From Oscillospiraceae bacterium (lineage in GTDB: Bacteria > Bacillota > Clostridia > Oscillospirales > JAAYXM01), in assembly GCA_015068085.1 (NCBI GenBank), contig SVLF01000009.1, forward strand, positions 1 through 64,000: a stretch of 64,000 nt of DNA, written 5' to 3'. Positions 1-64,000 of this stretch are shown piece by piece. Position 1 is the stretch's first letter. Each line of letters starts with the position of its first letter. Both the position numbers and the translations under genes were made by a program. The notes under the pieces were generated by a model that was given only the letters and a program-made list of their open reading frames with translations, was not told where the DNA came from and did not search any database.

Positions 1-75
1 TGTTGTGGTTGGCAAACCCACTTCTATTTTAAACAAAGGAGGATTATTTTTCCACCCATAGCTAAAGCTTTTTGG

Positions 76-100
76 AACTACCGGCACTGCCGGTAGTTTT
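76..100 (+). terminator. Rho-independent terminator-like hairpin of an upstream gene outside the window
   Basis: Inverted repeat aactaccggc-act-gccggtagtt followed by tttt. Confidence 0.6.
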
Positions 101-112
101 CGTTATCCAATA

Positions 113-156
113 AAACCCCACGCACGAACATAGCTTTGTGTTCGTGCGTGGGGTTT
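113..156 (-). terminator. Long perfect hairpin downstream of pgcA, probable terminator
   Basis: 18-bp perfect inverted repeat aaaccccacgcacgaaca / tgttcgtgcgtggggttt with an 8-nt loop, just past the pgcA stop. Confidence 0.7.
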
Positions 157-184
157 ACTCTATTCTTATTATTTACGTATGTTT

Positions 185-1888
185 TCACTTCGCTATGTCG
201 TTTGCGGCAGAGGCGTAGGAGTCCGCTGTTTTGTTTGCTTCATCAAGAGTTTTGCCCGATGCGAGGATATACACCTTTATTTTCGGTTCTGTACCTGACG
301 GACGGATGATGAAGCTTGTTCCGTCCTCCATTTCAAAGTAAAGCACATTGCTTCCTGAAAGCGGAAGCGTCTCGCCGGTGTTTGTCTTGCCCGTAAGGTA
401 ATCACGCACGCACTTGACCTTTCCTCCGGCAAGCTCACAGGGAGGATTATTACGGAGGTTTTCCATAAGCTCGCGCATCTTCGCAAGTCCTGAAACACCC
501 GGCATAACAACGTTAACTGTGCGCTCGGCATATGCGCCGTATTTTTCATAAAGCGCCATCATCGCCTCATAAAGGCTCTTGCCCTCAGTTCTGTAATATG
601 CTGCCATCTCGGCAATCATCATAGTCGCCGTAACAGCATCCTTATCGCGGCAGAAATCGCCCATAAGATAACCGTAAGACTCCTCGTATCCAAGCAGAAA
701 TCCTTCGCTTCCCTCCTGCTCAATACGCTCGGCAATGAATTTAAATCCCGTAAAGGTTTCGTGCAGCTTCACACCGTTTGCTTCGCAAACGCGACGCGCC
801 ATTTCGGTAGTTACAATAGTCTTTACTGCATACGCATTTTCCGGAAGGGTTCCCGCCCGTTTCTTTGCGCCGATGATATAATCAAGAAGGAGAACGCCCA
901 TCTGATTTCCGGTTATCGTTACATACTCTCCCTCGCCGTTTCTCACAACAACACCCACGCGGTCAGCATCCGGGTCTGTACCGATAATGAGGTCAACATT
1001 CTCGCGCTTTGCAAGCTCAATTGCGAGAGCAAAGCCTTCGCGGTTTTCAGGGTTCGGGCTCTTCACCGTCGGGAAATTGCCGTCGGGCGTGCTCTGCTCC
1101 GGAACGCTTATAACATTGCGAAGTCCGATTCTCTTAAGGATTTCCGGAACAAGCTTATATCCCGTGCCGTGAAACGGCGTATAGACAATTTTAAAATCAT
1201 CGGCAACGGCGCGCGGTGCCTCGCGGTTTATTGCACACGAAAGCGCGTGGACAATAAACGCCTCGTCAACCTCCTCACCGATTACGGTGATAAGCCCGCT
1301 CTTTACAGCCTCATCATAATCCATAGTTTTAACGCCGGTGAAAATATCCGTCTTTTCAATTTCAGCAAGCACAACATCAGCTTCCTTAGGCGGAAGCTGT
1401 GCGCCGTCCTCCCAGTATGCCTTATAACCGTTGTATTCCTTCGGGTTATGGCTTGCGGTTATGTTGATACCGGCAATGCACTCCATCGCGCGCACCGCAA
1501 ATGAAAGCTCCGGTGTCGGGCGAAGAGATTCAAAAAGGTAAACCGAAATTCCGTTTGCCGCAAGCACGCACGCAGCCTCGCGCGCAAAGATATCGCTTCC
1601 GATACGGCAGTCCATACACACCGCAACACCGCGCTCCATAACCTTTTTGCCCATACCGCAAATGAGAGCGGCAAGCCCCTGCGTTGCCTGACGCACGGTA
1701 TATACGTTCATTCGGTTTATTCCCATTCCGAGAACACCGCGAAGCCCTGCCGTACCAAACTGCAGCGGCGCATAAAAGCGATCCTCAATTTCAGCATCGT
1801 TTCCTTTTATCGCAAGAAGCTCTGCTGTTTCTTCTTCATTAAGCACCCCTGAATTTAACCATTTTGCATATTCTTCTCTGTAACCCAT
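185..1888 (-). CDS. pgcA: Phospho-sugar mutase (phosphoglucomutase/phosphomannomutase family)
   Basis: TASHNPKEYNGYK phosphoserine loop, GTDPDADR metal loop, GYEESYGY sugar-binding loop, RPSGTEPKIK phosphate-binding loop. Start placed at MGYREEYAKW behind an aggagg RBS; the ORF-track start is further upstream. Confidence 0.95.
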   Translation of the reverse strand: MGYREEYAKWLNSGVLNEEETAELLAIKGNDAEIEDRFYAPLQFGTAGLRGVLGMGINRMNVYTVRQATQGLAALICGMGKKVMERGVAVCMDCRIGSDIFAREAACVLAANGISVYLFESLRPTPELSFAVRAMECIAGINITASHNPKEYNGYKAYWEDGAQLPPKEADVVLAEIEKTDIFTGVKTMDYDEAVKSGLITVIGEEVDEAFIVHALSCAINREAPRAVADDFKIVYTPFHGTGYKLVPEILKRIGLRNVISVPEQSTPDGNFPTVKSPNPENREGFALAIELAKRENVDLIIGTDPDADRVGVVVRNGEGEYVTITGNQMGVLLLDYIIGAKKRAGTLPENAYAVKTIVTTEMARRVCEANGVKLHETFTGFKFIAERIEQEGSEGFLLGYEESYGYLMGDFCRDKDAVTATMMIAEMAAYYRTEGKSLYEAMMALYEKYGAYAERTVNVVMPGVSGLAKMRELMENLRNNPPCELAGGKVKCVRDYLTGKTNTGETLPLSGSNVLYFEMEDGTSFIIRPSGTEPKIKVYILASGKTLDEANKTADSYASAANDIAK

Positions 1889-1978
1889 TATGTATTCCTC
1901 CTTTTTATTTTCCGCTTTGCAGCATACCATCATCTTGTTCATTCTCCCGCTCCGCGGTAGAATATTGGTCTGTTATTT

Positions 1979-2452
1979 CTATTTATGATATCCCGAGCCT
2001 TCTTCTATCTTGAATGCACGGTAAATCTGCTCTAAAAGCATTACCCGCGCGAGATGGTGCGGGAAGGTCATCGGCGACATTGAAAGCCGCAGCTCCGCGC
2101 GTGCCTTGATACTCTCATCTATACCGTTTGAGCCGCCGATAATAAAACACAGTCTGCTTTTCCCCGAACATTTCAGCGAGGTTATCTTCTCTGACAGTGC
2201 TTCGCTGGATAGCAGTTTTCCCTCGATACACATACATATAAGATACGCATCCTTCGGGATTTTTGCTGAAATGCGCTCGGCTTCTGCCGAAAGAGCGCGG
2301 CGTATCTCGCTCTCATTTGCCGCCGGTGTTTCTGCAAGCTCGACGATATTCAGCTTACAATACGCACCCATACGTTTTTTGTATTCGTCGCACGCATCAG
2401 CAAAAAACTTTTCTTTAAGCTTCCCAACGCAGATAATATCAACGCTCAGCAT
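1979..2452 (-). CDS. rlmH: 23S rRNA (pseudouridine1915-N3)-methyltransferase RlmH
   Basis: 157 aa; CVGKLKEKFF N-terminus, FIIGGSNGID and C-terminal MTFPHHLARVMLLEQIYRAFKI motifs typical of RlmH. Confidence 0.95.
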   Translation of the reverse strand: MLSVDIICVGKLKEKFFADACDEYKKRMGAYCKLNIVELAETPAANESEIRRALSAEAERISAKIPKDAYLICMCIEGKLLSSEALSEKITSLKCSGKSRLCFIIGGSNGIDESIKARAELRLSMSPMTFPHHLARVMLLEQIYRAFKIEEGSGYHK

Positions 2453-3253
2453 CTACTTTCCCGCCTCCACGGTGACAACCTCTCCGCGCTCACCGCGCGG
2501 AGCAACGTACAGCATCATATCAACACCCGGAATTACTCCGCTTTGAGTAAGCGCTGTATGCGTTGCGGTGTAGGCTTCCTTAGGCGTGTTGCTCTCCGCA
2601 CTCAGATGTCCCAAAATTATATTCTTTGTTCCGCGCTTTACAGCCTCAACTGCAAGACGGGCGCACTCAGTATTGGACAGGTGACCGCGCTCACCAACGA
2701 TTCTCTGTTTTAAAAACACAGGATATCTGCAAGCACGAAGCCGCCTCTCATCGTAATTGGACTCAAGCAAAAGGATGTCCGAGCCGAAAAGATTCTCCGA
2801 CACCTCGCCATCCACATGGCCGATATCGGTTGCAATAACCGCACACTCGCTTTCCGAGCATATGCGATAACCTGTGCTTTCATAGGTATCATGCGGGGTG
2901 TGAAAAGGCTCGACGCTTATGCCGCCGACAGCTGTTTTCTCTCCTGCATAGACGCATTTTACCTTTCCGTAAAGTGCCTTTACCCGTTCTCCTATCCCGC
3001 GTGCTGTTCCGCATGAAGCATAGACCGGAATATCCGCCCGGCAAAGAAGCTTTTCCAGTCCGCAAATGTGGTCGCCGTGCTCATGCGTGATAAATATTGC
3101 ATCTATCGCAGACACGCCAAGTCCGAGCATTGAAAGTTCGCGGATGATGCGCGTGGCAGAGATGCCCGCATCAACAAGTATATGCACCTTTCCGTCAGAT
3201 ATGTATGTACAGTTTCCGTTAGACCCGCTTGCAAGCGGACATACCTTAAGCAT
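2453..3253 (-). CDS. walJ: MBL-fold metallohydrolase, WalJ/YycJ type
   Basis: LASGSNGNCTYI N-terminus, THEHGDHICG metal motif, LLLESNYD, GHLSNTECA; next to rlmH and the wal locus. Confidence 0.9.
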   Translation of the reverse strand: MLKVCPLASGSNGNCTYISDGKVHILVDAGISATRIIRELSMLGLGVSAIDAIFITHEHGDHICGLEKLLCRADIPVYASCGTARGIGERVKALYGKVKCVYAGEKTAVGGISVEPFHTPHDTYESTGYRICSESECAVIATDIGHVDGEVSENLFGSDILLLESNYDERRLRACRYPVFLKQRIVGERGHLSNTECARLAVEAVKRGTKNIILGHLSAESNTPKEAYTATHTALTQSGVIPGVDMMLYVAPRGERGEVVTVEAGK

Positions 3254-3275
3254 TGTAACTCTCCTTTTATCAATA

Positions 3276-3301
3276 AAGGAACGGCGAGATTTCCGTTCCT
3301 T
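3276..3301 (-). terminator. Hairpin between murA and walJ
   Basis: aaggaacgg / ccgttcctt inverted repeat, followed by a T-rich stretch on the minus strand. Confidence 0.5.
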
Positions 3302-3309
3302 CGTTTTCT

Positions 3310-4602
3310 CTATTGTGCCTTTGCAACAGGGATATTGTCTTCAACCATTCTGATGTGTGCACCCAGCGCTGTAAGCTTTTCCACAATGTGCTCATAGCCA
3401 CGCTCAATATGGAGAATATCCTCAACCTCCGTTATTCCGTTTGCGGCAAGACCTGCAATAACGAGAGCCGCACCCGCGCGCAAATCACACGCACGCACCG
3501 GAGCGCCGGTAAGCGAATCAACCCCCTCGACAACAGCGGTTTTTCCGTCAACCTGAATTTTTGCACCCATTCTGCGAAGCTCTTCAACATACTGATATCG
3601 GCTGTCCCATACACCCTCGGTAACAATGCTCATACCGTTTGCAAGAGTGAGGATAACTGTTGCCTGCGGCTGCATATCCGTAGGAAATCCGGGATACGGC
3701 AATGTTTTAATGTTCGTATTTGAAAGAGGCTTTGTTCTCTTTATCAAAAGAGAATCATCATGCTCGGTAACCTCAACGCCCATTTCAAGGAGCTTTGAGG
3801 TTATACAGTCAAGATGCTTCGGGATAATGTTGCGGACAAGCACTTCTCCGCCTGCCGCAGCAACTGCCGCCATATATGTTCCTGCCTCAATCTGATCGGG
3901 AATTATCGTATAAGCGCCGCCTTCCATCTTCTTGACGCCGCGCACCTTTATAACGTCCGTACCCGCGCCGCTGACATTTGCACCCATGGAATTTAAGAAG
4001 TTTGCAAGGTCAACAATGTGCGGTTCTTTTGCCGCATTTTCAATAATGGTCGTGCCATCTGCAAGCACCGCTGCGAGCATTGCATTCATCGTAGCGCCGA
4101 CGGAAACAACATCAAAATATATCGACGATGCCGATAGCCTTCCGTGAGACTCAGCAATTACATAACCGTTCTGAACATCAACTGCAGCACCGAGCAGCTT
4201 GAACGCCTTTGTGTGCTGGTCAATCGGGCGGTCACCGAAATTACAGCCACCGGGCAAAGCAACCTGAGCTGAACCGAAACGCCCCAGAAGAGCACCGATA
4301 AGATAATACGATGCACGGATTTTTCTTGCCATATCGTAATCCGCACGGGTAGTACGGATTTTCGAGGCATTTATCTCAACACAATTTCGATTTATAAGCC
4401 TGACATCCGCGCCTATATCGCGCAAAAGATCAAGCATAAGCGTTACATCACGAATTTCGGGAATGTTTTCTATTCTGCATGTACCGTCAACAAGAAGAGC
4501 CGCCGGTATAATCGCAACAGCGGCATTTTTAGCACCGCTTATGGTAACTTCACCGCGCAGCTTATAGCCACCTTCTATAACATACTTTGTCAATACCGGC
4601 AC
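3310..4602 (-). CDS. murA: UDP-N-acetylglucosamine 1-carboxyvinyltransferase
   Basis: 430 aa; GGYKLRGEVTISGAKNAAVAIIPAALL N-terminus, ALPGGCNFGDRPIDQH, GFPTDMQPQ, DLRAGAALVIAGLAA motifs. Confidence 0.95.
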   Translation of the reverse strand: MPVLTKYVIEGGYKLRGEVTISGAKNAAVAIIPAALLVDGTCRIENIPEIRDVTLMLDLLRDIGADVRLINRNCVEINASKIRTTRADYDMARKIRASYYLIGALLGRFGSAQVALPGGCNFGDRPIDQHTKAFKLLGAAVDVQNGYVIAESHGRLSASSIYFDVVSVGATMNAMLAAVLADGTTIIENAAKEPHIVDLANFLNSMGANVSGAGTDVIKVRGVKKMEGGAYTIIPDQIEAGTYMAAVAAAGGEVLVRNIIPKHLDCITSKLLEMGVEVTEHDDSLLIKRTKPLSNTNIKTLPYPGFPTDMQPQATVILTLANGMSIVTEGVWDSRYQYVEELRRMGAKIQVDGKTAVVEGVDSLTGAPVRACDLRAGAALVIAGLAANGITEVEDILHIERGYEHIVEKLTALGAHIRMVEDNIPVAKAQ

Positions 4603-4755
4603 CTCTTTTTCCTATCATACTCATTTATCATTCTGCCAAAAAGCAAGTTTTTTTAATCATAAATCTGATAAAATTCAAATCTGAAATCCACCAATTAAAA
4701 TTATAGCAGACTTCTCTGCAAAATGCAAAGATTATTTGTATATTTTGTAAAATTT

Positions 4756-5583
4756 TTATGCGCTTACAAATTTACCGCTCTGCATATCAACGTAAAACAC
4801 GCCTTTGTCAGTCGTTACGCAAAGCGTCGGAGACATCGAAACCCTTCCTGCAGCCGGAGTTTTTGAGATGTATCCGAGCGTCACCGAAGAAACCTTCAAG
4901 GGACACAGCGCTTCTTTCACCGCTCCGTCAGCAAATGAAAGAAGGAGGGCGGAGGTTTTCATCACTTTTCCGTCAGTCGGAATGCGCACACCCTTGCCAA
5001 TGAATTTTCCCGAAGCAATCACGCTTCCCGACGCAGAGATTCTGACCTCTATCCCGCAATCAAACACCGGAACGCCGGAAAACATCTGTGAAATTCCTAT
5101 GCTGTATCCTCCTTCATCAGACCGGCAGGTATAGTCACGCATCCCATCCGTTACGGCGAAGCTCCCTGCGACATCTTTTGCGAGAGCTTTTGCAGAGTCC
5201 TCATCGTCTATGTCTTTTCCCGATTCATAAACGAGCGAAAACACATCATTTGAGAACATAACGCTCCCACCTTCACCGGAGTAGGTAGTGCTTTCTCCGC
5301 TTTTTTCCTCGGTCACATTTCCGAAAAATGATACAGCGGCTTTTTTCATATCCGTTTTTCTCTGCAATACAGCAGGACGGATTCCTACAGAATCGAGCGG
5401 AACAAGCGTCTCATCCACATCTATCCCCTGTGCAGAAAGAATGCTGCAGACATCCGCACGCAAAGCCATTTCATCTTTTCTCACTCCATTATCGCGCGAT
5501 ATGTATACCACAAGAAGGAACACATCCACAGCAAGAAGCAAAGCGATAAGAATTGTTTTAGCTCTCGACCAGTTCATTTTCAT
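4756..5583 (-). CDS. YycI-like regulatory membrane protein of the Wal system
   Basis: MNWSRAKTILIALLLAVDVFLL N-terminal TM typical of YycI; located after the YycH-like gene in the walRK operon. Start re-assigned to MKMNWSRAK. Confidence 0.8.
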   Translation of the reverse strand: MKMNWSRAKTILIALLLAVDVFLLVVYISRDNGVRKDEMALRADVCSILSAQGIDVDETLVPLDSVGIRPAVLQRKTDMKKAAVSFFGNVTEEKSGESTTYSGEGGSVMFSNDVFSLVYESGKDIDDEDSAKALAKDVAGSFAVTDGMRDYTCRSDEGGYSIGISQMFSGVPVFDCGIEVRISASGSVIASGKFIGKGVRIPTDGKVMKTSALLLSFADGAVKEALCPLKVSSVTLGYISKTPAAGRVSMSPTLCVTTDKGVFYVDMQSGKFVSA

Positions 5584-6907
5584 TCTCCTTTTCGGACAGG
5601 ATAAACCACGACGGAGAAAGCGTTGCGTTTCCGCCATCGGCATATCGCAAGCTTACATCGCCTTTCTTTTCCATTCCGGAAACCGCCGCAGCGACAAGCC
5701 TCAAATTCAGAATATCTGCACTTTGAGAGGTTATATCATATCCCCGCAGATTTGCCCTGACATCACTTATCATCTCACCGCGAAAGCTAACCCTCATAAA
5801 ATAAGTGCCGGAATTCATATCTACCGGAATTCCGTTAATATGTCTCCCGAAAATCACTTCGGCCTCATTGCCGTTTTCCAAAGCCGATATAAGATATATG
5901 CCTCCTGCTCCCGGGAGCTTTGAAGCAAGGGTTGCCGCAATTTTACGCGCTGCCTCAGTTTTTTCAAAAAGGAGAGCGCGCTCGCCCTTATGCTCTACGC
6001 TTATTCCTATTGTCTCATCGGCTTCCTCGCGCGGATCCGTATATGACACAAGCCCTGCGGGTGATATTTTCATCGTTACCATATCGGCAATATATACCTG
6101 CGTGCCGTCCGCCTCCGAATATGTTCCGGGCGAAACATCCCCCAGGGAAAACGCAGCAAGACAGCCATCCGTAACAGAAGCGGAAAACGTCGCATATGTG
6201 TTATATGCAGAAATTACGGCAGGCTTTGACGAAACGGAAGCAATCACCGTTTCCCGGTTTATTGCCTCAAAGTCCTTCACCTCGCTGTTACCGGCAAGAA
6301 CGGCATCCACTGCATTTACACCCGCAGCAATTGACATCAGCTCCTCCGAAGAAACAGAGGTGTTCACCGAATACACTTCATCCTCATTCGGGTTTTTGAC
6401 ATATAATTTTACATTTCGTTCATCTGCAGAGAACAGATAATACCTTCCGGAATATAAATTATCTTCAACATCTGCACCGAGCCACGTACAAATTGCCCCT
6501 GTCGGAACATTTCCGAAATAGTCGAGCAAAACGCCATTCCCGGAAAGCTTTTCTTCCCACACTCCGGCATCTGCAGCTTTCATATCACCGTGAAAATCAA
6601 ACACCCGCGCAAGAAGCGGACGCAAAGACTTGTATATCGCATCCGTCCTTTCACTTTCATAAACAGATGCACGGGAGAATCCGTCCCCTTTCACATAAAT
6701 GCTCATAGGCCGTATTCCGAACACGTCAAGATCTGTGCCCTCACCCTCGCCGGAAGTATTAAAGCTCATATCTATGCCGAACAGACTGTCTGTTCCGACA
6801 GTTTCAAACGGGCTGTCAAAAAACCATACGGTATAAGTAAGATAAAGCATTCCCACAAGCAAAAGGCATATGAACACATTTTTTATTCTTTCCCTCGTCG
6901 TGCTCAT
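5558..6907 (-). CDS. YycH-like regulatory membrane protein of the Wal system
   Basis: 449 aa, single N-terminal TM, overlaps the walK stop; position matches the WalRK-YycHI order. Confidence 0.75.
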   Translation of the reverse strand: MSTTRERIKNVFICLLLVGMLYLTYTVWFFDSPFETVGTDSLFGIDMSFNTSGEGEGTDLDVFGIRPMSIYVKGDGFSRASVYESERTDAIYKSLRPLLARVFDFHGDMKAADAGVWEEKLSGNGVLLDYFGNVPTGAICTWLGADVEDNLYSGRYYLFSADERNVKLYVKNPNEDEVYSVNTSVSSEELMSIAAGVNAVDAVLAGNSEVKDFEAINRETVIASVSSKPAVISAYNTYATFSASVTDGCLAAFSLGDVSPGTYSEADGTQVYIADMVTMKISPAGLVSYTDPREEADETIGISVEHKGERALLFEKTEAARKIAATLASKLPGAGGIYLISALENGNEAEVIFGRHINGIPVDMNSGTYFMRVSFRGEMISDVRANLRGYDITSQSADILNLRLVAAAVSGMEKKGDVSLRYADGGNATLSPSWFILSEKENENELVES

Positions 6908-8661
6908 TATTCTTCCACCTTACCTTCCTTTGGAAGGGTTACAGACGCTGTTGTGCCTTTTCCGTAAACACTTTCTATCTTTATTTCTCCGCCGTGGTGT
7001 TCTGCAATTTCCTTTGCAATGGCAAGCCCGAGACCTGTGCCGCCCATTTCGCGGCTTCGTGCCTTATCAACGCGGTAAAACCTCTCAAACAGACGCGGAA
7101 TATCCTTTTCCGGAATGCCTATTCCGTTATCTTTTACGGTTATCTTTATGAATTCATCATAATTTTCTGCAGAAAAATCTATCTTTCCGTCCTTACCCGT
7201 ATACTTTACGGCATTTGAAAGAAGGTTTATAAACACCTGCTCTATACGTTCGCGGTCACCGTAAAAATCAGGAAGCGACGCATCTACCGAAAGCGTAAGC
7301 TTGTGCCCGCAACGGCGCGCCTCCATTTCCATTGCACGGTAGGCGTTTTCAACGCTTTTTCGCATGGAAAAGTTTTCGTGCTTCCAGTCCATTTTCGCAC
7401 TGTCAAGCCGGGACAGCGTCAGGAGGTCCTTCACTATTCGCGTCATTCTGTCCGTTTCGTTGAGAATAACATCAAAGAAGCGCTCACGCATCTCCGGCGG
7501 TGCATCCGGTGCTTCCGCAAGAGTTTCTGTGTAGCTCTTAACGTTTGTCAGCGGCGTGCGAAGCTCATGGGATACATTTGCAACAAACTCGCGCCGTGAG
7601 TTTTCAAGCTTTGCTGCTGTTGTGAAGTCGTGAATAATGGCAATAACGCCACCCGCTTCCTCAGCCTCGGTCCCGAAGCGCGCGAAGCTGACCTTCAGGG
7701 TTTTTTCACCGGTTTCCATATTATATTCCTCAAAGCTTCCGTCCATACCGGAAAGTGATGAAAAATCCACTCCGAGCTCCTTAAAGATTTCCGCATAAGT
7801 CTTATCCTTTTCCGTATCAAAGGACAGCATTTCAACAGCCGCCGGATTATAGTGAATCAACGTCCCGTCACCGGAAAACGCGGTAACCCCGTCTGTCATA
7901 TAAAGGAAGAGCGTGTCAAGCTTATTTCGCTCATCCTCCACCTTTGCAAGTGTTGCATTGAGTGCTGCTGCCATATCATTAAAAGTTTCGGTAAGCGTTC
8001 CTATCTCATCATTTGACTCGACGGCAAGCTCATACTCCAGTTCACCCATTGAAAGCTTTTTTGCACCCTTGGTTATGTTTTCAATCGGTGTTGTTATTGT
8101 TTTCGCGAAGAAAAAGCTTAAAATCACCGCGAAAAGAAGTGCAAAAACCATCGTTCGCAGAATAATCATAAACATTGACGCCGTAAGGCGCTGTTGATCC
8201 TGCTTTGTGTCCTTTATATAAACAATGTATTTTACTTCATCATCCACAACTATCGGATTTGCGCGGTCGATATATCCGCTTGATATTCTCTTTTCCTGAC
8301 CGATTTTTCCGCCGAGTGCAGAAATGATTGCAGGCGTTCTCACAACCTCGTCATCATTTGAACCGAAAAGCGTTTGCCCCGTTTTTCCGTCGAGTATGTA
8401 ATAATTACGGTATCCGCTTATTCTCATCGAAGAGGAATATGCCTCAAGCGCCAGAGAGAGCCTTTCCGCCCCGTTTTCCGCCCTCGCTTCGTTTTTGAGT
8501 ACAGCAAATACCTCGGCGTTGAAAACCGAGTTCATCTGCTCTGTGAAATCGTCAAAATAGTATACCGAAACCTGATTGAGCATAAAGGTCCCGACAATTA
8601 CCATTACAGAAACAATAAGCAGCACGAGCACAAGCACGAGCCTCATCTGAAGCGAACGCAT
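6907..8661 (-). CDS. walK: Sensor histidine kinase WalK (TM-HAMP-PAS-HisKA-HATPase)
   Basis: H-box FVANVSHELRTPLTNVKSYTETL, N-box VFINLLSNAVKYT, DNGIGIPEKDIPRLFERFYRVDKARSREMGGTGLGLAI; HAMP region after the second TM. Confidence 0.93.
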   Translation of the reverse strand: MRSLQMRLVLVLVLLIVSVMVIVGTFMLNQVSVYYFDDFTEQMNSVFNAEVFAVLKNEARAENGAERLSLALEAYSSSMRISGYRNYYILDGKTGQTLFGSNDDEVVRTPAIISALGGKIGQEKRISSGYIDRANPIVVDDEVKYIVYIKDTKQDQQRLTASMFMIILRTMVFALLFAVILSFFFAKTITTPIENITKGAKKLSMGELEYELAVESNDEIGTLTETFNDMAAALNATLAKVEDERNKLDTLFLYMTDGVTAFSGDGTLIHYNPAAVEMLSFDTEKDKTYAEIFKELGVDFSSLSGMDGSFEEYNMETGEKTLKVSFARFGTEAEEAGGVIAIIHDFTTAAKLENSRREFVANVSHELRTPLTNVKSYTETLAEAPDAPPEMRERFFDVILNETDRMTRIVKDLLTLSRLDSAKMDWKHENFSMRKSVENAYRAMEMEARRCGHKLTLSVDASLPDFYGDRERIEQVFINLLSNAVKYTGKDGKIDFSAENYDEFIKITVKDNGIGIPEKDIPRLFERFYRVDKARSREMGGTGLGLAIAKEIAEHHGGEIKIESVYGKGTTASVTLPKEGKVEE

Positions 8662-8696
8662 ACTGCAAGAACACTCCCTCTCCGGTCAGAATATTA

Positions 8697-9395
8697 TCAA
8701 TCAGAAAACATATAACCAGCACCGCGGCGCGTCACTATGCGCATCGGATTTGCCGGATCGTCCTCAAGCTTTTCACGAAGACGGCGCACCGTAACGTCAA
8801 CCGTGCGAAGGTCTCCGTAATAGTCATACTTCCACACATGTTCCATAAGCTCCTCACGCGAAAAAACCTGATTCGGCTGTGTTGCGAGAAACTTTATAAG
8901 ATCAAACTCACGCGGAGTAAGCTCAAGCTTTTCTCCGTTTTTCTTTACATCAAGGCTCTTTAAATTTATCACGATATTACCGAATACAAGGCGGTTTTCA
9001 TCGCCCGTATCCTCCGTTCCCGCCGGTGAAACGCTGCTTCTTCTTACATTTGCCTTTATTCTCGCCATCAGCTCACGCATTGAAAACGGCTTTGTTATAT
9101 AGTCATCCGCACCGAGCTCAAGTCCGAGAATTTTGTCAACCTCTTCTTCGCGCGCCGTAAGCATAATGATCGGCACATTAGAGGTCTTTCTCACTGCCTT
9201 GCATACCTCAAAGCCGTCAAGCTTCGGCAACATAACATCAAGAAGAATAAGGTCAGGTTTGTCCTCCAGCGCATGGGAAAGCCCATCCTCACCGTCGTAT
9301 GCGCAAACTACGGTGTAGCCTTCCTTTTTTAAATTAAAGTCAAGAATATCGGCAATTGCCTTTTCATCCTCGACAACAAGAATTTTCTTATCCAT
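8697..9395 (-). CDS. walR: Response regulator WalR (OmpR family)
   Basis: [25 protein letters not shown] receiver domain, [20 protein letters not shown], winged helix ending [31 protein letters not shown]. Confidence 0.95.
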
Positions 9396-9425
9396 ATCGT
9401 TATCCTCCCAAACGACTGATTTTTA

Positions 9426-9959
9426 TTATAATCCGAGCAGTCTCGCTGCACGCAAAATAAGCACAGCGGTCTTTGCATCGTCTATTCTCCCCTCATCGCA
9501 CATTGAAAGCGCGTCGGTGAGCTTGATTTTTTTAATTTGCAAAAATTCCCCCTCGTCCGGATGCGCCTCCCCCTCGTGAAGCCCTGTTGCAAGATACAAA
9601 TGTATCCTTTCTGTCATGCATCCCGGCGACGGATAAACGAAACCGAGATATTTCATCTCGTCCGCGGTATATCCGGTTTCCTCGCTAAGCTCACGCACTC
9701 CGCAGTCAAAATGAGGCTCATCGCCGTCCACCTTGCCGGCAGGAGCTTCAAGTATTTCAAGTTCAAACGGATAACGGTACTGCGAAACGAGAATTATTTC
9801 TCCGTTATCAGTAACCGGAAGTACCGCCACTCCATCGCAATGCTCACAAACCTCGCGGGTTGTTTTCCTCCCGCAAAGCTCTACCTCATCCTCGCGGATG
9901 TTCATTATTTTGCCTTTGAAATGATATTTTTGGCTTAATGTTTTTTCTATATTGGTCAT
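9426..9959 (-). CDS. NUDIX hydrolase, ADP-ribose pyrophosphatase-like
   Basis: Nudix box APAGKVDGDEPHFDCGVRELSEETGY; start at MTNIEKTLSQKYHFKG. The ORF-track extension to 10211 is not homologous-looking. Confidence 0.9.
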   Translation of the reverse strand: MTNIEKTLSQKYHFKGKIMNIREDEVELCGRKTTREVCEHCDGVAVLPVTDNGEIILVSQYRYPFELEILEAPAGKVDGDEPHFDCGVRELSEETGYTADEMKYLGFVYPSPGCMTERIHLYLATGLHEGEAHPDEGEFLQIKKIKLTDALSMCDEGRIDDAKTAVLILRAARLLGL

Positions 9960-9961
9960 AT

Positions 9962-11203
9962 TTATAACCCCTCCACTGCACGGCGCAGAAGATTGAAGGC
10001 TTCCTGTGCAGCGCGTTCCTTTGCAAGCTCTCTTCCGCGTGGCTGATAAATTTTTGAACATACCGTCACGCCCTTCACGGTTACGGCAACATAAACTGTT
10101 CCACCCGGGTTCTTTTCGTCTCCGGAGTTCGGATCTGCATAGCCTGTAACGCCGATACCTGCATCCGTTCCGAATTTTTCGCACGCAGCGGCTGACAGTG
10201 CCCGCGCGCATTCCTCACTCACAGCACCGTATGTGTCGAGAAGCCCGCTCTCTATTCCAAGAAGCTTCATCTTTATATCGTTTGTGTATGCGCACACCCC
10301 ACCGTAGAACACCTCGGACGAGCCGGGAATATCGGTAATGAGCTTTGCACACAGCCCGCCGGTGCACGACTCTGCAGTTGCAAGGGTGAGCCTTTTCTCA
10401 CGGAGGATTTCAAATGCCGCAGCATGAAGTGACGGAATATCAACACCGTACACAACATCACCTAAAATCTCTTCAACCCTCTCTATAACAGGGCGCGTTA
10501 TTGCATCTGCCTCTTCTTCTGTCTTTGCCTTTCCGGTAACACGCAAAAGCACCTCGCCATCCTTTGCATATGGCGCGAGAGTCGGGTTCGTCATCGTTTC
10601 GGCGAACGAGCTTATCCTGCTCTCAACCTCACTCTCACCCATTCCGTAAATATGAATACCATGGGAAACGAGGTGTGCATCGGAAAGCTTCTTAAGATAC
10701 GGCACCATACGGTATTTCACCATAGGAATACACTCGCGCGGAGGTCCCGGAAGCATAATCAGAATTTTCCCGCCATCCTCTATTGCACATCCCGGTGCTG
10801 TTCCCCAGTCATTTTCGAGCACTGTGCAGCCTTCCGGAAGATACGCCTGACGTGCATTGTTGTCCGTCATTTTGCGTCCGAGCTTTGTAAAATATCCCTT
10901 GATTCTTTCAAGCGAAGCTTCATGAAGCACGAGCTGCTTGCCAAAAGCTTCTGCCGCAACCTGCTTTGTAAGGTCATCAAAAGTGGGGCCAAGCCCGCCG
11001 GTGGTTATAATAATATCCGCGCGCTCCTTCGCGATAAGGATGCACTTTTTAAGTCTCTCGGGGTTATCGCCGACAACTGTCTGATAATATGCATTTATGC
11101 CAAGCTCAGACAATGCCTGAGCAACGGTTACGGCATCTGTGTTTGTGATCTCGCCGAGAAGTATTTCCGTTCCGACGGCGATTATTTCAGCTGACAAACT
11201 CAA
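9962..11203 (-). CDS. cinA: CinA family competence/damage-inducible protein (nicotinamide-nucleotide amidase)
   Basis: AEIIAVGTEILLGEITNTDA, TTGGLGPTFDDLT, C-terminal ATAESCTGGLCAKLITDIPGSSEVFYGGV. Confidence 0.95.
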   Translation of the reverse strand: MSLSAEIIAVGTEILLGEITNTDAVTVAQALSELGINAYYQTVVGDNPERLKKCILIAKERADIIITTGGLGPTFDDLTKQVAAEAFGKQLVLHEASLERIKGYFTKLGRKMTDNNARQAYLPEGCTVLENDWGTAPGCAIEDGGKILIMLPGPPRECIPMVKYRMVPYLKKLSDAHLVSHGIHIYGMGESEVESRISSFAETMTNPTLAPYAKDGEVLLRVTGKAKTEEEADAITRPVIERVEEILGDVVYGVDIPSLHAAAFEILREKRLTLATAESCTGGLCAKLITDIPGSSEVFYGGVCAYTNDIKMKLLGIESGLLDTYGAVSEECARALSAAACEKFGTDAGIGVTGYADPNSGDEKNPGGTVYVAVTVKGVTVCSKIYQPRGRELAKERAAQEAFNLLRRAVEGL

Positions 11204-11218
11204 TTTTCTGCCTTCTCT

Positions 11219-12379
11219 CTATATGATTTCAATGTTTTCTATCGCCTCACGGCAAAGGGCATCAAACGGAAGCTTTTTCTCCTCTTCAAGGATATTTTCA
11301 AGCTTCGGCTTTGTTCGCGGATGCTTCGGCGTAAATACCGTACAGCAATCCTCATAGGGAAGTATTGATGTTTCAAACGTGTTTATTCTGCGGGCAATGC
11401 CAACAATTTCCTCTTTATCCATACCGATTACCGGGCGGAGAACAGGAAGCGATATGCCATTCTCGGTAACGCCGAGAGCCTCCATCGTCTGGCTTGCAAC
11501 CTGACCGAGACTTTCACCGGTAATGAGCGCCCCGCAATTATTCTCACGAGCAACCTGCTCTGCAATCTGCATCATAAACCGGCGCATAATAAGGGTGAAA
11601 TACTCTTCCTTACAGTTTGCGCGGATCTCTTCCTGAATTTTAGTAAACGGAACCATTGCAATTTTTATATTTCCCGCATATTTTCCGACAAGGCGTGCAA
11701 GCTCGATAACCTTTTCCTTTGCCCGTTCGGAGGTGTACGGATACGAGAAGAAGTGGATTCCGAAAAGCTCCACGCCACGCTTTGCCATCATATATGCGGC
11801 AACGGGGCTGTCAATTCCGCCCGATAAAAGAATTGCGGCGCGCCCGTTGATTCCGACAGGAAGCCCGCCCGCACCGGGAATCGGGTTTGCATGGACATAT
11901 GCAGCGCGGTCGCGTATTTCAACCTTGACTAAAACTTCCGGATTTTTTACATCTACTTCTATATTTTCAAATTCATCGTGAAGCGCCGAGCCTACCTCAA
12001 AGCAAATCTCCGGTGATTTTTTCGGAAACGACTTATCCGAGCGCTTTGCCTCCACCTTAAAGGTTTTTGCATTACTCAGCGTGTCACGGAGATACTCCTT
12101 TGAAACGGAAATTATTTTGTCAATATCCTTTTCGACCTCTGCCGCACGGGAAATATTTACGATACCGAACACGCGCTTTGCCTCATCAAGCGCCGCATCC
12201 ATATCGCAGTCGTCGCTCTGCGGTTCAACATAAATAGTTGACTGCATACAGTATATTTTAAACTCCCCGCAGTTTCTTATTCTCCACGCAAGGTTCTTCA
12301 TAAGCCTTTTTTCAAAGTTCCCGCGGTTAAGTCCTTTAAGTACAAGCTCTCCAAGCTTTAAAAGCAATATCTCTTTCAC
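11219..12379 (-). CDS. thiI: tRNA 4-thiouridine synthase ThiI
   Basis: LLLKLGELVLKGLNRGNFE N-terminus, THUMP region, AAILLSGGIDSPVAAYMMAKRG PP-loop, DCCTVFTPKHPRTKP. GTG start assumed at VKEILLLK. Confidence 0.93.
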   Translation of the reverse strand: MKEILLLKLGELVLKGLNRGNFEKRLMKNLAWRIRNCGEFKIYCMQSTIYVEPQSDDCDMDAALDEAKRVFGIVNISRAAEVEKDIDKIISVSKEYLRDTLSNAKTFKVEAKRSDKSFPKKSPEICFEVGSALHDEFENIEVDVKNPEVLVKVEIRDRAAYVHANPIPGAGGLPVGINGRAAILLSGGIDSPVAAYMMAKRGVELFGIHFFSYPYTSERAKEKVIELARLVGKYAGNIKIAMVPFTKIQEEIRANCKEEYFTLIMRRFMMQIAEQVARENNCGALITGESLGQVASQTMEALGVTENGISLPVLRPVIGMDKEEIVGIARRINTFETSILPYEDCCTVFTPKHPRTKPKLENILEEEKKLPFDALCREAIENIEII

Positions 12380-12532
12380 GTTATGCGCACCTTTCAATCA
12401 TTTATAACTATACATTATAATTATACATCATTTATTCAAAATAAACAATACCACGAAATGGAAAAATTTATTTTTATTCCGGAATATCCGATGTTGACAA
12501 AAACGTTTTTGCACTGTACTCCCGATATACCC

Positions 12533-12575
12533 GAAGCGGCACACGCGCAACAATCTGTTGTACGTGTGCCGCTTC
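12533..12575 (-). terminator. Terminator-like hairpin at the 3' end of the module A operon
   Basis: 13-bp perfect inverted repeat gaagcggcacacg / cgtgtgccgcttc just after the stop at 12587. Confidence 0.65.
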
Positions 12576-12586
12576 TCCTGCATCAA

Positions 12587-13567
12587 TCAAAACTGAGGTT
12601 TCGGATAGTCCCTCTTGTTTTCAACAACAATGTCCATAATTTGCTCAAAGCTTTTCCACTCAACGCGGTCGGAAATAAGACGCTTTATCCTTTCTCCCAC
12701 AAGATCAAGGATTTTCATTCCCGTTCCCAATCCGTTTGAAATCAGAGACTGCCAGTGCGTCACAAGTATCGGATATCCTCCGGTTTCAAGCACCCGAATA
12801 ATAGCCCCTCCCTTACCTTCATCGGTTATAAGCAAATCTGCGCGCGATCTGATATATTCATCGCTGCAGTCAGCAGTATGGATGCTGTCCCACATTACAT
12901 CGCGGGTTGTCGCCGGAATTGAAACAAGGCATCTTCCTTCCTCTTCAAGCTCAATCCACGGTTTTGCATTCGGAACATCACGCAGGCTGCGAAGAAAAAA
13001 CCATGCTTTTTTCTTTCCCGTAACATCATAAACCGCCTTCGATACAGAAGCCGTATATTCATCTTCGACAGCTCTCCCGAAAGTCCATGGAGAAGTGACT
13101 CCGAAGGCATCAAATCCCGCTTTATTAAGCAACGTCAAGGCTTTTGCTATATACGGAGTGATTTGGGTTCTGTCAGTTTGCGCCGCCCATTGCTCTTCAT
13201 TCATTTCGAGCGCCGCTCCGGTTTCTATATCCACCGCTTTATGGTGTGTAAGCATCTCCGGACCGATTGTGAAATTCGGAACAATACGCTTTTTAACCGT
13301 ACCGAGCCACTCGTTGAGTTCTTCTTCCGAATGCCCTTCTATTCCGCTCAGTATATCACCTTTATTTCCCGGCATAGGAACAACGCTGAATTTACCTTTT
13401 ATCCCATGCTTTTCAACAATGCCGCAAAAAACATCAAGAAAAGAGTTGGGATACACCGGAAGAAGCGGTCTTCCGTCATCGGTGAATTTCGGTTCATGAT
13501 GTTCATGATACACAGATATTATCGGAGCTGAATCATCAATGATTATGCTTATCGGAATCTTTTTCAT
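12587..13567 (-). CDS. Polysaccharide-deacetylase-superfamily-like protein
   Basis: SIIIDDSAPIISVYHEHHEP with paired Asp near the N-terminus, KHGIKGKFSVVPM, later VTHWQS; start at MKKIPISIII. Confidence 0.6.
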   Translation of the reverse strand: MKKIPISIIIDDSAPIISVYHEHHEPKFTDDGRPLLPVYPNSFLDVFCGIVEKHGIKGKFSVVPMPGNKGDILSGIEGHSEEELNEWLGTVKKRIVPNFTIGPEMLTHHKAVDIETGAALEMNEEQWAAQTDRTQITPYIAKALTLLNKAGFDAFGVTSPWTFGRAVEDEYTASVSKAVYDVTGKKKAWFFLRSLRDVPNAKPWIELEEEGRCLVSIPATTRDVMWDSIHTADCSDEYIRSRADLLITDEGKGGAIIRVLETGGYPILVTHWQSLISNGLGTGMKILDLVGERIKRLISDRVEWKSFEQIMDIVVENKRDYPKPQF

Positions 13568-13621
13568 TCTCAAGCCACCTCGTAAATTGTATTTTTTCAA
13601 GCTTAATATTGTACGGAACAT

Positions 13622-14806
13622 TTAATTCTCCGCTTTTTCAAAAACCGCTTTTCCGTTTACCATCGTAAGAGAAACATCTATATTTTCATCGAATATAAGT
13701 ATATCTGCATAACCGCCTTCGCGGATATGTCCGCGGTCGCGAAGCCTTGCCATACGCGCAGGATTTGCAGATGCCATTCTTACGGCATCAGGAAGCGAAA
13801 CGTCCGCAAGCTCAATCATATTACGGACAAGCCTGTTCGTTGTGCAGACGCTTCCTGCAAACGCCGAGCGGTCGGGAAGCTTTGCAACTCCGTCCTCTAT
13901 TATGAAGTTCGGGTTGTCAAAAAGCTTTTCCGAGCCGTCGGGAAGACCTGCACACGGAATTGCATCGGTAACAAGCGCTATTCTGTCAATGCCTTTAAAC
14001 TTCACTATAAACTTCAAAAGCGAAGGAGGAAGGTGACGCCCGTCGGCAATTATCTCAACATCCATCCCGTCTATCATATATGCAGCTTCCACTATCCCCG
14101 CATAACGATATGCGTTCTTGCGGTGAACCGTGCTGCAGCCGGAATAGAAATGGGTTATAAGTCCGTAGCCGAGATCATATGCACGCATAACACAATCGTA
14201 ATCCGCATCGGAATGACCTATTGATGCAACAATTCCGTATTCACGGAGCGCCTTTGCAAAAGCTTCCGTTCCCGGAAGCTCGGGCGCCGAGCTCCAGCGG
14301 ATAAGCTTATCTCCGTAGTTTTCAAGAATATACATATAATCCTCGGGTTTTGGCGGAGTCATATACTTTGCCATTTGCGCGCCTGCCTGAACCGGAGAAA
14401 AATACGGTCCCTCAAGATGAAGCCCCGGCATATGTGCGCCGATTGCCTTTTCCGAATTTATACGGTTGTATTCATCGAGAGTATTGAACATTTTTATGTA
14501 CGACTTGACCGAACCGGAAGAGCCTGACGGAAGCATAACGGTTGTGCCGTTGCGTGCGTGAAGCTTTGACACCTCAATAAAGGCCTCAAGCTCGCCTTTC
14601 CGCAAATCATATCCGTTGCCGCCGTGGACGTGCATATCAACAAAGCCCGGAGAAATGTATTTTCCCTGCGCGTCGTGCGATATGTCAAACGGAAGCTCTT
14701 CTTTTGTAACAGACTTAATTCTTTCCCCGTCCGTATATACTGCCGTACCTTCAGGAGCAAAAGTGTTTCCGAGGATTATCCGTCCGTTATGGAATTTATG
14801 TATCAT
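13622..14806 (-). CDS. N-acetylglucosamine-6-phosphate deacetylase-like amidohydrolase (NagA family, divergent)
   Basis: PGFVDMHVHGGNGYD, GLHLEGPYFSP, SIGHSDADYD, LVTDAIPCAGLPDG; the canonical THLFNAM region is replaced by THFYSGCSTVHRKN. Confidence 0.8.
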   Translation of the reverse strand: MIHKFHNGRIILGNTFAPEGTAVYTDGERIKSVTKEELPFDISHDAQGKYISPGFVDMHVHGGNGYDLRKGELEAFIEVSKLHARNGTTVMLPSGSSGSVKSYIKMFNTLDEYNRINSEKAIGAHMPGLHLEGPYFSPVQAGAQMAKYMTPPKPEDYMYILENYGDKLIRWSSAPELPGTEAFAKALREYGIVASIGHSDADYDCVMRAYDLGYGLITHFYSGCSTVHRKNAYRYAGIVEAAYMIDGMDVEIIADGRHLPPSLLKFIVKFKGIDRIALVTDAIPCAGLPDGSEKLFDNPNFIIEDGVAKLPDRSAFAGSVCTTNRLVRNMIELADVSLPDAVRMASANPARMARLRDRGHIREGGYADILIFDENIDVSLTMVNGKAVFEKAEN

Positions 14807-14816
14807 AGCTTTTCAT

Positions 14817-15893
14817 CTACCCCCGCATTAAGATACTGATTATCTGTTTACCCACAATATCTGCCATACGGAAAAATCCCGCATCCGTCGGATGCACACC
14901 GTCCACTCTGCACGATTCGGAAAACGGACCTTCATACAGCTTCTTTCCGTCAATAAAATACACATTTTCATCTCCGCCGCTGCGCGCATCCGAATATGTT
15001 TTAAATGCGATATCCCTTTTTTTCTCAATATTTTTCAACACCGGTGCATCCGCCGCAGACATAATTATTATCGGTAACTCCGGTTGCTTTTCGCGTATTT
15101 TATTGAATATCTGTGCATGCGTTTCCTGCAGGTAATCCATAGAAGGTGCATTGTAATCAAAATCATAAACAAACGCACTCATATCAAGCTCTGATATGTA
15201 GTCCACAATCGGTTCGTTTCCCATCGGTGCACCGGAAAAACCCAGATTAATATAATCGCAGTCATATTCGTGTGAAATAAGTGCCGTATATGTATTTCCG
15301 GGACGCGATGCACATGCACCCTGCGTAATCGATGAGCCGTAATATACAACAGGCAGTTTGTATGTATACTCCGAGCCGGCAGATATCTCCGCATTTTCCT
15401 CAACTCCTATACAGAGCTCCTGCACCGGATTATACGGCGGAAAATTAATTATAATTTCCCGTTTTTTTCTCCCGCCGAAATGATAAACGGACGAATATCC
15501 GTCCTCTATGCCGGACGACGGCATAAAGCTGTTTATATGTCTCGATTTGCCATTTTCAAAAATATACATATCAAATCCGGACGTGCCCATAAGCTGCATA
15601 TGTGAAAACCTTGTTATATAAGGCATCACGCATCTGATTGCTATATATTCGGAATCAGTTGAAAAACGGACTCTCCCGCCCGCAGTCTGAGCGGACAGCC
15701 GTTCAATTTTCTCCCCGCCCGCCTTTGCAATTTCTTGCGGAAGACGCCGAAATCCGTTATTCAAATCGCATAAACCGTAAATGCGAAACGAAGGATTTTT
15801 GACATCATAAAAAACACAATCGGAAACGTCAATATTCTTCTTCACTTCCAAATTGCGATCTATCTTTCCTATATCATTTTTCAAATCTGTCAC
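14817..15893 (-). CDS. SGNH/GDSL-like hydrolase with N-terminal beta domain
   Basis: VVYYGSSITQGACASRPGNTYTALIS (block I), DGVHPTDAGFFRMA (block V). Confidence 0.85.
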   Translation of the reverse strand: MTDLKNDIGKIDRNLEVKKNIDVSDCVFYDVKNPSFRIYGLCDLNNGFRRLPQEIAKAGGEKIERLSAQTAGGRVRFSTDSEYIAIRCVMPYITRFSHMQLMGTSGFDMYIFENGKSRHINSFMPSSGIEDGYSSVYHFGGRKKREIIINFPPYNPVQELCIGVEENAEISAGSEYTYKLPVVYYGSSITQGACASRPGNTYTALISHEYDCDYINLGFSGAPMGNEPIVDYISELDMSAFVYDFDYNAPSMDYLQETHAQIFNKIREKQPELPIIIMSAADAPVLKNIEKKRDIAFKTYSDARSGGDENVYFIDGKKLYEGPFSESCRVDGVHPTDAGFFRMADIVGKQIISILMRG

Positions 15894-15913
15894 CTACATA
15901 TTCAAATTCATTT

Positions 15914-17797
15914 TTACAGCTGAACGCTTTTAAGCTCAAGTGACTCAAGCTCAACTGTTTTTTCTTTTCCGGAGTATATGATTTTCGCCTTTACTGGCAA
16001 GTCGTAATCCGTATTGAGAAGATAAACTTTATTCCCTTCATATACTGAATACCGAAGCCGGTCGCTTCCGATAACCCTTATATCGCAGTTTCTCGCGCTT
16101 GCGGATATCATTTCGCGAACCACCGCCCTGTACAGCAAATACACGGCAGGGTTTCCGGGATAGTTCACGTTCGTTACCAGGGTTGCAACGCCGAGTCCTG
16201 CCTTATTCTCAATTACCATCGGAAGGTCTGACGGTTTTTCCACGAAACTGTCGCTTGCAAATGCAATATTCTTACCGCCGCACGTTGCAAACCTCGCGTA
16301 ATCGGCATAGCCTGCCGTAAACATCGCATCACAGCCGCCGCTTCTGTAAGTAGGGTATAAAACCCGCTCATCAAGAGAGTCATATTTGAAATTCACTCCG
16401 CTTACAACGCGCCGTATCTCTCCCATAAACCTGCAGCCGAAAAGCGCTTCAACCTTCTCGTCGGATACCATCTTATACTCTCCGCCGCGCTTTGTCTGTG
16501 TATTCAGATGGGCTGCACTCATAACAAGATGCCCGCCGCGGCGAACATATTCCGTAAGCTTATCCATATTTTCCTCAGTCATAGTGTTCCAGCCAAGGAA
16601 GATAAGATAATCATAATTTGAAAGATGTTCAACATCCGCTTCTATGGGAACAACATCAAAAAGACCGTATGCGGGAGCAGACGAGGTGTCATATTCGCCG
16701 TAATTTTCCTGCTCATACCACACTCTTTTTCCTGCAAGCTCCTGAAGCATCATCCACGAGTGTTCTGCCTCGTTATATCCCCATTCCTCGCGGTAAAACT
16801 GATTGTACAGGCAGCTTCTGCCCCATTTTCCTGCCCAACCGTCATACAAGCCGGACACAAACGCAACCTTCACCCTAGGACCGCCTGCGGGTCTTTTTTC
16901 TTTACTTATATATTCGCGCATCCCGCGAAGAACCCTCTTGTAATTCTGACATACCTCCGAATCCCCGGAAAGCTTCGTGCCATATGAATTAATACCGGCA
17001 TCTCCGCTTTCGAGCATAAACATCCGGGAGCCCGAAAGGTAGGCATATTTGTATGTAAGCTCAAGACGCTTCATTTTCAGCGGATCATCATGCCGGAGAC
17101 CGCCGTACCATTCGTGAGCAACAAATGTACCCCACATTTTAGCATCAAAAGCATTTGCGGTTCCCCTGAAAATCGAAACCGCTATATCGGTATTTCCCGG
17201 ACATATTTCAAGAATCGGAATATCAATTCCTGCAAGAGCATTCTGTTTTGCAAATCCGTTGGCTTCAACGCAAAGTGCACCCGGGGTTCCGTTTCTTTTT
17301 GCCGTATTTACAAAACGCGCAAATGTATCAACATATCCCTCAAAGGCCTGCTTCATATCGTCGTACCGGTTCAGACGGAAATTAAGCCACTTTTTCCCGT
17401 AATTAGCCATATCAACCGAATCTTCTCCAATGTCGGTATAATATCCCGGCAGCTTGCAGGCATACATACTCCCGGGTTCACCAAAAAGCTCCCCAAGATA
17501 GTATTCACCTGCAATTTCTTTTACCCGCGCTATGGTTTCCGGTTCTATCCAGCTTTCTTTTCCCTCCGGCGGATACTGCGTAAGATAGTTATGAACAAAG
17601 TATATTTTGTTGTCCGCAAGATACCTTGCCCACTCTACAAAATATTCCTGAGAAAACACATCACAGTTTCTCGGACGCAGCGAGACAAAATTAAAGCCGT
17701 AATCTATACAGCGTTCCTTTATCTCGTCAATAATCTTTTCCGGAACAAAGCTATGCTCACCTATCTGCACTCCGTTGAGGATCACTTCTTTTTCCAT
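15914..17797 (-). CDS. Glycoside-hydrolase-like TIM-barrel protein with C-terminal class-I-amidotransferase-like domain
   Basis: 627 aa; (beta/alpha)8-like first half, second half with LIFLGWNTMTEENMDKLTEYVRRGGHLVMSAAHLNT resembling beta-galactosidase trimerisation domains. No signal peptide. Family not recognised. Confidence 0.5.
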   Translation of the reverse strand: MEKEVILNGVQIGEHSFVPEKIIDEIKERCIDYGFNFVSLRPRNCDVFSQEYFVEWARYLADNKIYFVHNYLTQYPPEGKESWIEPETIARVKEIAGEYYLGELFGEPGSMYACKLPGYYTDIGEDSVDMANYGKKWLNFRLNRYDDMKQAFEGYVDTFARFVNTAKRNGTPGALCVEANGFAKQNALAGIDIPILEICPGNTDIAVSIFRGTANAFDAKMWGTFVAHEWYGGLRHDDPLKMKRLELTYKYAYLSGSRMFMLESGDAGINSYGTKLSGDSEVCQNYKRVLRGMREYISKEKRPAGGPRVKVAFVSGLYDGWAGKWGRSCLYNQFYREEWGYNEAEHSWMMLQELAGKRVWYEQENYGEYDTSSAPAYGLFDVVPIEADVEHLSNYDYLIFLGWNTMTEENMDKLTEYVRRGGHLVMSAAHLNTQTKRGGEYKMVSDEKVEALFGCRFMGEIRRVVSGVNFKYDSLDERVLYPTYRSGGCDAMFTAGYADYARFATCGGKNIAFASDSFVEKPSDLPMVIENKAGLGVATLVTNVNYPGNPAVYLLYRAVVREMISASARNCDIRVIGSDRLRYSVYEGNKVYLLNTDYDLPVKAKIIYSGKEKTVELESLELKSVQL

Positions 17798-17847
17798 TTT
17801 GCTTTTCTCCTATAACTCTGTCAAATCAGGGGCGAAATTCTCACAAA

Positions 17848-17890
17848 GGACATTCACGAATGTCCCAAGGGCGATTTTTAAATCGCCCTT
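17848..17890. terminator. Two tandem hairpins between the SBP1 gene and the 627-aa gene
   Basis: ggacatt-cacg-aatgtcc followed by aagggcgattt-tt-aaatcgccctt; intercistronic, so possibly attenuation or processing. Confidence 0.5.
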
Positions 17891-17935
17891 GCATTTTTAT
17901 CCCGTGTATATCAAGCTTTATATTTCTCGCATAAT

Positions 17936-19498
17936 TTATTTGGAATAGCTTTGATACGCCGCCTCATAAACTGCGAGAACATCATTTATCGGAAGCCCTG
18001 AAAGCTCTTCCTGGAATTTGTCCCATTCGGAAAGCGGACGCTGACCGAGAACGAATTTCTGGATATTTTCGCTTACAAAAGTACCGAGGGATGTGCTGAG
18101 GTCTGAAATTTTCTGTGCATCATCAACGCTGAGACTCATATACAGCGTCGGATCGAGTTCGGGATATGTATACTCAAGTATGAAATCGGTTGTTGCTGCC
18201 TGCTCTGCCGAAACAGCTGCAACTGCAGCCTCCGGATCCACTCTGAGATAGGTTCCTATCGTCTGGAAGCCGTATACATTCTTTACCACGTCTCCGTCTT
18301 TGGGCAGAATGAACTTTTTCTTGCCGTCAACCACCTCAAACGTTTCACCTTCCTTACCCCAGCTTATCGTCTGAGAGCCTTCATCCGAATAGAACCAGTT
18401 GACATACCGCATTGCGTTTGCTATGCTTTCTTCGTTTCCGGTATTCAATACACCAAATCCCATAGGATCAAAATTATACTTGTTTACCATTGCAACTCCC
18501 ATACCGTTCTCAGCTACGGGAGGAGCCATTGCCGCAAGCGTGAATTCCGGATTGACACTTCTTGCAAGAGAATTGAAAAAGTCCATACGGGTCTGGTACT
18601 CCGGCATAATAAATCCGCGGTCTGTTGATACAAGCTCCTGCCATGTGGATGTGTTTATGGAGAAGAAATCAGCAGGCATAAGCTTTTCGTCAACCATCTT
18701 CTTGAGGAACGAAACGATATCATACATTACTTCGCTTTCAGTCGTTCCGTAGCTCCATTTTTCGTTTTCAAAGTCATAATAGAAAGAGTAACGGAAATTC
18801 GGCTTCCATGACGAGCCCATAACGTTTATGTTGCTGAAGCCTTCGCGTAAACAGAACGGGTAAGAATCCGGATATAACTGCTTAAGCTCTTTTGAAACCT
18901 CATAAAGCTCATCTATTGTCTTAGGAATTTCGAGACCGTGCTTCTTGAAAATATCCTCGCGATACATCCATGTTCTGATGTTCGTTGCACGCTCCATACC
19001 GTAAATGGGAGCATAGTAAATCTTACCGTCTGTACCTCTGCGGGTGTCTCTCATCCATTGCTCGCTTTCGGGAAGAGAATCCCAGAACGCGTTATAATCC
19101 GCAAGAAACTCTTCATAGTCATCCAACGCAACAAACGCTCCCTGCTCACAGAAGCTTGAAAATGTGTTTGAGCGTCCCTGAAAACCGATTACATCCGGAA
19201 AATGCTCGCGCGATGCCATTATTAAGTTGAATTTAGTTGCAAATTCAGATGTAGGGATTGACGTTACGTTTACAGTTCCGCCAATGGCCTCTTTAATATA
19301 CTGCCAGACCTTCCAGTTTGCATCATACGGCCACGAACTTACGCTTCCGATCGTCACATTCAAAACGGCGTCATCCGGAATAACCTTACCGTCCGGAATG
19401 TCGTAGGATACTTTATTCGACACTGAGCTGTTTTCTCCGCACGCACAAAGCGCGAAAAGCATAACGGTTGCAAGGGTTAATGCAATAAGTTTTTTCAT
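17936..19498 (-). CDS. Extracellular solute-binding lipoprotein SBP1 (ABC sugar-binding, LplA-like)
   Basis: MKKLIALTLATVMLFALCACGE lipobox signal; WPYDANWKVWQYIKEAIGG, FIMPEYQTRMDFFNSL. Paralogous to 33354-34907. Confidence 0.88.
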   Translation of the reverse strand: MKKLIALTLATVMLFALCACGENSSVSNKVSYDIPDGKVIPDDAVLNVTIGSVSSWPYDANWKVWQYIKEAIGGTVNVTSIPTSEFATKFNLIMASREHFPDVIGFQGRSNTFSSFCEQGAFVALDDYEEFLADYNAFWDSLPESEQWMRDTRRGTDGKIYYAPIYGMERATNIRTWMYREDIFKKHGLEIPKTIDELYEVSKELKQLYPDSYPFCLREGFSNINVMGSSWKPNFRYSFYYDFENEKWSYGTTESEVMYDIVSFLKKMVDEKLMPADFFSINTSTWQELVSTDRGFIMPEYQTRMDFFNSLARSVNPEFTLAAMAPPVAENGMGVAMVNKYNFDPMGFGVLNTGNEESIANAMRYVNWFYSDEGSQTISWGKEGETFEVVDGKKKFILPKDGDVVKNVYGFQTIGTYLRVDPEAAVAAVSAEQAATTDFILEYTYPELDPTLYMSLSVDDAQKISDLSTSLGTFVSENIQKFVLGQRPLSEWDKFQEELSGLPINDVLAVYEAAYQSYSK

Positions 19499-19517
19499 TT
19501 TGTTTACTCCTCCGTTC

Positions 19518-22500
19518 TTACTTGCTTTGCAGGGGCATTTCACTGCCCGTTGCTGTATAATCCATTATTCTCTTTATGAGTACTGCCACTTCTGCTCTTG
19601 TTGTATAATCTGCCGGTGCAATAAGCCCGTTTTTGCCGTTGACAAGACCTGCACCGATGAGCGCGGTTACTGCTTCGCGTGCGTAAGGTGCAACGGATGC
19701 ATAATCCTCATTTTTCGGTTCGTCGTAAACGCCGAACTCTACATTGAGCTTCTGTAGTACCCTGCAGACTATCACCATCATATCCTGACGGGTGATATTG
19801 TTGCGCGGTGCATAGCGGTTATCTCCTATACCGCTGACGATTCCTGTATTGCGTGCAATCACAAGTTCAGGTGCGAAGTAGTCTGCGGCAGATACGTCTG
19901 CAAAGTTCTCCGTGTTATCCGACGTGAGCCTGAACGCACGTACAAGCAGCAGTGCAAAGTCTGCGCGGGTTATGTTGCTTGCCGGCGAGAATGTTGTTTC
20001 CGATGTTCCGCGGATTACACCGCCGTCGGCAAGCGCGTTGATTGCGTTCTCCGCCCATGCGTGGTTAGAAAGGTCTGTGAAACGGAGTGTCTCCGTTTCA
20101 CCCGACGCGTCGGGTGCGTTTTCGGTGTTATTTTCATCAGATTTGTTTTCTTCCTGCGGGGTATCGGATGATCCGGCCCCTGCATCAGTACCGGAAGCAG
20201 CTCCGGTATCCGGTGCGGCACCGCCGCCACCGCCTCCTCCGCCGCCGGCAGAACCGTTTGCATTTTCCGAAGAACCATCAGACGGACGGTCGGAAGCTCC
20301 AGTCCCTGCACCATCCTGTGAGGGTTCATTCTTACTGCCCGTTGTGTTACCGTAAACCGTTACAGTAAAGTGAACCGTGCTTTCACGTCCGTCGCTGTCA
20401 CGCGCGGTTACTGCTACGTGGTTATCGCCAACCTGGCTGTCATCCGGTCTCCATGTGAACACGCCGGTTTCCGCATTAAGGCTTGCGCCTCGCGGAAGAG
20501 TTGTTCCGATGTAGGTGATCGACGGTGCATTGTTCTCAATGGGACTGTTCGCCTGTATTCCTACGTTTATCGAGCTTCCTGCCGATGTGCTTAACGTATT
20601 GGATATCGGCTCAAACTCCGGAACACTTCCGTCCACAAACGATGTCGGAATGCGGAAGCTCTGCCCTTCCTTAATATTGTACACATATCCGAGCTCCGTG
20701 TTCTTCTTATCCTTGTGCTTTCGGATAAGTGTAACGGTACCGAGATAAAGACGTACGTTTCCTTCCGCAAGCTCTTCCGCTTCATCGGTCGCGCTCTCTA
20801 TTTTATACACACCGTTTTCGACGGCATCATTATCTACATAGATGTATCTTCCTGCAATATCGGAAATGTCATCGCAATCAATATCAACATCAATGTAGTT
20901 TTCAATGGCAAGCTCCTTCTGGAAGGAAACTACCTTTCCTGTATACGCACCTGTTTTTTCGGTGGCGTCACCGATAACCGTACCGTCATTTATATAACGG
21001 TAAATCACGGCATCATTTCCGTTAAGTGTGTATACACCGACAAATCCCGAAAAATCGAATATATCTTTTTCCTGTCCGTTTTCATCTGTATCCCGTACCG
21101 TATACGTAACCTCATTGTTCGTTGCGTATATCACGTAATCCGTGAAAAGCTCTCCGCCGTTTTCGCGGACAACCTTAACGGCACGGACAATATCTCCCTC
21201 TTTTTCAGTTCCGTGCTTTACGACTGCAGTGACCGCGTCCGTCGATACTATATACGGAGTGTCACGGTACGGTTCAAAAACCGTAGTAAACAGACTGTCA
21301 AGCTTCTCATTTTCAGCTCCCTGCCTTTTTACAAGCACATAGTCCATAGTTTCCGGAAGCATCTTTGTGTCCGACCTTTTATGCATATAACCGCCGGCAA
21401 TTGCGACCTCACTTGCAGCAAAATTATTAAGCTGCGTCATACGGAGCTTAATTCCTTTTCCGTTCTTGAGAATCTTGCGATAGTCCTGTACATCAAACTC
21501 AACCGTAAACTTTTCTTCGGGCGAAGCGTCACGGCGGACATTTTTCAGCCACGTATATCCCCGCGGATATCTTGTTTCATACTCCCACGCATCCATTGTG
21601 TCCGGGTCTTCTCCGAAAGCGGCCTCCGGACCCGCATAAGAGCCCACAATATCATTGCCTTTCTCATCCTGTACCACGGGATCCTGAACTAACGAAAGCC
21701 CTTCTACCGGATATGCGTTTTCTGCCTGCGAGTGGAAGCTATAGGTATGCGTGTTTCCTCCGGTTACACGGAAAAAATCTATCGCATATTCAACATCGTC
21801 GTTTGCTTTAACGGAAACAAGTGTCCGTCTGTAGTTTTCCGTTTCGTTATATGCCTCTTTGTAGTCAACATCCACAAGCTTCACATCACCCGCATCATCA
21901 AAATGAAGCGGAGTTCCGTGTATTTTCGTCCGGTTTACAAGCTGCTCCTTTTCATTGACAACTACCGTGTTATGCGAAAGCGTTGTCCGCGTCCACTGCA
22001 GACGGCTCGGAAGATAGCTTGTTGTTTCAGGATATCCCAGATCCGGAGCAATGTCAAGTCCGAATGCATCCATACCAAGATTAAGTCCGTCACGGTGTGA
22101 ATGCTCCGCACCGATTCTGCCGAACCAAACCCAGAAGTCGCGCATATTGTTTACTTCCGTCAAAGCACTTGCCGAGCTATGATATTTTCCTCCGCGAAGC
22201 GCTGCAAATCCGTAACCGGTGAGCATCCCGCTTCCCAGACTGAAATCCCCTTTCTCGTCTATATACGCCAGAATATCCTCGTCTAAGCCCTCCGGATTTT
22301 CCGAAAAGATTCCGTAGGTTACTCCGTCCAGATTTCTGCCGGACATTTTATAGATATACTCTGCTACTTTCTTCTTATATTCTTCGTCGTCAAGATTCAT
22401 AAACAGGTCAAACCACGCAGACGTCGAACCGTTAACGCTTACACCCGCTGTTTCTCCCGAGTCGGCAATTGTCGGATGCTTGTTTTCAGTCAGAAGAATA

Positions 22501-25500
22501 TTCACCTGCGGATCGTGCATTTTCAGGAACTTCACAAGCTCATAAGGCTGATAATTTCCGCTTCCCTTGTATTTTGCCGCCGCACGTGCGAATACCGAGA
22601 AATTCGAAACCCAGCTTGTATTGTATCTCGGAGAGGCTTCATTTCCCATTCCGTCGCGGTCAACATCGTCAACCAATGTGGAAATGAAATTTCCGCCGAC
22701 GATATTTGTTTTCTCATCACCGGTATTCGTTCTGTATATCCATTCCATGATCTGATCGGTTTCCGGCTGCTTGTCTATAACAATTGCCGCAACCGCCGCA
22801 ACGCCCTGCGCATTACCGACATTCCCGACCATTCTGCCGTCCTGCAGCATCTCAAAGGATGCCAGGATAATTCCCTCTTCCCAATTCTTCCAGATTTTTG
22901 CAGAGCTTGATTTGTCATTTTCCAGCCCAAGCTTCTCTGCTCTTTTCGACAGCTCTTTTATCAGCTGCGGGTCTTCAAGAACGGGATAAAGCATATCCGC
23001 CGCGAATATGGTAGCTTTTCCGAAATACGACTCGTTTGTTCTTCCGAGAGCTGCTCCGTATCCGGCGCCGCCGTGTGTGTTGAGGAATTTATCCTTGAAA
23101 TAGTACATATCAAAATCCGGATAAAGATCTGCCGCACGGTCAAGCAGGAGTGCACCTGCCCGCCCATATTTCACATCATTTGTATACAGATATGCTTCAG
23201 CAAGGGTCTCCACCGTCAGATAAAGCTGTTCCCAGATTCTGAGGTTATACAAAGCTATATACCCTATGCGTTCTTCAAGACCGTCGGCATAGATACGTCC
23301 GGGGACATACCCCCATCCGTCATCTACGCCCCACATATCTCCGCCCTGCCACAGGACCTTACCGTTTTCATCCTTGTATGTACCGAGATCTGCTCCGCCG
23401 TTTTTGTCATTCCACGTTATCTTCTCGCCCCATGGGTCAGTGTTGCTTTTTCTTATTTCCTCGTAAAGCTCGTTATAGAGATACCCGTCCGGATTTCCGT
23501 ATCCGTAGAAGATGAACCATTCCGGTGTGTTTGCCTTTGCCGGCTTTTTGCATGTGCATTCCTCTCCGTCCGGATGGAAAAGCATCTTGTGGTGAGCCTC
23601 TCTTGCACGGTCTACACTGTAATACCCCTGTCTGTCAAGCCCGAGCTCACGGAAGCTTTCAAAATCGTTTGTCGGGAAAAGGCGCTTACACGCGTTGCAC
23701 TGTATCTTCCACGGGCGTTCAACAAAGTTGTACGATGTTCCGTGTATGTTGTAATAATCTTCCCCGCAATAACGGCAATAATTATAATAGTCATCGCCGC
23801 GCACACCGATCTGTCTTCCGCGCGGAAGCCCCTCGCCGGTCATTTGCTCCAGCATTGCGTCGACCAGCGGAAGCACCTTATCCGCATCTTTTATTGCGCT
23901 TTTCTGAGTTTCCTTTGCCCATTCATACTTTTCAATGTTTTTCTGCGCATTCTCACGCATTTCATATGTGTAATATGTAGGCTCGTCTTTTCCGTTGTCA
24001 AGGATAACGGTTACGTTCCTCTCAACGGATATCGGAGTTCCGTGAAGGTCTGCCGTCACTTCAAGTCTGAAGCTTCCCTCTCCTGTTATTTTGAGCATAT
24101 TTCCGGAAACTTCCACAACGCCTTCGCCGTTTACGGAATCAACCGTAATATTCTCTTCCGTAAGCGGAATATCTATCCTGTTATCGCTGTTCATCACCGC
24201 CACAAGCTTCAGAAGCTTTTTTTCGCGGACGTATAATATGTCATCGACATTGAAATCGATTTCCCTTATACCAGTATTGTCAATTACATTGAACTGAACA
24301 GTCTCGCTCAATTCACTTTCTCCGTCGCTTACCGTTACCTTTATACGCGCCTGCCCGTTGCCGACACCTCGCACAAGGCCCGTTCCGGTTACCGTGGCAA
24401 CGCTCTCGTCAAGCGAGCTGTAGCGGATATCCAAGCCTTCCAAAGGAACGGCATTTCCGTTAAGCTTTCTTACAATCAGCGAAAGCTGTGCCGTTGCTTC
24501 AAATTCGTTTGTATTGTATTTTATCTCGTATGTATCGGCGCTTATATTAAGCTCTCTGATTCCGTTCATTCCGTCAAGAGTGAAATTCCCCGCAAGCGCA
24601 CGCAACGTACCGTCCGGAACTGCATCTTCCGCCTCCTCCGGATTTTTTACTACAGGGCAGAAAACGAGATAGTATTCTCCCGCCTCCAGGACACGCTTTT
24701 TTAAAGGCGCCGTCTTCATTGTAGCATCTGCGGAAGCGCTGTCCGTACAAAGCACAGAGCCTATCATATTTTTCGCGGTCAGGTTTTCGCTTGTAAGTAC
24801 ATTTTTGTCTTCCTCACCGGCAACCACCGGAATGAGGTGATAGTTCATATAAACGTCAAACGGCATCGTTTTTCTCTGTCCGTTTTCATTAACGGCAAAG
24901 TCTCCGTCAATTTTATACTGCGTGGTATTCTTGTACGTGCCGTATGAAACCTTCGGCTGATATATCCCGCCTTCTTCAACACGGATTTTTATCGCCCACC
25001 AGTTATCGCGCATTGCACGGATGGCAATACCGCGCCCTTCCATATAAACGAGATCCGCACCGCTTGTTGTCGTTGTGTTCACTCCATAGTCCGTCCACCA
25101 GTACGACAAACGGCGGTTACCGGCATATGCCCACAAATTGTTGTTGGTTTCATATGTAAAGTCGGTAAACAAAATGCTTGTATCCTTTGAATTTCCCATA
25201 CGGCTTGCTATGTCGTATGTAACAACAACATCCGGAATAGCCGGAGGTTCAACCGTAAGATGCAGTGTTTCCGATACCGACACTCCTTTGTTTTCAACCG
25301 TCACGGTTATATCGGTTTCACCGCGTCCTATGCGCTCAATAACGCCGTTTTTGTCCACGGATATCAGTGTTTCATCATATCCGGAGTATATGGCCTCCGC
25401 ATCTTCAATAACCTCTCCGTCCGACATATATGCGGCCACGTCAAGGTCATACGCATCGGCGCCCAGCACATCGATCTCCATGGGGACACCCTCGGCATTT

Positions 25501-26252
25501 ACGCCTCCGTCAAGAATAAAATCTCCGGCGATGCCGCGCAGGGTTGAGGTGGTTTTATCATATCCTGCCGGCCTCTGCGGAAAATTAACCGTAACAGGAA
25601 CAAAAACAAGATAGTATTCACCCTTCTTAAACTCACGGGGCGCGAATTCATCCGTTGAAGCAATAACCGATGTTCCGTCTCCGCCGCTCCCGTTTGTACA
25701 ATTGACGCTGCCGATAAGATTCTGCGGCACAATAAAGGCGTCGCTTTTAAGATCCGTGCTCACGCCCGCATCGCTTACCGGAACAAGATAGTAATTCATT
25801 CTCACTTCAACCGGATCCGTAGTTATCATGGGATTTGTTCCCGTTGTATCTGTGAAGTACACATTGTTCTTGTAAGTTCCGTAATAAGCATACGGCTGAT
25901 AATAACCGGTTTTCGGCACATTTATCTTTATTGCCCACCAGTTGTTATAATCCGAGCGGATGGCGATACCGCGGCCTGATCTGTAAGCAAAATGTGAACC
26001 GCTTGACGGAGGAACATCCGTCCCGCCGCTCGCCCAGCTGTATGCCGATCTGCGGTTCGCGGCATATTCCCACATTTTATGATTTTTTGCATATTTAAAA
26101 TCAGAAAATTTGGCGCTTGAATTTGCCATGCTTCCGGAAATGTTATATACAAGCTTCACTCCCGAAAGCTCCGGCGCTTCTTCTGCAGATACCGAAGGAA
26201 ATAACGGTATAAGCAGGGAAACCGCCAGAATCAATGATAAAATCCGTTTCAT
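19518..26252 (-). CDS. S-layer-anchored heparinase II/III-type polysaccharide lyase, multidomain, 2244 aa (module A)
   Basis: Signal peptide; two N-terminal repeats of about 220 aa; BIG2-like Ig domains; lyase toroid (NIEKYEWAKETQKSAI); CxxC-CxxC segment YCRYCGEDYY...WKIQCNACKRLFPTNDF; heparinase II/III-like RIGAEHSHRDGLNLGMDAFGLDIAPDLGYP and LSHNTVVVNE; putative-Ig domain; Gly-rich linker; three SLH repeats. Confidence 0.85.
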   Translation of the reverse strand: MKRILSLILAVSLLIPLFPSVSAEEAPELSGVKLVYNISGSMANSSAKFSDFKYAKNHKMWEYAANRRSAYSWASGGTDVPPSSGSHFAYRSGRGIAIRSDYNNWWAIKINVPKTGYYQPYAYYGTYKNNVYFTDTTGTNPMITTDPVEVRMNYYLVPVSDAGVSTDLKSDAFIVPQNLIGSVNCTNGSGGDGTSVIASTDEFAPREFKKGEYYLVFVPVTVNFPQRPAGYDKTTSTLRGIAGDFILDGGVNAEGVPMEIDVLGADAYDLDVAAYMSDGEVIEDAEAIYSGYDETLISVDKNGVIERIGRGETDITVTVENKGVSVSETLHLTVEPPAIPDVVVTYDIASRMGNSKDTSILFTDFTYETNNNLWAYAGNRRLSYWWTDYGVNTTTTSGADLVYMEGRGIAIRAMRDNWWAIKIRVEEGGIYQPKVSYGTYKNTTQYKIDGDFAVNENGQRKTMPFDVYMNYHLIPVVAGEEDKNVLTSENLTAKNMIGSVLCTDSASADATMKTAPLKKRVLEAGEYYLVFCPVVKNPEEAEDAVPDGTLRALAGNFTLDGMNGIRELNISADTYEIKYNTNEFEATAQLSLIVRKLNGNAVPLEGLDIRYSSLDESVATVTGTGLVRGVGNGQARIKVTVSDGESELSETVQFNVIDNTGIREIDFNVDDILYVREKKLLKLVAVMNSDNRIDIPLTEENITVDSVNGEGVVEVSGNMLKITGEGSFRLEVTADLHGTPISVERNVTVILDNGKDEPTYYTYEMRENAQKNIEKYEWAKETQKSAIKDADKVLPLVDAMLEQMTGEGLPRGRQIGVRGDDYYNYCRYCGEDYYNIHGTSYNFVERPWKIQCNACKRLFPTNDFESFRELGLDRQGYYSVDRAREAHHKMLFHPDGEECTCKKPAKANTPEWFIFYGYGNPDGYLYNELYEEIRKSNTDPWGEKITWNDKNGGADLGTYKDENGKVLWQGGDMWGVDDGWGYVPGRIYADGLEERIGYIALYNLRIWEQLYLTVETLAEAYLYTNDVKYGRAGALLLDRAADLYPDFDMYYFKDKFLNTHGGAGYGAALGRTNESYFGKATIFAADMLYPVLEDPQLIKELSKRAEKLGLENDKSSSAKIWKNWEEGIILASFEMLQDGRMVGNVGNAQGVAAVAAIVIDKQPETDQIMEWIYRTNTGDEKTNIVGGNFISTLVDDVDRDGMGNEASPRYNTSWVSNFSVFARAAAKYKGSGNYQPYELVKFLKMHDPQVNILLTENKHPTIADSGETAGVSVNGSTSAWFDLFMNLDDEEYKKKVAEYIYKMSGRNLDGVTYGIFSENPEGLDEDILAYIDEKGDFSLGSGMLTGYGFAALRGGKYHSSASALTEVNNMRDFWVWFGRIGAEHSHRDGLNLGMDAFGLDIAPDLGYPETTSYLPSRLQWTRTTLSHNTVVVNEKEQLVNRTKIHGTPLHFDDAGDVKLVDVDYKEAYNETENYRRTLVSVKANDDVEYAIDFFRVTGGNTHTYSFHSQAENAYPVEGLSLVQDPVVQDEKGNDIVGSYAGPEAAFGEDPDTMDAWEYETRYPRGYTWLKNVRRDASPEEKFTVEFDVQDYRKILKNGKGIKLRMTQLNNFAASEVAIAGGYMHKRSDTKMLPETMDYVLVKRQGAENEKLDSLFTTVFEPYRDTPYIVSTDAVTAVVKHGTEKEGDIVRAVKVVRENGGELFTDYVIYATNNEVTYTVRDTDENGQEKDIFDFSGFVGVYTLNGNDAVIYRYINDGTVIGDATEKTGAYTGKVVSFQKELAIENYIDVDIDCDDISDIAGRYIYVDNDAVENGVYKIESATDEAEELAEGNVRLYLGTVTLIRKHKDKKNTELGYVYNIKEGQSFRIPTSFVDGSVPEFEPISNTLSTSAGSSINVGIQANSPIENNAPSITYIGTTLPRGASLNAETGVFTWRPDDSQVGDNHVAVTARDSDGRESTVHFTVTVYGNTTGSKNEPSQDGAGTGASDRPSDGSSENANGSAGGGGGGGGGAAPDTGAASGTDAGAGSSDTPQEENKSDENNTENAPDASGETETLRFTDLSNHAWAENAINALADGGVIRGTSETTFSPASNITRADFALLLVRAFRLTSDNTENFADVSAADYFAPELVIARNTGIVSGIGDNRYAPRNNITRQDMMVIVCRVLQKLNVEFGVYDEPKNEDYASVAPYAREAVTALIGAGLVNGKNGLIAPADYTTRAEVAVLIKRIMDYTATGSEMPLQSK

Positions 26253-26276
26253 CTGCGTGCTCCTTCCTTTTTATTA

Positions 26277-26302
26277 TAGCGGAGAGGGAGCCCTCTCCGC
26301 TA
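26277..26302. other. Intercistronic hairpin upstream of the module A lyase gene
   Basis: tagcggagaggg-ag-ccctctccgcta perfect 12-bp stem between the 618-aa gene and the lyase RBS. Confidence 0.6.
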
Positions 26303-26319
26303 CAGGTATGTTTTGGATG

Positions 26320-28176
26320 TTATTCTGCTGGATTTACGGATACATACTTGGTCTTGTAGCTTGCGCCATTGTCCAATGTATAAATAATGTATCCTGTTGC
26401 TTCTAATGTTCCTTCTTCCGGAACGGTGAACTGGTTATGCTTTTCTTTTCTCTGCGAGGTGTAAGTCTTTATGGATGCAGTATCTTTACCGAAAATGATA
26501 CCTGCTTCAACGATTTCATAGTCACCTGCATCATATTCAAGCATATATGCCTTGTGTGCATCGCTATAATCAAGAATTGCAACAGGAACTTTGTCTGTTA
26601 TTTCTTTAGTTCCTTCCGTGATATCCGTTGCATCCCATACGTTAAACTTATAAGTAGTGCCGTATGCTACAGGTTCTCCGTCACGCAGCCATGCAGTATT
26701 TGCGTTTGCCTTGTTAAGCTCTACCGGTGCGTTGTAAGTACCTGCATCAGCTACTGCTGCACCATTGTGCTTTACACCTGTAATCGCAGATGCAGTATAC
26801 TGTGCAACTGCGTTTGTTGTACCTGCAGCAAGCGTCTGCTTTGCTGTGAATGGCTTGTTTCCGTCTGTGAACCATCCAAGGAATGTTCCAAAGCCTGTAA
26901 GTTTCGGTGTGAAGAGCGTAGTCTGCTCATTATATACGCTTTCTGTCATAGAGCCGATGTATGCACCATTCTGATTCCAAAATGCTACATTTTTATTATC
27001 CTCTTTTTCATAAACAGCTGTGAGGTATGTATTTGACCAGACAGAATACGTATCGCCGTCAATATCAACCCATGCATTTTTATCAGAGGTATCTGCTCCG
27101 CGCTTCCAGCCTACAAATTTGTAACCTTCAATGTTCTGTTTATGAGCAGTTAATGTTACCGACTCTCCGCGGTTAACAGAATCAACGGCAATTCCGGTAA
27201 ACCCGTCAATATTTGTTGTCTGTGCAAAGGAAACTTCTCCATACGCAGTTTCGTCCTCTTCCGGTTCTTCTGCCGGTGCGGTGACGGTTACCGTAACAGC
27301 GGTAGACTTGGTTCCGTCCGATGTTTCTGCCCAGATTTCTGCTTCGCCGCCTGCCTGCGCGGTGATCTCTCCGTTTGCAGTTACCGTCGCAACTCTTTCA
27401 TTTGATGATTTGTACGTAATAAAGCTTCCTGCAACAGGCCTTTCAACACGGGTTTCATCTGTTCCGTCCGTTGTGCCGGTAACCTTAACAGATGCTGTTG
27501 TTGTCACGTTTTCTTCAAGATCAAGAGAAACATTTTCAACCGATGTCACAAAAGTATGACCAAGGATTTTTGTAAGTGAAACAGCATTGAATTCATAATT
27601 ATTACTACCTTTAAGTTCTAAAGCCGTTATCAGTTCGCTTTCGCCATCGGAATACACTGCTTTTCCGGCAGAATATGTCGAGTTAAAATATCCGGCCAGT
27701 GAAGTTGACGCTATGTTATTCGCAGGAACAGCATATTTATCATACGTATCCTTTCCGGAAACGTAATCTGCCATATACCAGTTAAAATCTCTGCCTCCAG
27801 ATGCGGTGTTATTTACACCGACAGAAGGAATATAGAAACCTTCAGAAGCAGGTGCTTTCAATGCCAATGAAAACTGAGCTGTAACACCTTTGTCTTTCAT
27901 GTACATTCGCACAGGTCCTCCGCTAAGCATAAGCAAAACATTGGAGTTTGTTAACGCCTCGACAGCATCCGGAGCATCGAAATAGCGCCAGTTTGTGTTT
28001 CCAATCGCCGTTTCTTCGATTACTGCATTGTATACCGTAATAGTTGTAAGCGAGCGAGCAACACCCGTTTTCGGATAAGCGTACGTCTCCGTATACGGTT
28101 CTTCAGCTGCAAAGGCAGCAGGGATAAGCGAAAATACGAGCGCGATTGTGATAAGTGCCGATAATAATCTTTTCAT
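26320..28176 (-). CDS. Secreted protein with BIG2-like and Listeria/Bacteroides-type repeat regions (module A partner, 618 aa)
   Basis: MKRLLSALITIALVFSLIPAAFAAEE signal peptide; Ig-like ITAQAGGEAEIWAETSDG; repeat-like EGYKFVGWKRGAD and LTGFGTFLGWFTDGN; C-terminus similar to the 570-aa protein. Confidence 0.7.
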   Translation of the reverse strand: MKRLLSALITIALVFSLIPAAFAAEEPYTETYAYPKTGVARSLTTITVYNAVIEETAIGNTNWRYFDAPDAVEALTNSNVLLMLSGGPVRMYMKDKGVTAQFSLALKAPASEGFYIPSVGVNNTASGGRDFNWYMADYVSGKDTYDKYAVPANNIASTSLAGYFNSTYSAGKAVYSDGESELITALELKGSNNYEFNAVSLTKILGHTFVTSVENVSLDLEENVTTTASVKVTGTTDGTDETRVERPVAGSFITYKSSNERVATVTANGEITAQAGGEAEIWAETSDGTKSTAVTVTVTAPAEEPEEDETAYGEVSFAQTTNIDGFTGIAVDSVNRGESVTLTAHKQNIEGYKFVGWKRGADTSDKNAWVDIDGDTYSVWSNTYLTAVYEKEDNKNVAFWNQNGAYIGSMTESVYNEQTTLFTPKLTGFGTFLGWFTDGNKPFTAKQTLAAGTTNAVAQYTASAITGVKHNGAAVADAGTYNAPVELNKANANTAWLRDGEPVAYGTTYKFNVWDATDITEGTKEITDKVPVAILDYSDAHKAYMLEYDAGDYEIVEAGIIFGKDTASIKTYTSQRKEKHNQFTVPEEGTLEATGYIIYTLDNGASYKTKYVSVNPAE

Positions 28177-28270
28177 TTTAAAACCCCTTTTCTGTTCATT
28201 TCTTTTATTATAAGCGGCGGAAATAAGTCTACCTTACTTTAATTTTATCTTATATGTATTTGAAATCAAA

Positions 28271-28299
28271 TGTACAAAAAAGTATAAAACTTGTACTAT
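28271..28299. promoter_or_regulatory. Operator-like motif copy 1, upstream of the 618-aa gene
   Basis: tgtacaaaaaagtataaaacttgtactat; its 23-bp part aaaaagtATaaaacttgtactat matches 29488-29510 at 21 of 23 positions. GTACAA...TTGTAC inverted repeat. Minus-strand TGTACA with TATAAG 16 nt further on. Confidence 0.55.
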
Positions 28300-28308
28300 T
28301 TTTACCGC

Positions 28309-29370
28309 TTATTTCCTGATATCGTCATACGCATAATCAAGGCCGAGTCCGCGGAGATCTGCAACAACATTGTTTTTCTCTGCATTGTACATTTCCCATA
28401 TAACGCGCAGGCTCTGCAATGCTGAACGTGCATCCGTTATCGGTCTCTTTCCTGTATTTAAGCAGTCGATGAAATGCTCTACCTCATAGTTTGTGTAAAC
28501 ACCGGTCTGGTCCGCTTTCCATATTACGCTGTAGCTCGTCCGTTCTTCAACACCCGGAACGTGGTCAAGCATTGCATTGTACAAACGGATTTCTCCCTTG
28601 GTATATTCAAGCAGACCCTTTTCGGTATGAATCTGATACGAGCTTCCGAAGCGCGTGCCGCGTGCTCCCCACGTTGCGCCGTGGTATCCTATCGCTCCGT
28701 TTTCAAACTTAAACGAAGCAACGCTTGTTCCCTCTTCTATAATCCACTCCGTACCGACGCGTGTGCCGAAATGCGCGCCCGAAACAGGATTTCCGAGGAA
28801 GCGCATAAGAAGATCCACATAATGGCAGCCGTGGCTGAAAAACTGACCGCCGCCGAGACGTGAGGTTGCGCCCCAGCCGACCATTCCGTCCGGATTCTTT
28901 GAACGTACAAGCTGTTCTGTCCAGATTGACATCTGAATGATTCTTCCGTAATCGCCGCTGTCAACAAGCTCTTTAAGCTTTACGATACCCGGCAGAAACG
29001 GAACGGGATACGCACACATAAATGTCAGATTTTTTTCATCGCATAACGCAATGAGGTTAAGGCATTCCTGCTCGCTGTTGCACAGCGGCTTTTCCATGAG
29101 AAGATGCTTGCCGTGTGTCGCAAAAAACATGCCACATTCATAATGCAGATCATGCGGAACGGCAATCAGAACCGCATCAACGTAATCTAAAATAGTGTGA
29201 TAATCCGTTGTTATGTAGGGATCGTCCAGAACCTCCGCAGCTGCCTGTGCGTTTTCAAGCTTCACATCGCAGACAGCGGTAATCTCCAGCCCCTGAACCC
29301 TTTTCACACCGCGCAGATGGTTTCCCATCATTTTTCCGCATCCGACAACACCTAATCTTACTTTTTTCAT
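28309..29370 (-). CDS. Gfo/Idh/MocA family oxidoreductase (module A)
   Basis: VRLGVVGCGKMMGNHLRGVKRV Rossmann motif, LLMEKPLCNSEQE, GCHYVDLLMRFLG; paralog at 45331-46374. Confidence 0.92.
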   Translation of the reverse strand: MKKVRLGVVGCGKMMGNHLRGVKRVQGLEITAVCDVKLENAQAAAEVLDDPYITTDYHTILDYVDAVLIAVPHDLHYECGMFFATHGKHLLMEKPLCNSEQECLNLIALCDEKNLTFMCAYPVPFLPGIVKLKELVDSGDYGRIIQMSIWTEQLVRSKNPDGMVGWGATSRLGGGQFFSHGCHYVDLLMRFLGNPVSGAHFGTRVGTEWIIEEGTSVASFKFENGAIGYHGATWGARGTRFGSSYQIHTEKGLLEYTKGEIRLYNAMLDHVPGVEERTSYSVIWKADQTGVYTNYEVEHFIDCLNTGKRPITDARSALQSLRVIWEMYNAEKNNVVADLRGLGLDYAYDDIRK

Positions 29371-29389
29371 TGCTTTCTGTCCTTTCCTG

Positions 29390-29417
29390 TTGACATTTTG
29401 TTTAATCTGGATATAAT
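29390..29417 (+). promoter_or_regulatory. Sigma-70-type promoter for the AraC1 gene
   Basis: TTGACA, 16-nt spacer, TATAAT. Confidence 0.6.
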
Positions 29418-29452
29418 TATTATGTCACCAATAATTTTTCCACGTTGAGGTC

Positions 29453-29510
29453 ATTATACTCTTACCGCATGAAAAAGTACATAGACTAAAAAGTTCAAAA
29501 CTTGTACTAT
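29453..29510 (-). promoter_or_regulatory. Module A operon promoter with operator-like motif copy 2
   Basis: Minus-strand TATAAT (29453-29458), 17-nt spacer, weak -35 TGTACT (29476-29481), motif aaaaagtTCaaaacttgtactat (29488-29510) directly upstream. Confidence 0.5.
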
Positions 29511-29525
29511 CTAAGAGGTTTTACT

Positions 29526-30398
29526 ATGGAAAAATATATTTTTAAGCATTCGTTACCCCGGAACGTTTCTGTTTCATCTCTTATAACCGTATACAGCAGG
29601 GTCGCTTTATACGACAGACCTGTCAAAAGCGAGTCTCATGATTTTCCGGAAATGGTTTTTCTTCGCGAAGGTTCCACAAACGGGCATACAATACTCGACG
29701 GTGTGCGGTATCCGTTTTCAAAGGGACAGCTTTTTATCATTCCTCCCAATGCCGTCCACGGTGTACGGAGCAAAACCAAAGCGGTTGTCGACATCATAAG
29801 CTTCGAATCCGATTCGGATATTTCTGCGCTTTATAACAAGAAGGCAATAACCTTAAACGCAAGCCAGCTGCACGCCTTTGACGAGCTCATCCACCTTGGA
29901 GTAAGGCTTTTTGAAGATCTTCCGTCGCCCGGGCACCAAAAGGGAATGTCCCTTCATTCCAGAGCTACCCCTCTCCTTCTTCAGCGGTTTAAAAATAATC
30001 TGGAGCTTTTTCTTATTGATTTATTGCTGAGCCGGTCGGACGGTAACCGGTTTTCTTCCACGGGAGCCGAAATATCATCTGAAGAGCAGTTTGACGTAAT
30101 TGTCAGCTATATGAAAATAAATCTCGATAAACAGCTGTCTCTTGAAGACCTGGCAAAAGAGCATTCGTTGAGCATAACCAAAATCCAAAAGCTTTTTTAT
30201 AAGTACACCGAACAGGCACCTATACAGTATTTTCTTGACCTGAAGCTTAATGCTGCGAAAAAAATGATGACATCCACCTCGCTCAATCACGCCCAGATTG
30301 CCGAAGCGCTGGGCTTTTCGTCAGCTTCATATTTTTCAAAGCTGTTCAAGAAGAAAAACGGGATGTCACCGTCGGAATATATAAAAACTCTTCTGTAA
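29526..30398 (+). CDS. AraC family transcriptional regulator (module A)
   Basis: Cupin-like N-terminus, C-terminal double HTH LSLEDLAKEHSLSITKIQKLFYK...HAQIAEALGFSSASYFSKLFKKKNGMSPSEY. Confidence 0.92.
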   Translation: MEKYIFKHSLPRNVSVSSLITVYSRVALYDRPVKSESHDFPEMVFLREGSTNGHTILDGVRYPFSKGQLFIIPPNAVHGVRSKTKAVVDIISFESDSDISALYNKKAITLNASQLHAFDELIHLGVRLFEDLPSPGHQKGMSLHSRATPLLLQRFKNNLELFLIDLLLSRSDGNRFSSTGAEISSEEQFDVIVSYMKINLDKQLSLEDLAKEHSLSITKIQKLFYKYTEQAPIQYFLDLKLNAAKKMMTSTSLNHAQIAEALGFSSASYFSKLFKKKNGMSPSEYIKTLL

Positions 30399-30432
30399 AG
30401 AATAATCCTTTGTAAATTAACAAAAAAGAACA

Positions 30433-30484
30433 GAGCACAGAAGCGGAAAGAGCTGTCTTTTTTCGCTCCTGTGCTCATTTTTTT
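30433..30484 (+). terminator. Terminator of the AraC1 gene
   Basis: gagcacag ... ctgtgctc stem followed by atttttttt. Confidence 0.65.
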
Positions 30485-30494
30485 GCATCCGATG

Positions 30495-30523
30495 TTGACA
30501 TTTGTGTGTTTATGTGGTATTAT
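30495..30523 (+). promoter_or_regulatory. Sigma-70-type promoter for the deoR-phosphatase-MFS operon
   Basis: TTGACA, 17-nt spacer, TATTAT. Confidence 0.65.
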
Positions 30524-30547
30524 GTGGGATATGGAGTTGGTGTATTG

Positions 30548-31324
30548 ATGCTTGCAAATGAAAGACATTCAAAAATCCGCGCCGCACTTGCAAAAACCGG
30601 CGCGGTTACCGTTGCCGAGCTTGCAAAAGCTTTCGGTGTTTCTGACGAAACCGTGCGCCGCGACCTGCTCGCGCTTGAGCGCGAAGGCGTTCTTTCCCGC
30701 GTACACGGTGGCGCAATTGCGGTGGCTACGATCAAACCCGCAGGTGAGTTTTCCGTCCGCATTGACGAACATCGCCGCGAGAAAAATGAACTTTCTCAAC
30801 TTGCCGCAGAGCTTATCGAAGAAGGCGACATCATCGCTGTTGATGCCGGAACTACCGCACTTGAATTCGCCGATGTGATAAAAGATAAATTCAAAAATCT
30901 CACTGTCATTACCCATTCGCTCGGTGTTTTCAACATCCTTTCCCACTCAGAGACAATACAGACCGTTCTTGTCGGCGGAAGCTACGACAAAGGAGAAGAT
31001 GCATTCTGGGGGCATCTCACCGCACAGAACCTGCGTTCGCTCCACGTTGCAAAAGCCTTTATTTTCCCCACGGGCATTTCACTCTCTTGTGGAATTTCGG
31101 ATTTCCATTTAAAGCTTGCCGATGTTCAGCACACGCTCCTTTCCATTGCAGACAAAATCATTGTTCTTGCCGACAGCTCAAAATTCGAAAAAACGTCGCT
31201 GTGCAAGCTGTGTGATTTAAATCCCGAGCACATCTACGTAACCGATGGAAATCTGCCCGACACTATCTTTAACCTGTACCGCGAAAACAATCTTACAATT
31301 CTGAAAGGAAAGTGCCAAAAATGA
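30548..31324 (+). CDS. DeoR family transcriptional regulator
   Basis: VTVAELAKAFGVSDETVRRDLLALEREGVLSRVHGGAI HTH, IAVDAGTTALEFA, VLADSSKFEKTSL. Confidence 0.93.
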   Translation: MLANERHSKIRAALAKTGAVTVAELAKAFGVSDETVRRDLLALEREGVLSRVHGGAIAVATIKPAGEFSVRIDEHRREKNELSQLAAELIEEGDIIAVDAGTTALEFADVIKDKFKNLTVITHSLGVFNILSHSETIQTVLVGGSYDKGEDAFWGHLTAQNLRSLHVAKAFIFPTGISLSCGISDFHLKLADVQHTLLSIADKIIVLADSSKFEKTSLCKLCDLNPEHIYVTDGNLPDTIFNLYRENNLTILKGKCQK

Positions 31325-32082
31325 ACAAAAAAGTTATTCTTATCCTCGCCGACGGTATGCGTCCTGATTCTATGGAGCATCTTCCGTACGTACAAAAGCT
31401 TATGGGAGAAAGTGCGTATACCATGCGCGCGCAGACCGTTTTCCCGTCAGCCACGCTTCCGTGCCATATGTCTCTCTTTTTAGGCGTTCCGCCCGAGCGC
31501 CACGGCACAACCACCAACCTGTATATGCCGCCCGTGCGTCCGATTGACGGAATTTGCGAGCAGCTGAACAACGCAAAGAAAACAATTGCCGTTTTCTATG
31601 ACTGGGAACAGCTCCGCGACCTCTGGCGGCCGGGGAAAATAGCTTTTTCGATGTTTTCGCGCGGTAATTATGAAATAAGTGATGCAAAACACACTGGCTA
31701 TGCAATAAACTATATTGCCGAAGAAGCACCGGACTTTGTTTTCCTGTATCTCGGCTTTCCCGACGGTGCGGGGCATAGCTTCGGATGGATGGGTGAAGAA
31801 TATATGGAGTCCGTCCGTGCTACGTGGGAGAATATTGAAAGAGTAGTTGAAAAATACCGTGATGAATACACATTCATTATAACCGCAGATCACGGCGGAC
31901 ACAACCGTATCCACGGAATGGATATGCCGGAGGATATGACAATCCCGCTTATTCTGCTCGGTCCGGACTTTGCCCCGGGAGAGATAGAACGCGACGTAAA
32001 TATTATGGATATCACCCCGACAATTGCACGTCTTACGGGCGTGGACGAAAGCCCCGAATGGGAGGGGAATGCTCTTATATGA
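31321..32082 (+). CDS. Alkaline phosphatase superfamily (type I phosphodiesterase/nucleotide pyrophosphatase-like) protein
   Basis: VILILADGMRPD, nucleophile region TVFPSATLPCHMSLFLGVPPERHG, FIITADHGGHNRIHG, DITPTIARLTGV. Confidence 0.85.
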   Translation: MNKKVILILADGMRPDSMEHLPYVQKLMGESAYTMRAQTVFPSATLPCHMSLFLGVPPERHGTTTNLYMPPVRPIDGICEQLNNAKKTIAVFYDWEQLRDLWRPGKIAFSMFSRGNYEISDAKHTGYAINYIAEEAPDFVFLYLGFPDGAGHSFGWMGEEYMESVRATWENIERVVEKYRDEYTFIITADHGGHNRIHGMDMPEDMTIPLILLGPDFAPGEIERDVNIMDITPTIARLTGVDESPEWEGNALI

Positions 32083-33269
32083 ACACTTCAATGACGAAAA
32101 AGAGGACTAATCTTTTAATTTTCCTCTTCTCTGTAATGTATTTCACAAGCTATATCTCCCGCATAAACTTTGGTGCAGTTCTCCTTGAAATGGTGCGCGC
32201 AGAGGGATTTTTAAAAAGCGATGTTTCTCTTGCCGTAACCGCAAGCTTTATAACCTACGGCGCAGGTCAGCTCGTCAGCGGATATATGGGCGACCGCATA
32301 AATCCGAAGCTACTTATGCTTGGCGGGCTTTTGCTCACAGCGCTTATGAATCTTTGTATTCCTTTCTGCCCCACGCCCGGAATGATGGTCGGCATATGGG
32401 CAGTAAACGGATTTGCACAAAGCTTTATGTGGCCGCCACTTGTAAAAATTATGACCGGACTTTTCGATGATGAAACCTACCGCATCGCAACGGTGCGCGT
32501 ATCGTGGGGAAGCTCAATCGGAACGATCGCCGTTTATCTTCTCTCCCCGCTGTTTATCTCAACAGTTGGCTGGAGAGGTATGTTCTTTTTCTCCTTTGGG
32601 ATGTGCATTATAATGGCTTTTGTCTGGATGCTTGCGCTTCGTAATACCGATACCTCCGTTTCTGCGAAATCAAACAGCGCAGAAGCCTCGTCCGAAAGAA
32701 AAAATCCTTTTTCCGGATTTGCTCTTGTTGCAATAGTTGTTGCAATAATCTGCCAGGGGGCGCTGCGTGACGGCATAACGACGTGGATGCCGACGTATAT
32801 TGCCGAGGTTTACGACCTCGGAAGCTCGATATCAATCCTCACCGGCGTTATTCTTCCTATATTCAGCATAATCTGCTTCCGCGCAACGCTGTGGCTTCGT
32901 AACAGCAAGGTTAGAAACGAGCTTACGCTCTCTGCGTATATTTTTGTTGTCGGCGTTGCCGCGGCAGTGCTTCTTGCGTTTTTGTCATCCGGCAGTGCCG
33001 CGCTCTCGGTCTTTCTCTCCGCAACGCTTACGGGCGCAATGCACGGCGTAAACCTTCTGCTCGTCTGTATGGTTCCTATGTATTTTAAAAACACCTCTAC
33101 CGCATCGGGCGTTCTCAATTCCTTTACCTATCTCGGAAGTGCGCTTTCTACCTATGGCATTGCGCTTATCTCCGAAAGCTTCGGCTGGAACGTAACCATA
33201 TGGGTGTGGGCTTCTCTTGCGCTTTTCGGCGGGCTCCTCTGCGCCGCCGCAACACGAAGACGCGGATGA
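32079..33269 (+). CDS. MFS transporter, organophosphate:phosphate antiporter-like
   Basis: About 12 TM; YFTSYISRINFGAVLLEM, YGAGQLVSGYMGDRINPK, SFMWPPLVKIM; ATGA overlap with the upstream gene. Confidence 0.85.
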   Translation: MNTSMTKKRTNLLIFLFSVMYFTSYISRINFGAVLLEMVRAEGFLKSDVSLAVTASFITYGAGQLVSGYMGDRINPKLLMLGGLLLTALMNLCIPFCPTPGMMVGIWAVNGFAQSFMWPPLVKIMTGLFDDETYRIATVRVSWGSSIGTIAVYLLSPLFISTVGWRGMFFFSFGMCIIMAFVWMLALRNTDTSVSAKSNSAEASSERKNPFSGFALVAIVVAIICQGALRDGITTWMPTYIAEVYDLGSSISILTGVILPIFSIICFRATLWLRNSKVRNELTLSAYIFVVGVAAAVLLAFLSSGSAALSVFLSATLTGAMHGVNLLLVCMVPMYFKNTSTASGVLNSFTYLGSALSTYGIALISESFGWNVTIWVWASLALFGGLLCAAATRRRG

Positions 33270-33307
33270 ATTGTAACATAAATATCTCTATACTTGTTAC
33301 TTCTTAA

Positions 33308-33345
33308 ATAGAAGACCTGCGGGATAATCCTCGCAGGTCTTCTAT
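33308..33345. terminator. Bidirectional terminator between convergent MFS and SBP2 genes
   Basis: 14-bp perfect inverted repeat atagaagacctgcg / cgcaggtcttctat with T-rich flank. Confidence 0.75.
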
Positions 33346-33353
33346 TTTGCTTG

Positions 33354-34907
33354 TTATTTCATTCTGTTATAAGCGCTCTCGTATATCGAAAGAAGTTCAT
33401 CAACACCAAGGTTTTTAAGTTCATTTCTGAACTCATCAAACTCCGAAAGCGGTTTTTGACCGATGATAAACTTATGTATGTTTTCGTTGAAGTAGGTATC
33501 TATTCCCGTCCCGATTTTATCAATCTGTGCTGCCTCTTCGTCAGTAAACGCAACAAAGCTAAGAGGATTAAAATAAGGCATCGTGTGTTCAAGTACCATA
33601 TCACGTGTTTCGGCAATATCCTCAGATTCAGAAGTGAGAACAGAGTCGGAATCAATTTTCGAGAACGAACCGTAAGAATTGAAGCCGTAAAGTGTTTGTA
33701 TCTGTGTTCCATTCTCATCTTGAATAAACATCTTTTTACCGTCTTTTATTTCAAAGGTTTCTCCCTCTTTACCCCAAGAAACAAGCTCTACTGCCTCGTC
33801 TGTATAAAGCCAGTCTATATACTTCGCCGCATTTATAATTCTCTTTTCATCTACAGAATTGCAGATTGCAAGTCCGTACGGATCGTAATTATACTTATTC
33901 ACCATTGCAACACCATTTTCAGCATCAGCTACCGGCGGAACCATAGCTGTAAGGTTAAACTCAGGGTTCTTTTCCCGACAAAGAGAGTTGAAGAAATCTA
34001 TCCTGGTCTGATATTCAGGCATAATAAAGCCACGGTCGGTAGTGATAAGCTCCTGCCAGTTCGCGTTTGAAATATTCATAAAGTTCGACATAAGGAGTTC
34101 TTCGTTAATCATTTTGTTATAGAATGTAAGCACATTAAGCATAGTCTCTTCGAGCGCACCATAACTCCATTTTTCGTTCTCGTAGTCATAATACACGGAT
34201 ATTTCCCAATAGGGTTTCCACGAAGAACCGGTTACGTTTAAGTTTGCTAATTTTGAGCGAACTGCAAAGGGATAGGAGTCAGGATATATTTCTTTGAGTT
34301 TTTTACAAACCTCATATAACTCATCAAAGCTTGTCGGTACAGAAATGCCATGCTTATCAAAAATATCTTTTCGATAAAGCCATGCTCGGACATTCTGAGT
34401 TTTCTCACGACCGAAATTAGGAATGAAATACTGCTTACCGTCCGCCGAACGACTCATATTCACCTTTTGACTGTATTCGTCCTCAGAAAGGCTGCTATAA
34501 AACCTCATAAGATTCGGCATGCACTCTTTTACATTCTCAACCGCAATCACAGCTCCCTGACGAGAATACTTGTCAAGCTCATTTTTATTGTTGAAAACAG
34601 CAATATCCGGAACTGTTTTTGCATCGGTAAACATAAGTGTGAGCTTTGTGGCATATTCCGACTCGGGAACTGCATTTACATTAAGCGTTGCTCCGCATCC
34701 CTCTTCGATATACTGCCAAACCTTCCAATCTTCATCATATGGCCAACTTGGGTGCGAGCGAATGCAGATTTGTATTACATCTTCTTTTGTAAGAGGGTCT
34801 GTGCTTTTCACGTTTTCCAAAACAGTTTCTTCTTTGGTTTCGCCGCCGCAAGCACAAAGCGCAAATAGCATTACCGTTGCAAGAGTTACTGCGATAAGTT
34901 TTTTCAT
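33354..34907 (-). CDS. Extracellular solute-binding lipoprotein SBP2 (module B)
   Basis: MKKLIAVTLATVMLFALCACGG lipobox signal; many segments shared with SBP1 (WPYDEDWKVWQYIEEGCGA, TDRGFIMPEYQTRIDFFNSL). Confidence 0.88.
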   Translation of the reverse strand: MKKLIAVTLATVMLFALCACGGETKEETVLENVKSTDPLTKEDVIQICIRSHPSWPYDEDWKVWQYIEEGCGATLNVNAVPESEYATKLTLMFTDAKTVPDIAVFNNKNELDKYSRQGAVIAVENVKECMPNLMRFYSSLSEDEYSQKVNMSRSADGKQYFIPNFGREKTQNVRAWLYRKDIFDKHGISVPTSFDELYEVCKKLKEIYPDSYPFAVRSKLANLNVTGSSWKPYWEISVYYDYENEKWSYGALEETMLNVLTFYNKMINEELLMSNFMNISNANWQELITTDRGFIMPEYQTRIDFFNSLCREKNPEFNLTAMVPPVADAENGVAMVNKYNYDPYGLAICNSVDEKRIINAAKYIDWLYTDEAVELVSWGKEGETFEIKDGKKMFIQDENGTQIQTLYGFNSYGSFSKIDSDSVLTSESEDIAETRDMVLEHTMPYFNPLSFVAFTDEEAAQIDKIGTGIDTYFNENIHKFIIGQKPLSEFDEFRNELKNLGVDELLSIYESAYNRMK

Positions 34908-34994
34908 TTTGAAATTCCTTTCCTGTTTTTGTTGTATTTGGTAAATAAATTCTGATTAGCGGGCGGAGCTATGCCCCGCCCCTACAAAATGGAT

Positions 34995-37900
34995 TTATTT
35001 CTTTACGTAATCCAATATTCTCTTTATGAGAACCGCGACTTCCGCTCTTGTTGTGTAGTCAGTCGGAGCGATGAGATTGTTCTTACCGTTGACGAGACCT
35101 GCGCCGATGAGCGCGGTGACAGCTTCCTTTGCGTAAGGAGCAACGGTGTCAAAGTCGGGGTATTGCGGTTCGTCATAAATGCCGAACCCTACATTGAGTT
35201 TCTGCAATGCCCGATATACGATTACCATCATATCCTGGCGGGTTATGTGGTTTCGCGGGGCGAACTTGTTATCACCGATGCCGTTGACGATGCCTGTGTT
35301 TCGTGCTATTGCAAGCTCTGTTGCGAAGTAATCGGAAGCAGATACGTCTGCAAAGTTCTCTGCGTTGTCCGATGTGAGATTGAATGCACGGACAAGCAGC
35401 AGGGCGAAATCCGCGCGGGTTATGTTTGCGGCGGGGGCGAATGTGGTTTCGCTTGTTCCGCGTATTATGTCGGCTGCGGCAAGCGTGTTTATTGCGTCCG
35501 CCGCCCATGAGTGGTTGCCGAGATCGGTGAATTGAGGTTTTTCCACCTCATCCGCCTCGTCTCCGCTCGGCACCTTCTCCTCGAGGAGAAGGCTTTCATC
35601 ATCGTCCTTTTCATCGGAGGTATCGGTTTGGTCGGTGTTTGTTGTGTCATCCGGTTTGTCGGACGGTGCGGCACCGCCACCGCCTCCGCTGCCCCCGCTG
35701 CCTGCAGCGCCGGAATTTCCCGTTACTTCTTTATCTCCGGAGGTTTCTTTATCAGTTGAAGTTCCGGTTCCGGTTGTACGTCCGTAAACGGTTATCGTAA
35801 AGCGAACCGTTGATGCGAGATCACCATCAGATGCTGTGACTGCAACGTGATTATCTCCGACCTGACTGTCGTCCGGCTTCCATGTCAGAACTCCGGTTTC
35901 TTTGTTGAGCGACATTCCTCGCGGTAAAACAGTTCCCGAAAGAGTAAGCTCCTTTCCGCTTTCGCTTGTTGCCGAAATCGGAATTGAAATCGAGCTTCCG
36001 GCAGAAACTGCGGCATCTGCTACAGGTGTAAATTCCGGTGCCTCTGATTTATACGTTGCAAGCGGAATCTGTGCGACCTGTTCTTCGGCAATATTATAAA
36101 TATACTCCTTTTCTTTGTTGCTTGAAGCCTTATGACTTCGGATGAGTGAAACGTCTCCGACGCCGACGGTAAGCTTTCTTCCGTTCTTCTCGGCGCTTTC
36201 GATTATGTATGATCCGTTATCCACGCCGTCGTTTTTTATGTTGATGACGTTTCCGATAATTGAATTGCAGTCAAGGCTTTCGTAATCCTCATCAAGCTCA
36301 AGTTCTATAAAACTTTTGTATTCAGTTGCCCCTGTAAACTCATTCACCGTCCCCTTGGGAAGCCCCTGAGTAAAGCCTTTGACTCTGCCTTTCAATGCGG
36401 CATATTCGGCTTCTGTCTGACCTAACTTTGTTCCGTCCATAAGGTAGCTTCTGACTACCTCGCCCTGACCGTCAAGCGTATATACACCTACAAAACCGCA
36501 GAATTCGAAAAGTTCTCCGACGTTATACGTTACCTCGTTGTTTGCGGCATAGATTACATAATCGCACCTTCCGCTATTGAGCTTGACCTTTATTGCTGCA
36601 ACAGGCTCTGACGGACTCATCGGTTTTCCGTCAGCACGAGTTACCTCTACGCGTTCAAGGCTCTCTATCGCACTCTGCCCGATATACGGTTCAAGAGCTG
36701 TTGTGAAAAGCGTATCGAGATTTTCTCCGCTTCGCCTTACAAGGAGATATCTAAACTTTTCGGGATTGCCCTTCGTTGTGGGAGCCTTTCCGTCTGCGAG
36801 CGCGACCTCGCTTACCTCAAAATCATTGAGCATTGTAAGGCGCAGATGCCAATCCTTCTTGGGATATGACTTCATTGCCGGACGCAAACGCTCTACCTTG
36901 AAGTCCGCCATAAACGTCCCCGTCTTCGGATTCTTTGCGCGTTCGACGTTATAAAGCCAGTTATAGCCGTTATCGAGCTTATACCTTGTTGTGTCACCGA
37001 AAGGAATGTCTGCTCCCGCATATGTTCCCATAGGCTGTGGAACCATCGTCACGCCTTCCATGTTGGCCTTTTCAGACTGGCTGTGAAAGCTATATACATG
37101 CTCATCTCCGCCTACTACCCGGAAAAAGTCCAGTGCATAGGATACCGTGTCATCCACATCTACAGAAACAACGGTTCTGCGATAGGTGCTTGTGTGCATC
37201 GGATAGAACTCAGCTCCGTCAGCATCCATAACCTTAACCTCACCCGAATCATCAAAGTGCAGAAGATCAGCTGTTTTCAGTCCTCTGGTCTGATGCTCGT
37301 CATTTACAACAACCGTGTTGTGCGATACGGTGCCTGCCGTCCACTGTGTACGCGTTACCGCACCTTCGCCCGTCATCTCAGCAGGATATCCGTGGTCGGG
37401 AGCCATATTGAGTCCATATGCATCTATACCGAGATTCATACCGTCATGGTGCTTATGACTAACGGCAGTTCCAAAGTACATCCACCAGTCACGCATCGTG
37501 TCATTAACAACCGATGTATCCCTGCTTTCAAAACGTGTACCGTCGCGCAGTGCAGCAAAACCGTATCCCGTGGACGCCGAGCTTTTTGACTCGTCATACT
37601 CACCATAGGCTTCTATAGCAGAGTTCACCTCATCCTGAATTGACTCCGGATTTTTTGTGAAAACGTCATAGTGAAGATCTTCAAGGGCTCCTCCCGAGTT
37701 CAGGTATAGACACTGTGCAAAATACGGGTCCTTTGTTGCCTGCCATCCCGCAAGCAACAAGCTGTTGTTCATACGCCCATCCTCACCCGCGGTGCCTCCA
37801 TCGTCGCCGATGTTTGCACGTCTTCTGCCGGCAAGACGCGTCGGAGTATAAATCTTCAGCATTTTTATGAATTTCGGGTTTTTTAACAGATTATCTTCTT

Positions 37901-40900
37901 CTGCTACTTCGGCATAACTGTTCAGATTTTGCGCTGTTTCAAGCAAATTCTCCGGCCATATTGAGTTGTATCCCATTGTGGACTCATTCCCGAAGCCGTC
38001 GCGGGTTACAACATCTACAATCTGGGCAAGTACGTTCCCGCCCGTACACCATGCTTCACCTTTGGCTGTACTTGCATATCTCGTTCCGTTTTGCATTACG
38101 AAATCTATCATTTCCTGCGTTTTTGGCTGAGTATCAAGCACGATTGCCGCTTTTGAAAGTAAATCCTGCTTAAAACCGTAATTTCCGGCAAACTGATCTC
38201 TTTTTGTTCCCTCAAAAATTTCGATAAGAAAGTTTTCTTCAATATTGCGCCTTATGGCTTCTCCGTCTCTTTTGTCGTTTTCAAGACCGTATTTTTCTGC
38301 CTTTTCCGCGAGATAGCTTACAACTTCTGCCCTGTCATACAAATCAAAGAAAACGTCATATGCATCGACGATATCTTCGGTGAAGAATGCCGCATCCCAT
38401 GTATTTCCCAAAATTTTCCCATCTCCAAATCCACTGACAGAAGGGAAAAACGGGCCGTAATATTTCTCTGTATCATAATCCGGATAGAAATCGGCAACTC
38501 TGTCGATAAGCTTTGCACCGGCTATTCCATACTTCTCATCGCCGGTGTATATATACGCATCTCTAAACGCTTTCAGAGATGTGTGAACAAGACCTTCATA
38601 TCCTTGCAAATTCAACCAGATACCAAAGAAATTATAATACGGAATGTAGGCATGCGTTTCACCGGTTCCATTCGGAGACAACCTTCCCGTCTCATATCCA
38701 AAGCCATCGTCGACGCCCCAGACATCTGCGATATTTTCCGGTTCTTTCGGAAGCTTTCCCCATCCGTGCGTTATCGGATCACCTGTCCTCGGATCTTTCC
38801 CGGTGTCACGAAGCTCAGAATATAAATCATTTTTCAGATAGCCGTATCCGTAAGTTCCGCCAAACATCTCCTGGTGTCTTTTAAGCCCGAGTTCTCGGTC
38901 AAATTCCCCTCTCTCATTAAGAGCAAGCTTATAAAACGACTCGAAGTCATTTGACGGAAAAAGGCGCTTGCAATCCGGACACTGAACCTTCCACGCCCGG
39001 GCGAGCGGATCTACTTTAAAACCGTATCTTCCATACTTTTCCCAAACATCACACCCGCAATAACGGCAATATCTCGGCTCCGGATCATCTTTTTTGCAGA
39101 GATAGAAGGCGCGAGGAAGCCCATCAGAGGTAATTGAGTCGTATATTAAATCAACATGCTGTAAATATTTATCAGCAGTTTTAACGGCTGTGTCTTTCAG
39201 CTCCTTTGCCCATTTGTATTTTTGAACATTCTCACGCGCTGCAACAATTTTCTCCGGTGTGTAAAAGCTTGCTGCAACCTTTCCGCGGCGGACGGATACA
39301 GAAAGCTCTGCATAACGGGTTACGCCTTCAAGCGTTACGGCAACAGCTATTTCCGCAGTGCCTTCTTCTCGCGGGAATATGTGTCCGTTGGAAGAAACCT
39401 CAACAACATCTGTGTTGTTGCTCTCAAACGTAATATCAGCATCTGCAACATCAAGCGTTTTTCCCGTATCGTCGAAAGCCGCAACGCTTATGTCAAAGCC
39501 GTCAGATCCATATTTAATAACCTGTGACGGTACACTCAGGGAAACGGTTGTAAATCCGCTTGACAAAACGATTACCTTTGTTTCGGCAACCACACTGTTT
39601 CCGGCAAGTGTTACGGTTGCACGAACCATCGTTTCGCCTGCATTTACAGCAACGAGCTTTCCGTTCTCAAACTTTACGATGTTTTCGTCGGTGTCGTAGC
39701 TTACGGTAAAATCATCGGCCGAAATCCCAGCACCACTTTCAAGGTATGCATCGATCTCAGGTTCGGCTGTTTCTCCCGGCTTCAGCTGATACACACGCTC
39801 GCCGAACTCGGCGCGAAAGATTTTCTCATCCGTAACCGTTATTGTGCACGTCTCGCTTTCTGCCTCATCACCCAGGCACCATACACGTACACCTGCAGTA
39901 CTGCTTCCGGTTAATGCAGCACGTAGCTTTCCGTCACGAAGTTCCAGAGCATCCCCGCCGAGCACAAGCTCATATCCTGCGTCACCGCTCTCATTTCCCA
40001 AATCATCCGGGCCGAAAACATATTCTCCTCCACTTGTAAGGGCTACGACGACGGAATATGCAAGCGACTCTCCGACGGCAAGAGTTTCACGCGCCGGTAA
40101 TGTCTCCACTTTTTCAATCTGCGGCTTTTCCTCAAGATATTTCAAAGAGAGTCGTCGCAGATATTGCTTTATTCCGTTTTCTCCGCCCTTCCCGTAGGTT
40201 CGTACCTTAAATTTGTGAATGCCCTTTTTTAAAAATACCGGATTGAGTTTTACAACCGGCTTTATTGAGAGAAGCGTATCCTGCGGACCATACATACCGT
40301 AATCACCTATGTATTGTCCGTCTATATAGAGATGCGTATAACCACCTTGCGGCGCGAGCGCACCCATAAAGCTCGGCTCATACCATCCGTCGTAATCTAC
40401 GGAGATATTTATAACGGTGTCTGCTTCTCTCCCCGGAACTATGCTGTTAATTCCGACTATCATTGCATAACCGTTGTTGCAGCAAAGCCCCGGATTTTTT
40501 GATACATTCGAAACAATATAATTCGAGGTATTTTCAAGGTCAAGCTCCCATCCGAGCTTTCCTACCGTTGCCGCTGTTGCCGCCACATTTTCAGGCAGCG
40601 CTTGGAAGTCGTAAACCTTATCCTTTGGCTCTTGCGGGATAACCTCTATGAAAAAGACTTCACTGTCAACGCTCTGACCATCCTTTGTCACCGTAGCAAT
40701 AACTCCCGCGTTTCCTTCCTTCTTACCACTTACAGTACCGTCTGCAGATACGTCAAGATATTCCGCATCTTGCAAAGTTGCAGGCGAAAAGCTGAGTGTA
40801 CACTCCACGCCGTCTATATAACTTTTCATACCACTTGTATGATACGCCCTTGCGGAAAGCTTCTCGGAAAAGCCCTTTTCAACTCTTGGATTTCCGCTTA

Positions 40901-43484
40901 TAACAACACGCTCAAGAGGAGTCCCGTCCGTTACACTCAGGGAAAAGCTTGTTTTTTTCGTCGCGTCCCCGCTCACGGCGTACACTGTAATAAGTGTTGT
41001 TCCCGACGCTTTTGCCGTAATTTTTCCGTTTTCGTCAACTGCTGCCACTGCAGGGTTTTCACTCTCATAAAGAAGCATATTCCCTGCCGCGCTCATATCC
41101 ACTTCGCTGCCTGTTGTGTCATAGCAAGTTACCGATACGTCTGCGCTTGCACCGACCTCAAGAGTCTCCGGTGCCTCTGCCACGACCTCATTAAGCTTAA
41201 CGTCAAGTCCCGAAAGGGAAACAGATATAACACCCCTCTGCGGTACACCGCCAATCGTCAAATCGGCATAGACTTCGCATTCGCCGTTGCCAACTGCCGT
41301 GATTGTGCCGTAGTCGTCGACTGTTGCAACCAATGGGTCAGATGTCGAATACTTAAAAGCAAACGGTTTAGCCGGGTCGCCCAGTACAATTTCTTTGCCT
41401 GTTCCGGATATTGCCACCGCTGTTGTTTTGAAGGTATCAAAGGTCTTAGCGCCTTCAAAGCTCTTTTCCGGCAGGAAATTCACTTTATCAAAGGTCACCT
41501 CGTGAAACGCGAGGTTTGAAAGCAGCATTTCCGAACCGAGAGAATTCGTCACCCTTGTAAGAATAGTGGCATCACATGCCATGCCTTCTGCATCCCAGTT
41601 GACATATATGGGATCAGTTCCGAAGATCGTCCACGGCTTATCTCCCTCAGTTTCCTCCCATATCTGCCATGTTGCTTGGTCATAGCTTGTAACAGCTGTT
41701 CCCGTGCGCTTATAATAAAACGGGTTTATAAGTATCTCGGGAAAAGTTTTTACATTCTGAATCTTTGCAAGTCCCGTAAATTCATAGATTTTCCCGATCT
41801 CCATGTTTATAAGCCCGTTGTGAGCTTCTTCATTTTCTCCGTTGTTATAAAGGTTCGCTTGCTCAATTCGTATAATTTTTATGCCCGTAGGCTCAAGATT
41901 CGGCTTATCATCTACAACAAGCTTTAAGATGCGTGTCTTCTTGCCGGTGATTTCTGATTTCGTATCTAAAAACTCATAATCAAACGTATCTCGAGTCAAA
42001 TTTCTGGTAGCTTGCCACAACGCCTGAGTAACCTTCAGACCATTATAAGAGTTGTCATTGAAATATACGCCCCGCTCAAATTCACCGTGACGCACCCCGT
42101 GCCTTGTGAAGAGATTTTCGCCGACAACGGCAACGGAAACCGTTTTGCTTATCTCATCATCACCGAGGCTTGCCGTGACCGTTACATCTGCACGACCCAT
42201 TTTGAGAGCCGTGAATTTTCCATCGTCCTCTGCAAGGATTTCGTCATCGTCAATCTCATAGGTAAGCTCAATATTTCCTCCGAGCGGATTTCCGTCGGCA
42301 TCGGTTACCTTCAGGAAATTTGAAGTTCCCACCTCAATATATCCGAGCGCAAAGCCTGCCAAAATCTCGTCAGGAAGGCTTTCCGCATCTGCAGGCGCTG
42401 TGACAGAAAGCGGTGCTCCCGCGCTTGTGATTCTAACGCCGCCTGCGGAAATCTCGGCATATATCTCACACTCTCCGCCGCGCTTTGCGTATACCTCGCC
42501 TGTTTTTTCATCAACATCAGCGATGCGGCTATCGGAGCTTTTATATGTTATCTCCGCATTATCAAGAGCAAAAGCTTCTCCTAGCGTATCAAGCGCAGAA
42601 ACAGAAGCATATGTATATTCTCCGGCGGTCAGGCTGCTTTCATCAAGTGTAGCCACGGCACTCTGAAGCTTTCCAAGCTTCTTTCTGAGCTTGATATTCG
42701 CAAGCTGAAGCTTGTTGTTCACATTCGCACCGTTTAATCGCACAACCAAAATATAGTGCGTGGCTTCGCCGATATCAAGTCCTTCGATAGTGGGCGGTGC
42801 AGCAGGCGTAATGCTTCCCGAGAAAACTCTGTTTATATCCTGGATATAATAGCTACCGGAATCCTCGCCTGCTTCATAGGGTGCAAAAAAGATATCACAG
42901 CTCGGCGGTACCACTGTACTGGCAAATTTGAATGTAAGCTCGTGCGTCCCGCGGGTCTCCGGTGCATCAAGCTTTAAGGCAAACCACGCGTCTTCAAGCT
43001 GAGCCTGATATTGTCCGGTTTTTTGCGTCCCGCCTGCCGCAGCAGCAAGTGTTTCTGCCCATTTCAATGCCGGTGAGAACGAAAGCCCGGGATCCATTCC
43101 CTGCAACAACCTGAGACTTGCACCTTTGATCTCGTCATACGGTGCCGCTGCCCAATCAATTTCCCTGCTTCTTATCCACGTTACATCAGTTTTTGAAATA
43201 ACATCGTGAAGAGTTATCGATGTTGTTGCTTCATCAAAAAACTGCTTTATGTTATCAGAGACGTCAAAGCCCTTCCAGTTTCGTGTATTTATTGAATACC
43301 AATCTCTTCCGGTAACCGTCGGGTCTATTGAAGTCGTCTTTTTTAACGTCGTTCCGTCTGTAACAAAACTATAGACCGTCTCTACAAAAAGCTCATCCTC
43401 ATCTGCAGCACTTGCAAAAGGGATAACCGGCGCAAGTGAAAGGCAGATACTGAGCGTTAAGATTGCGGCGATTATTCTTTTCAT
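34995..43484 (-). CDS. S-layer-anchored heparinase II/III-type polysaccharide lyase, giant multidomain, about 2829 aa (module B)
   Basis: Start at MKRIIAAILTLSICLSLAPVIPFASA (signal peptide) behind aaggag; several BIG2-like repeats; YCRYCGCDVW...WKVQCPDCKRLFPSNDF; SHKHHDGMNLGIDAYGLNMAPDHGYP, SHNTVVVNDEHQ; putative-Ig domain; three SLH repeats. Confidence 0.85.
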   Translation of the reverse strand: MKRIIAAILTLSICLSLAPVIPFASAADEDELFVETVYSFVTDGTTLKKTTSIDPTVTGRDWYSINTRNWKGFDVSDNIKQFFDEATTSITLHDVISKTDVTWIRSREIDWAAAPYDEIKGASLRLLQGMDPGLSFSPALKWAETLAAAAGGTQKTGQYQAQLEDAWFALKLDAPETRGTHELTFKFASTVVPPSCDIFFAPYEAGEDSGSYYIQDINRVFSGSITPAAPPTIEGLDIGEATHYILVVRLNGANVNNKLQLANIKLRKKLGKLQSAVATLDESSLTAGEYTYASVSALDTLGEAFALDNAEITYKSSDSRIADVDEKTGEVYAKRGGECEIYAEISAGGVRITSAGAPLSVTAPADAESLPDEILAGFALGYIEVGTSNFLKVTDADGNPLGGNIELTYEIDDDEILAEDDGKFTALKMGRADVTVTASLGDDEISKTVSVAVVGENLFTRHGVRHGEFERGVYFNDNSYNGLKVTQALWQATRNLTRDTFDYEFLDTKSEITGKKTRILKLVVDDKPNLEPTGIKIIRIEQANLYNNGENEEAHNGLINMEIGKIYEFTGLAKIQNVKTFPEILINPFYYKRTGTAVTSYDQATWQIWEETEGDKPWTIFGTDPIYVNWDAEGMACDATILTRVTNSLGSEMLLSNLAFHEVTFDKVNFLPEKSFEGAKTFDTFKTTAVAISGTGKEIVLGDPAKPFAFKYSTSDPLVATVDDYGTITAVGNGECEVYADLTIGGVPQRGVISVSLSGLDVKLNEVVAEAPETLEVGASADVSVTCYDTTGSEVDMSAAGNMLLYESENPAVAAVDENGKITAKASGTTLITVYAVSGDATKKTSFSLSVTDGTPLERVVISGNPRVEKGFSEKLSARAYHTSGMKSYIDGVECTLSFSPATLQDAEYLDVSADGTVSGKKEGNAGVIATVTKDGQSVDSEVFFIEVIPQEPKDKVYDFQALPENVAATAATVGKLGWELDLENTSNYIVSNVSKNPGLCCNNGYAMIVGINSIVPGREADTVINISVDYDGWYEPSFMGALAPQGGYTHLYIDGQYIGDYGMYGPQDTLLSIKPVVKLNPVFLKKGIHKFKVRTYGKGGENGIKQYLRRLSLKYLEEKPQIEKVETLPARETLAVGESLAYSVVVALTSGGEYVFGPDDLGNESGDAGYELVLGGDALELRDGKLRAALTGSSTAGVRVWCLGDEAESETCTITVTDEKIFRAEFGERVYQLKPGETAEPEIDAYLESGAGISADDFTVSYDTDENIVKFENGKLVAVNAGETMVRATVTLAGNSVVAETKVIVLSSGFTTVSLSVPSQVIKYGSDGFDISVAAFDDTGKTLDVADADITFESNNTDVVEVSSNGHIFPREEGTAEIAVAVTLEGVTRYAELSVSVRRGKVAASFYTPEKIVAARENVQKYKWAKELKDTAVKTADKYLQHVDLIYDSITSDGLPRAFYLCKKDDPEPRYCRYCGCDVWEKYGRYGFKVDPLARAWKVQCPDCKRLFPSNDFESFYKLALNERGEFDRELGLKRHQEMFGGTYGYGYLKNDLYSELRDTGKDPRTGDPITHGWGKLPKEPENIADVWGVDDGFGYETGRLSPNGTGETHAYIPYYNFFGIWLNLQGYEGLVHTSLKAFRDAYIYTGDEKYGIAGAKLIDRVADFYPDYDTEKYYGPFFPSVSGFGDGKILGNTWDAAFFTEDIVDAYDVFFDLYDRAEVVSYLAEKAEKYGLENDKRDGEAIRRNIEENFLIEIFEGTKRDQFAGNYGFKQDLLSKAAIVLDTQPKTQEMIDFVMQNGTRYASTAKGEAWCTGGNVLAQIVDVVTRDGFGNESTMGYNSIWPENLLETAQNLNSYAEVAEEDNLLKNPKFIKMLKIYTPTRLAGRRRANIGDDGGTAGEDGRMNNSLLLAGWQATKDPYFAQCLYLNSGGALEDLHYDVFTKNPESIQDEVNSAIEAYGEYDESKSSASTGYGFAALRDGTRFESRDTSVVNDTMRDWWMYFGTAVSHKHHDGMNLGIDAYGLNMAPDHGYPAEMTGEGAVTRTQWTAGTVSHNTVVVNDEHQTRGLKTADLLHFDDSGEVKVMDADGAEFYPMHTSTYRRTVVSVDVDDTVSYALDFFRVVGGDEHVYSFHSQSEKANMEGVTMVPQPMGTYAGADIPFGDTTRYKLDNGYNWLYNVERAKNPKTGTFMADFKVERLRPAMKSYPKKDWHLRLTMLNDFEVSEVALADGKAPTTKGNPEKFRYLLVRRSGENLDTLFTTALEPYIGQSAIESLERVEVTRADGKPMSPSEPVAAIKVKLNSGRCDYVIYAANNEVTYNVGELFEFCGFVGVYTLDGQGEVVRSYLMDGTKLGQTEAEYAALKGRVKGFTQGLPKGTVNEFTGATEYKSFIELELDEDYESLDCNSIIGNVINIKNDGVDNGSYIIESAEKNGRKLTVGVGDVSLIRSHKASSNKEKEYIYNIAEEQVAQIPLATYKSEAPEFTPVADAAVSAGSSISIPISATSESGKELTLSGTVLPRGMSLNKETGVLTWKPDDSQVGDNHVAVTASDGDLASTVRFTITVYGRTTGTGTSTDKETSGDKEVTGNSGAAGSGGSGGGGGAAPSDKPDDTTNTDQTDTSDEKDDDESLLLEEKVPSGDEADEVEKPQFTDLGNHSWAADAINTLAAADIIRGTSETTFAPAANITRADFALLLVRAFNLTSDNAENFADVSASDYFATELAIARNTGIVNGIGDNKFAPRNHITRQDMMVIVYRALQKLNVGFGIYDEPQYPDFDTVAPYAKEAVTALIGAGLVNGKNNLIAPTDYTTRAEVAVLIKRILDYVKK

Positions 43485-43524
43485 TTTCGGAATTCTCCTT
43501 TCCCGTTCTTCTTTACCTATGCGT

Positions 43525-43548
43525 TGGGCGGACAAAATTGTCCGCCCA
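43525..43548. other. Intercistronic hairpin upstream of the module B lyase gene
   Basis: tgggcggacaa-aa-ttgtccgccca perfect 11-bp stem between the 570-aa gene and the lyase RBS. Confidence 0.6.
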
Positions 43549-43555
43549 TGCTTCT

Positions 43556-45268
43556 TTAATTGCCATAATTTATTTCTATTGCATCGGTGTAAATAACCTT
43601 GTCGTTATACATCACATATCCGCGGGCATAAAGCTCCATATCCTGATCGCCCTCCGGTGCTGCCGTGAGCTGACCATGACCATCTTCTTCAAGATACTTT
43701 GCCGTTGCCTTTGAATATGCGCTTTCCACATTAACCTTTTCAGTCTTTCCGAAAAGAATACCGGCTTCCTTGATTGTATACTCTCCCTTGTCATACTCAA
43801 GCATAAAGTTTTCTCCACCGTCACTCTCGAGCACTGCAAGCGGGATTTTGTCTGCTATGTCTTCGCCGTTGTATTCATCAATATCGTCGGGAGCTTTAAG
43901 CCATGTGAAGAACTCGTAATTTTCGCTGTATGTTACAAGCTTTCCGTTTCTTGTCCAGCCGGTTTCTGAACCGTTGTTCTGAACCGCTTGGTCGTAATCG
44001 TCGACAGCAGTGTACTGTGCCATTGCCTTTGAAATGCTCTCGGGAATTTCAACTGTTGCATCCGTAAACGTTGTCTTGTTGTCCTCAAGAATCCAATTTA
44101 AAAAGCTGTATCCCGTAAGCGTCGGCTGTGTCGGGAGCGCAGTAACCTTTCCGTCCGTTACTTCTTTGCTGTCAACAAACTCACCGTTCCAGTTGAAGAA
44201 GTCGAGATACTTTGTATCTTCTGTAGCTTCTGTATAAATCGCGGTAAGGGCGATGTTTGCATAGGGGTTTATTGTTACGGTCTTCTCTGAGCTATAGTAT
44301 CTGCCCGTTGCGGCGCTGCCGAGCACCCAATAACGGAAGGTGTAGCCTTCTTTTTCACCTGCAGTTGCGGAAATTCCCGTTCCTGCAGTCACAGAACCGA
44401 AAAGCTTATTATTTTCTCCGCCGGTTACCGTTACGGCATCAGAGTCTTCAACGTTGTCAAACACGCCGTAGTTTATGGTTGTAGGTGCAGCAGTTTCATC
44501 CTTGGTAAGGGTGATGTTTGCGATTTGAATCTTGTTGTATCCGCTCTTACCATTTAATCGTATACCTAAAATATAATAGTCTGCTTCATTTTCAATCTCA
44601 ACATTTTCAATGACAATCGTCTGAGAATCAGCATATTTCATACTTGTATTTTGAGCAATTCTATTAATATCCTTTACATAATAGCTTCCAGAATCTTCTT
44701 CCTCCTCATACGGTGCCCAAAAGATATCACAACTCGGTGCTATTGCAGTTGATGTCAAGCCAAAGGTCAATTTATATCTTCCTGAAGTCTCCGGAACATC
44801 AAGTTTAATTGCAATCCATGCATTGTCAAGATGCCCTATCTGTGTAGTGGTTGCGTCTATTTTTAACGACATATATGATTGGAAGATAATACCTGCGTCT
44901 TGTCCCTGCAATAATCTGGTTTTTGTATATCCAAGTGTAGTCTCACTCGAATTGTAATAGTTCTGACTTGTCGAACATTTTATATCATTATCGAAAGCTA
45001 CTTCTGTTGCTTCTTCGGCAAAAAAACGTTTTATATTGTCAGAAGCATCAAAGCATTTCCAGTTTCGTGTGTTTGTCGAATACCAACATCCATTAGCAGA
45101 GGTCACTGTAGGATTAAGAGGTATTGTCCTTTTCAACGCGACTTTGTCGCTGGGGACAGTAAAATCATACACCGTCTCATTCTCATTTGCGGCACTTACT
45201 GCCGGAAGAAATGCCATCACCGAAAGGCACATGCTGATTGTTAAAATCGTTGCTAAAAATCTTTTCAT
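43556..45268 (-). CDS. Secreted protein with lyase-like N-terminal domain and Listeria/Bacteroides-type repeats (module B partner, 570 aa)
   Basis: MKRFLATILTISMCLSVMAFLPAVSA signal peptide; N-terminus parallels the module B lyase N-terminus (WYSTNTRNWKCFDASDNIKRFF); EGYTFRYWVLGS and LTGYSFLNWILED repeat-like segments. Confidence 0.72.
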   Translation of the reverse strand: MKRFLATILTISMCLSVMAFLPAVSAANENETVYDFTVPSDKVALKRTIPLNPTVTSANGCWYSTNTRNWKCFDASDNIKRFFAEEATEVAFDNDIKCSTSQNYYNSSETTLGYTKTRLLQGQDAGIIFQSYMSLKIDATTTQIGHLDNAWIAIKLDVPETSGRYKLTFGLTSTAIAPSCDIFWAPYEEEEDSGSYYVKDINRIAQNTSMKYADSQTIVIENVEIENEADYYILGIRLNGKSGYNKIQIANITLTKDETAAPTTINYGVFDNVEDSDAVTVTGGENNKLFGSVTAGTGISATAGEKEGYTFRYWVLGSAATGRYYSSEKTVTINPYANIALTAIYTEATEDTKYLDFFNWNGEFVDSKEVTDGKVTALPTQPTLTGYSFLNWILEDNKTTFTDATVEIPESISKAMAQYTAVDDYDQAVQNNGSETGWTRNGKLVTYSENYEFFTWLKAPDDIDEYNGEDIADKIPLAVLESDGGENFMLEYDKGEYTIKEAGILFGKTEKVNVESAYSKATAKYLEEDGHGQLTAAPEGDQDMELYARGYVMYNDKVIYTDAIEINYGN

Positions 45269-45330
45269 TGTAAATTTCTCCTCCTAAAAATTTATATTAT
45301 ATATTTAAAAGCTTTAAGCTTTTACTTTCT

Positions 45331-46374
45331 TTAAACCTCAAGCCCCATTCCGCGAAGGTCTGCAACAACGCCGAGCTTTTCAGCTTCATACAGCTTCCAT
45401 ATAACGCGGAGCCCCTGCAGTGCTGAATATGCATCGGTCTGAGGCTTCTTTTTGTTTATTACGCAATCAACAAAATGGGCTACCTCGTGCTGGGTTTCCT
45501 TGCTTACGCCGTTCGGACGCTTCCATACAACTCTGCAGCGCTGCGGCTCCATATCCTCCTTGCCCGGCTCATGCTCAACAAGACCGTCGTAAATTCTTAC
45601 CTCTCCGGACTCAAACTCAAACTCAAGCAGCCCCTTTTCGGTCATAATCTGGAAGTCTGCTCCCATACGTGTGCCGCGTGCACCCCACGTTGCACCGTGA
45701 TAGCCGATAGCTCCGTTTTCAAACTTTAAGATAACAGCGCTCGTTCCTTCCTTGAGCAACCACGGCGTTCCGACATTCGTGCCGAAATGCGAACCGGAAA
45801 CGGGGTTTCCGCAGAACCACAAAAGAAGGTCTATGTAGTGACAGCCGTGGGAGAAAAACTGACCGCCGCCAAGGCATGCCGATGCGCCCCAGTCTGTCTC
45901 CTTAAGAACGGTAAGCTGTTCTGTCCATATTGACATCTGCATTATTTTGCCGAACTCTCCGCTGTCCACAAGTTCCTTAAGCTTAACAATGCCCTGCCAG
46001 TAGCGCACCGGATATGCGCACATGAGAGTTACTTTCATTTCCTCACATACGGAAATGAGCTTTAAACACTCTTCCTCCGTATTGCACAGTGGCTTCTCCA
46101 TAAGAATGTGTTTTTTGTTTCTTGCAAAAAACACACCGCACTGATAATGGAGGTGGTGCGGAAGCACAACAAGAACGGCATCAACATAATCAACCATTGT
46201 TGTGTAATCCGTTGTCACGTATGGACTATTGAGGACTGTTGCAACATTCTCTGCTCTTTCTTTTGCCACATCGCACACGGCGGTGATTTCAACATTATCA
46301 AGAAGTGAAATTCCCGCAGCATGGTTTTTCATCATTCCGCCGCAGCCGATAAGCCCCAACCTGATTTTTTCCAT
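45331..46374 (-). CDS. Gfo/Idh/MocA family oxidoreductase (module B)
   Basis: IRLGLIGCGGMMKNHAAGIS, ILMEKPLCNTEEE, SHGCHYIDLLLWFCGNPVSG; paralog of 28309-29370. Confidence 0.92.
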   Translation of the reverse strand: MEKIRLGLIGCGGMMKNHAAGISLLDNVEITAVCDVAKERAENVATVLNSPYVTTDYTTMVDYVDAVLVVLPHHLHYQCGVFFARNKKHILMEKPLCNTEEECLKLISVCEEMKVTLMCAYPVRYWQGIVKLKELVDSGEFGKIMQMSIWTEQLTVLKETDWGASACLGGGQFFSHGCHYIDLLLWFCGNPVSGSHFGTNVGTPWLLKEGTSAVILKFENGAIGYHGATWGARGTRMGADFQIMTEKGLLEFEFESGEVRIYDGLVEHEPGKEDMEPQRCRVVWKRPNGVSKETQHEVAHFVDCVINKKKPQTDAYSALQGLRVIWKLYEAEKLGVVADLRGMGLEV

Positions 46375-46425
46375 TTTTTTCTTCCTTTTTAAAATTATTC
46401 TTGACTTTATCAGTCTTTATATAAT

Positions 46426-46466
46426 ATTATAAAATAAAAAGGTAAAAATGTATTTACACTATTTTG
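46426..46466 (-). promoter_or_regulatory. Module B divergent promoter region with operator-like inverted repeat
   Basis: Minus-strand TATAAT at about 46426-46431; inverted repeat GTAAA-aatgta-TTTAC at 46442-46457 followed by acactatttt. Confidence 0.4.
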
Positions 46467-46494
46467 CATAATTACATTGAAAGGCGGCAAGAAA

Positions 46495-47373
46495 ATGCTA
46501 AAGTTCAACGGAATTCCGGTACCGGATTTTATTACAATTGAATCTTTCATTTCCGTTTTTCGCCAAAAGCATGAAGATCTTATATACGAGGAATGCTACA
46601 ATATCGGTGAAGCGCACAACTTCTGGGAATTTCTGTATCTGGAGGAGGGCGAAATCAATGTTCTTGTCGACGGCGAGCTTCATTGCTTGCTCCCTGGACA
46701 GCTTATTATCTATGCGCCTTTCTCATTCCATAGTGTTTCAAGCTCGTCGGATGCAGTTATCAACGTTGTAAGCTTTTCCTGCAAGTCAAGCTCTCTTTCC
46801 GGCCTTTCGAACATCGCAATAGACCTGTCAAGCGAGCAGGTTTCAGCGCTCCGCAGCATTATAACTTTGAGTGAGGAGTGTTTTTTTCTTCCTACTGAAA
46901 TATCAGACGAACGAGGAATGTTTCTGCGCAAGGATATTCCGAATCTTGCATTGCAAAAATTGGCAAAGCTTGTTGAGCTGTTTCTCATTGACCTTTGCCG
47001 GAATTATTCACCGGTCAGCAAAGCAAACACCGATGACAAAAATAACCCTCTTGATGAACAGTTTGCGGCTCTTACAACATTCCTGTCCTACAATCTGCAC
47101 AGGTTCTTGTCGGCGGAAGAAATCAGCTCTGAGCTTTCAATCAGCGTTTCAAAGCTCTCAAAGCTATGTAAGGCACAGTGCGGTTGCGGTCCGATAGACT
47201 ATTTTCTCTCTCTTAAAATAGGCGCGGCGAAAAGAATGATAAGCGAAAAGCGCTTAAACCTTACGCAGATATCTGAAAAACTCGGTTTTTCATCCGTCCA
47301 CTATTTTTCAAGACTGTTTAAGGCGAAAACCGGCATAACTCCGTCCGAGTACGCCAAAAATGCAGAACATTGA
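46495..47373 (+). CDS. AraC family transcriptional regulator (module B)
   Basis: C-terminal HTH pair LSAEEISSELSISVSKLSKLCKA...LTQISEKLGFSSVHYFSRLFKAKTGITPSEY; paralog of the module A regulator. Confidence 0.92.
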   Translation: MLKFNGIPVPDFITIESFISVFRQKHEDLIYEECYNIGEAHNFWEFLYLEEGEINVLVDGELHCLLPGQLIIYAPFSFHSVSSSSDAVINVVSFSCKSSSLSGLSNIAIDLSSEQVSALRSIITLSEECFFLPTEISDERGMFLRKDIPNLALQKLAKLVELFLIDLCRNYSPVSKANTDDKNNPLDEQFAALTTFLSYNLHRFLSAEEISSELSISVSKLSKLCKAQCGCGPIDYFLSLKIGAAKRMISEKRLNLTQISEKLGFSSVHYFSRLFKAKTGITPSEYAKNAEH

Positions 47374-47391
47374 TTTGAGCATATGATTAGC

Positions 47392-47434
47392 ACAGCAAAA
47401 GCACGGAACCTTTTTGTTTCCGTGCTTTTGCTGT
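47392..47434. terminator. Bidirectional terminator between convergent araC2 and the SLH-protein gene
   Basis: 17-bp perfect inverted repeat acagcaaaagcacggaa / ttccgtgcttttgctgt. Confidence 0.8.
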
Positions 47435-47458
47435 ATTAGTCTTTCTTTGTGTTTTTCC

Positions 47459-48763
47459 TTATTTATATTCACTAAGATTTTGCAGCGGGGTGATTTTTAC
47501 ATCCGCGCCTGTTTTTATATTCGTCATTTCGTATGTTACAGAGATATCCGTTGTCTTTTCGTCTGCTGCAACTGCCATTTTCATATCACCTGACATTGAT
47601 ACAAGCTTTTCTCCGCGGAGCTTTACCGACATTGTAAGTAATACATAATCTGCCATATCTTCAGTCTCAATCAAGCCTGCTATTGCATTAATACCACCCG
47701 GTGCGCATGTGACATTGTACATTTCATAACCGTCGGCAGTTTTCTTTACCTCTATATCCTTAATAAGGCAAATCGGGTTTGCTTCCGTCTGCATATTGAT
47801 ATCCATTGTTTCCAAAGCATCCGAATATGAAAGCTCCGCTTTCTGCTTTTGTCCGGAAACGTCAATGTAGAGCCAGCCGTCTGCAAAATAGTAGCTTACC
47901 GGCATTTCAACATTCATTTTGCCCTCACCTATACCCGTGAGTGCTTTTATCGTGCCCTCATATTTCATTTTGCTTTTATCCGGATTTTCCGCATCAATAT
48001 CTGCCGCAAGGCTGAGAGCATAGTCCATTTTCATATTCTCAACGCCATCAACAGCAGACGTCATATTCATTTTGATATCTGTCGAGAGTGTTGTGACATT
48101 GTTTACCGTTTTTGACGCTTCTGTATATTTACGGTAATTTTCAAAAAACTCAATATATCCCTTATCATCTGCAACTGCACCGGAGGCTTTGAGCTTTGTA
48201 AGCAGGTCTGCCTCTCCGGATTTCGGAGCAACAGAAAGCGCCGTGAAGCTCATTGCGGCGACATTATCGCGCAGGAACACATCTCCTGCACAGTTTACAA
48301 AGTCAACAACGCCGCACTCTTCCGCAAAAGCAAGAGCGTCTGCGTATGTAAAATCGCCGTTTTCGCCGTCAGTATATCCGAGAGCGCGAAGAAGGAATGT
48401 CGCATACTGCTGCTCGGTGCACTTATCGGAATAACCGAACGTAGTTGCGCTTGTTCCTTTTGTGAGTCCGGCATTATGCAGATACTGAACATACGGTTTT
48501 GCCCAATCTGCAACATCCGTATACGGCGCGGTATACGAAAGCGAAAGAGCATCGTCCTCCGCGCCGAGCAGGCGCACAAGCATCGTTGCCGCCTCCGCAC
48601 GAGTCGGTACACGGTCAAGCTCATAGCCGTTCTGCGTTCCGCGGAAAAGCCCCATTTCATTCAGTGCATCCGCACAGTGGTCAAAGCTTGAGGCAAAAGC
48701 AACCACTGTGAGCACTGCTGTAAGACAAACAGCGATAAGCACCTTTTTAAACATCTTTTTCAT
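47459..48763 (-). CDS. SLH-domain surface protein with C-terminal DUF6612/LolA-like domain
   Basis: Signal peptide; SLH-like MGLFRGTQNGYELDRVPTRAEAATMLVRLLG and YLHNAGLTKGTSATTFGYSDKCTEQQYATFLLRALGY; C-terminal TLSTDIKMNMTSAVDGVENMKMDYALSL. Confidence 0.75.
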   Translation of the reverse strand: MKKMFKKVLIAVCLTAVLTVVAFASSFDHCADALNEMGLFRGTQNGYELDRVPTRAEAATMLVRLLGAEDDALSLSYTAPYTDVADWAKPYVQYLHNAGLTKGTSATTFGYSDKCTEQQYATFLLRALGYTDGENGDFTYADALAFAEECGVVDFVNCAGDVFLRDNVAAMSFTALSVAPKSGEADLLTKLKASGAVADDKGYIEFFENYRKYTEASKTVNNVTTLSTDIKMNMTSAVDGVENMKMDYALSLAADIDAENPDKSKMKYEGTIKALTGIGEGKMNVEMPVSYYFADGWLYIDVSGQKQKAELSYSDALETMDINMQTEANPICLIKDIEVKKTADGYEMYNVTCAPGGINAIAGLIETEDMADYVLLTMSVKLRGEKLVSMSGDMKMAVAADEKTTDISVTYEMTNIKTGADVKITPLQNLSEYK

Positions 48764-48877
48764 TTTATACCGTTCCTTTCTTTGTGTTCAAGACACAAAA
48801 TAATGTATTATAAATTCAAAATGCTCTGCATTTTGTTACATTCCCTGCCTGAATTTATTCATACTACGCTTGAGCTT

Positions 48878-50479
48878 TTACTGCTTTTTAAAGAGAAGAG
48901 CAGCAATTTTCTCGCCCTTAGGAAGTCCGAGAACATCCTCCCGTGTTATTCCGCGCGAGAATATCATCGCTGCAAAATATACTGCCACGCCTACGCATAT
49001 GGAAGCCGCAACGGAGATAAGATTTCCCGCAAACGGGAGAAGCATATGATAAACGAAATACACCGCCACCCCCATAACGGCGCAGGAAATAAGCGGTCGC
49101 AGATACGTCTGCACAAAACCGGGCTTGAATCCAACAAGGCGGGCAAGGCATATCATATTGAGCACCGTTATTATCACATAACATAGCACTGTTCCTATCG
49201 CCGCACCCGAAAGCTCGATGCCGGGTATTGCAATGAGCACATAGTTTGCCGCAACCTTCACCACCGCACCGACAAGCATTGTGATAAGCGGTATTGTAGC
49301 ATGCCCGAGTGCCTGCATTGAAGTTGACGTAAGAGATGATGCGCAGAGGAAAAACGATGCAATTCCGAGTATAGTAAGCACGGGAGCCGCTATCGCAACA
49401 TCCGATGCCGAGGTGTAGAGAATTGAAAGCACAGGCTTTGAGAGGACGGATATCCCAACCGCAGCGGGAAGCGTGAATATAACAACTATCCGAAGCGCGG
49501 AAAGAAGCGTTTTTGTGAGCTTTTCGCGGTCTCCCACAGCGTGCGCCGCGGAAATAGTCGGCGTAACACTCACGTTGAGCGAAATGATGATGGACGGAAC
49601 AAGATTGAAAATCGGAAGTGCATAGTTTTCATATATTCCGAACATAGATGTCGTCATCTCGGAATCATATCCGAGCGAGGCAAGACGGTTTGTTATAAGG
49701 AACATATCAATAGTACTGGTAACATTCATAACGAGAGAGCCGAGAGTTACCGGAACTGCAATTTTCAAAAGCGAAGAGAGAATTTCACTGCTCTTTCTTA
49801 TCTGTTCCCCGCCGTCCGGAAGTCTTCCTTCGTTTGAGCGCTTGCGCCATGCAAAGAAAAGCATCATAAGAACGGTGAGCACGGTGCCAAATGTTATTCC
49901 GGTTATTATTCCGGCGGATATGTATTTTCCGTCATATCCGTTTTTCAGTAATATCCACGCAAGCGCAAGACCGACAAAAAGGCGGGAGAGCGCCTCAATT
50001 ATCTGCGAAAGCGCAGTTGGCACCATATTTTCGTGTCCCTGAAAATACCCGCGGAACGCCGCTGTGCACGCCATAAAGAGAACGGCGGGCGCAAGCGCAA
50101 CTATGCTGGGTGCTGCGTTGATATCATTCGTTGCAAGAGCAAGCTTTTCAGAAAAAGCAATAAGTACTATACATCCTGCAAGACCTATCGTAATGCATAG
50201 GCTCATTGCGGTTTTGAAAATGCGGCTTGTCTCACGCGGACGCGAAAGCGCGCGGCTTTCCGAAATCATCTTTGATATCGCAATCGGGATTCCCGCCGTA
50301 GCAATGGTAAGCAATATCGAGTAATAGCGGTATGCCATGCTGTAAAGTCCCATCGTGTATTCTCCGACGAGATTTGTGAGCGGGATGCGGAACACCGCAC
50401 CGATTACCTTTACAAGAATACTCGCAACCGCGAGAATAAGCGCACCTTTTACAAAAGATGCCTCTTTTTTCTGAGCCAA
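48878..50479 (-). CDS. Polysaccharide biosynthesis/flippase family protein, SpoVB-like (MOP superfamily)
   Basis: 533 aa, many TM; FVKGALILAVASILVKVIGAVFRIPLTNLVGEYTMGLYSMAYRYYSILLTIATAGIPIAISKMISE. Confidence 0.88.
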   Translation of the reverse strand: MAQKKEASFVKGALILAVASILVKVIGAVFRIPLTNLVGEYTMGLYSMAYRYYSILLTIATAGIPIAISKMISESRALSRPRETSRIFKTAMSLCITIGLAGCIVLIAFSEKLALATNDINAAPSIVALAPAVLFMACTAAFRGYFQGHENMVPTALSQIIEALSRLFVGLALAWILLKNGYDGKYISAGIITGITFGTVLTVLMMLFFAWRKRSNEGRLPDGGEQIRKSSEILSSLLKIAVPVTLGSLVMNVTSTIDMFLITNRLASLGYDSEMTTSMFGIYENYALPIFNLVPSIIISLNVSVTPTISAAHAVGDREKLTKTLLSALRIVVIFTLPAAVGISVLSKPVLSILYTSASDVAIAAPVLTILGIASFFLCASSLTSTSMQALGHATIPLITMLVGAVVKVAANYVLIAIPGIELSGAAIGTVLCYVIITVLNMICLARLVGFKPGFVQTYLRPLISCAVMGVAVYFVYHMLLPFAGNLISVAASICVGVAVYFAAMIFSRGITREDVLGLPKGEKIAALLFKKQ

Positions 50480-50492
50480 AACAAACTACCTC

Positions 50493-50966
50493 CTAAATAT
50501 CAAGCAGCATAACAATCTGCCGCACGGTTTCCTCCGTTTCGCGGAATATCTCATAAAAACCGTGTTTTTTGTAAAAAGCATACGCCGATGCGTTGCTCTC
50601 TGCAACACGCACACTGACGTGCTTTTTCCCTTCTTTTTTATACTTTTCCGCCGCATATGAAACCAGCCCGAAGCCCAGCCCCATCCGGCGAGAATCCGGC
50701 TTTAAATACAACAGGGAAATATGCCCGGCCCCCGGATAAAGCAACACACTGTCATCAAGCATTATGATTCCCGCTTCCCGCTCGCCGAGATAGCCAAATG
50801 CGATGTTTCCCGCATCGCGCCGGAGCAGTCTTCGCGCCTTTGCGGCGGCATCGCGGGCATATAACAGCTCTTCACCGAAGATTTCCCTCCACGCCGCGGC
50901 ATAATATTCGCTTATTTTTTCTTTATCCCGCGGCAACACCGCAAGTTTTATCTGTACTTCATTCAT
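50493..50966 (-). CDS. GNAT family N-acetyltransferase
   Basis: ISLLYLKPDSRRMGLGFGLVSYAAEKYKKEG acetyl-CoA loop, VAESNASAYAFYKKHGFYEI. Confidence 0.9.
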   Translation of the reverse strand: MNEVQIKLAVLPRDKEKISEYYAAAWREIFGEELLYARDAAAKARRLLRRDAGNIAFGYLGEREAGIIMLDDSVLLYPGAGHISLLYLKPDSRRMGLGFGLVSYAAEKYKKEGKKHVSVRVAESNASAYAFYKKHGFYEIFRETEETVRQIVMLLDI

Positions 50967-50973
50967 TTTTTAA

Positions 50974-51807
50974 TCAGAAGCAAAGGCGCAGATCGCGGCA
51001 GACTTTCTCCGCCGCCGCCTTTACTCTCTCTCCGAAATCTCCCTCTCCGGACGGCGCGGTTATCGGGCGGGTTACATATACAAGACCACCAAGCCCGCGC
51101 ATATCAAACGCTCCGGTAAGGTCGTGGGCGCTTACCTTTTCGCCGTCATATCCGGTAAGCAAAAACAGCATTTTCTTGTATGTGCGCCGAAGCTCTGCTA
51201 TCGTTTTGTTATCAACACCGCCGAGCATTACGCCAATATCGGAATACCCCATATCACCGGTGCGTTTATCTCCCCACATCGCCGCCTTTTCGCATACCGC
51301 GCGGTAGACTGTCCTGAGTCCTGCCATAAGCTCCTGAAAATCCTGCGGAGAGCCGCTGTCTGAGCGGGAGAGAACAAAAACGCTTTTACTCTCATGCGCC
51401 GCCTTTTCAAAAAACGGAGCAAGCCCTGCGGCACCGAAATACGGGCTTACCGTCACACAGTCTGCGCCGAGAGTGTCAAAATAAAACTCTGCCTCGGCAG
51501 GCGATGCTGCGGGGTCTCCGCTGCATTTTGCATCCGCAATGGTGAAAAGCTCCCTTTCCTTCGCATAGGAAAGTGCATCGCTGATGACAGACACGCCATA
51601 CGGTAAAAGCGCGGGTATATTCACTGAAATTGCCGGAACAAGACCGCACACGGCATCTATTACCGCCCGGTTGAATGCCCGGATATTTTCCGACGCATTC
51701 TCTCCTTCCGAAAAGCTTTCCGGAAGCTCATGCCCGCCAATGTCAAGACCGACAACGCAGGGTGCCTTTCCTGTTATTATCTTCATGATAAGTGTATCAA
51801 ATGTCAT
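50974..51807 (-). CDS. Orotidine 5'-phosphate decarboxylase-like (PyrF type 2 family, divergent active site)
   Basis: CVVGLDIGGHELPESF, NIRAFNRAVIDAVCGLVPAISVNIPAL, FTIADAKCSGDPAASPAEAEFYFDTLGADCVTVSPYFGAAGLAPF; overall PyrF-2 layout with altered catalytic motif. Confidence 0.75.
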   Translation of the reverse strand: MTFDTLIMKIITGKAPCVVGLDIGGHELPESFSEGENASENIRAFNRAVIDAVCGLVPAISVNIPALLPYGVSVISDALSYAKERELFTIADAKCSGDPAASPAEAEFYFDTLGADCVTVSPYFGAAGLAPFFEKAAHESKSVFVLSRSDSGSPQDFQELMAGLRTVYRAVCEKAAMWGDKRTGDMGYSDIGVMLGGVDNKTIAELRRTYKKMLFLLTGYDGEKVSAHDLTGAFDMRGLGGLVYVTRPITAPSGEGDFGERVKAAAEKVCRDLRLCF

Positions 51808-51835
51808 TGTTTTACCCTCTTTTTTAAGCAACTTC

Positions 51836-53236
51836 TTATTGCCAGTAGTCCACCTTATGCGGAAGCTCTATATCTTTTACACGGAACGTCGGTTCAAGCC
51901 CTGCTTTTCTTTGTTCGTCATAATTGTGCAGAGCGCGAATGGCATACTTTGACAAAATAAGAATAACCGGCATATTTATAAGCGTCATCCCGCCCATTGT
52001 TATATCGGCAATATTCCACAAAAGATCGGCTGAAAGCCCCGCACCGACAAAAATAACAAGCGATGCAAGGATGTGGTAAACCCGCATAAAGGTCTTTCCC
52101 GGTTCTCTCCCAAGCATATATATAAGGCATTTGTCCACATAATAAAGATTTCCGAGAAGCGTTGTAAATGCGAAAAGAATCATTGCCGCAGTTATAAACA
52201 CAGGACCGAAACCACCAAGCACTGCCTGCAATGATGCCTGAACATACGGTGCACCGGAAAGCGCTTCCGTCGGCTCAACGCCCGAACACATACACATAAA
52301 AGCTGTTGCACTGCATACAAGCACGGTGTCAATGAATACGGAAAGTATCTGCACAAGCCCCTGCTTTGCGGGATGTGCTACCTCGGCAGAAGCCGATGCA
52401 TTCGGCGCAGAGCCAACGCCCGCCTCGTTGCTGAAAAGGCCGCGCTTTATTCCGTACATAACGCATGAGCCGGAAAAGCCTCCGAATATCGCTTCAAAGT
52501 TGAATGCATCTGAAAAAATGCGTGAGAATACCTGCGGAAGCATATCTGCATTAAGAATCACAATGAGAAGCGCAACGAGGATATATGCAACACCCATAAA
52601 GGGAACGAGTGCTCCCGTAATTTTGATTATGCGCTTTCCTCCGCCCATAAGGCAGAAGCACACCACCGCCGAAAGAATAAGACCTATTATCCACGGCGAA
52701 TATGTCGGATTATAAAACTCATACGCAGAAAACGTTGACTGCAAATTATATGACGCAAGCATATTGAATCCGAAGCCGTAGGTGAGAATTAAAAACACAG
52801 AAAAGATAAGCGCAAGTGTGCGGCTTTTAAGCGTTGCCTCAATATAATACGCAGGACCGCCGTAAGAGCCGTCTCGTCCGCGCTTTTTATAAATCTGCGC
52901 AAGCGTACTTTCAACAAAAGCGGATGCACCGCCGATAATCGCAATAAGCCACATCCAGAAAACAGAGCCGAATCCGCCAAGACACAGTGCCGTTGAAACA
53001 CCGATAATATTTCCCGTTCCGACACGTGATGCGGTAGACACCATAAGTGCCTGAAATGATGAAACTCCCTTTCCGTCCGCAGGCTTTTCCGTAACGGCAC
53101 GAAGCTGCTCGCCAAAAAGACGGAACTGCACAAAGCGCGTCCGCACCGTAAAATACAGTCCGCCCGCCACAAGAAGAATAACAAGCACATACGTGTACAT
53201 TGCGTTGCTTATATTGGCAACAATTGCATCCAACAC
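51836..53236 (-). CDS. Sodium:alanine (AGCS family) symporter
   Basis: FQALMVSTASRVGTGNIIGVSTAL, GGPAYYIE, FSNEAGVGSAPNASASAEVAHPAKQGLVQ. Confidence 0.93.
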   Translation of the reverse strand: MLDAIVANISNAMYTYVLVILLVAGGLYFTVRTRFVQFRLFGEQLRAVTEKPADGKGVSSFQALMVSTASRVGTGNIIGVSTALCLGGFGSVFWMWLIAIIGGASAFVESTLAQIYKKRGRDGSYGGPAYYIEATLKSRTLALIFSVFLILTYGFGFNMLASYNLQSTFSAYEFYNPTYSPWIIGLILSAVVCFCLMGGGKRIIKITGALVPFMGVAYILVALLIVILNADMLPQVFSRIFSDAFNFEAIFGGFSGSCVMYGIKRGLFSNEAGVGSAPNASASAEVAHPAKQGLVQILSVFIDTVLVCSATAFMCMCSGVEPTEALSGAPYVQASLQAVLGGFGPVFITAAMILFAFTTLLGNLYYVDKCLIYMLGREPGKTFMRVYHILASLVIFVGAGLSADLLWNIADITMGGMTLINMPVILILSKYAIRALHNYDEQRKAGLEPTFRVKDIELPHKVDYWQ

Positions 53237-53259
53237 TTTGATTCCACCTTATAACTAAA

Positions 53260-53754
53260 TTACTTTTTCTTTATTTTTACCTTTTTTGCAGGAACATATT
53301 TTTCTATGTAAGACAAAAATATGTTTTTCTGCTCCTCATTCTCAAAGCTGCGTTTCGGGAAATAAAACGCCTTGCGCTTTGTGAGAAATACATAATAGCT
53401 GTCCTCCGATTCACGGACGGAATACACATCTGCCCACGGAAGGCGGGTCTCTCCCGATGCCGCGCTCTGGCGGATTTCATCATCATCAATTTCAAGATAA
53501 AGCTCGCTTGATGCGCCAAACGCCGCATATCTGTTTTCCGCACGCTTGAACACCCCGCGCTTTCTCAATATGTATATTATCGGAAAGAATATCACAAAAA
53601 GCAGAAAGCCTATTATAAGGTTGTGGCTTAATCCAAAAAACGTGAATGCTATTGCAAGTGCGAGCAGCGCTGCAAGCACGGTAGATGCCGTGCGGACCTG
53701 AAACCAGCAAAGACCGCTGTAATCCTCTGCAAGAAAATCTGTCCTGAACTTCAT
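53260..53754 (-). CDS. YcxB-like membrane protein
   Basis: Two N-terminal TM helices then LPWADVYSVRESEDSYYVFLTKRKAFYFPKRSF. Confidence 0.7.
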   Translation of the reverse strand: MKFRTDFLAEDYSGLCWFQVRTASTVLAALLALAIAFTFFGLSHNLIIGFLLFVIFFPIIYILRKRGVFKRAENRYAAFGASSELYLEIDDDEIRQSAASGETRLPWADVYSVRESEDSYYVFLTKRKAFYFPKRSFENEEQKNIFLSYIEKYVPAKKVKIKKK

Positions 53755-53858
53755 TTTAAACTTCTCCTTTCAGTCGGCAAAAACAACATACTCTTATAAT
53801 CATACCCCGCTTTTGCACTTTTTGCAAGTATTATTGCTTCTGTTTTACAATAATTTCA

Positions 53859-55886
<2,028 letters not shown>

Positions 55887-55979
55887 TCAGCTTATGTACA
55901 TTTATTTTATCATATACGGTGAATGTCCGTTGCCCGGATAAAAATCCTTTTTAATGGCAATAACTTCTTGCCGCATTTC

Positions 55980-56834
55980 TTATACAACAGCCAACACTAT
56001 TCCGAAAATGATAATTCCGGCGCACAAAAGCTTTCGCGCTATTTTTTCTCCGTAAACAAACTTGCCGCTGAGAATTGCCACGATTACCGCACTTTGCTTA
56101 AGAAGAGTCATGACCGTCACCCGGCTTGCCTCATAAGAATTTGCAATGAAAAGCAAACGGTCACCCGCAATCAGAAGAAAGCTCAGAATATAAATATACG
56201 GATTTTTTGCACAGCCTCTGATATCTGCCTTTTGTCCTTTGATGCAAATATATGTATAGTACATTACAGAAAGCATAAGCATAAACCAGAACTGCAGCTG
56301 GATACTGCTGACTGCTTTTGTTGACATAATATACTTGTCCATTATTCCCGATACCGCATTCAAAAGACATGAGAAGAGAACAAGCCACACATACCTGCCG
56401 TCTGTTTTTCTGTCAGCCCCATCCTTTTGCCGGTTTACAAGATACAAGCCGGCAACAACAAGAAGCAAGCTTATGATCCCCTTTAAAGTCAAGCTTTCGT
56501 TCAGGAAAATCACGCCCATAAGCGTTGAAAAAACCACACGCGACAAATCCATAACGCTGTAAAGGCTGACTGACAGTTTTTTCACCGCCGCAAAAGTTGC
56601 AAGCCATGCAAAGAAAAGCACAAAAGACTTTACCGCAATTAAAGCAAGCGACACAGCATCAACGGAAAACACATCCCGCGCCATCGGCACCGTCATCAGA
56701 AATCCGATAAATGTATATGCAAATAACGCACTCATCAAATCGTGCTTTTCAAGTATCTTCTTCTTGATCGGCTCGCGCGCACCTTTGAATATACCGTATA
56801 ATAAAACAAAAATCACCCAAAGTTCCAAATACAA
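55980..56834 (-). CDS. EamA/DMT family transporter
   Basis: 284 aa, about 10 TM; VMDLSRVVFSTLMGVIFLNESLTLKGIISLLLVVAGLYLV, SGKFVYGEKIARKLLCAGIIIFGIVL. Confidence 0.82.
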   Translation of the reverse strand: MYLELWVIFVLLYGIFKGAREPIKKKILEKHDLMSALFAYTFIGFLMTVPMARDVFSVDAVSLALIAVKSFVLFFAWLATFAAVKKLSVSLYSVMDLSRVVFSTLMGVIFLNESLTLKGIISLLLVVAGLYLVNRQKDGADRKTDGRYVWLVLFSCLLNAVSGIMDKYIMSTKAVSSIQLQFWFMLMLSVMYYTYICIKGQKADIRGCAKNPYIYILSFLLIAGDRLLFIANSYEASRVTVMTLLKQSAVIVAILSGKFVYGEKIARKLLCAGIIIFGIVLAVV

Positions 56835-57018
56835 CCTTCTCCTTCGTTAAACATCATTACTATCCTTATGTCAAGTCAGGACTAAAAAACATTATCCTGT
56901 TATCACCAAAGCACTTTCGCACTACTGTAATAAAATTATTATATCACAAATGGTTTTTCTGTTCAAGAAAAACCAAGAAGCGCAGCTTCGGAAAATCTCT
57001 GATTATCTTAATTATCCT

Positions 57019-57681
57019 CTATCCCGCATACTCTTTCCCCGTGAAGAAATCCGGAACTGCGCCGACGATGACGGTTTCGGCAACGCAAACGCTCAGTCCT
57101 ACATCCGTTCCTATCTCGCGCCCTGCAAACATCATCCCCACGTTTATTGTAAAATCAATCATAATGCGGTGGCACGTCTGATTTATCCCCGCCGCTTCAA
57201 ACGTGTTGCGATATTCGCCATTAACGCTTGACACCCACATTGTGCGGAAGGTTATATCCGGACCTTTGCCGGTAAGAAAATCTATCCCGGTAAGGTTTCC
57301 GAGCGGGATTTTTATCGCATCCTCTGTTCTTTTAAACATCTCATCCGACAGGCGATTGACAACTCGGAGCTTCAAGAGATTAAGCCTTTTTATATCCGTT
57401 GTTATTGATGATACGTCACCCGCTGCATTTCTCTCTATATGCACAAGGTCATCGTAATCCGCGCCATCGCGCAAAAGCTCCTCCTCAACCGTTCTGCCGA
57501 CAATGTCAAAGGCGATGCTTTCAAGCTCGGACTGCGCCACCTCACGCAGCATCGGCGAGGTTTTCATATTGAAAAATGAGAATATACCGACGGATATACC
57601 CGCAAGCAGAAGCAGCACAGCAACACCTTTCCGTCCTGCCTTTCCTCGCTTTATTCTCCTTCTTTTTATCTGAAGCCGCAT
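57019..57681 (-). CDS. yunB: Sporulation protein YunB
   Basis: N-terminal TM then AFDIVGRTVEEELL, IPLGNLTGIDFLTGKGPDITFRT, EAAGINQTCHRIMIDFTINVG, VCVAETVIVGAVPDFF. Confidence 0.9.
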   Translation of the reverse strand: MRLQIKRRRIKRGKAGRKGVAVLLLLAGISVGIFSFFNMKTSPMLREVAQSELESIAFDIVGRTVEEELLRDGADYDDLVHIERNAAGDVSSITTDIKRLNLLKLRVVNRLSDEMFKRTEDAIKIPLGNLTGIDFLTGKGPDITFRTMWVSSVNGEYRNTFEAAGINQTCHRIMIDFTINVGMMFAGREIGTDVGLSVCVAETVIVGAVPDFFTGKEYAG

Positions 57682-57763
57682 ATTGCATCTCTCCCGAAAT
57701 TATACTCATATAAATTTTATGAGGGAATACATATGAAAAAATACACTTTATGCATAAAATTGC

Positions 57764-57793
57764 TTGACGTATCGGACATTGCGGCGGTATAAT
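57764..57793 (+). promoter_or_regulatory. Sigma-70-type promoter of the metF operon
   Basis: TTGACG, 18-nt spacer, TATAAT, about 30 nt before the metF ATG. Confidence 0.65.
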
Positions 57794-57822
57794 ATTTTTA
57801 TTACATATATAAGAGGTAAGTT

Positions 57823-58701
57823 ATGAAAATTATAGACTTGTTGTCCGAGAAGAAACTTTCGCTTTCGTTTGAGGTGTTCCCGCCCAAAACAGAAATGGGA
57901 TTTGACAGCGTGAAGGACGCAACAGAGGAAATCGCAAAGCTCCGTCCGTCCTTTATGAGCGTCACGTATGGCGCCGGTGGCGGCACAAGCCGCTACACGC
58001 TTGACATCGCCAAAAACATAAAAGCACGTTACAATGTGCCGACGCTTGCGCATCTCACCTGCGTCTCCTCCACAAAAGAAACCGTCCGGAATATGATTGA
58101 AAACATAAAAGCCGCGGGCATTCAAAACATAATGGCACTGCGCGGCGATATTCCCGAGGATAAGCTTTCTGAGGACAGAAGCCGCTGGGACTACACCCAC
58201 GCGATCGACCTTATCCGCGAGCTTCGCGAGGCAGATGGGAATTTCTGCATCGCGGGCGCATGTTATCCGGAAATACACCCTGAGAGCGAAAACCAGAAGG
58301 ATGATATCGCACATCTTAAAGAAAAGGTTGACGCAGGATGCGATTTTCTTACAACGCAGATGTTTTTTGACAACAACCTTTTATATAATTTCTTATATAA
58401 AATTCGCGAAGCGGGAATTACAGTGCCGATTGTTCCCGGAATTATGCCGATAACCAACGCCAATCAGGTTGAACGCGCAATGAAGCTTTCCGGCTCGTTT
58501 ATGCCGCAACGCTTTAAAAGTCTTGTCGATAAATTCGGCGAAAGTCCCGCGGCAATGAAGCAGGCGGGCATTGCATATGCAACCGACCAGATTATTGACC
58601 TTTACGCAAACGGAATCACCAACGTCCATGTATACTCCATGAACAAGCCGGATATCGCAGGAAAAATTCAGAGCAACCTCTCCGATATCCTCGGAAAATG
58701 A
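57823..58701 (+). CDS. metF: Methylenetetrahydrofolate reductase
   Basis: SLSFEVFPPKTEMG, SVTYGAGGGTSRYTLDIA, HLTCVSSTKE, ALRGDIPED, FLTTQMFFDN, PGIMPITN. Confidence 0.95.
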   Translation: MKIIDLLSEKKLSLSFEVFPPKTEMGFDSVKDATEEIAKLRPSFMSVTYGAGGGTSRYTLDIAKNIKARYNVPTLAHLTCVSSTKETVRNMIENIKAAGIQNIMALRGDIPEDKLSEDRSRWDYTHAIDLIRELREADGNFCIAGACYPEIHPESENQKDDIAHLKEKVDAGCDFLTTQMFFDNNLLYNFLYKIREAGITVPIVPGIMPITNANQVERAMKLSGSFMPQRFKSLVDKFGESPAAMKQAGIAYATDQIIDLYANGITNVHVYSMNKPDIAGKIQSNLSDILGK

Positions 58702-59294
58702 GTATGGAAGTGATAACAAAAACATATCCCGCACCGGACATCAACGTGCGCGAAGCTCTCCGCTATGCAGGATGCTCCGGAGAAAACGATGAAATACTTG
58801 AACTTTTTCACAGCTGTGCGGATGAAGCAGAGCCGCTTTTCGCATATAAGGTATGTTACTGCATACTTGATACAAAAATACAGAACAGCATATGCGATTT
58901 CGGTCACTTTTCGGTGCAGTCGGAAACACTTGCAAAAAATCTCTCCGGTTGCGAACATGTCCTTCTCTTTACCGCAACCGTCGGCACAGCGCTCGACCGT
59001 CTTATCGCAAAGTACGTGCGGCTTTCCCCTGCACGGGCGGTTATGCTTCAGGCACTGGGCACTGAGCGCGTTGAGTCACTTTGTGATATATTCTGCGGAG
59101 ATTTTGAAATCGAAAACAGCGTAGTTTTAAAGCCGCGTTTTTCGCCGGGCTACGGAGATCTTTCCCTTGAGGTGCAGAAGGACATTTTTTCTGTTTTGAA
59201 CTGTCCGAAAAACATCGGCGTTTATTTAAACGACAGTCTTTTGATGTCTCCGTCAAAGTCAGTGACGGCTTTTGCGGGGATAGCTGAAGTCTGA
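58698..59294 (+). CDS. Stand-alone MetH activation-domain-like protein (B12-dependent methionine synthase reactivation)
   Basis: INVREALRYAGC, VLLFTATVGTALDRLIAKY, LKPRFSPGYGDLSLEVQKDIFSVLNCPKNIGVYLNDSLLMSPSKSVTAFAGI; ATGA overlap with metF. Confidence 0.85.
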   Translation: MSMEVITKTYPAPDINVREALRYAGCSGENDEILELFHSCADEAEPLFAYKVCYCILDTKIQNSICDFGHFSVQSETLAKNLSGCEHVLLFTATVGTALDRLIAKYVRLSPARAVMLQALGTERVESLCDIFCGDFEIENSVVLKPRFSPGYGDLSLEVQKDIFSVLNCPKNIGVYLNDSLLMSPSKSVTAFAGIAEV

Positions 59295-59357
59295 ATGAAT
59301 TCAGACAGAGAAGAGAAAAGAGCTAAAAGTGAAGAGTGAAAGGAATAGTCATAAATT

Positions 59358-61761
59358 ATGAACTTTTCAGAATTTTTAAGTAATAATATTGTTTATCTCG
59401 ACGGCGGTATGGGAACGCTTCTTCAGGCAAAAGGGCTGCTTCCCGGCGAGCTTCCCGAGCGTTGGAACATAACCCATCCTGATATCATATGCGATATCCA
59501 CAAGGCATATTTTGATGCCGGAAGCAACGTTGTTACCGCAAACACCTTCGGTGCCAATGCGCTGAAGTTTGACGATGCCGAGCTTGAAGAAATAATCAGT
59601 GCCGCACTTTCAAACGCGCGTCGTGCAAGAAAAGAAAGCGCTTCCTCCCGGGAAAAATTCATTGCGCTGGATATCGGTCCTTCCGGCAAGCTTCTTTCTC
59701 CGCTTGGTGACCTTGATTTTGAAGATGCAGTAAAGCTTTTTGCGAAAACCGTGCGTCTCGGCACAAAACACGGCGCAGACCTTGTTATAATCGAAACGAT
59801 GAACGACAGCTACGAAACAAAGGCGGCTCTTCTTGCAGTAAAGGAAAACTGCAATCTGCCTGTGATCGTTTCCAACGCTTACGGCGCAGACGGAAAGCTT
59901 ATGACAGGTGCATCTCCCGCTGCAATGGTAGCTCTTCTTGAAGGCATGGGTGCGGATGTTATCGGTGCTAACTGTTCTCTCGGCCCGCGCGAGCTTCGCA
60001 GTGTTATGGAAGAGCTTCTCGCCGTTGCATCTGTTCCTGTTGTTTTCCAGCCGAATGCAGGGCTTCCGAAATCGCTCAACGGTAAAACCGTTTTTGATGT
60101 TGATGCAGAAGAATTTTCCGAAGGTTGCAGAGCTTGTAAAGCTCGGCGTGCGCGTTGCAGGCGGATGCTGCGGCACAACGCCTGAATATATAAAAAAGGT
60201 CGTAGAAAAAACGAAGGGCATCGCGCCCGTCGCAGTTGCCGACAAAAATCTGACTGTCATTTCATCGTATACCCACGCAGTAATGCTCGGAAACGAGCCG
60301 ATTCTCATCGGCGAGCGCATCAACCCCACAGGAAAAAAACGCTTTAAGCAGGCACTTCTTGAGAACGATATGAACTATATTCTTGCAGAAGGTGTAAATC
60401 AAGAGGAGCGCGGCGTTCATGTTCTTGATGTCAACGTAGGTATTCCGGATATCGACGAAAAAAGAATGCTTACAGATACGGTATGCGAGCTTCAGGCGAT
60501 ACTTAACTTGCCTTTACAGATTGATACTTCAGATACCGGGGCCATGGAAAGTGCGCTTCGCCGTTATAACGGAAAAGCGATGATTAATTCCGTCAACGGC
60601 AAAGATGAGAGCATGAAAGCTGTCTTCCCGCTCGTAAAGAAATATGGCGGTGTCGTCGTTGCGCTGACGCTTGATGAAAACGGGATTCCCGAAACGGCAG
60701 ACGAACGCTTTGCAATTGCTGAAAAAATCCTTTCTGTTGCAGAAGGCTACGGAATTGCAAAAAAGGATGTTGTCTTTGACACTCTCGCTATGACGATAAG
60801 CGCGGATCCTTCTGCCGCGCTCACAACGCTCCGCTCTCTCAAACGTATAAAGAACGAGCTTGGAGTTCACACCTCTCTCGGCGTCTCAAATGTATCCTTC
60901 GGACTTCCTAACCGCGATGCGATAAACGGAACGTTTTTTGCGCTTGCTCTTGAAAACGGACTTTCCGCCGCGATAATGAATCCGTATTCACAGGATATGA
61001 TGAAAGTATATTATACCTACCGCGCACTTCATGGACTTGACGAAAACTGTGCGGATTACATTTCTGCTGCAGAAAGCTTCATCACCGCGCCTTCCGCAGC
61101 CACAGCTACGGTAAAAAAAGACGAGGCTGAGTTTAAATCCGAGCTTTCAGAGGCCATAATCCGCGGCTTTAAGGATAAAGCCGCGCAGCTCTGCGCCGCA
61201 CTTCTCTCTTCATCTGCTCCGCTTGACATTGTTACTAATGAAATAATTCCCGCTCTTGACACCGTAGGACGCGGCTTTGAGAATAAAACAGTATATCTCC
61301 CCCAGCTTCTTATGAGCGCCGAGGCGGCAAAAAGCGCTTTTGAAAAAATCAAAGGCGCAATGCAGACAGACGGTGAAAATGCACCGTCAAAGGCAAAATT
61401 CGTCCTTGCCACGGTACATGGAGACATCCACGACATCGGCAAAAACATAGTAAAGCTTCTTCTTGAAAATTACGGCTACGGTGTTGTTGACCTCGGCCGT
61501 GATGTCGCACCCGGAGAAATTGCCGAAAAGGTCTGCGAGCTTCACGCGCCGTATGCCGGGCTTTCTGCTCTTATGACAACCACCGTTCCTGCAATGGAAG
61601 AAACAATAAAGCTTCTGCGAAAATGTGCGCCATGGTGCAAAATAATTGTCGGCGGCGCGGTACTCACGGCAGAGTATGCCGAAAAAATCGGTGCGGACTT
61701 CTATGCTCCCGATGCAATGAGCGCTGTGCGTCGGCTTGAAGAAATGTGTCCAAATGTCTGA
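59358..61761 (+). pseudogene. metH: B12-dependent methionine synthase MetH, disrupted by a frameshift near 60105-60125
   Basis: Frame 1 (59358-60185): YLDGGMGTLLQAKG, NTFGANALK, homocysteine-binding domain. Frame 2 from about 60110: VAELVKLGVRVAGGCCGTTPEYIKK, then pterin-binding (NPTGKKRFKQALLEND) and B12-binding (VHGDIHDIGKNIVKLLLENYGYGVVDLGRD) domains ending at 61761. Could instead be an assembly error. Confidence 0.85.
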
Positions 61762-61775
61762 ACATGATATTTAAA

Positions 61776-61820
61776 TAAAAATGAACGCAAAAAGTTCGTC
61801 TCTTTTTGCGTTCATTTTTA
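61776..61820. terminator. Bidirectional terminator between metH and pncB
   Basis: 19-bp perfect inverted repeat taaaaatgaacgcaaaaag / ctttttgcgttcattttta. Confidence 0.85.
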
Positions 61821-61831
61821 TATTCTGCTTT

Positions 61832-63268
61832 TTAATGTGCATCAAGAAGGTTTTTGCGGACTGTCCAGAGCTTTTCGGACAGGTCAACGATATACTTGTG
61901 CGGGTTTTCAAAGCGGCAGACCTCAGCCCACAGCTCATCCGTCGATTGCGCACAGTAGTCGCGGATTTCTTCAATCGTGCGGTCTTTATACACGCACTGT
62001 CCCTTGTCGTAAATCTTCTCAAGAAGCGGACGCGCCGTGAAGTTTTCAATCGTTTTACGCTTCCACGTATGCTCAGGATGGAAAAGCTCATACGGCACAT
62101 TGCTCTCTATAACCTCGTCATGGAGCGTAATAACGTCTGCCATCGCTTTTCCGCTTTCGTTGTCGAAAAGGCGCCATACCTGTTTGAAGCCGGGGAGCGT
62201 GATTTTCTCGATATTCTCCGAAAGCTTAATTTTCGGGATTATTTCGCCATCCGACTCAACACCGACAAGCTTGTACACTCCGCCGAAAACCGGCTCACTG
62301 CGCGAGGTGATAAGCCGCTCGCCAACTCCGAAAATGTCTATCTGTGCCCCCTGCATAATAATATCACGGATGATGTATTCATCAAGTGCGTTGGATGCAA
62401 TAATTTTACAATCGGGATATCCGGCATCATCGAGCATCTTGCGCGCTTTCTTTGAAAGATAAGTCATATCTCCGCTGTCGATACGGATGCTCTTCGGGCG
62501 GCATCCGCGCGGTTTCAGCTCTTCATCAAAAACCTTTATCGCGTTTGGTATGCCGGATTTTAAAACATTATACGTATCAACAAGGAAAGCGCAATTATCC
62601 GGATATGTCCGTGCGTATGCACGGAAAGCATCAAGCTCTGTCGGGAACATCTGAATCCAGCTGTGCGCCATTGTTCCGGTAGCCGGAACGCCGAAATCCC
62701 GCTCTGATATCGTACACGCCGTCCCCATGCATCCGCCGATATACGCCGCACGCGCACCGTAGATTGCACCGTCATATCCTTGAGCACGGCGTGAGCCGAA
62801 CTCCATAACCGGACGCCCCTGTGCCGCACGGACGATGCGGTTGGATTTCGTTGCAATAAGGCTCTGGTGGTTTATCGTGAGAAGAACCATAGTTTCAATC
62901 ATCTGTGCCTCTATCGCCGGACCGCGCACAACAACAATCGGCTCTCCCGGGAAAATGGGCGTTCCCTCCGGCACTGCCCACACATCGCATGTGAATTTAA
63001 AATCTCGCAGATAGGAAAGAAACTCCTCATCAAAAATCTTCTTTGAGCGGAGATATTCTATATCCTCGTCGTCAAACTTAAGCGTTCTGAGATAATCGAC
63101 AAGCTGCTCCACGCCCGCCATTATCGCAAAGCCGCCGCCATCGGGAATCTTTCGGAAAAACATATCAAAATACGTTACCGTATCCTTCATTCCGTTTGAA
63201 AAATAACCCTTTGCCATCGTAAGCTCATAAAAATCCATAAGCATAGTCAGATTTATATCTTTTTTCAT
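61832..63268 (-). CDS. pncB: Nicotinate phosphoribosyltransferase
   Basis: LTMLMDFYELTMAKGYF, EFGSRRAQGYDGAIYGARAAYIGGCMGTA, GTMAHSWIQ, IRIDSGDMTYLSKKAR. Start set at MKKDINLT. Confidence 0.95.
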   Translation of the reverse strand: MKKDINLTMLMDFYELTMAKGYFSNGMKDTVTYFDMFFRKIPDGGGFAIMAGVEQLVDYLRTLKFDDEDIEYLRSKKIFDEEFLSYLRDFKFTCDVWAVPEGTPIFPGEPIVVVRGPAIEAQMIETMVLLTINHQSLIATKSNRIVRAAQGRPVMEFGSRRAQGYDGAIYGARAAYIGGCMGTACTISERDFGVPATGTMAHSWIQMFPTELDAFRAYARTYPDNCAFLVDTYNVLKSGIPNAIKVFDEELKPRGCRPKSIRIDSGDMTYLSKKARKMLDDAGYPDCKIIASNALDEYIIRDIIMQGAQIDIFGVGERLITSRSEPVFGGVYKLVGVESDGEIIPKIKLSENIEKITLPGFKQVWRLFDNESGKAMADVITLHDEVIESNVPYELFHPEHTWKRKTIENFTARPLLEKIYDKGQCVYKDRTIEEIRDYCAQSTDELWAEVCRFENPHKYIVDLSEKLWTVRKNLLDAH

Positions 63269-63375
63269 ATCCTTATCTCCTGTATGATGATAAGAATATT
63301 TTACCACCATCCGCGCATTTTATCAAGAGGAATAAATTTTTTCTCATCTGCACATTTTTCAGCTGCTTTTTTTCC

Positions 63376-63404
63376 TTGAAATCGCTTGTTATTTGTGGTA
63401 TACT
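63376..63404 (+). promoter_or_regulatory. Sigma-70-type promoter of the creatininase-family gene
   Basis: TTGAAA, 17-nt spacer, TATACT, RBS aagga before the ATG at 63435. Confidence 0.6.
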
Positions 63405-63434
63405 ATATAAAAAATATGCAAGGAGCGAATCATA

Positions 63435-64000
63435 ATGGAAACAAGATGGCTTTATACCACAAGCGAGAATTTTGCCGCACTTCGTGATGCATCCGAAAAG
63501 GTTTGCGTTATCCCGATGGGTTGCATTGAAAAGCATGGGCTTCATCTCCCGCTCGGTACCGATATAGTTAAGGGCAGCTACATAGCACACCGCGCTTCAC
63601 AGCTTGAAACGGTCTGCATTTTCCCCGATTTCACCTTCGGTGATGTTCCGAGAGGTCCTCACGCCTACCGTCCGGACGGAACAGTTTGCCTTGATGTTCG
63701 CGTGCAGATAACTCTTCTTGAACAGCTTTGTGAGGAAATTGCCGCAAACGGATTCACTAAAATTCTTGTTGCCAATTCCCACGGCGGAAACACTCATTGG
63801 CTCAACCAATTTTCCCGAAATTGGAATATGAAGCCCCACAAGGCAGTTTTCGCATGGACAAAGGTTGATATAAAAGTCGCTCCCTACGGTATGGCAGAGC
63901 TTCTTCTTGAAAAAGGCTCCGGCGCAATCCCTGAGCTTACAAAAGAGGATGAGGAGCTTATCCTCCGCTATTACAACGAGAATATCCTGTTAGGTCACGC
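63435..64000 (+). CDS. Creatininase family protein (3' end beyond window)
   Basis: Open frame to window end, absent from the ORF track: METRWLYTTSENFAALRDASEKVCVIPMGCIEKHGLHLPLGTDIVKG..., VANSHGGNTHW. Residues GCIEKHGLHLPLGTD fit the GSxEqHGpHLPlgTD signature. Confidence 0.88.
   Translation, partial: METRWLYTTSENFAALRDASEKVCVIPMGCIEKHGLHLPLGTDIVKGSYIAHRASQLETVCIFPDFTFGDVPRGPHAYRPDGTVCLDVRVQITLLEQLCEEIAANGFTKILVANSHGGNTHWLNQFSRNWNMKPHKAVFAWTKVDIKVAPYGMAELLLEKGSGAIPELTKEDEELILRYYNENILLGH

Follow-up and report, generated by a model that had tools for sequence, protein, structure and literature searches.

Within the window analysed here, a stretch of 64,000 nucleotides located on contig C65 of a 3.17-Mb MAG (145 contigs, 87.8% complete, 2.5% contamination), two modules, A and B, carry the same five gene types in the same order and orientation, each including a giant surface lyase and a solute-binding protein (SBP). 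The question raised by this arrangement is whether one ancestral five-gene locus was copied whole and then gave two substrate-specialised versions, as the preliminary description had proposed, and by which route the products of the lyases would enter the cell. The genes concerned are as follows.

Module A, 13622..14806, minus strand: amidohydrolase, with a 69% copy at locus L075; probably a module member
Module A, 14817..15893, minus strand: SGNH/GDSL esterase; probably a module member
15914..17797, minus strand: U627, 627 aa, located after SBP1, with a weak GLMA_2nd/GH42M match
Module A, 17936..19543, minus strand: SBP1, lipoprotein, AlgQ2-like CUT1 solute-binding protein of clade 1 (SBP_bac_1, E 2e-12)
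Module A, 19518..26252, minus strand: lyase 1, 2,244 aa, with N-terminal repeated binding-type domains, a heparinase II/III-like core (aa 760-1775, window 20928-23975), an Ig-like domain and three SLH repeats
Module A, 26320..28176, minus strand: 618-aa secreted non-catalytic surface protein, with a variable head (N-terminal) and a conserved 300-aa C-terminal tail
Module A, 28309..29370, minus strand: Gfo1, Gfo/Idh/MocA oxidoreductase (domain scan)
Module A, 29502..30398, plus strand, divergent: AraC1, cupin and AraC HTH regulator (domain scan)
Module B, 33354..34907, minus strand: SBP2, AlgQ2-like lipoprotein of clade 2
Module B, 34995..43535, minus strand: lyase 2, a 2,846-aa frame (core at window 36375-39269)
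Module B, 43556..45268, minus strand: 570-aa surface protein, with a C-terminal tail common to about 30 proteins
Module B, 45331..46374, minus strand: Gfo2, Gfo/Idh/MocA oxidoreductase (domain scan)
Module B, 46477..47373, plus strand, divergent: AraC2, cupin and AraC HTH regulator (domain scan)

The frame of lyase 2 opens at a TTG, and the ATG of its 2,829-aa version corresponds to residue 18. A separate plus-strand cassette, encoding a DeoR regulator, a type-I phosphodiesterase-like enzyme and an organophosphate-type MFS transporter, lies between the two modules (window 30506-33269), and a secreted 434-aa protein with a weak SLH match adjoins module B (window 47459-48763).

The domain scan of both lyases identified a heparinase II/III-like C-terminal domain, Ig-like domains and three SLH repeats (PF00395, E 1.9e-27 and 4.4e-31, three stretches each), and that of the 618-aa and 570-aa proteins identified Big_2/InlB-type repeats. 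The pairwise identities, ranging from 34 to 61%, bear out the paralogy of all five gene types: 61% over 350 aa between the Gfo proteins, 47% over 516 aa between the SBPs, 41% over about 1,700 C-terminal residues between the lyases, whose SLH anchors are far more alike than their catalytic cores, 35% over 283 aa between the AraC regulators, and 34% between the 618-aa and 570-aa proteins, in the C-terminal half only. The lipoprotein SBPs and the SLH lyases likewise agree with the earlier view of both modules as surface degradation loci. That view had also stressed an organisation unlike SusC/D and a local lack of permeases, and both points stand, in that the domain scans found no SusC/SusD domains among the module genes and no permease genes occur inside or near either module.

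The proposal of a whole-locus duplication found no support: for four of the five gene types, the nearest relatives are encoded at other loci, either of this genome or of the genus. When the closest-relative comparison that had been suggested for this proposal was carried out, Gfo1 and Gfo2 were the only mutual-best pair of the five (next best, 27%), whereas the SBP, lyase, AraC and 618/570 pairs were not. The nearest relatives of SBP1 are clade-1 copies in several loci (70-71%), and that of SBP2 is found at L061 (81%); lyase 1 is nearest to a lyase at L059 (52% over the full length) and lyase 2 to those at L047 and L058; AraC1 and AraC2 are nearest to regulators at L059 and L041, respectively; and the 618-aa and 570-aa proteins are nearest to proteins at L128 and L059 and at L047 and L045, respectively. 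Locus L059 is itself composite: its lyase (52%), its 618-like protein (51%) and its copy of U627 (67%) are nearest to module A, and its SBP belongs to the module B clade, with 61% identity to SBP2 and 48% to SBP1. Copies of U627 adjoin other SBPs as well (L059, L063, L065 and others).

A copying of the entire locus would fit the shared order and orientation, the five paralogous pairs and the mutual-best Gfo genes; nevertheless we regard it as very improbable, since the four remaining gene types have nearer relatives at other loci, the lineages of SBP1 and SBP2 are deep and found throughout the genus, with a patristic distance of 1.42 between the two in a tree of 113 SBPs, and the genome encodes about 55 SBPs and 74 lyase frames. 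Moreover, the DNA similarity among SBP copies ends at the gene borders: only 15 of 778 SBP-overlapping matches extend more than 150 nt upstream and 3 of 778 downstream, as exemplified by a match of 89.6% over 1,601 nt with flanks of 22 and 15 nt. Block duplication is also contradicted by the absence of a correlation between SBP distances and the distances of the adjacent lyase cores (Mantel r = -0.007, p = 0.50, n = 21 loci), while the positive control, core versus anchor within one lyase, gave r = 0.295 and p = 0.001; the comparison was run on lyase cores alone, as whole frames would mix fragments. The dN/dS check that had been advised for the pairs was uninformative for SBP1/SBP2 and AraC1/AraC2, the synonymous sites being saturated. 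The loci are thus mosaics of exchanged genes, and the description of modules A and B as two substrate-specialised versions of one system should be widened to two among about 55 loci.

The extent of the SBP family was determined with SBP1 as the query, which gave 57 matches in its own genome, corresponding to about 55 genes, as one gene was counted twice and three were cut by contig ends. About 25 of these copies are 57-71% identical to SBP1 and are therefore nearer to it than SBP2 is (47%). In the tree of 113 sequences, most own-genome copies represent old lineages common to the genus, accompanied by a few recent amplifications, and four further MAGs of the genus carry 16, 9, 22 and 4 copies. 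The homology to AlgQ2 (1j1n) is significant (E 1.7e-24, residues 68-531), and the SBP_bac_1 match lies above the cut-off; weaker relatives are 5gub and 5xs8, annotated as family-1 extracellular solute-binding proteins, whose group, we believe, includes the glycosaminoglycan binder Smon0123. A lipobox was recognised in 108 of 113 full-length copies, and the remaining five seem to be over-extended N-terminally. The own genome contains 54 SBP_bac_1 matches, namely, 53 of these SBPs and one PotD, and, of 18 genomes from other families, just one is matched by the A1 profile of the family at the level of E 1e-25. The predicted models of SBP1 and of the lyase 1 core, for which the alignment input consisted of two window sequences only, had pLDDT values of 33.5 and 31.0. 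In one genus member with only one lyase-core match, four SBP genes are arranged in tandem (L107, G004:C11:18300-28007).

Numbers of this size could in principle arise if contigs belonging to several strains or species had been wrongly binned together, and the fragmentation of the assembly (145 contigs, 88% complete, 2.5% contamination) and the several copies cut at contig edges would be in keeping with such an origin. We nonetheless consider an artefact of this kind extremely unlikely, since the full-length copies are 35-92% identical to one another, unlike near-identical strain variants, several copies occur together on each of the long contigs C52, C37 and C131, housekeeping genes flank the copies in the window, and the pattern is repeated in the four other MAGs of the genus.

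The content of the loci was read from the stretches around the SBP copies, which hold divergent AraC genes, SLH lyases, accessory surface proteins, Gfo genes and assorted sugar enzymes. A divergent AraC gene lies upstream of 25 of 53 SBPs, and in both window modules; among the 48 SBPs with a readable upstream gene, a giant lyase is found directly upstream on the same strand in 14 cases and within two genes upstream in 23. Besides Gfo1 and Gfo2 of the window, Gfo/Idh/MocA and AP_endonuc_2 genes repeatedly adjoin SBPs, and a weak match of Gfo1 to glycoside/disaccharide 3-dehydrogenase models gives a hint of a 3-keto-glycoside route. An 11-member family of about 444 aa (L050:3245-4579 and ten like genes), resembling the N-terminal part of neutral ceramidase, also occurs beside SBPs. 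The genes of 290-305 aa located behind SBPs were considered as hidden permeases and rejected: they gave no BPD_transp_1 matches, and their recurrent representatives are creatininase-like, sugar-isomerase-like and similar enzymes.

A search of the own genome with the lyase core gave 106 pieces, merged by hand into 74 open frames, some of them cut at contig ends, which cover 516 kb, or about 16% of the assembly; 58 of the 74 frames encode at least 2,000 aa. Positions of catalytic type are kept among 42 cores (Y1210 and N1211, 41/42 each; H1384, 42/42; H1427, 41/42), and the core profile matches PL17 alginate lyases (E 4e-12), which suggests that the giants are putative active lyases. Across the genus, lyase and SBP numbers do not track each other, as in genome G002, with 79 lyase-core matches and 9 SBPs. 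Among the surface proteins, the 618-aa protein shares its C-terminal tail, at 94% identity, with a protein from another species that has an unmatched N terminus, and the 570-aa protein has an N-terminal head that is 44% identical to the N terminus of the adjoining lyase 2 and has almost no other relatives in the set. These proteins therefore follow a head-and-tail logic that resembles the mosaicism of genes in the loci.

As for import, the absence of permeases from the modules finds its best explanation in a single pair that is encoded at another place in the genome and shared. Six BPD_transp_1 permeases are encoded in the own genome, namely, an AlgM1/AlgM2-like pair (contig C143, L085:8262-10319; matching AlgM1 of 4tqu at E 9e-84 and its AlgM2 at E 6e-56), a PotB/PotC pair and two single genes; no other sugar ABC permease was recognised among them. 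An OB_MalK ATPase, MsmX-like (E 5.5e-141), occurs once in 4 of 5 genus genomes, the own copy being on contig C85. AlgM1 is present exactly once in each of nine family genomes belonging to four genera, with SBP counts of 57, 16, 9, 22, 4, 8, 3, 2 and 6 in the same genomes, and in all nine it stands in a BigAraC-AlgM1-AlgM2 arrangement with no SBP adjoining. Conversely, the 110 SBP loci (1.25 Mb) contain no AlgM1/AlgM2 homologues. In other families of the order, used as a control, an SBP lies alongside in 9 of the 14 AlgM1/AlgM2 loci read (family f6 left out), and each genome has 5-10 SBP_bac_1 matches versus 4-8 AlgM1 homologues. In family f6 (L160, L161 and L176), the pair has no adjacent SBP and 3-4 SBP_bac_1 matches occur per genome, perhaps as a smaller hub. 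When the permease was used as a query against named genomes, only two records were found, both Oscillospiraceae MAGs from goat gut, namely, RGIG3186 from the rectum and RGIG2118 from the colon, which are the closest named relatives of the organism. As the MAGs are fragmented and 77-95% complete, a second permease may be missing from any one of them.

On these grounds, we consider it probable that the SBPs encoded at the many loci deliver to a common CUT1 importer, in a hub-and-spoke system of which modules A and B form two spokes. To each spoke would belong a separate AraC regulator and a lipoprotein SBP of the AlgQ2-like type, often joined by accessory surface proteins and by a giant heparinase-like lyase with an SLH anchor. 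This lyase would cleave an acidic glycan on the cell surface, the adjoining SBP would capture the released oligosaccharide, and every SBP would dock on the single AlgM1/AlgM2-like permease pair and hand over its ligand there for uptake, the shared importer being powered by the single MsmX-like ATPase. The large AraC-type regulator adjoining the permease may govern the hub. The mosaic state of the loci would follow from growth of the family by copying and exchange of individual genes, such as SBP genes, lyase heads and cores, and regulators. In its full form, which we favour with some reserve, the proposal holds that some 55 exchangeable SBPs, copied singly among about 50 polysaccharide loci, all serve one permease pair and ATPase under a dedicated regulator, and that new diets are met by swapped SBPs or lyase modules, without new transporters.

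The SBP copies could also be read in a SusD-like manner, that is, most of them would have lost their transport role and would hold the polymer near the lyases as surface glycan-binding proteins, a few would serve the permease, and the products would enter through, e.g., MFS symporters. That the copies are surface lipoproteins on a cell with a Gram-positive-type S-layer anchor, that no permease is near any of them and that AlgQ2 is itself an oligosaccharide binder would all agree with this, and MFS and other carrier genes, one MFS gene lying between modules A and B, occur in the genome and could import products. Against it, 30 diverse SBPs share many invariant positions over the entire protein, close copies beside unrelated lyases show dN/dS values of about 0.05-0.11 (about 0.06 for L036/L037), as expected under purifying selection, and the AlgM1/AlgM2 genes and the large AraC are retained in 9 of 9 genomes without a linked SBP. 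We thus hold the loss of transport to be rather unlikely. With respect to the shared importer, the absence of co-divergence between SBPs and lyases is also compatible with a broad or shared SBP specificity, and the unequal numbers of SBPs and lyases across the genus find no explanation in the hub model alone.

If the shared importer is confirmed, it would parallel, in a Gram-positive setting, the expansion of SusC/D but follow another economy: a swarm of interchangeable receptors, together with giant surface lyases, would determine the breadth of nutrients, and the oligosaccharides would pass one gate. It would then become possible to ask how large a set of receptors a single ABC permease can accommodate, whether these receptors compete for it and what holds a docking face constant while the pockets vary. 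For annotation, it is a warning that the number of SBPs does not equal the number of transporters. The 74 lyase frames, 16% of the assembly, also constitute an unexplored enzyme set from ruminant-gut relatives.

Among the known systems, the AlgQ1/AlgQ2-AlgM1M2-AlgSS alginate importer of Sphingomonas sp. A1 and Smon0123-Smon0121/0122-Smon0120 of Streptobacillus are built from the same SBP, permease and ATPase families. In the aligned sequences, SBP1 shows no counterpart of the AlgQ2 segment DPNGNGKADE, which we take to be the calcium loop of AlgQ2. Two SBPs of Sphingomonas A1, AlgQ1 and AlgQ2, already share AlgM1M2SS (PMC9314435). Acidic glycans and lyase products are handled there, as they would be here. 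AlgQ2 grips the non-reducing end, and the reducing end lies open on the side of the permease (PMC8449061); such an orientation would be convenient for a variety of products passing a single gate. Different from Sphingomonas A1, about 55 SBPs are found here, none of them encoded near the permease and many of them adjoining extracellular lyases with an SLH anchor, and the ATPase gene is unlinked.

In the Gram-positive polysaccharide utilisation loci (gpPULs), a degradative enzyme (of putative activity in our case), a regulator and an SBP are likewise combined in one locus. However, the published definition requires a transport system within the locus (PMC5320581), and in R. intestinalis XB6B4 the gpPULs comprise 35 carbohydrate transporters, 26 of which are ABC transporters (PMC5320581), whereas the loci described here are SBP-only, lack a complete transport system and coexist with one sugar ABC permease pair per genome. 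They work like gpPULs and yet, lacking a transport system, fall outside the published definition. The difference from the SusC/D PUL of Bacteroidota lies in the absence of a SusC/SusD pair. The 1,000-aa core shares with the heparinase II/III-like PL17 alginate lyase group the C-terminal domain with the HxH, SHNT and DG..E.S..YN motifs, but it is only distantly related, is embedded in SLH proteins of 2,000-3,200 aa and recurs in 74 frames of one genome.

A large surplus of receptors over membrane parts is also known in the TTT family, where the orphan TctC/Bug receptors of Bordetella and Rhodoplanes far exceed the membrane parts and a sharing of distant partners has been proposed (PMC11452294); those systems, however, are unrelated secondary transporters, with no tie to surface polysaccharide lyases and regulators. 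In Firmicutes, one MsmX/MsmK ATPase serves sugar importers that have their own permeases (PMC5730181, PMC12838199), with two SBPs per permease at most (PMC12838199), while here the permease pair, too, appears to be shared. The open-access full texts yielded no earlier report of an expansion of SLH-anchored lyases and orphan SBPs, or of an ABC importer fed with polysaccharides in this way, which is weak evidence of absence. Since the sharing of a permease is already known on a small scale from AlgQ1 and AlgQ2, the novelty of the present system lies in its scale and layout.
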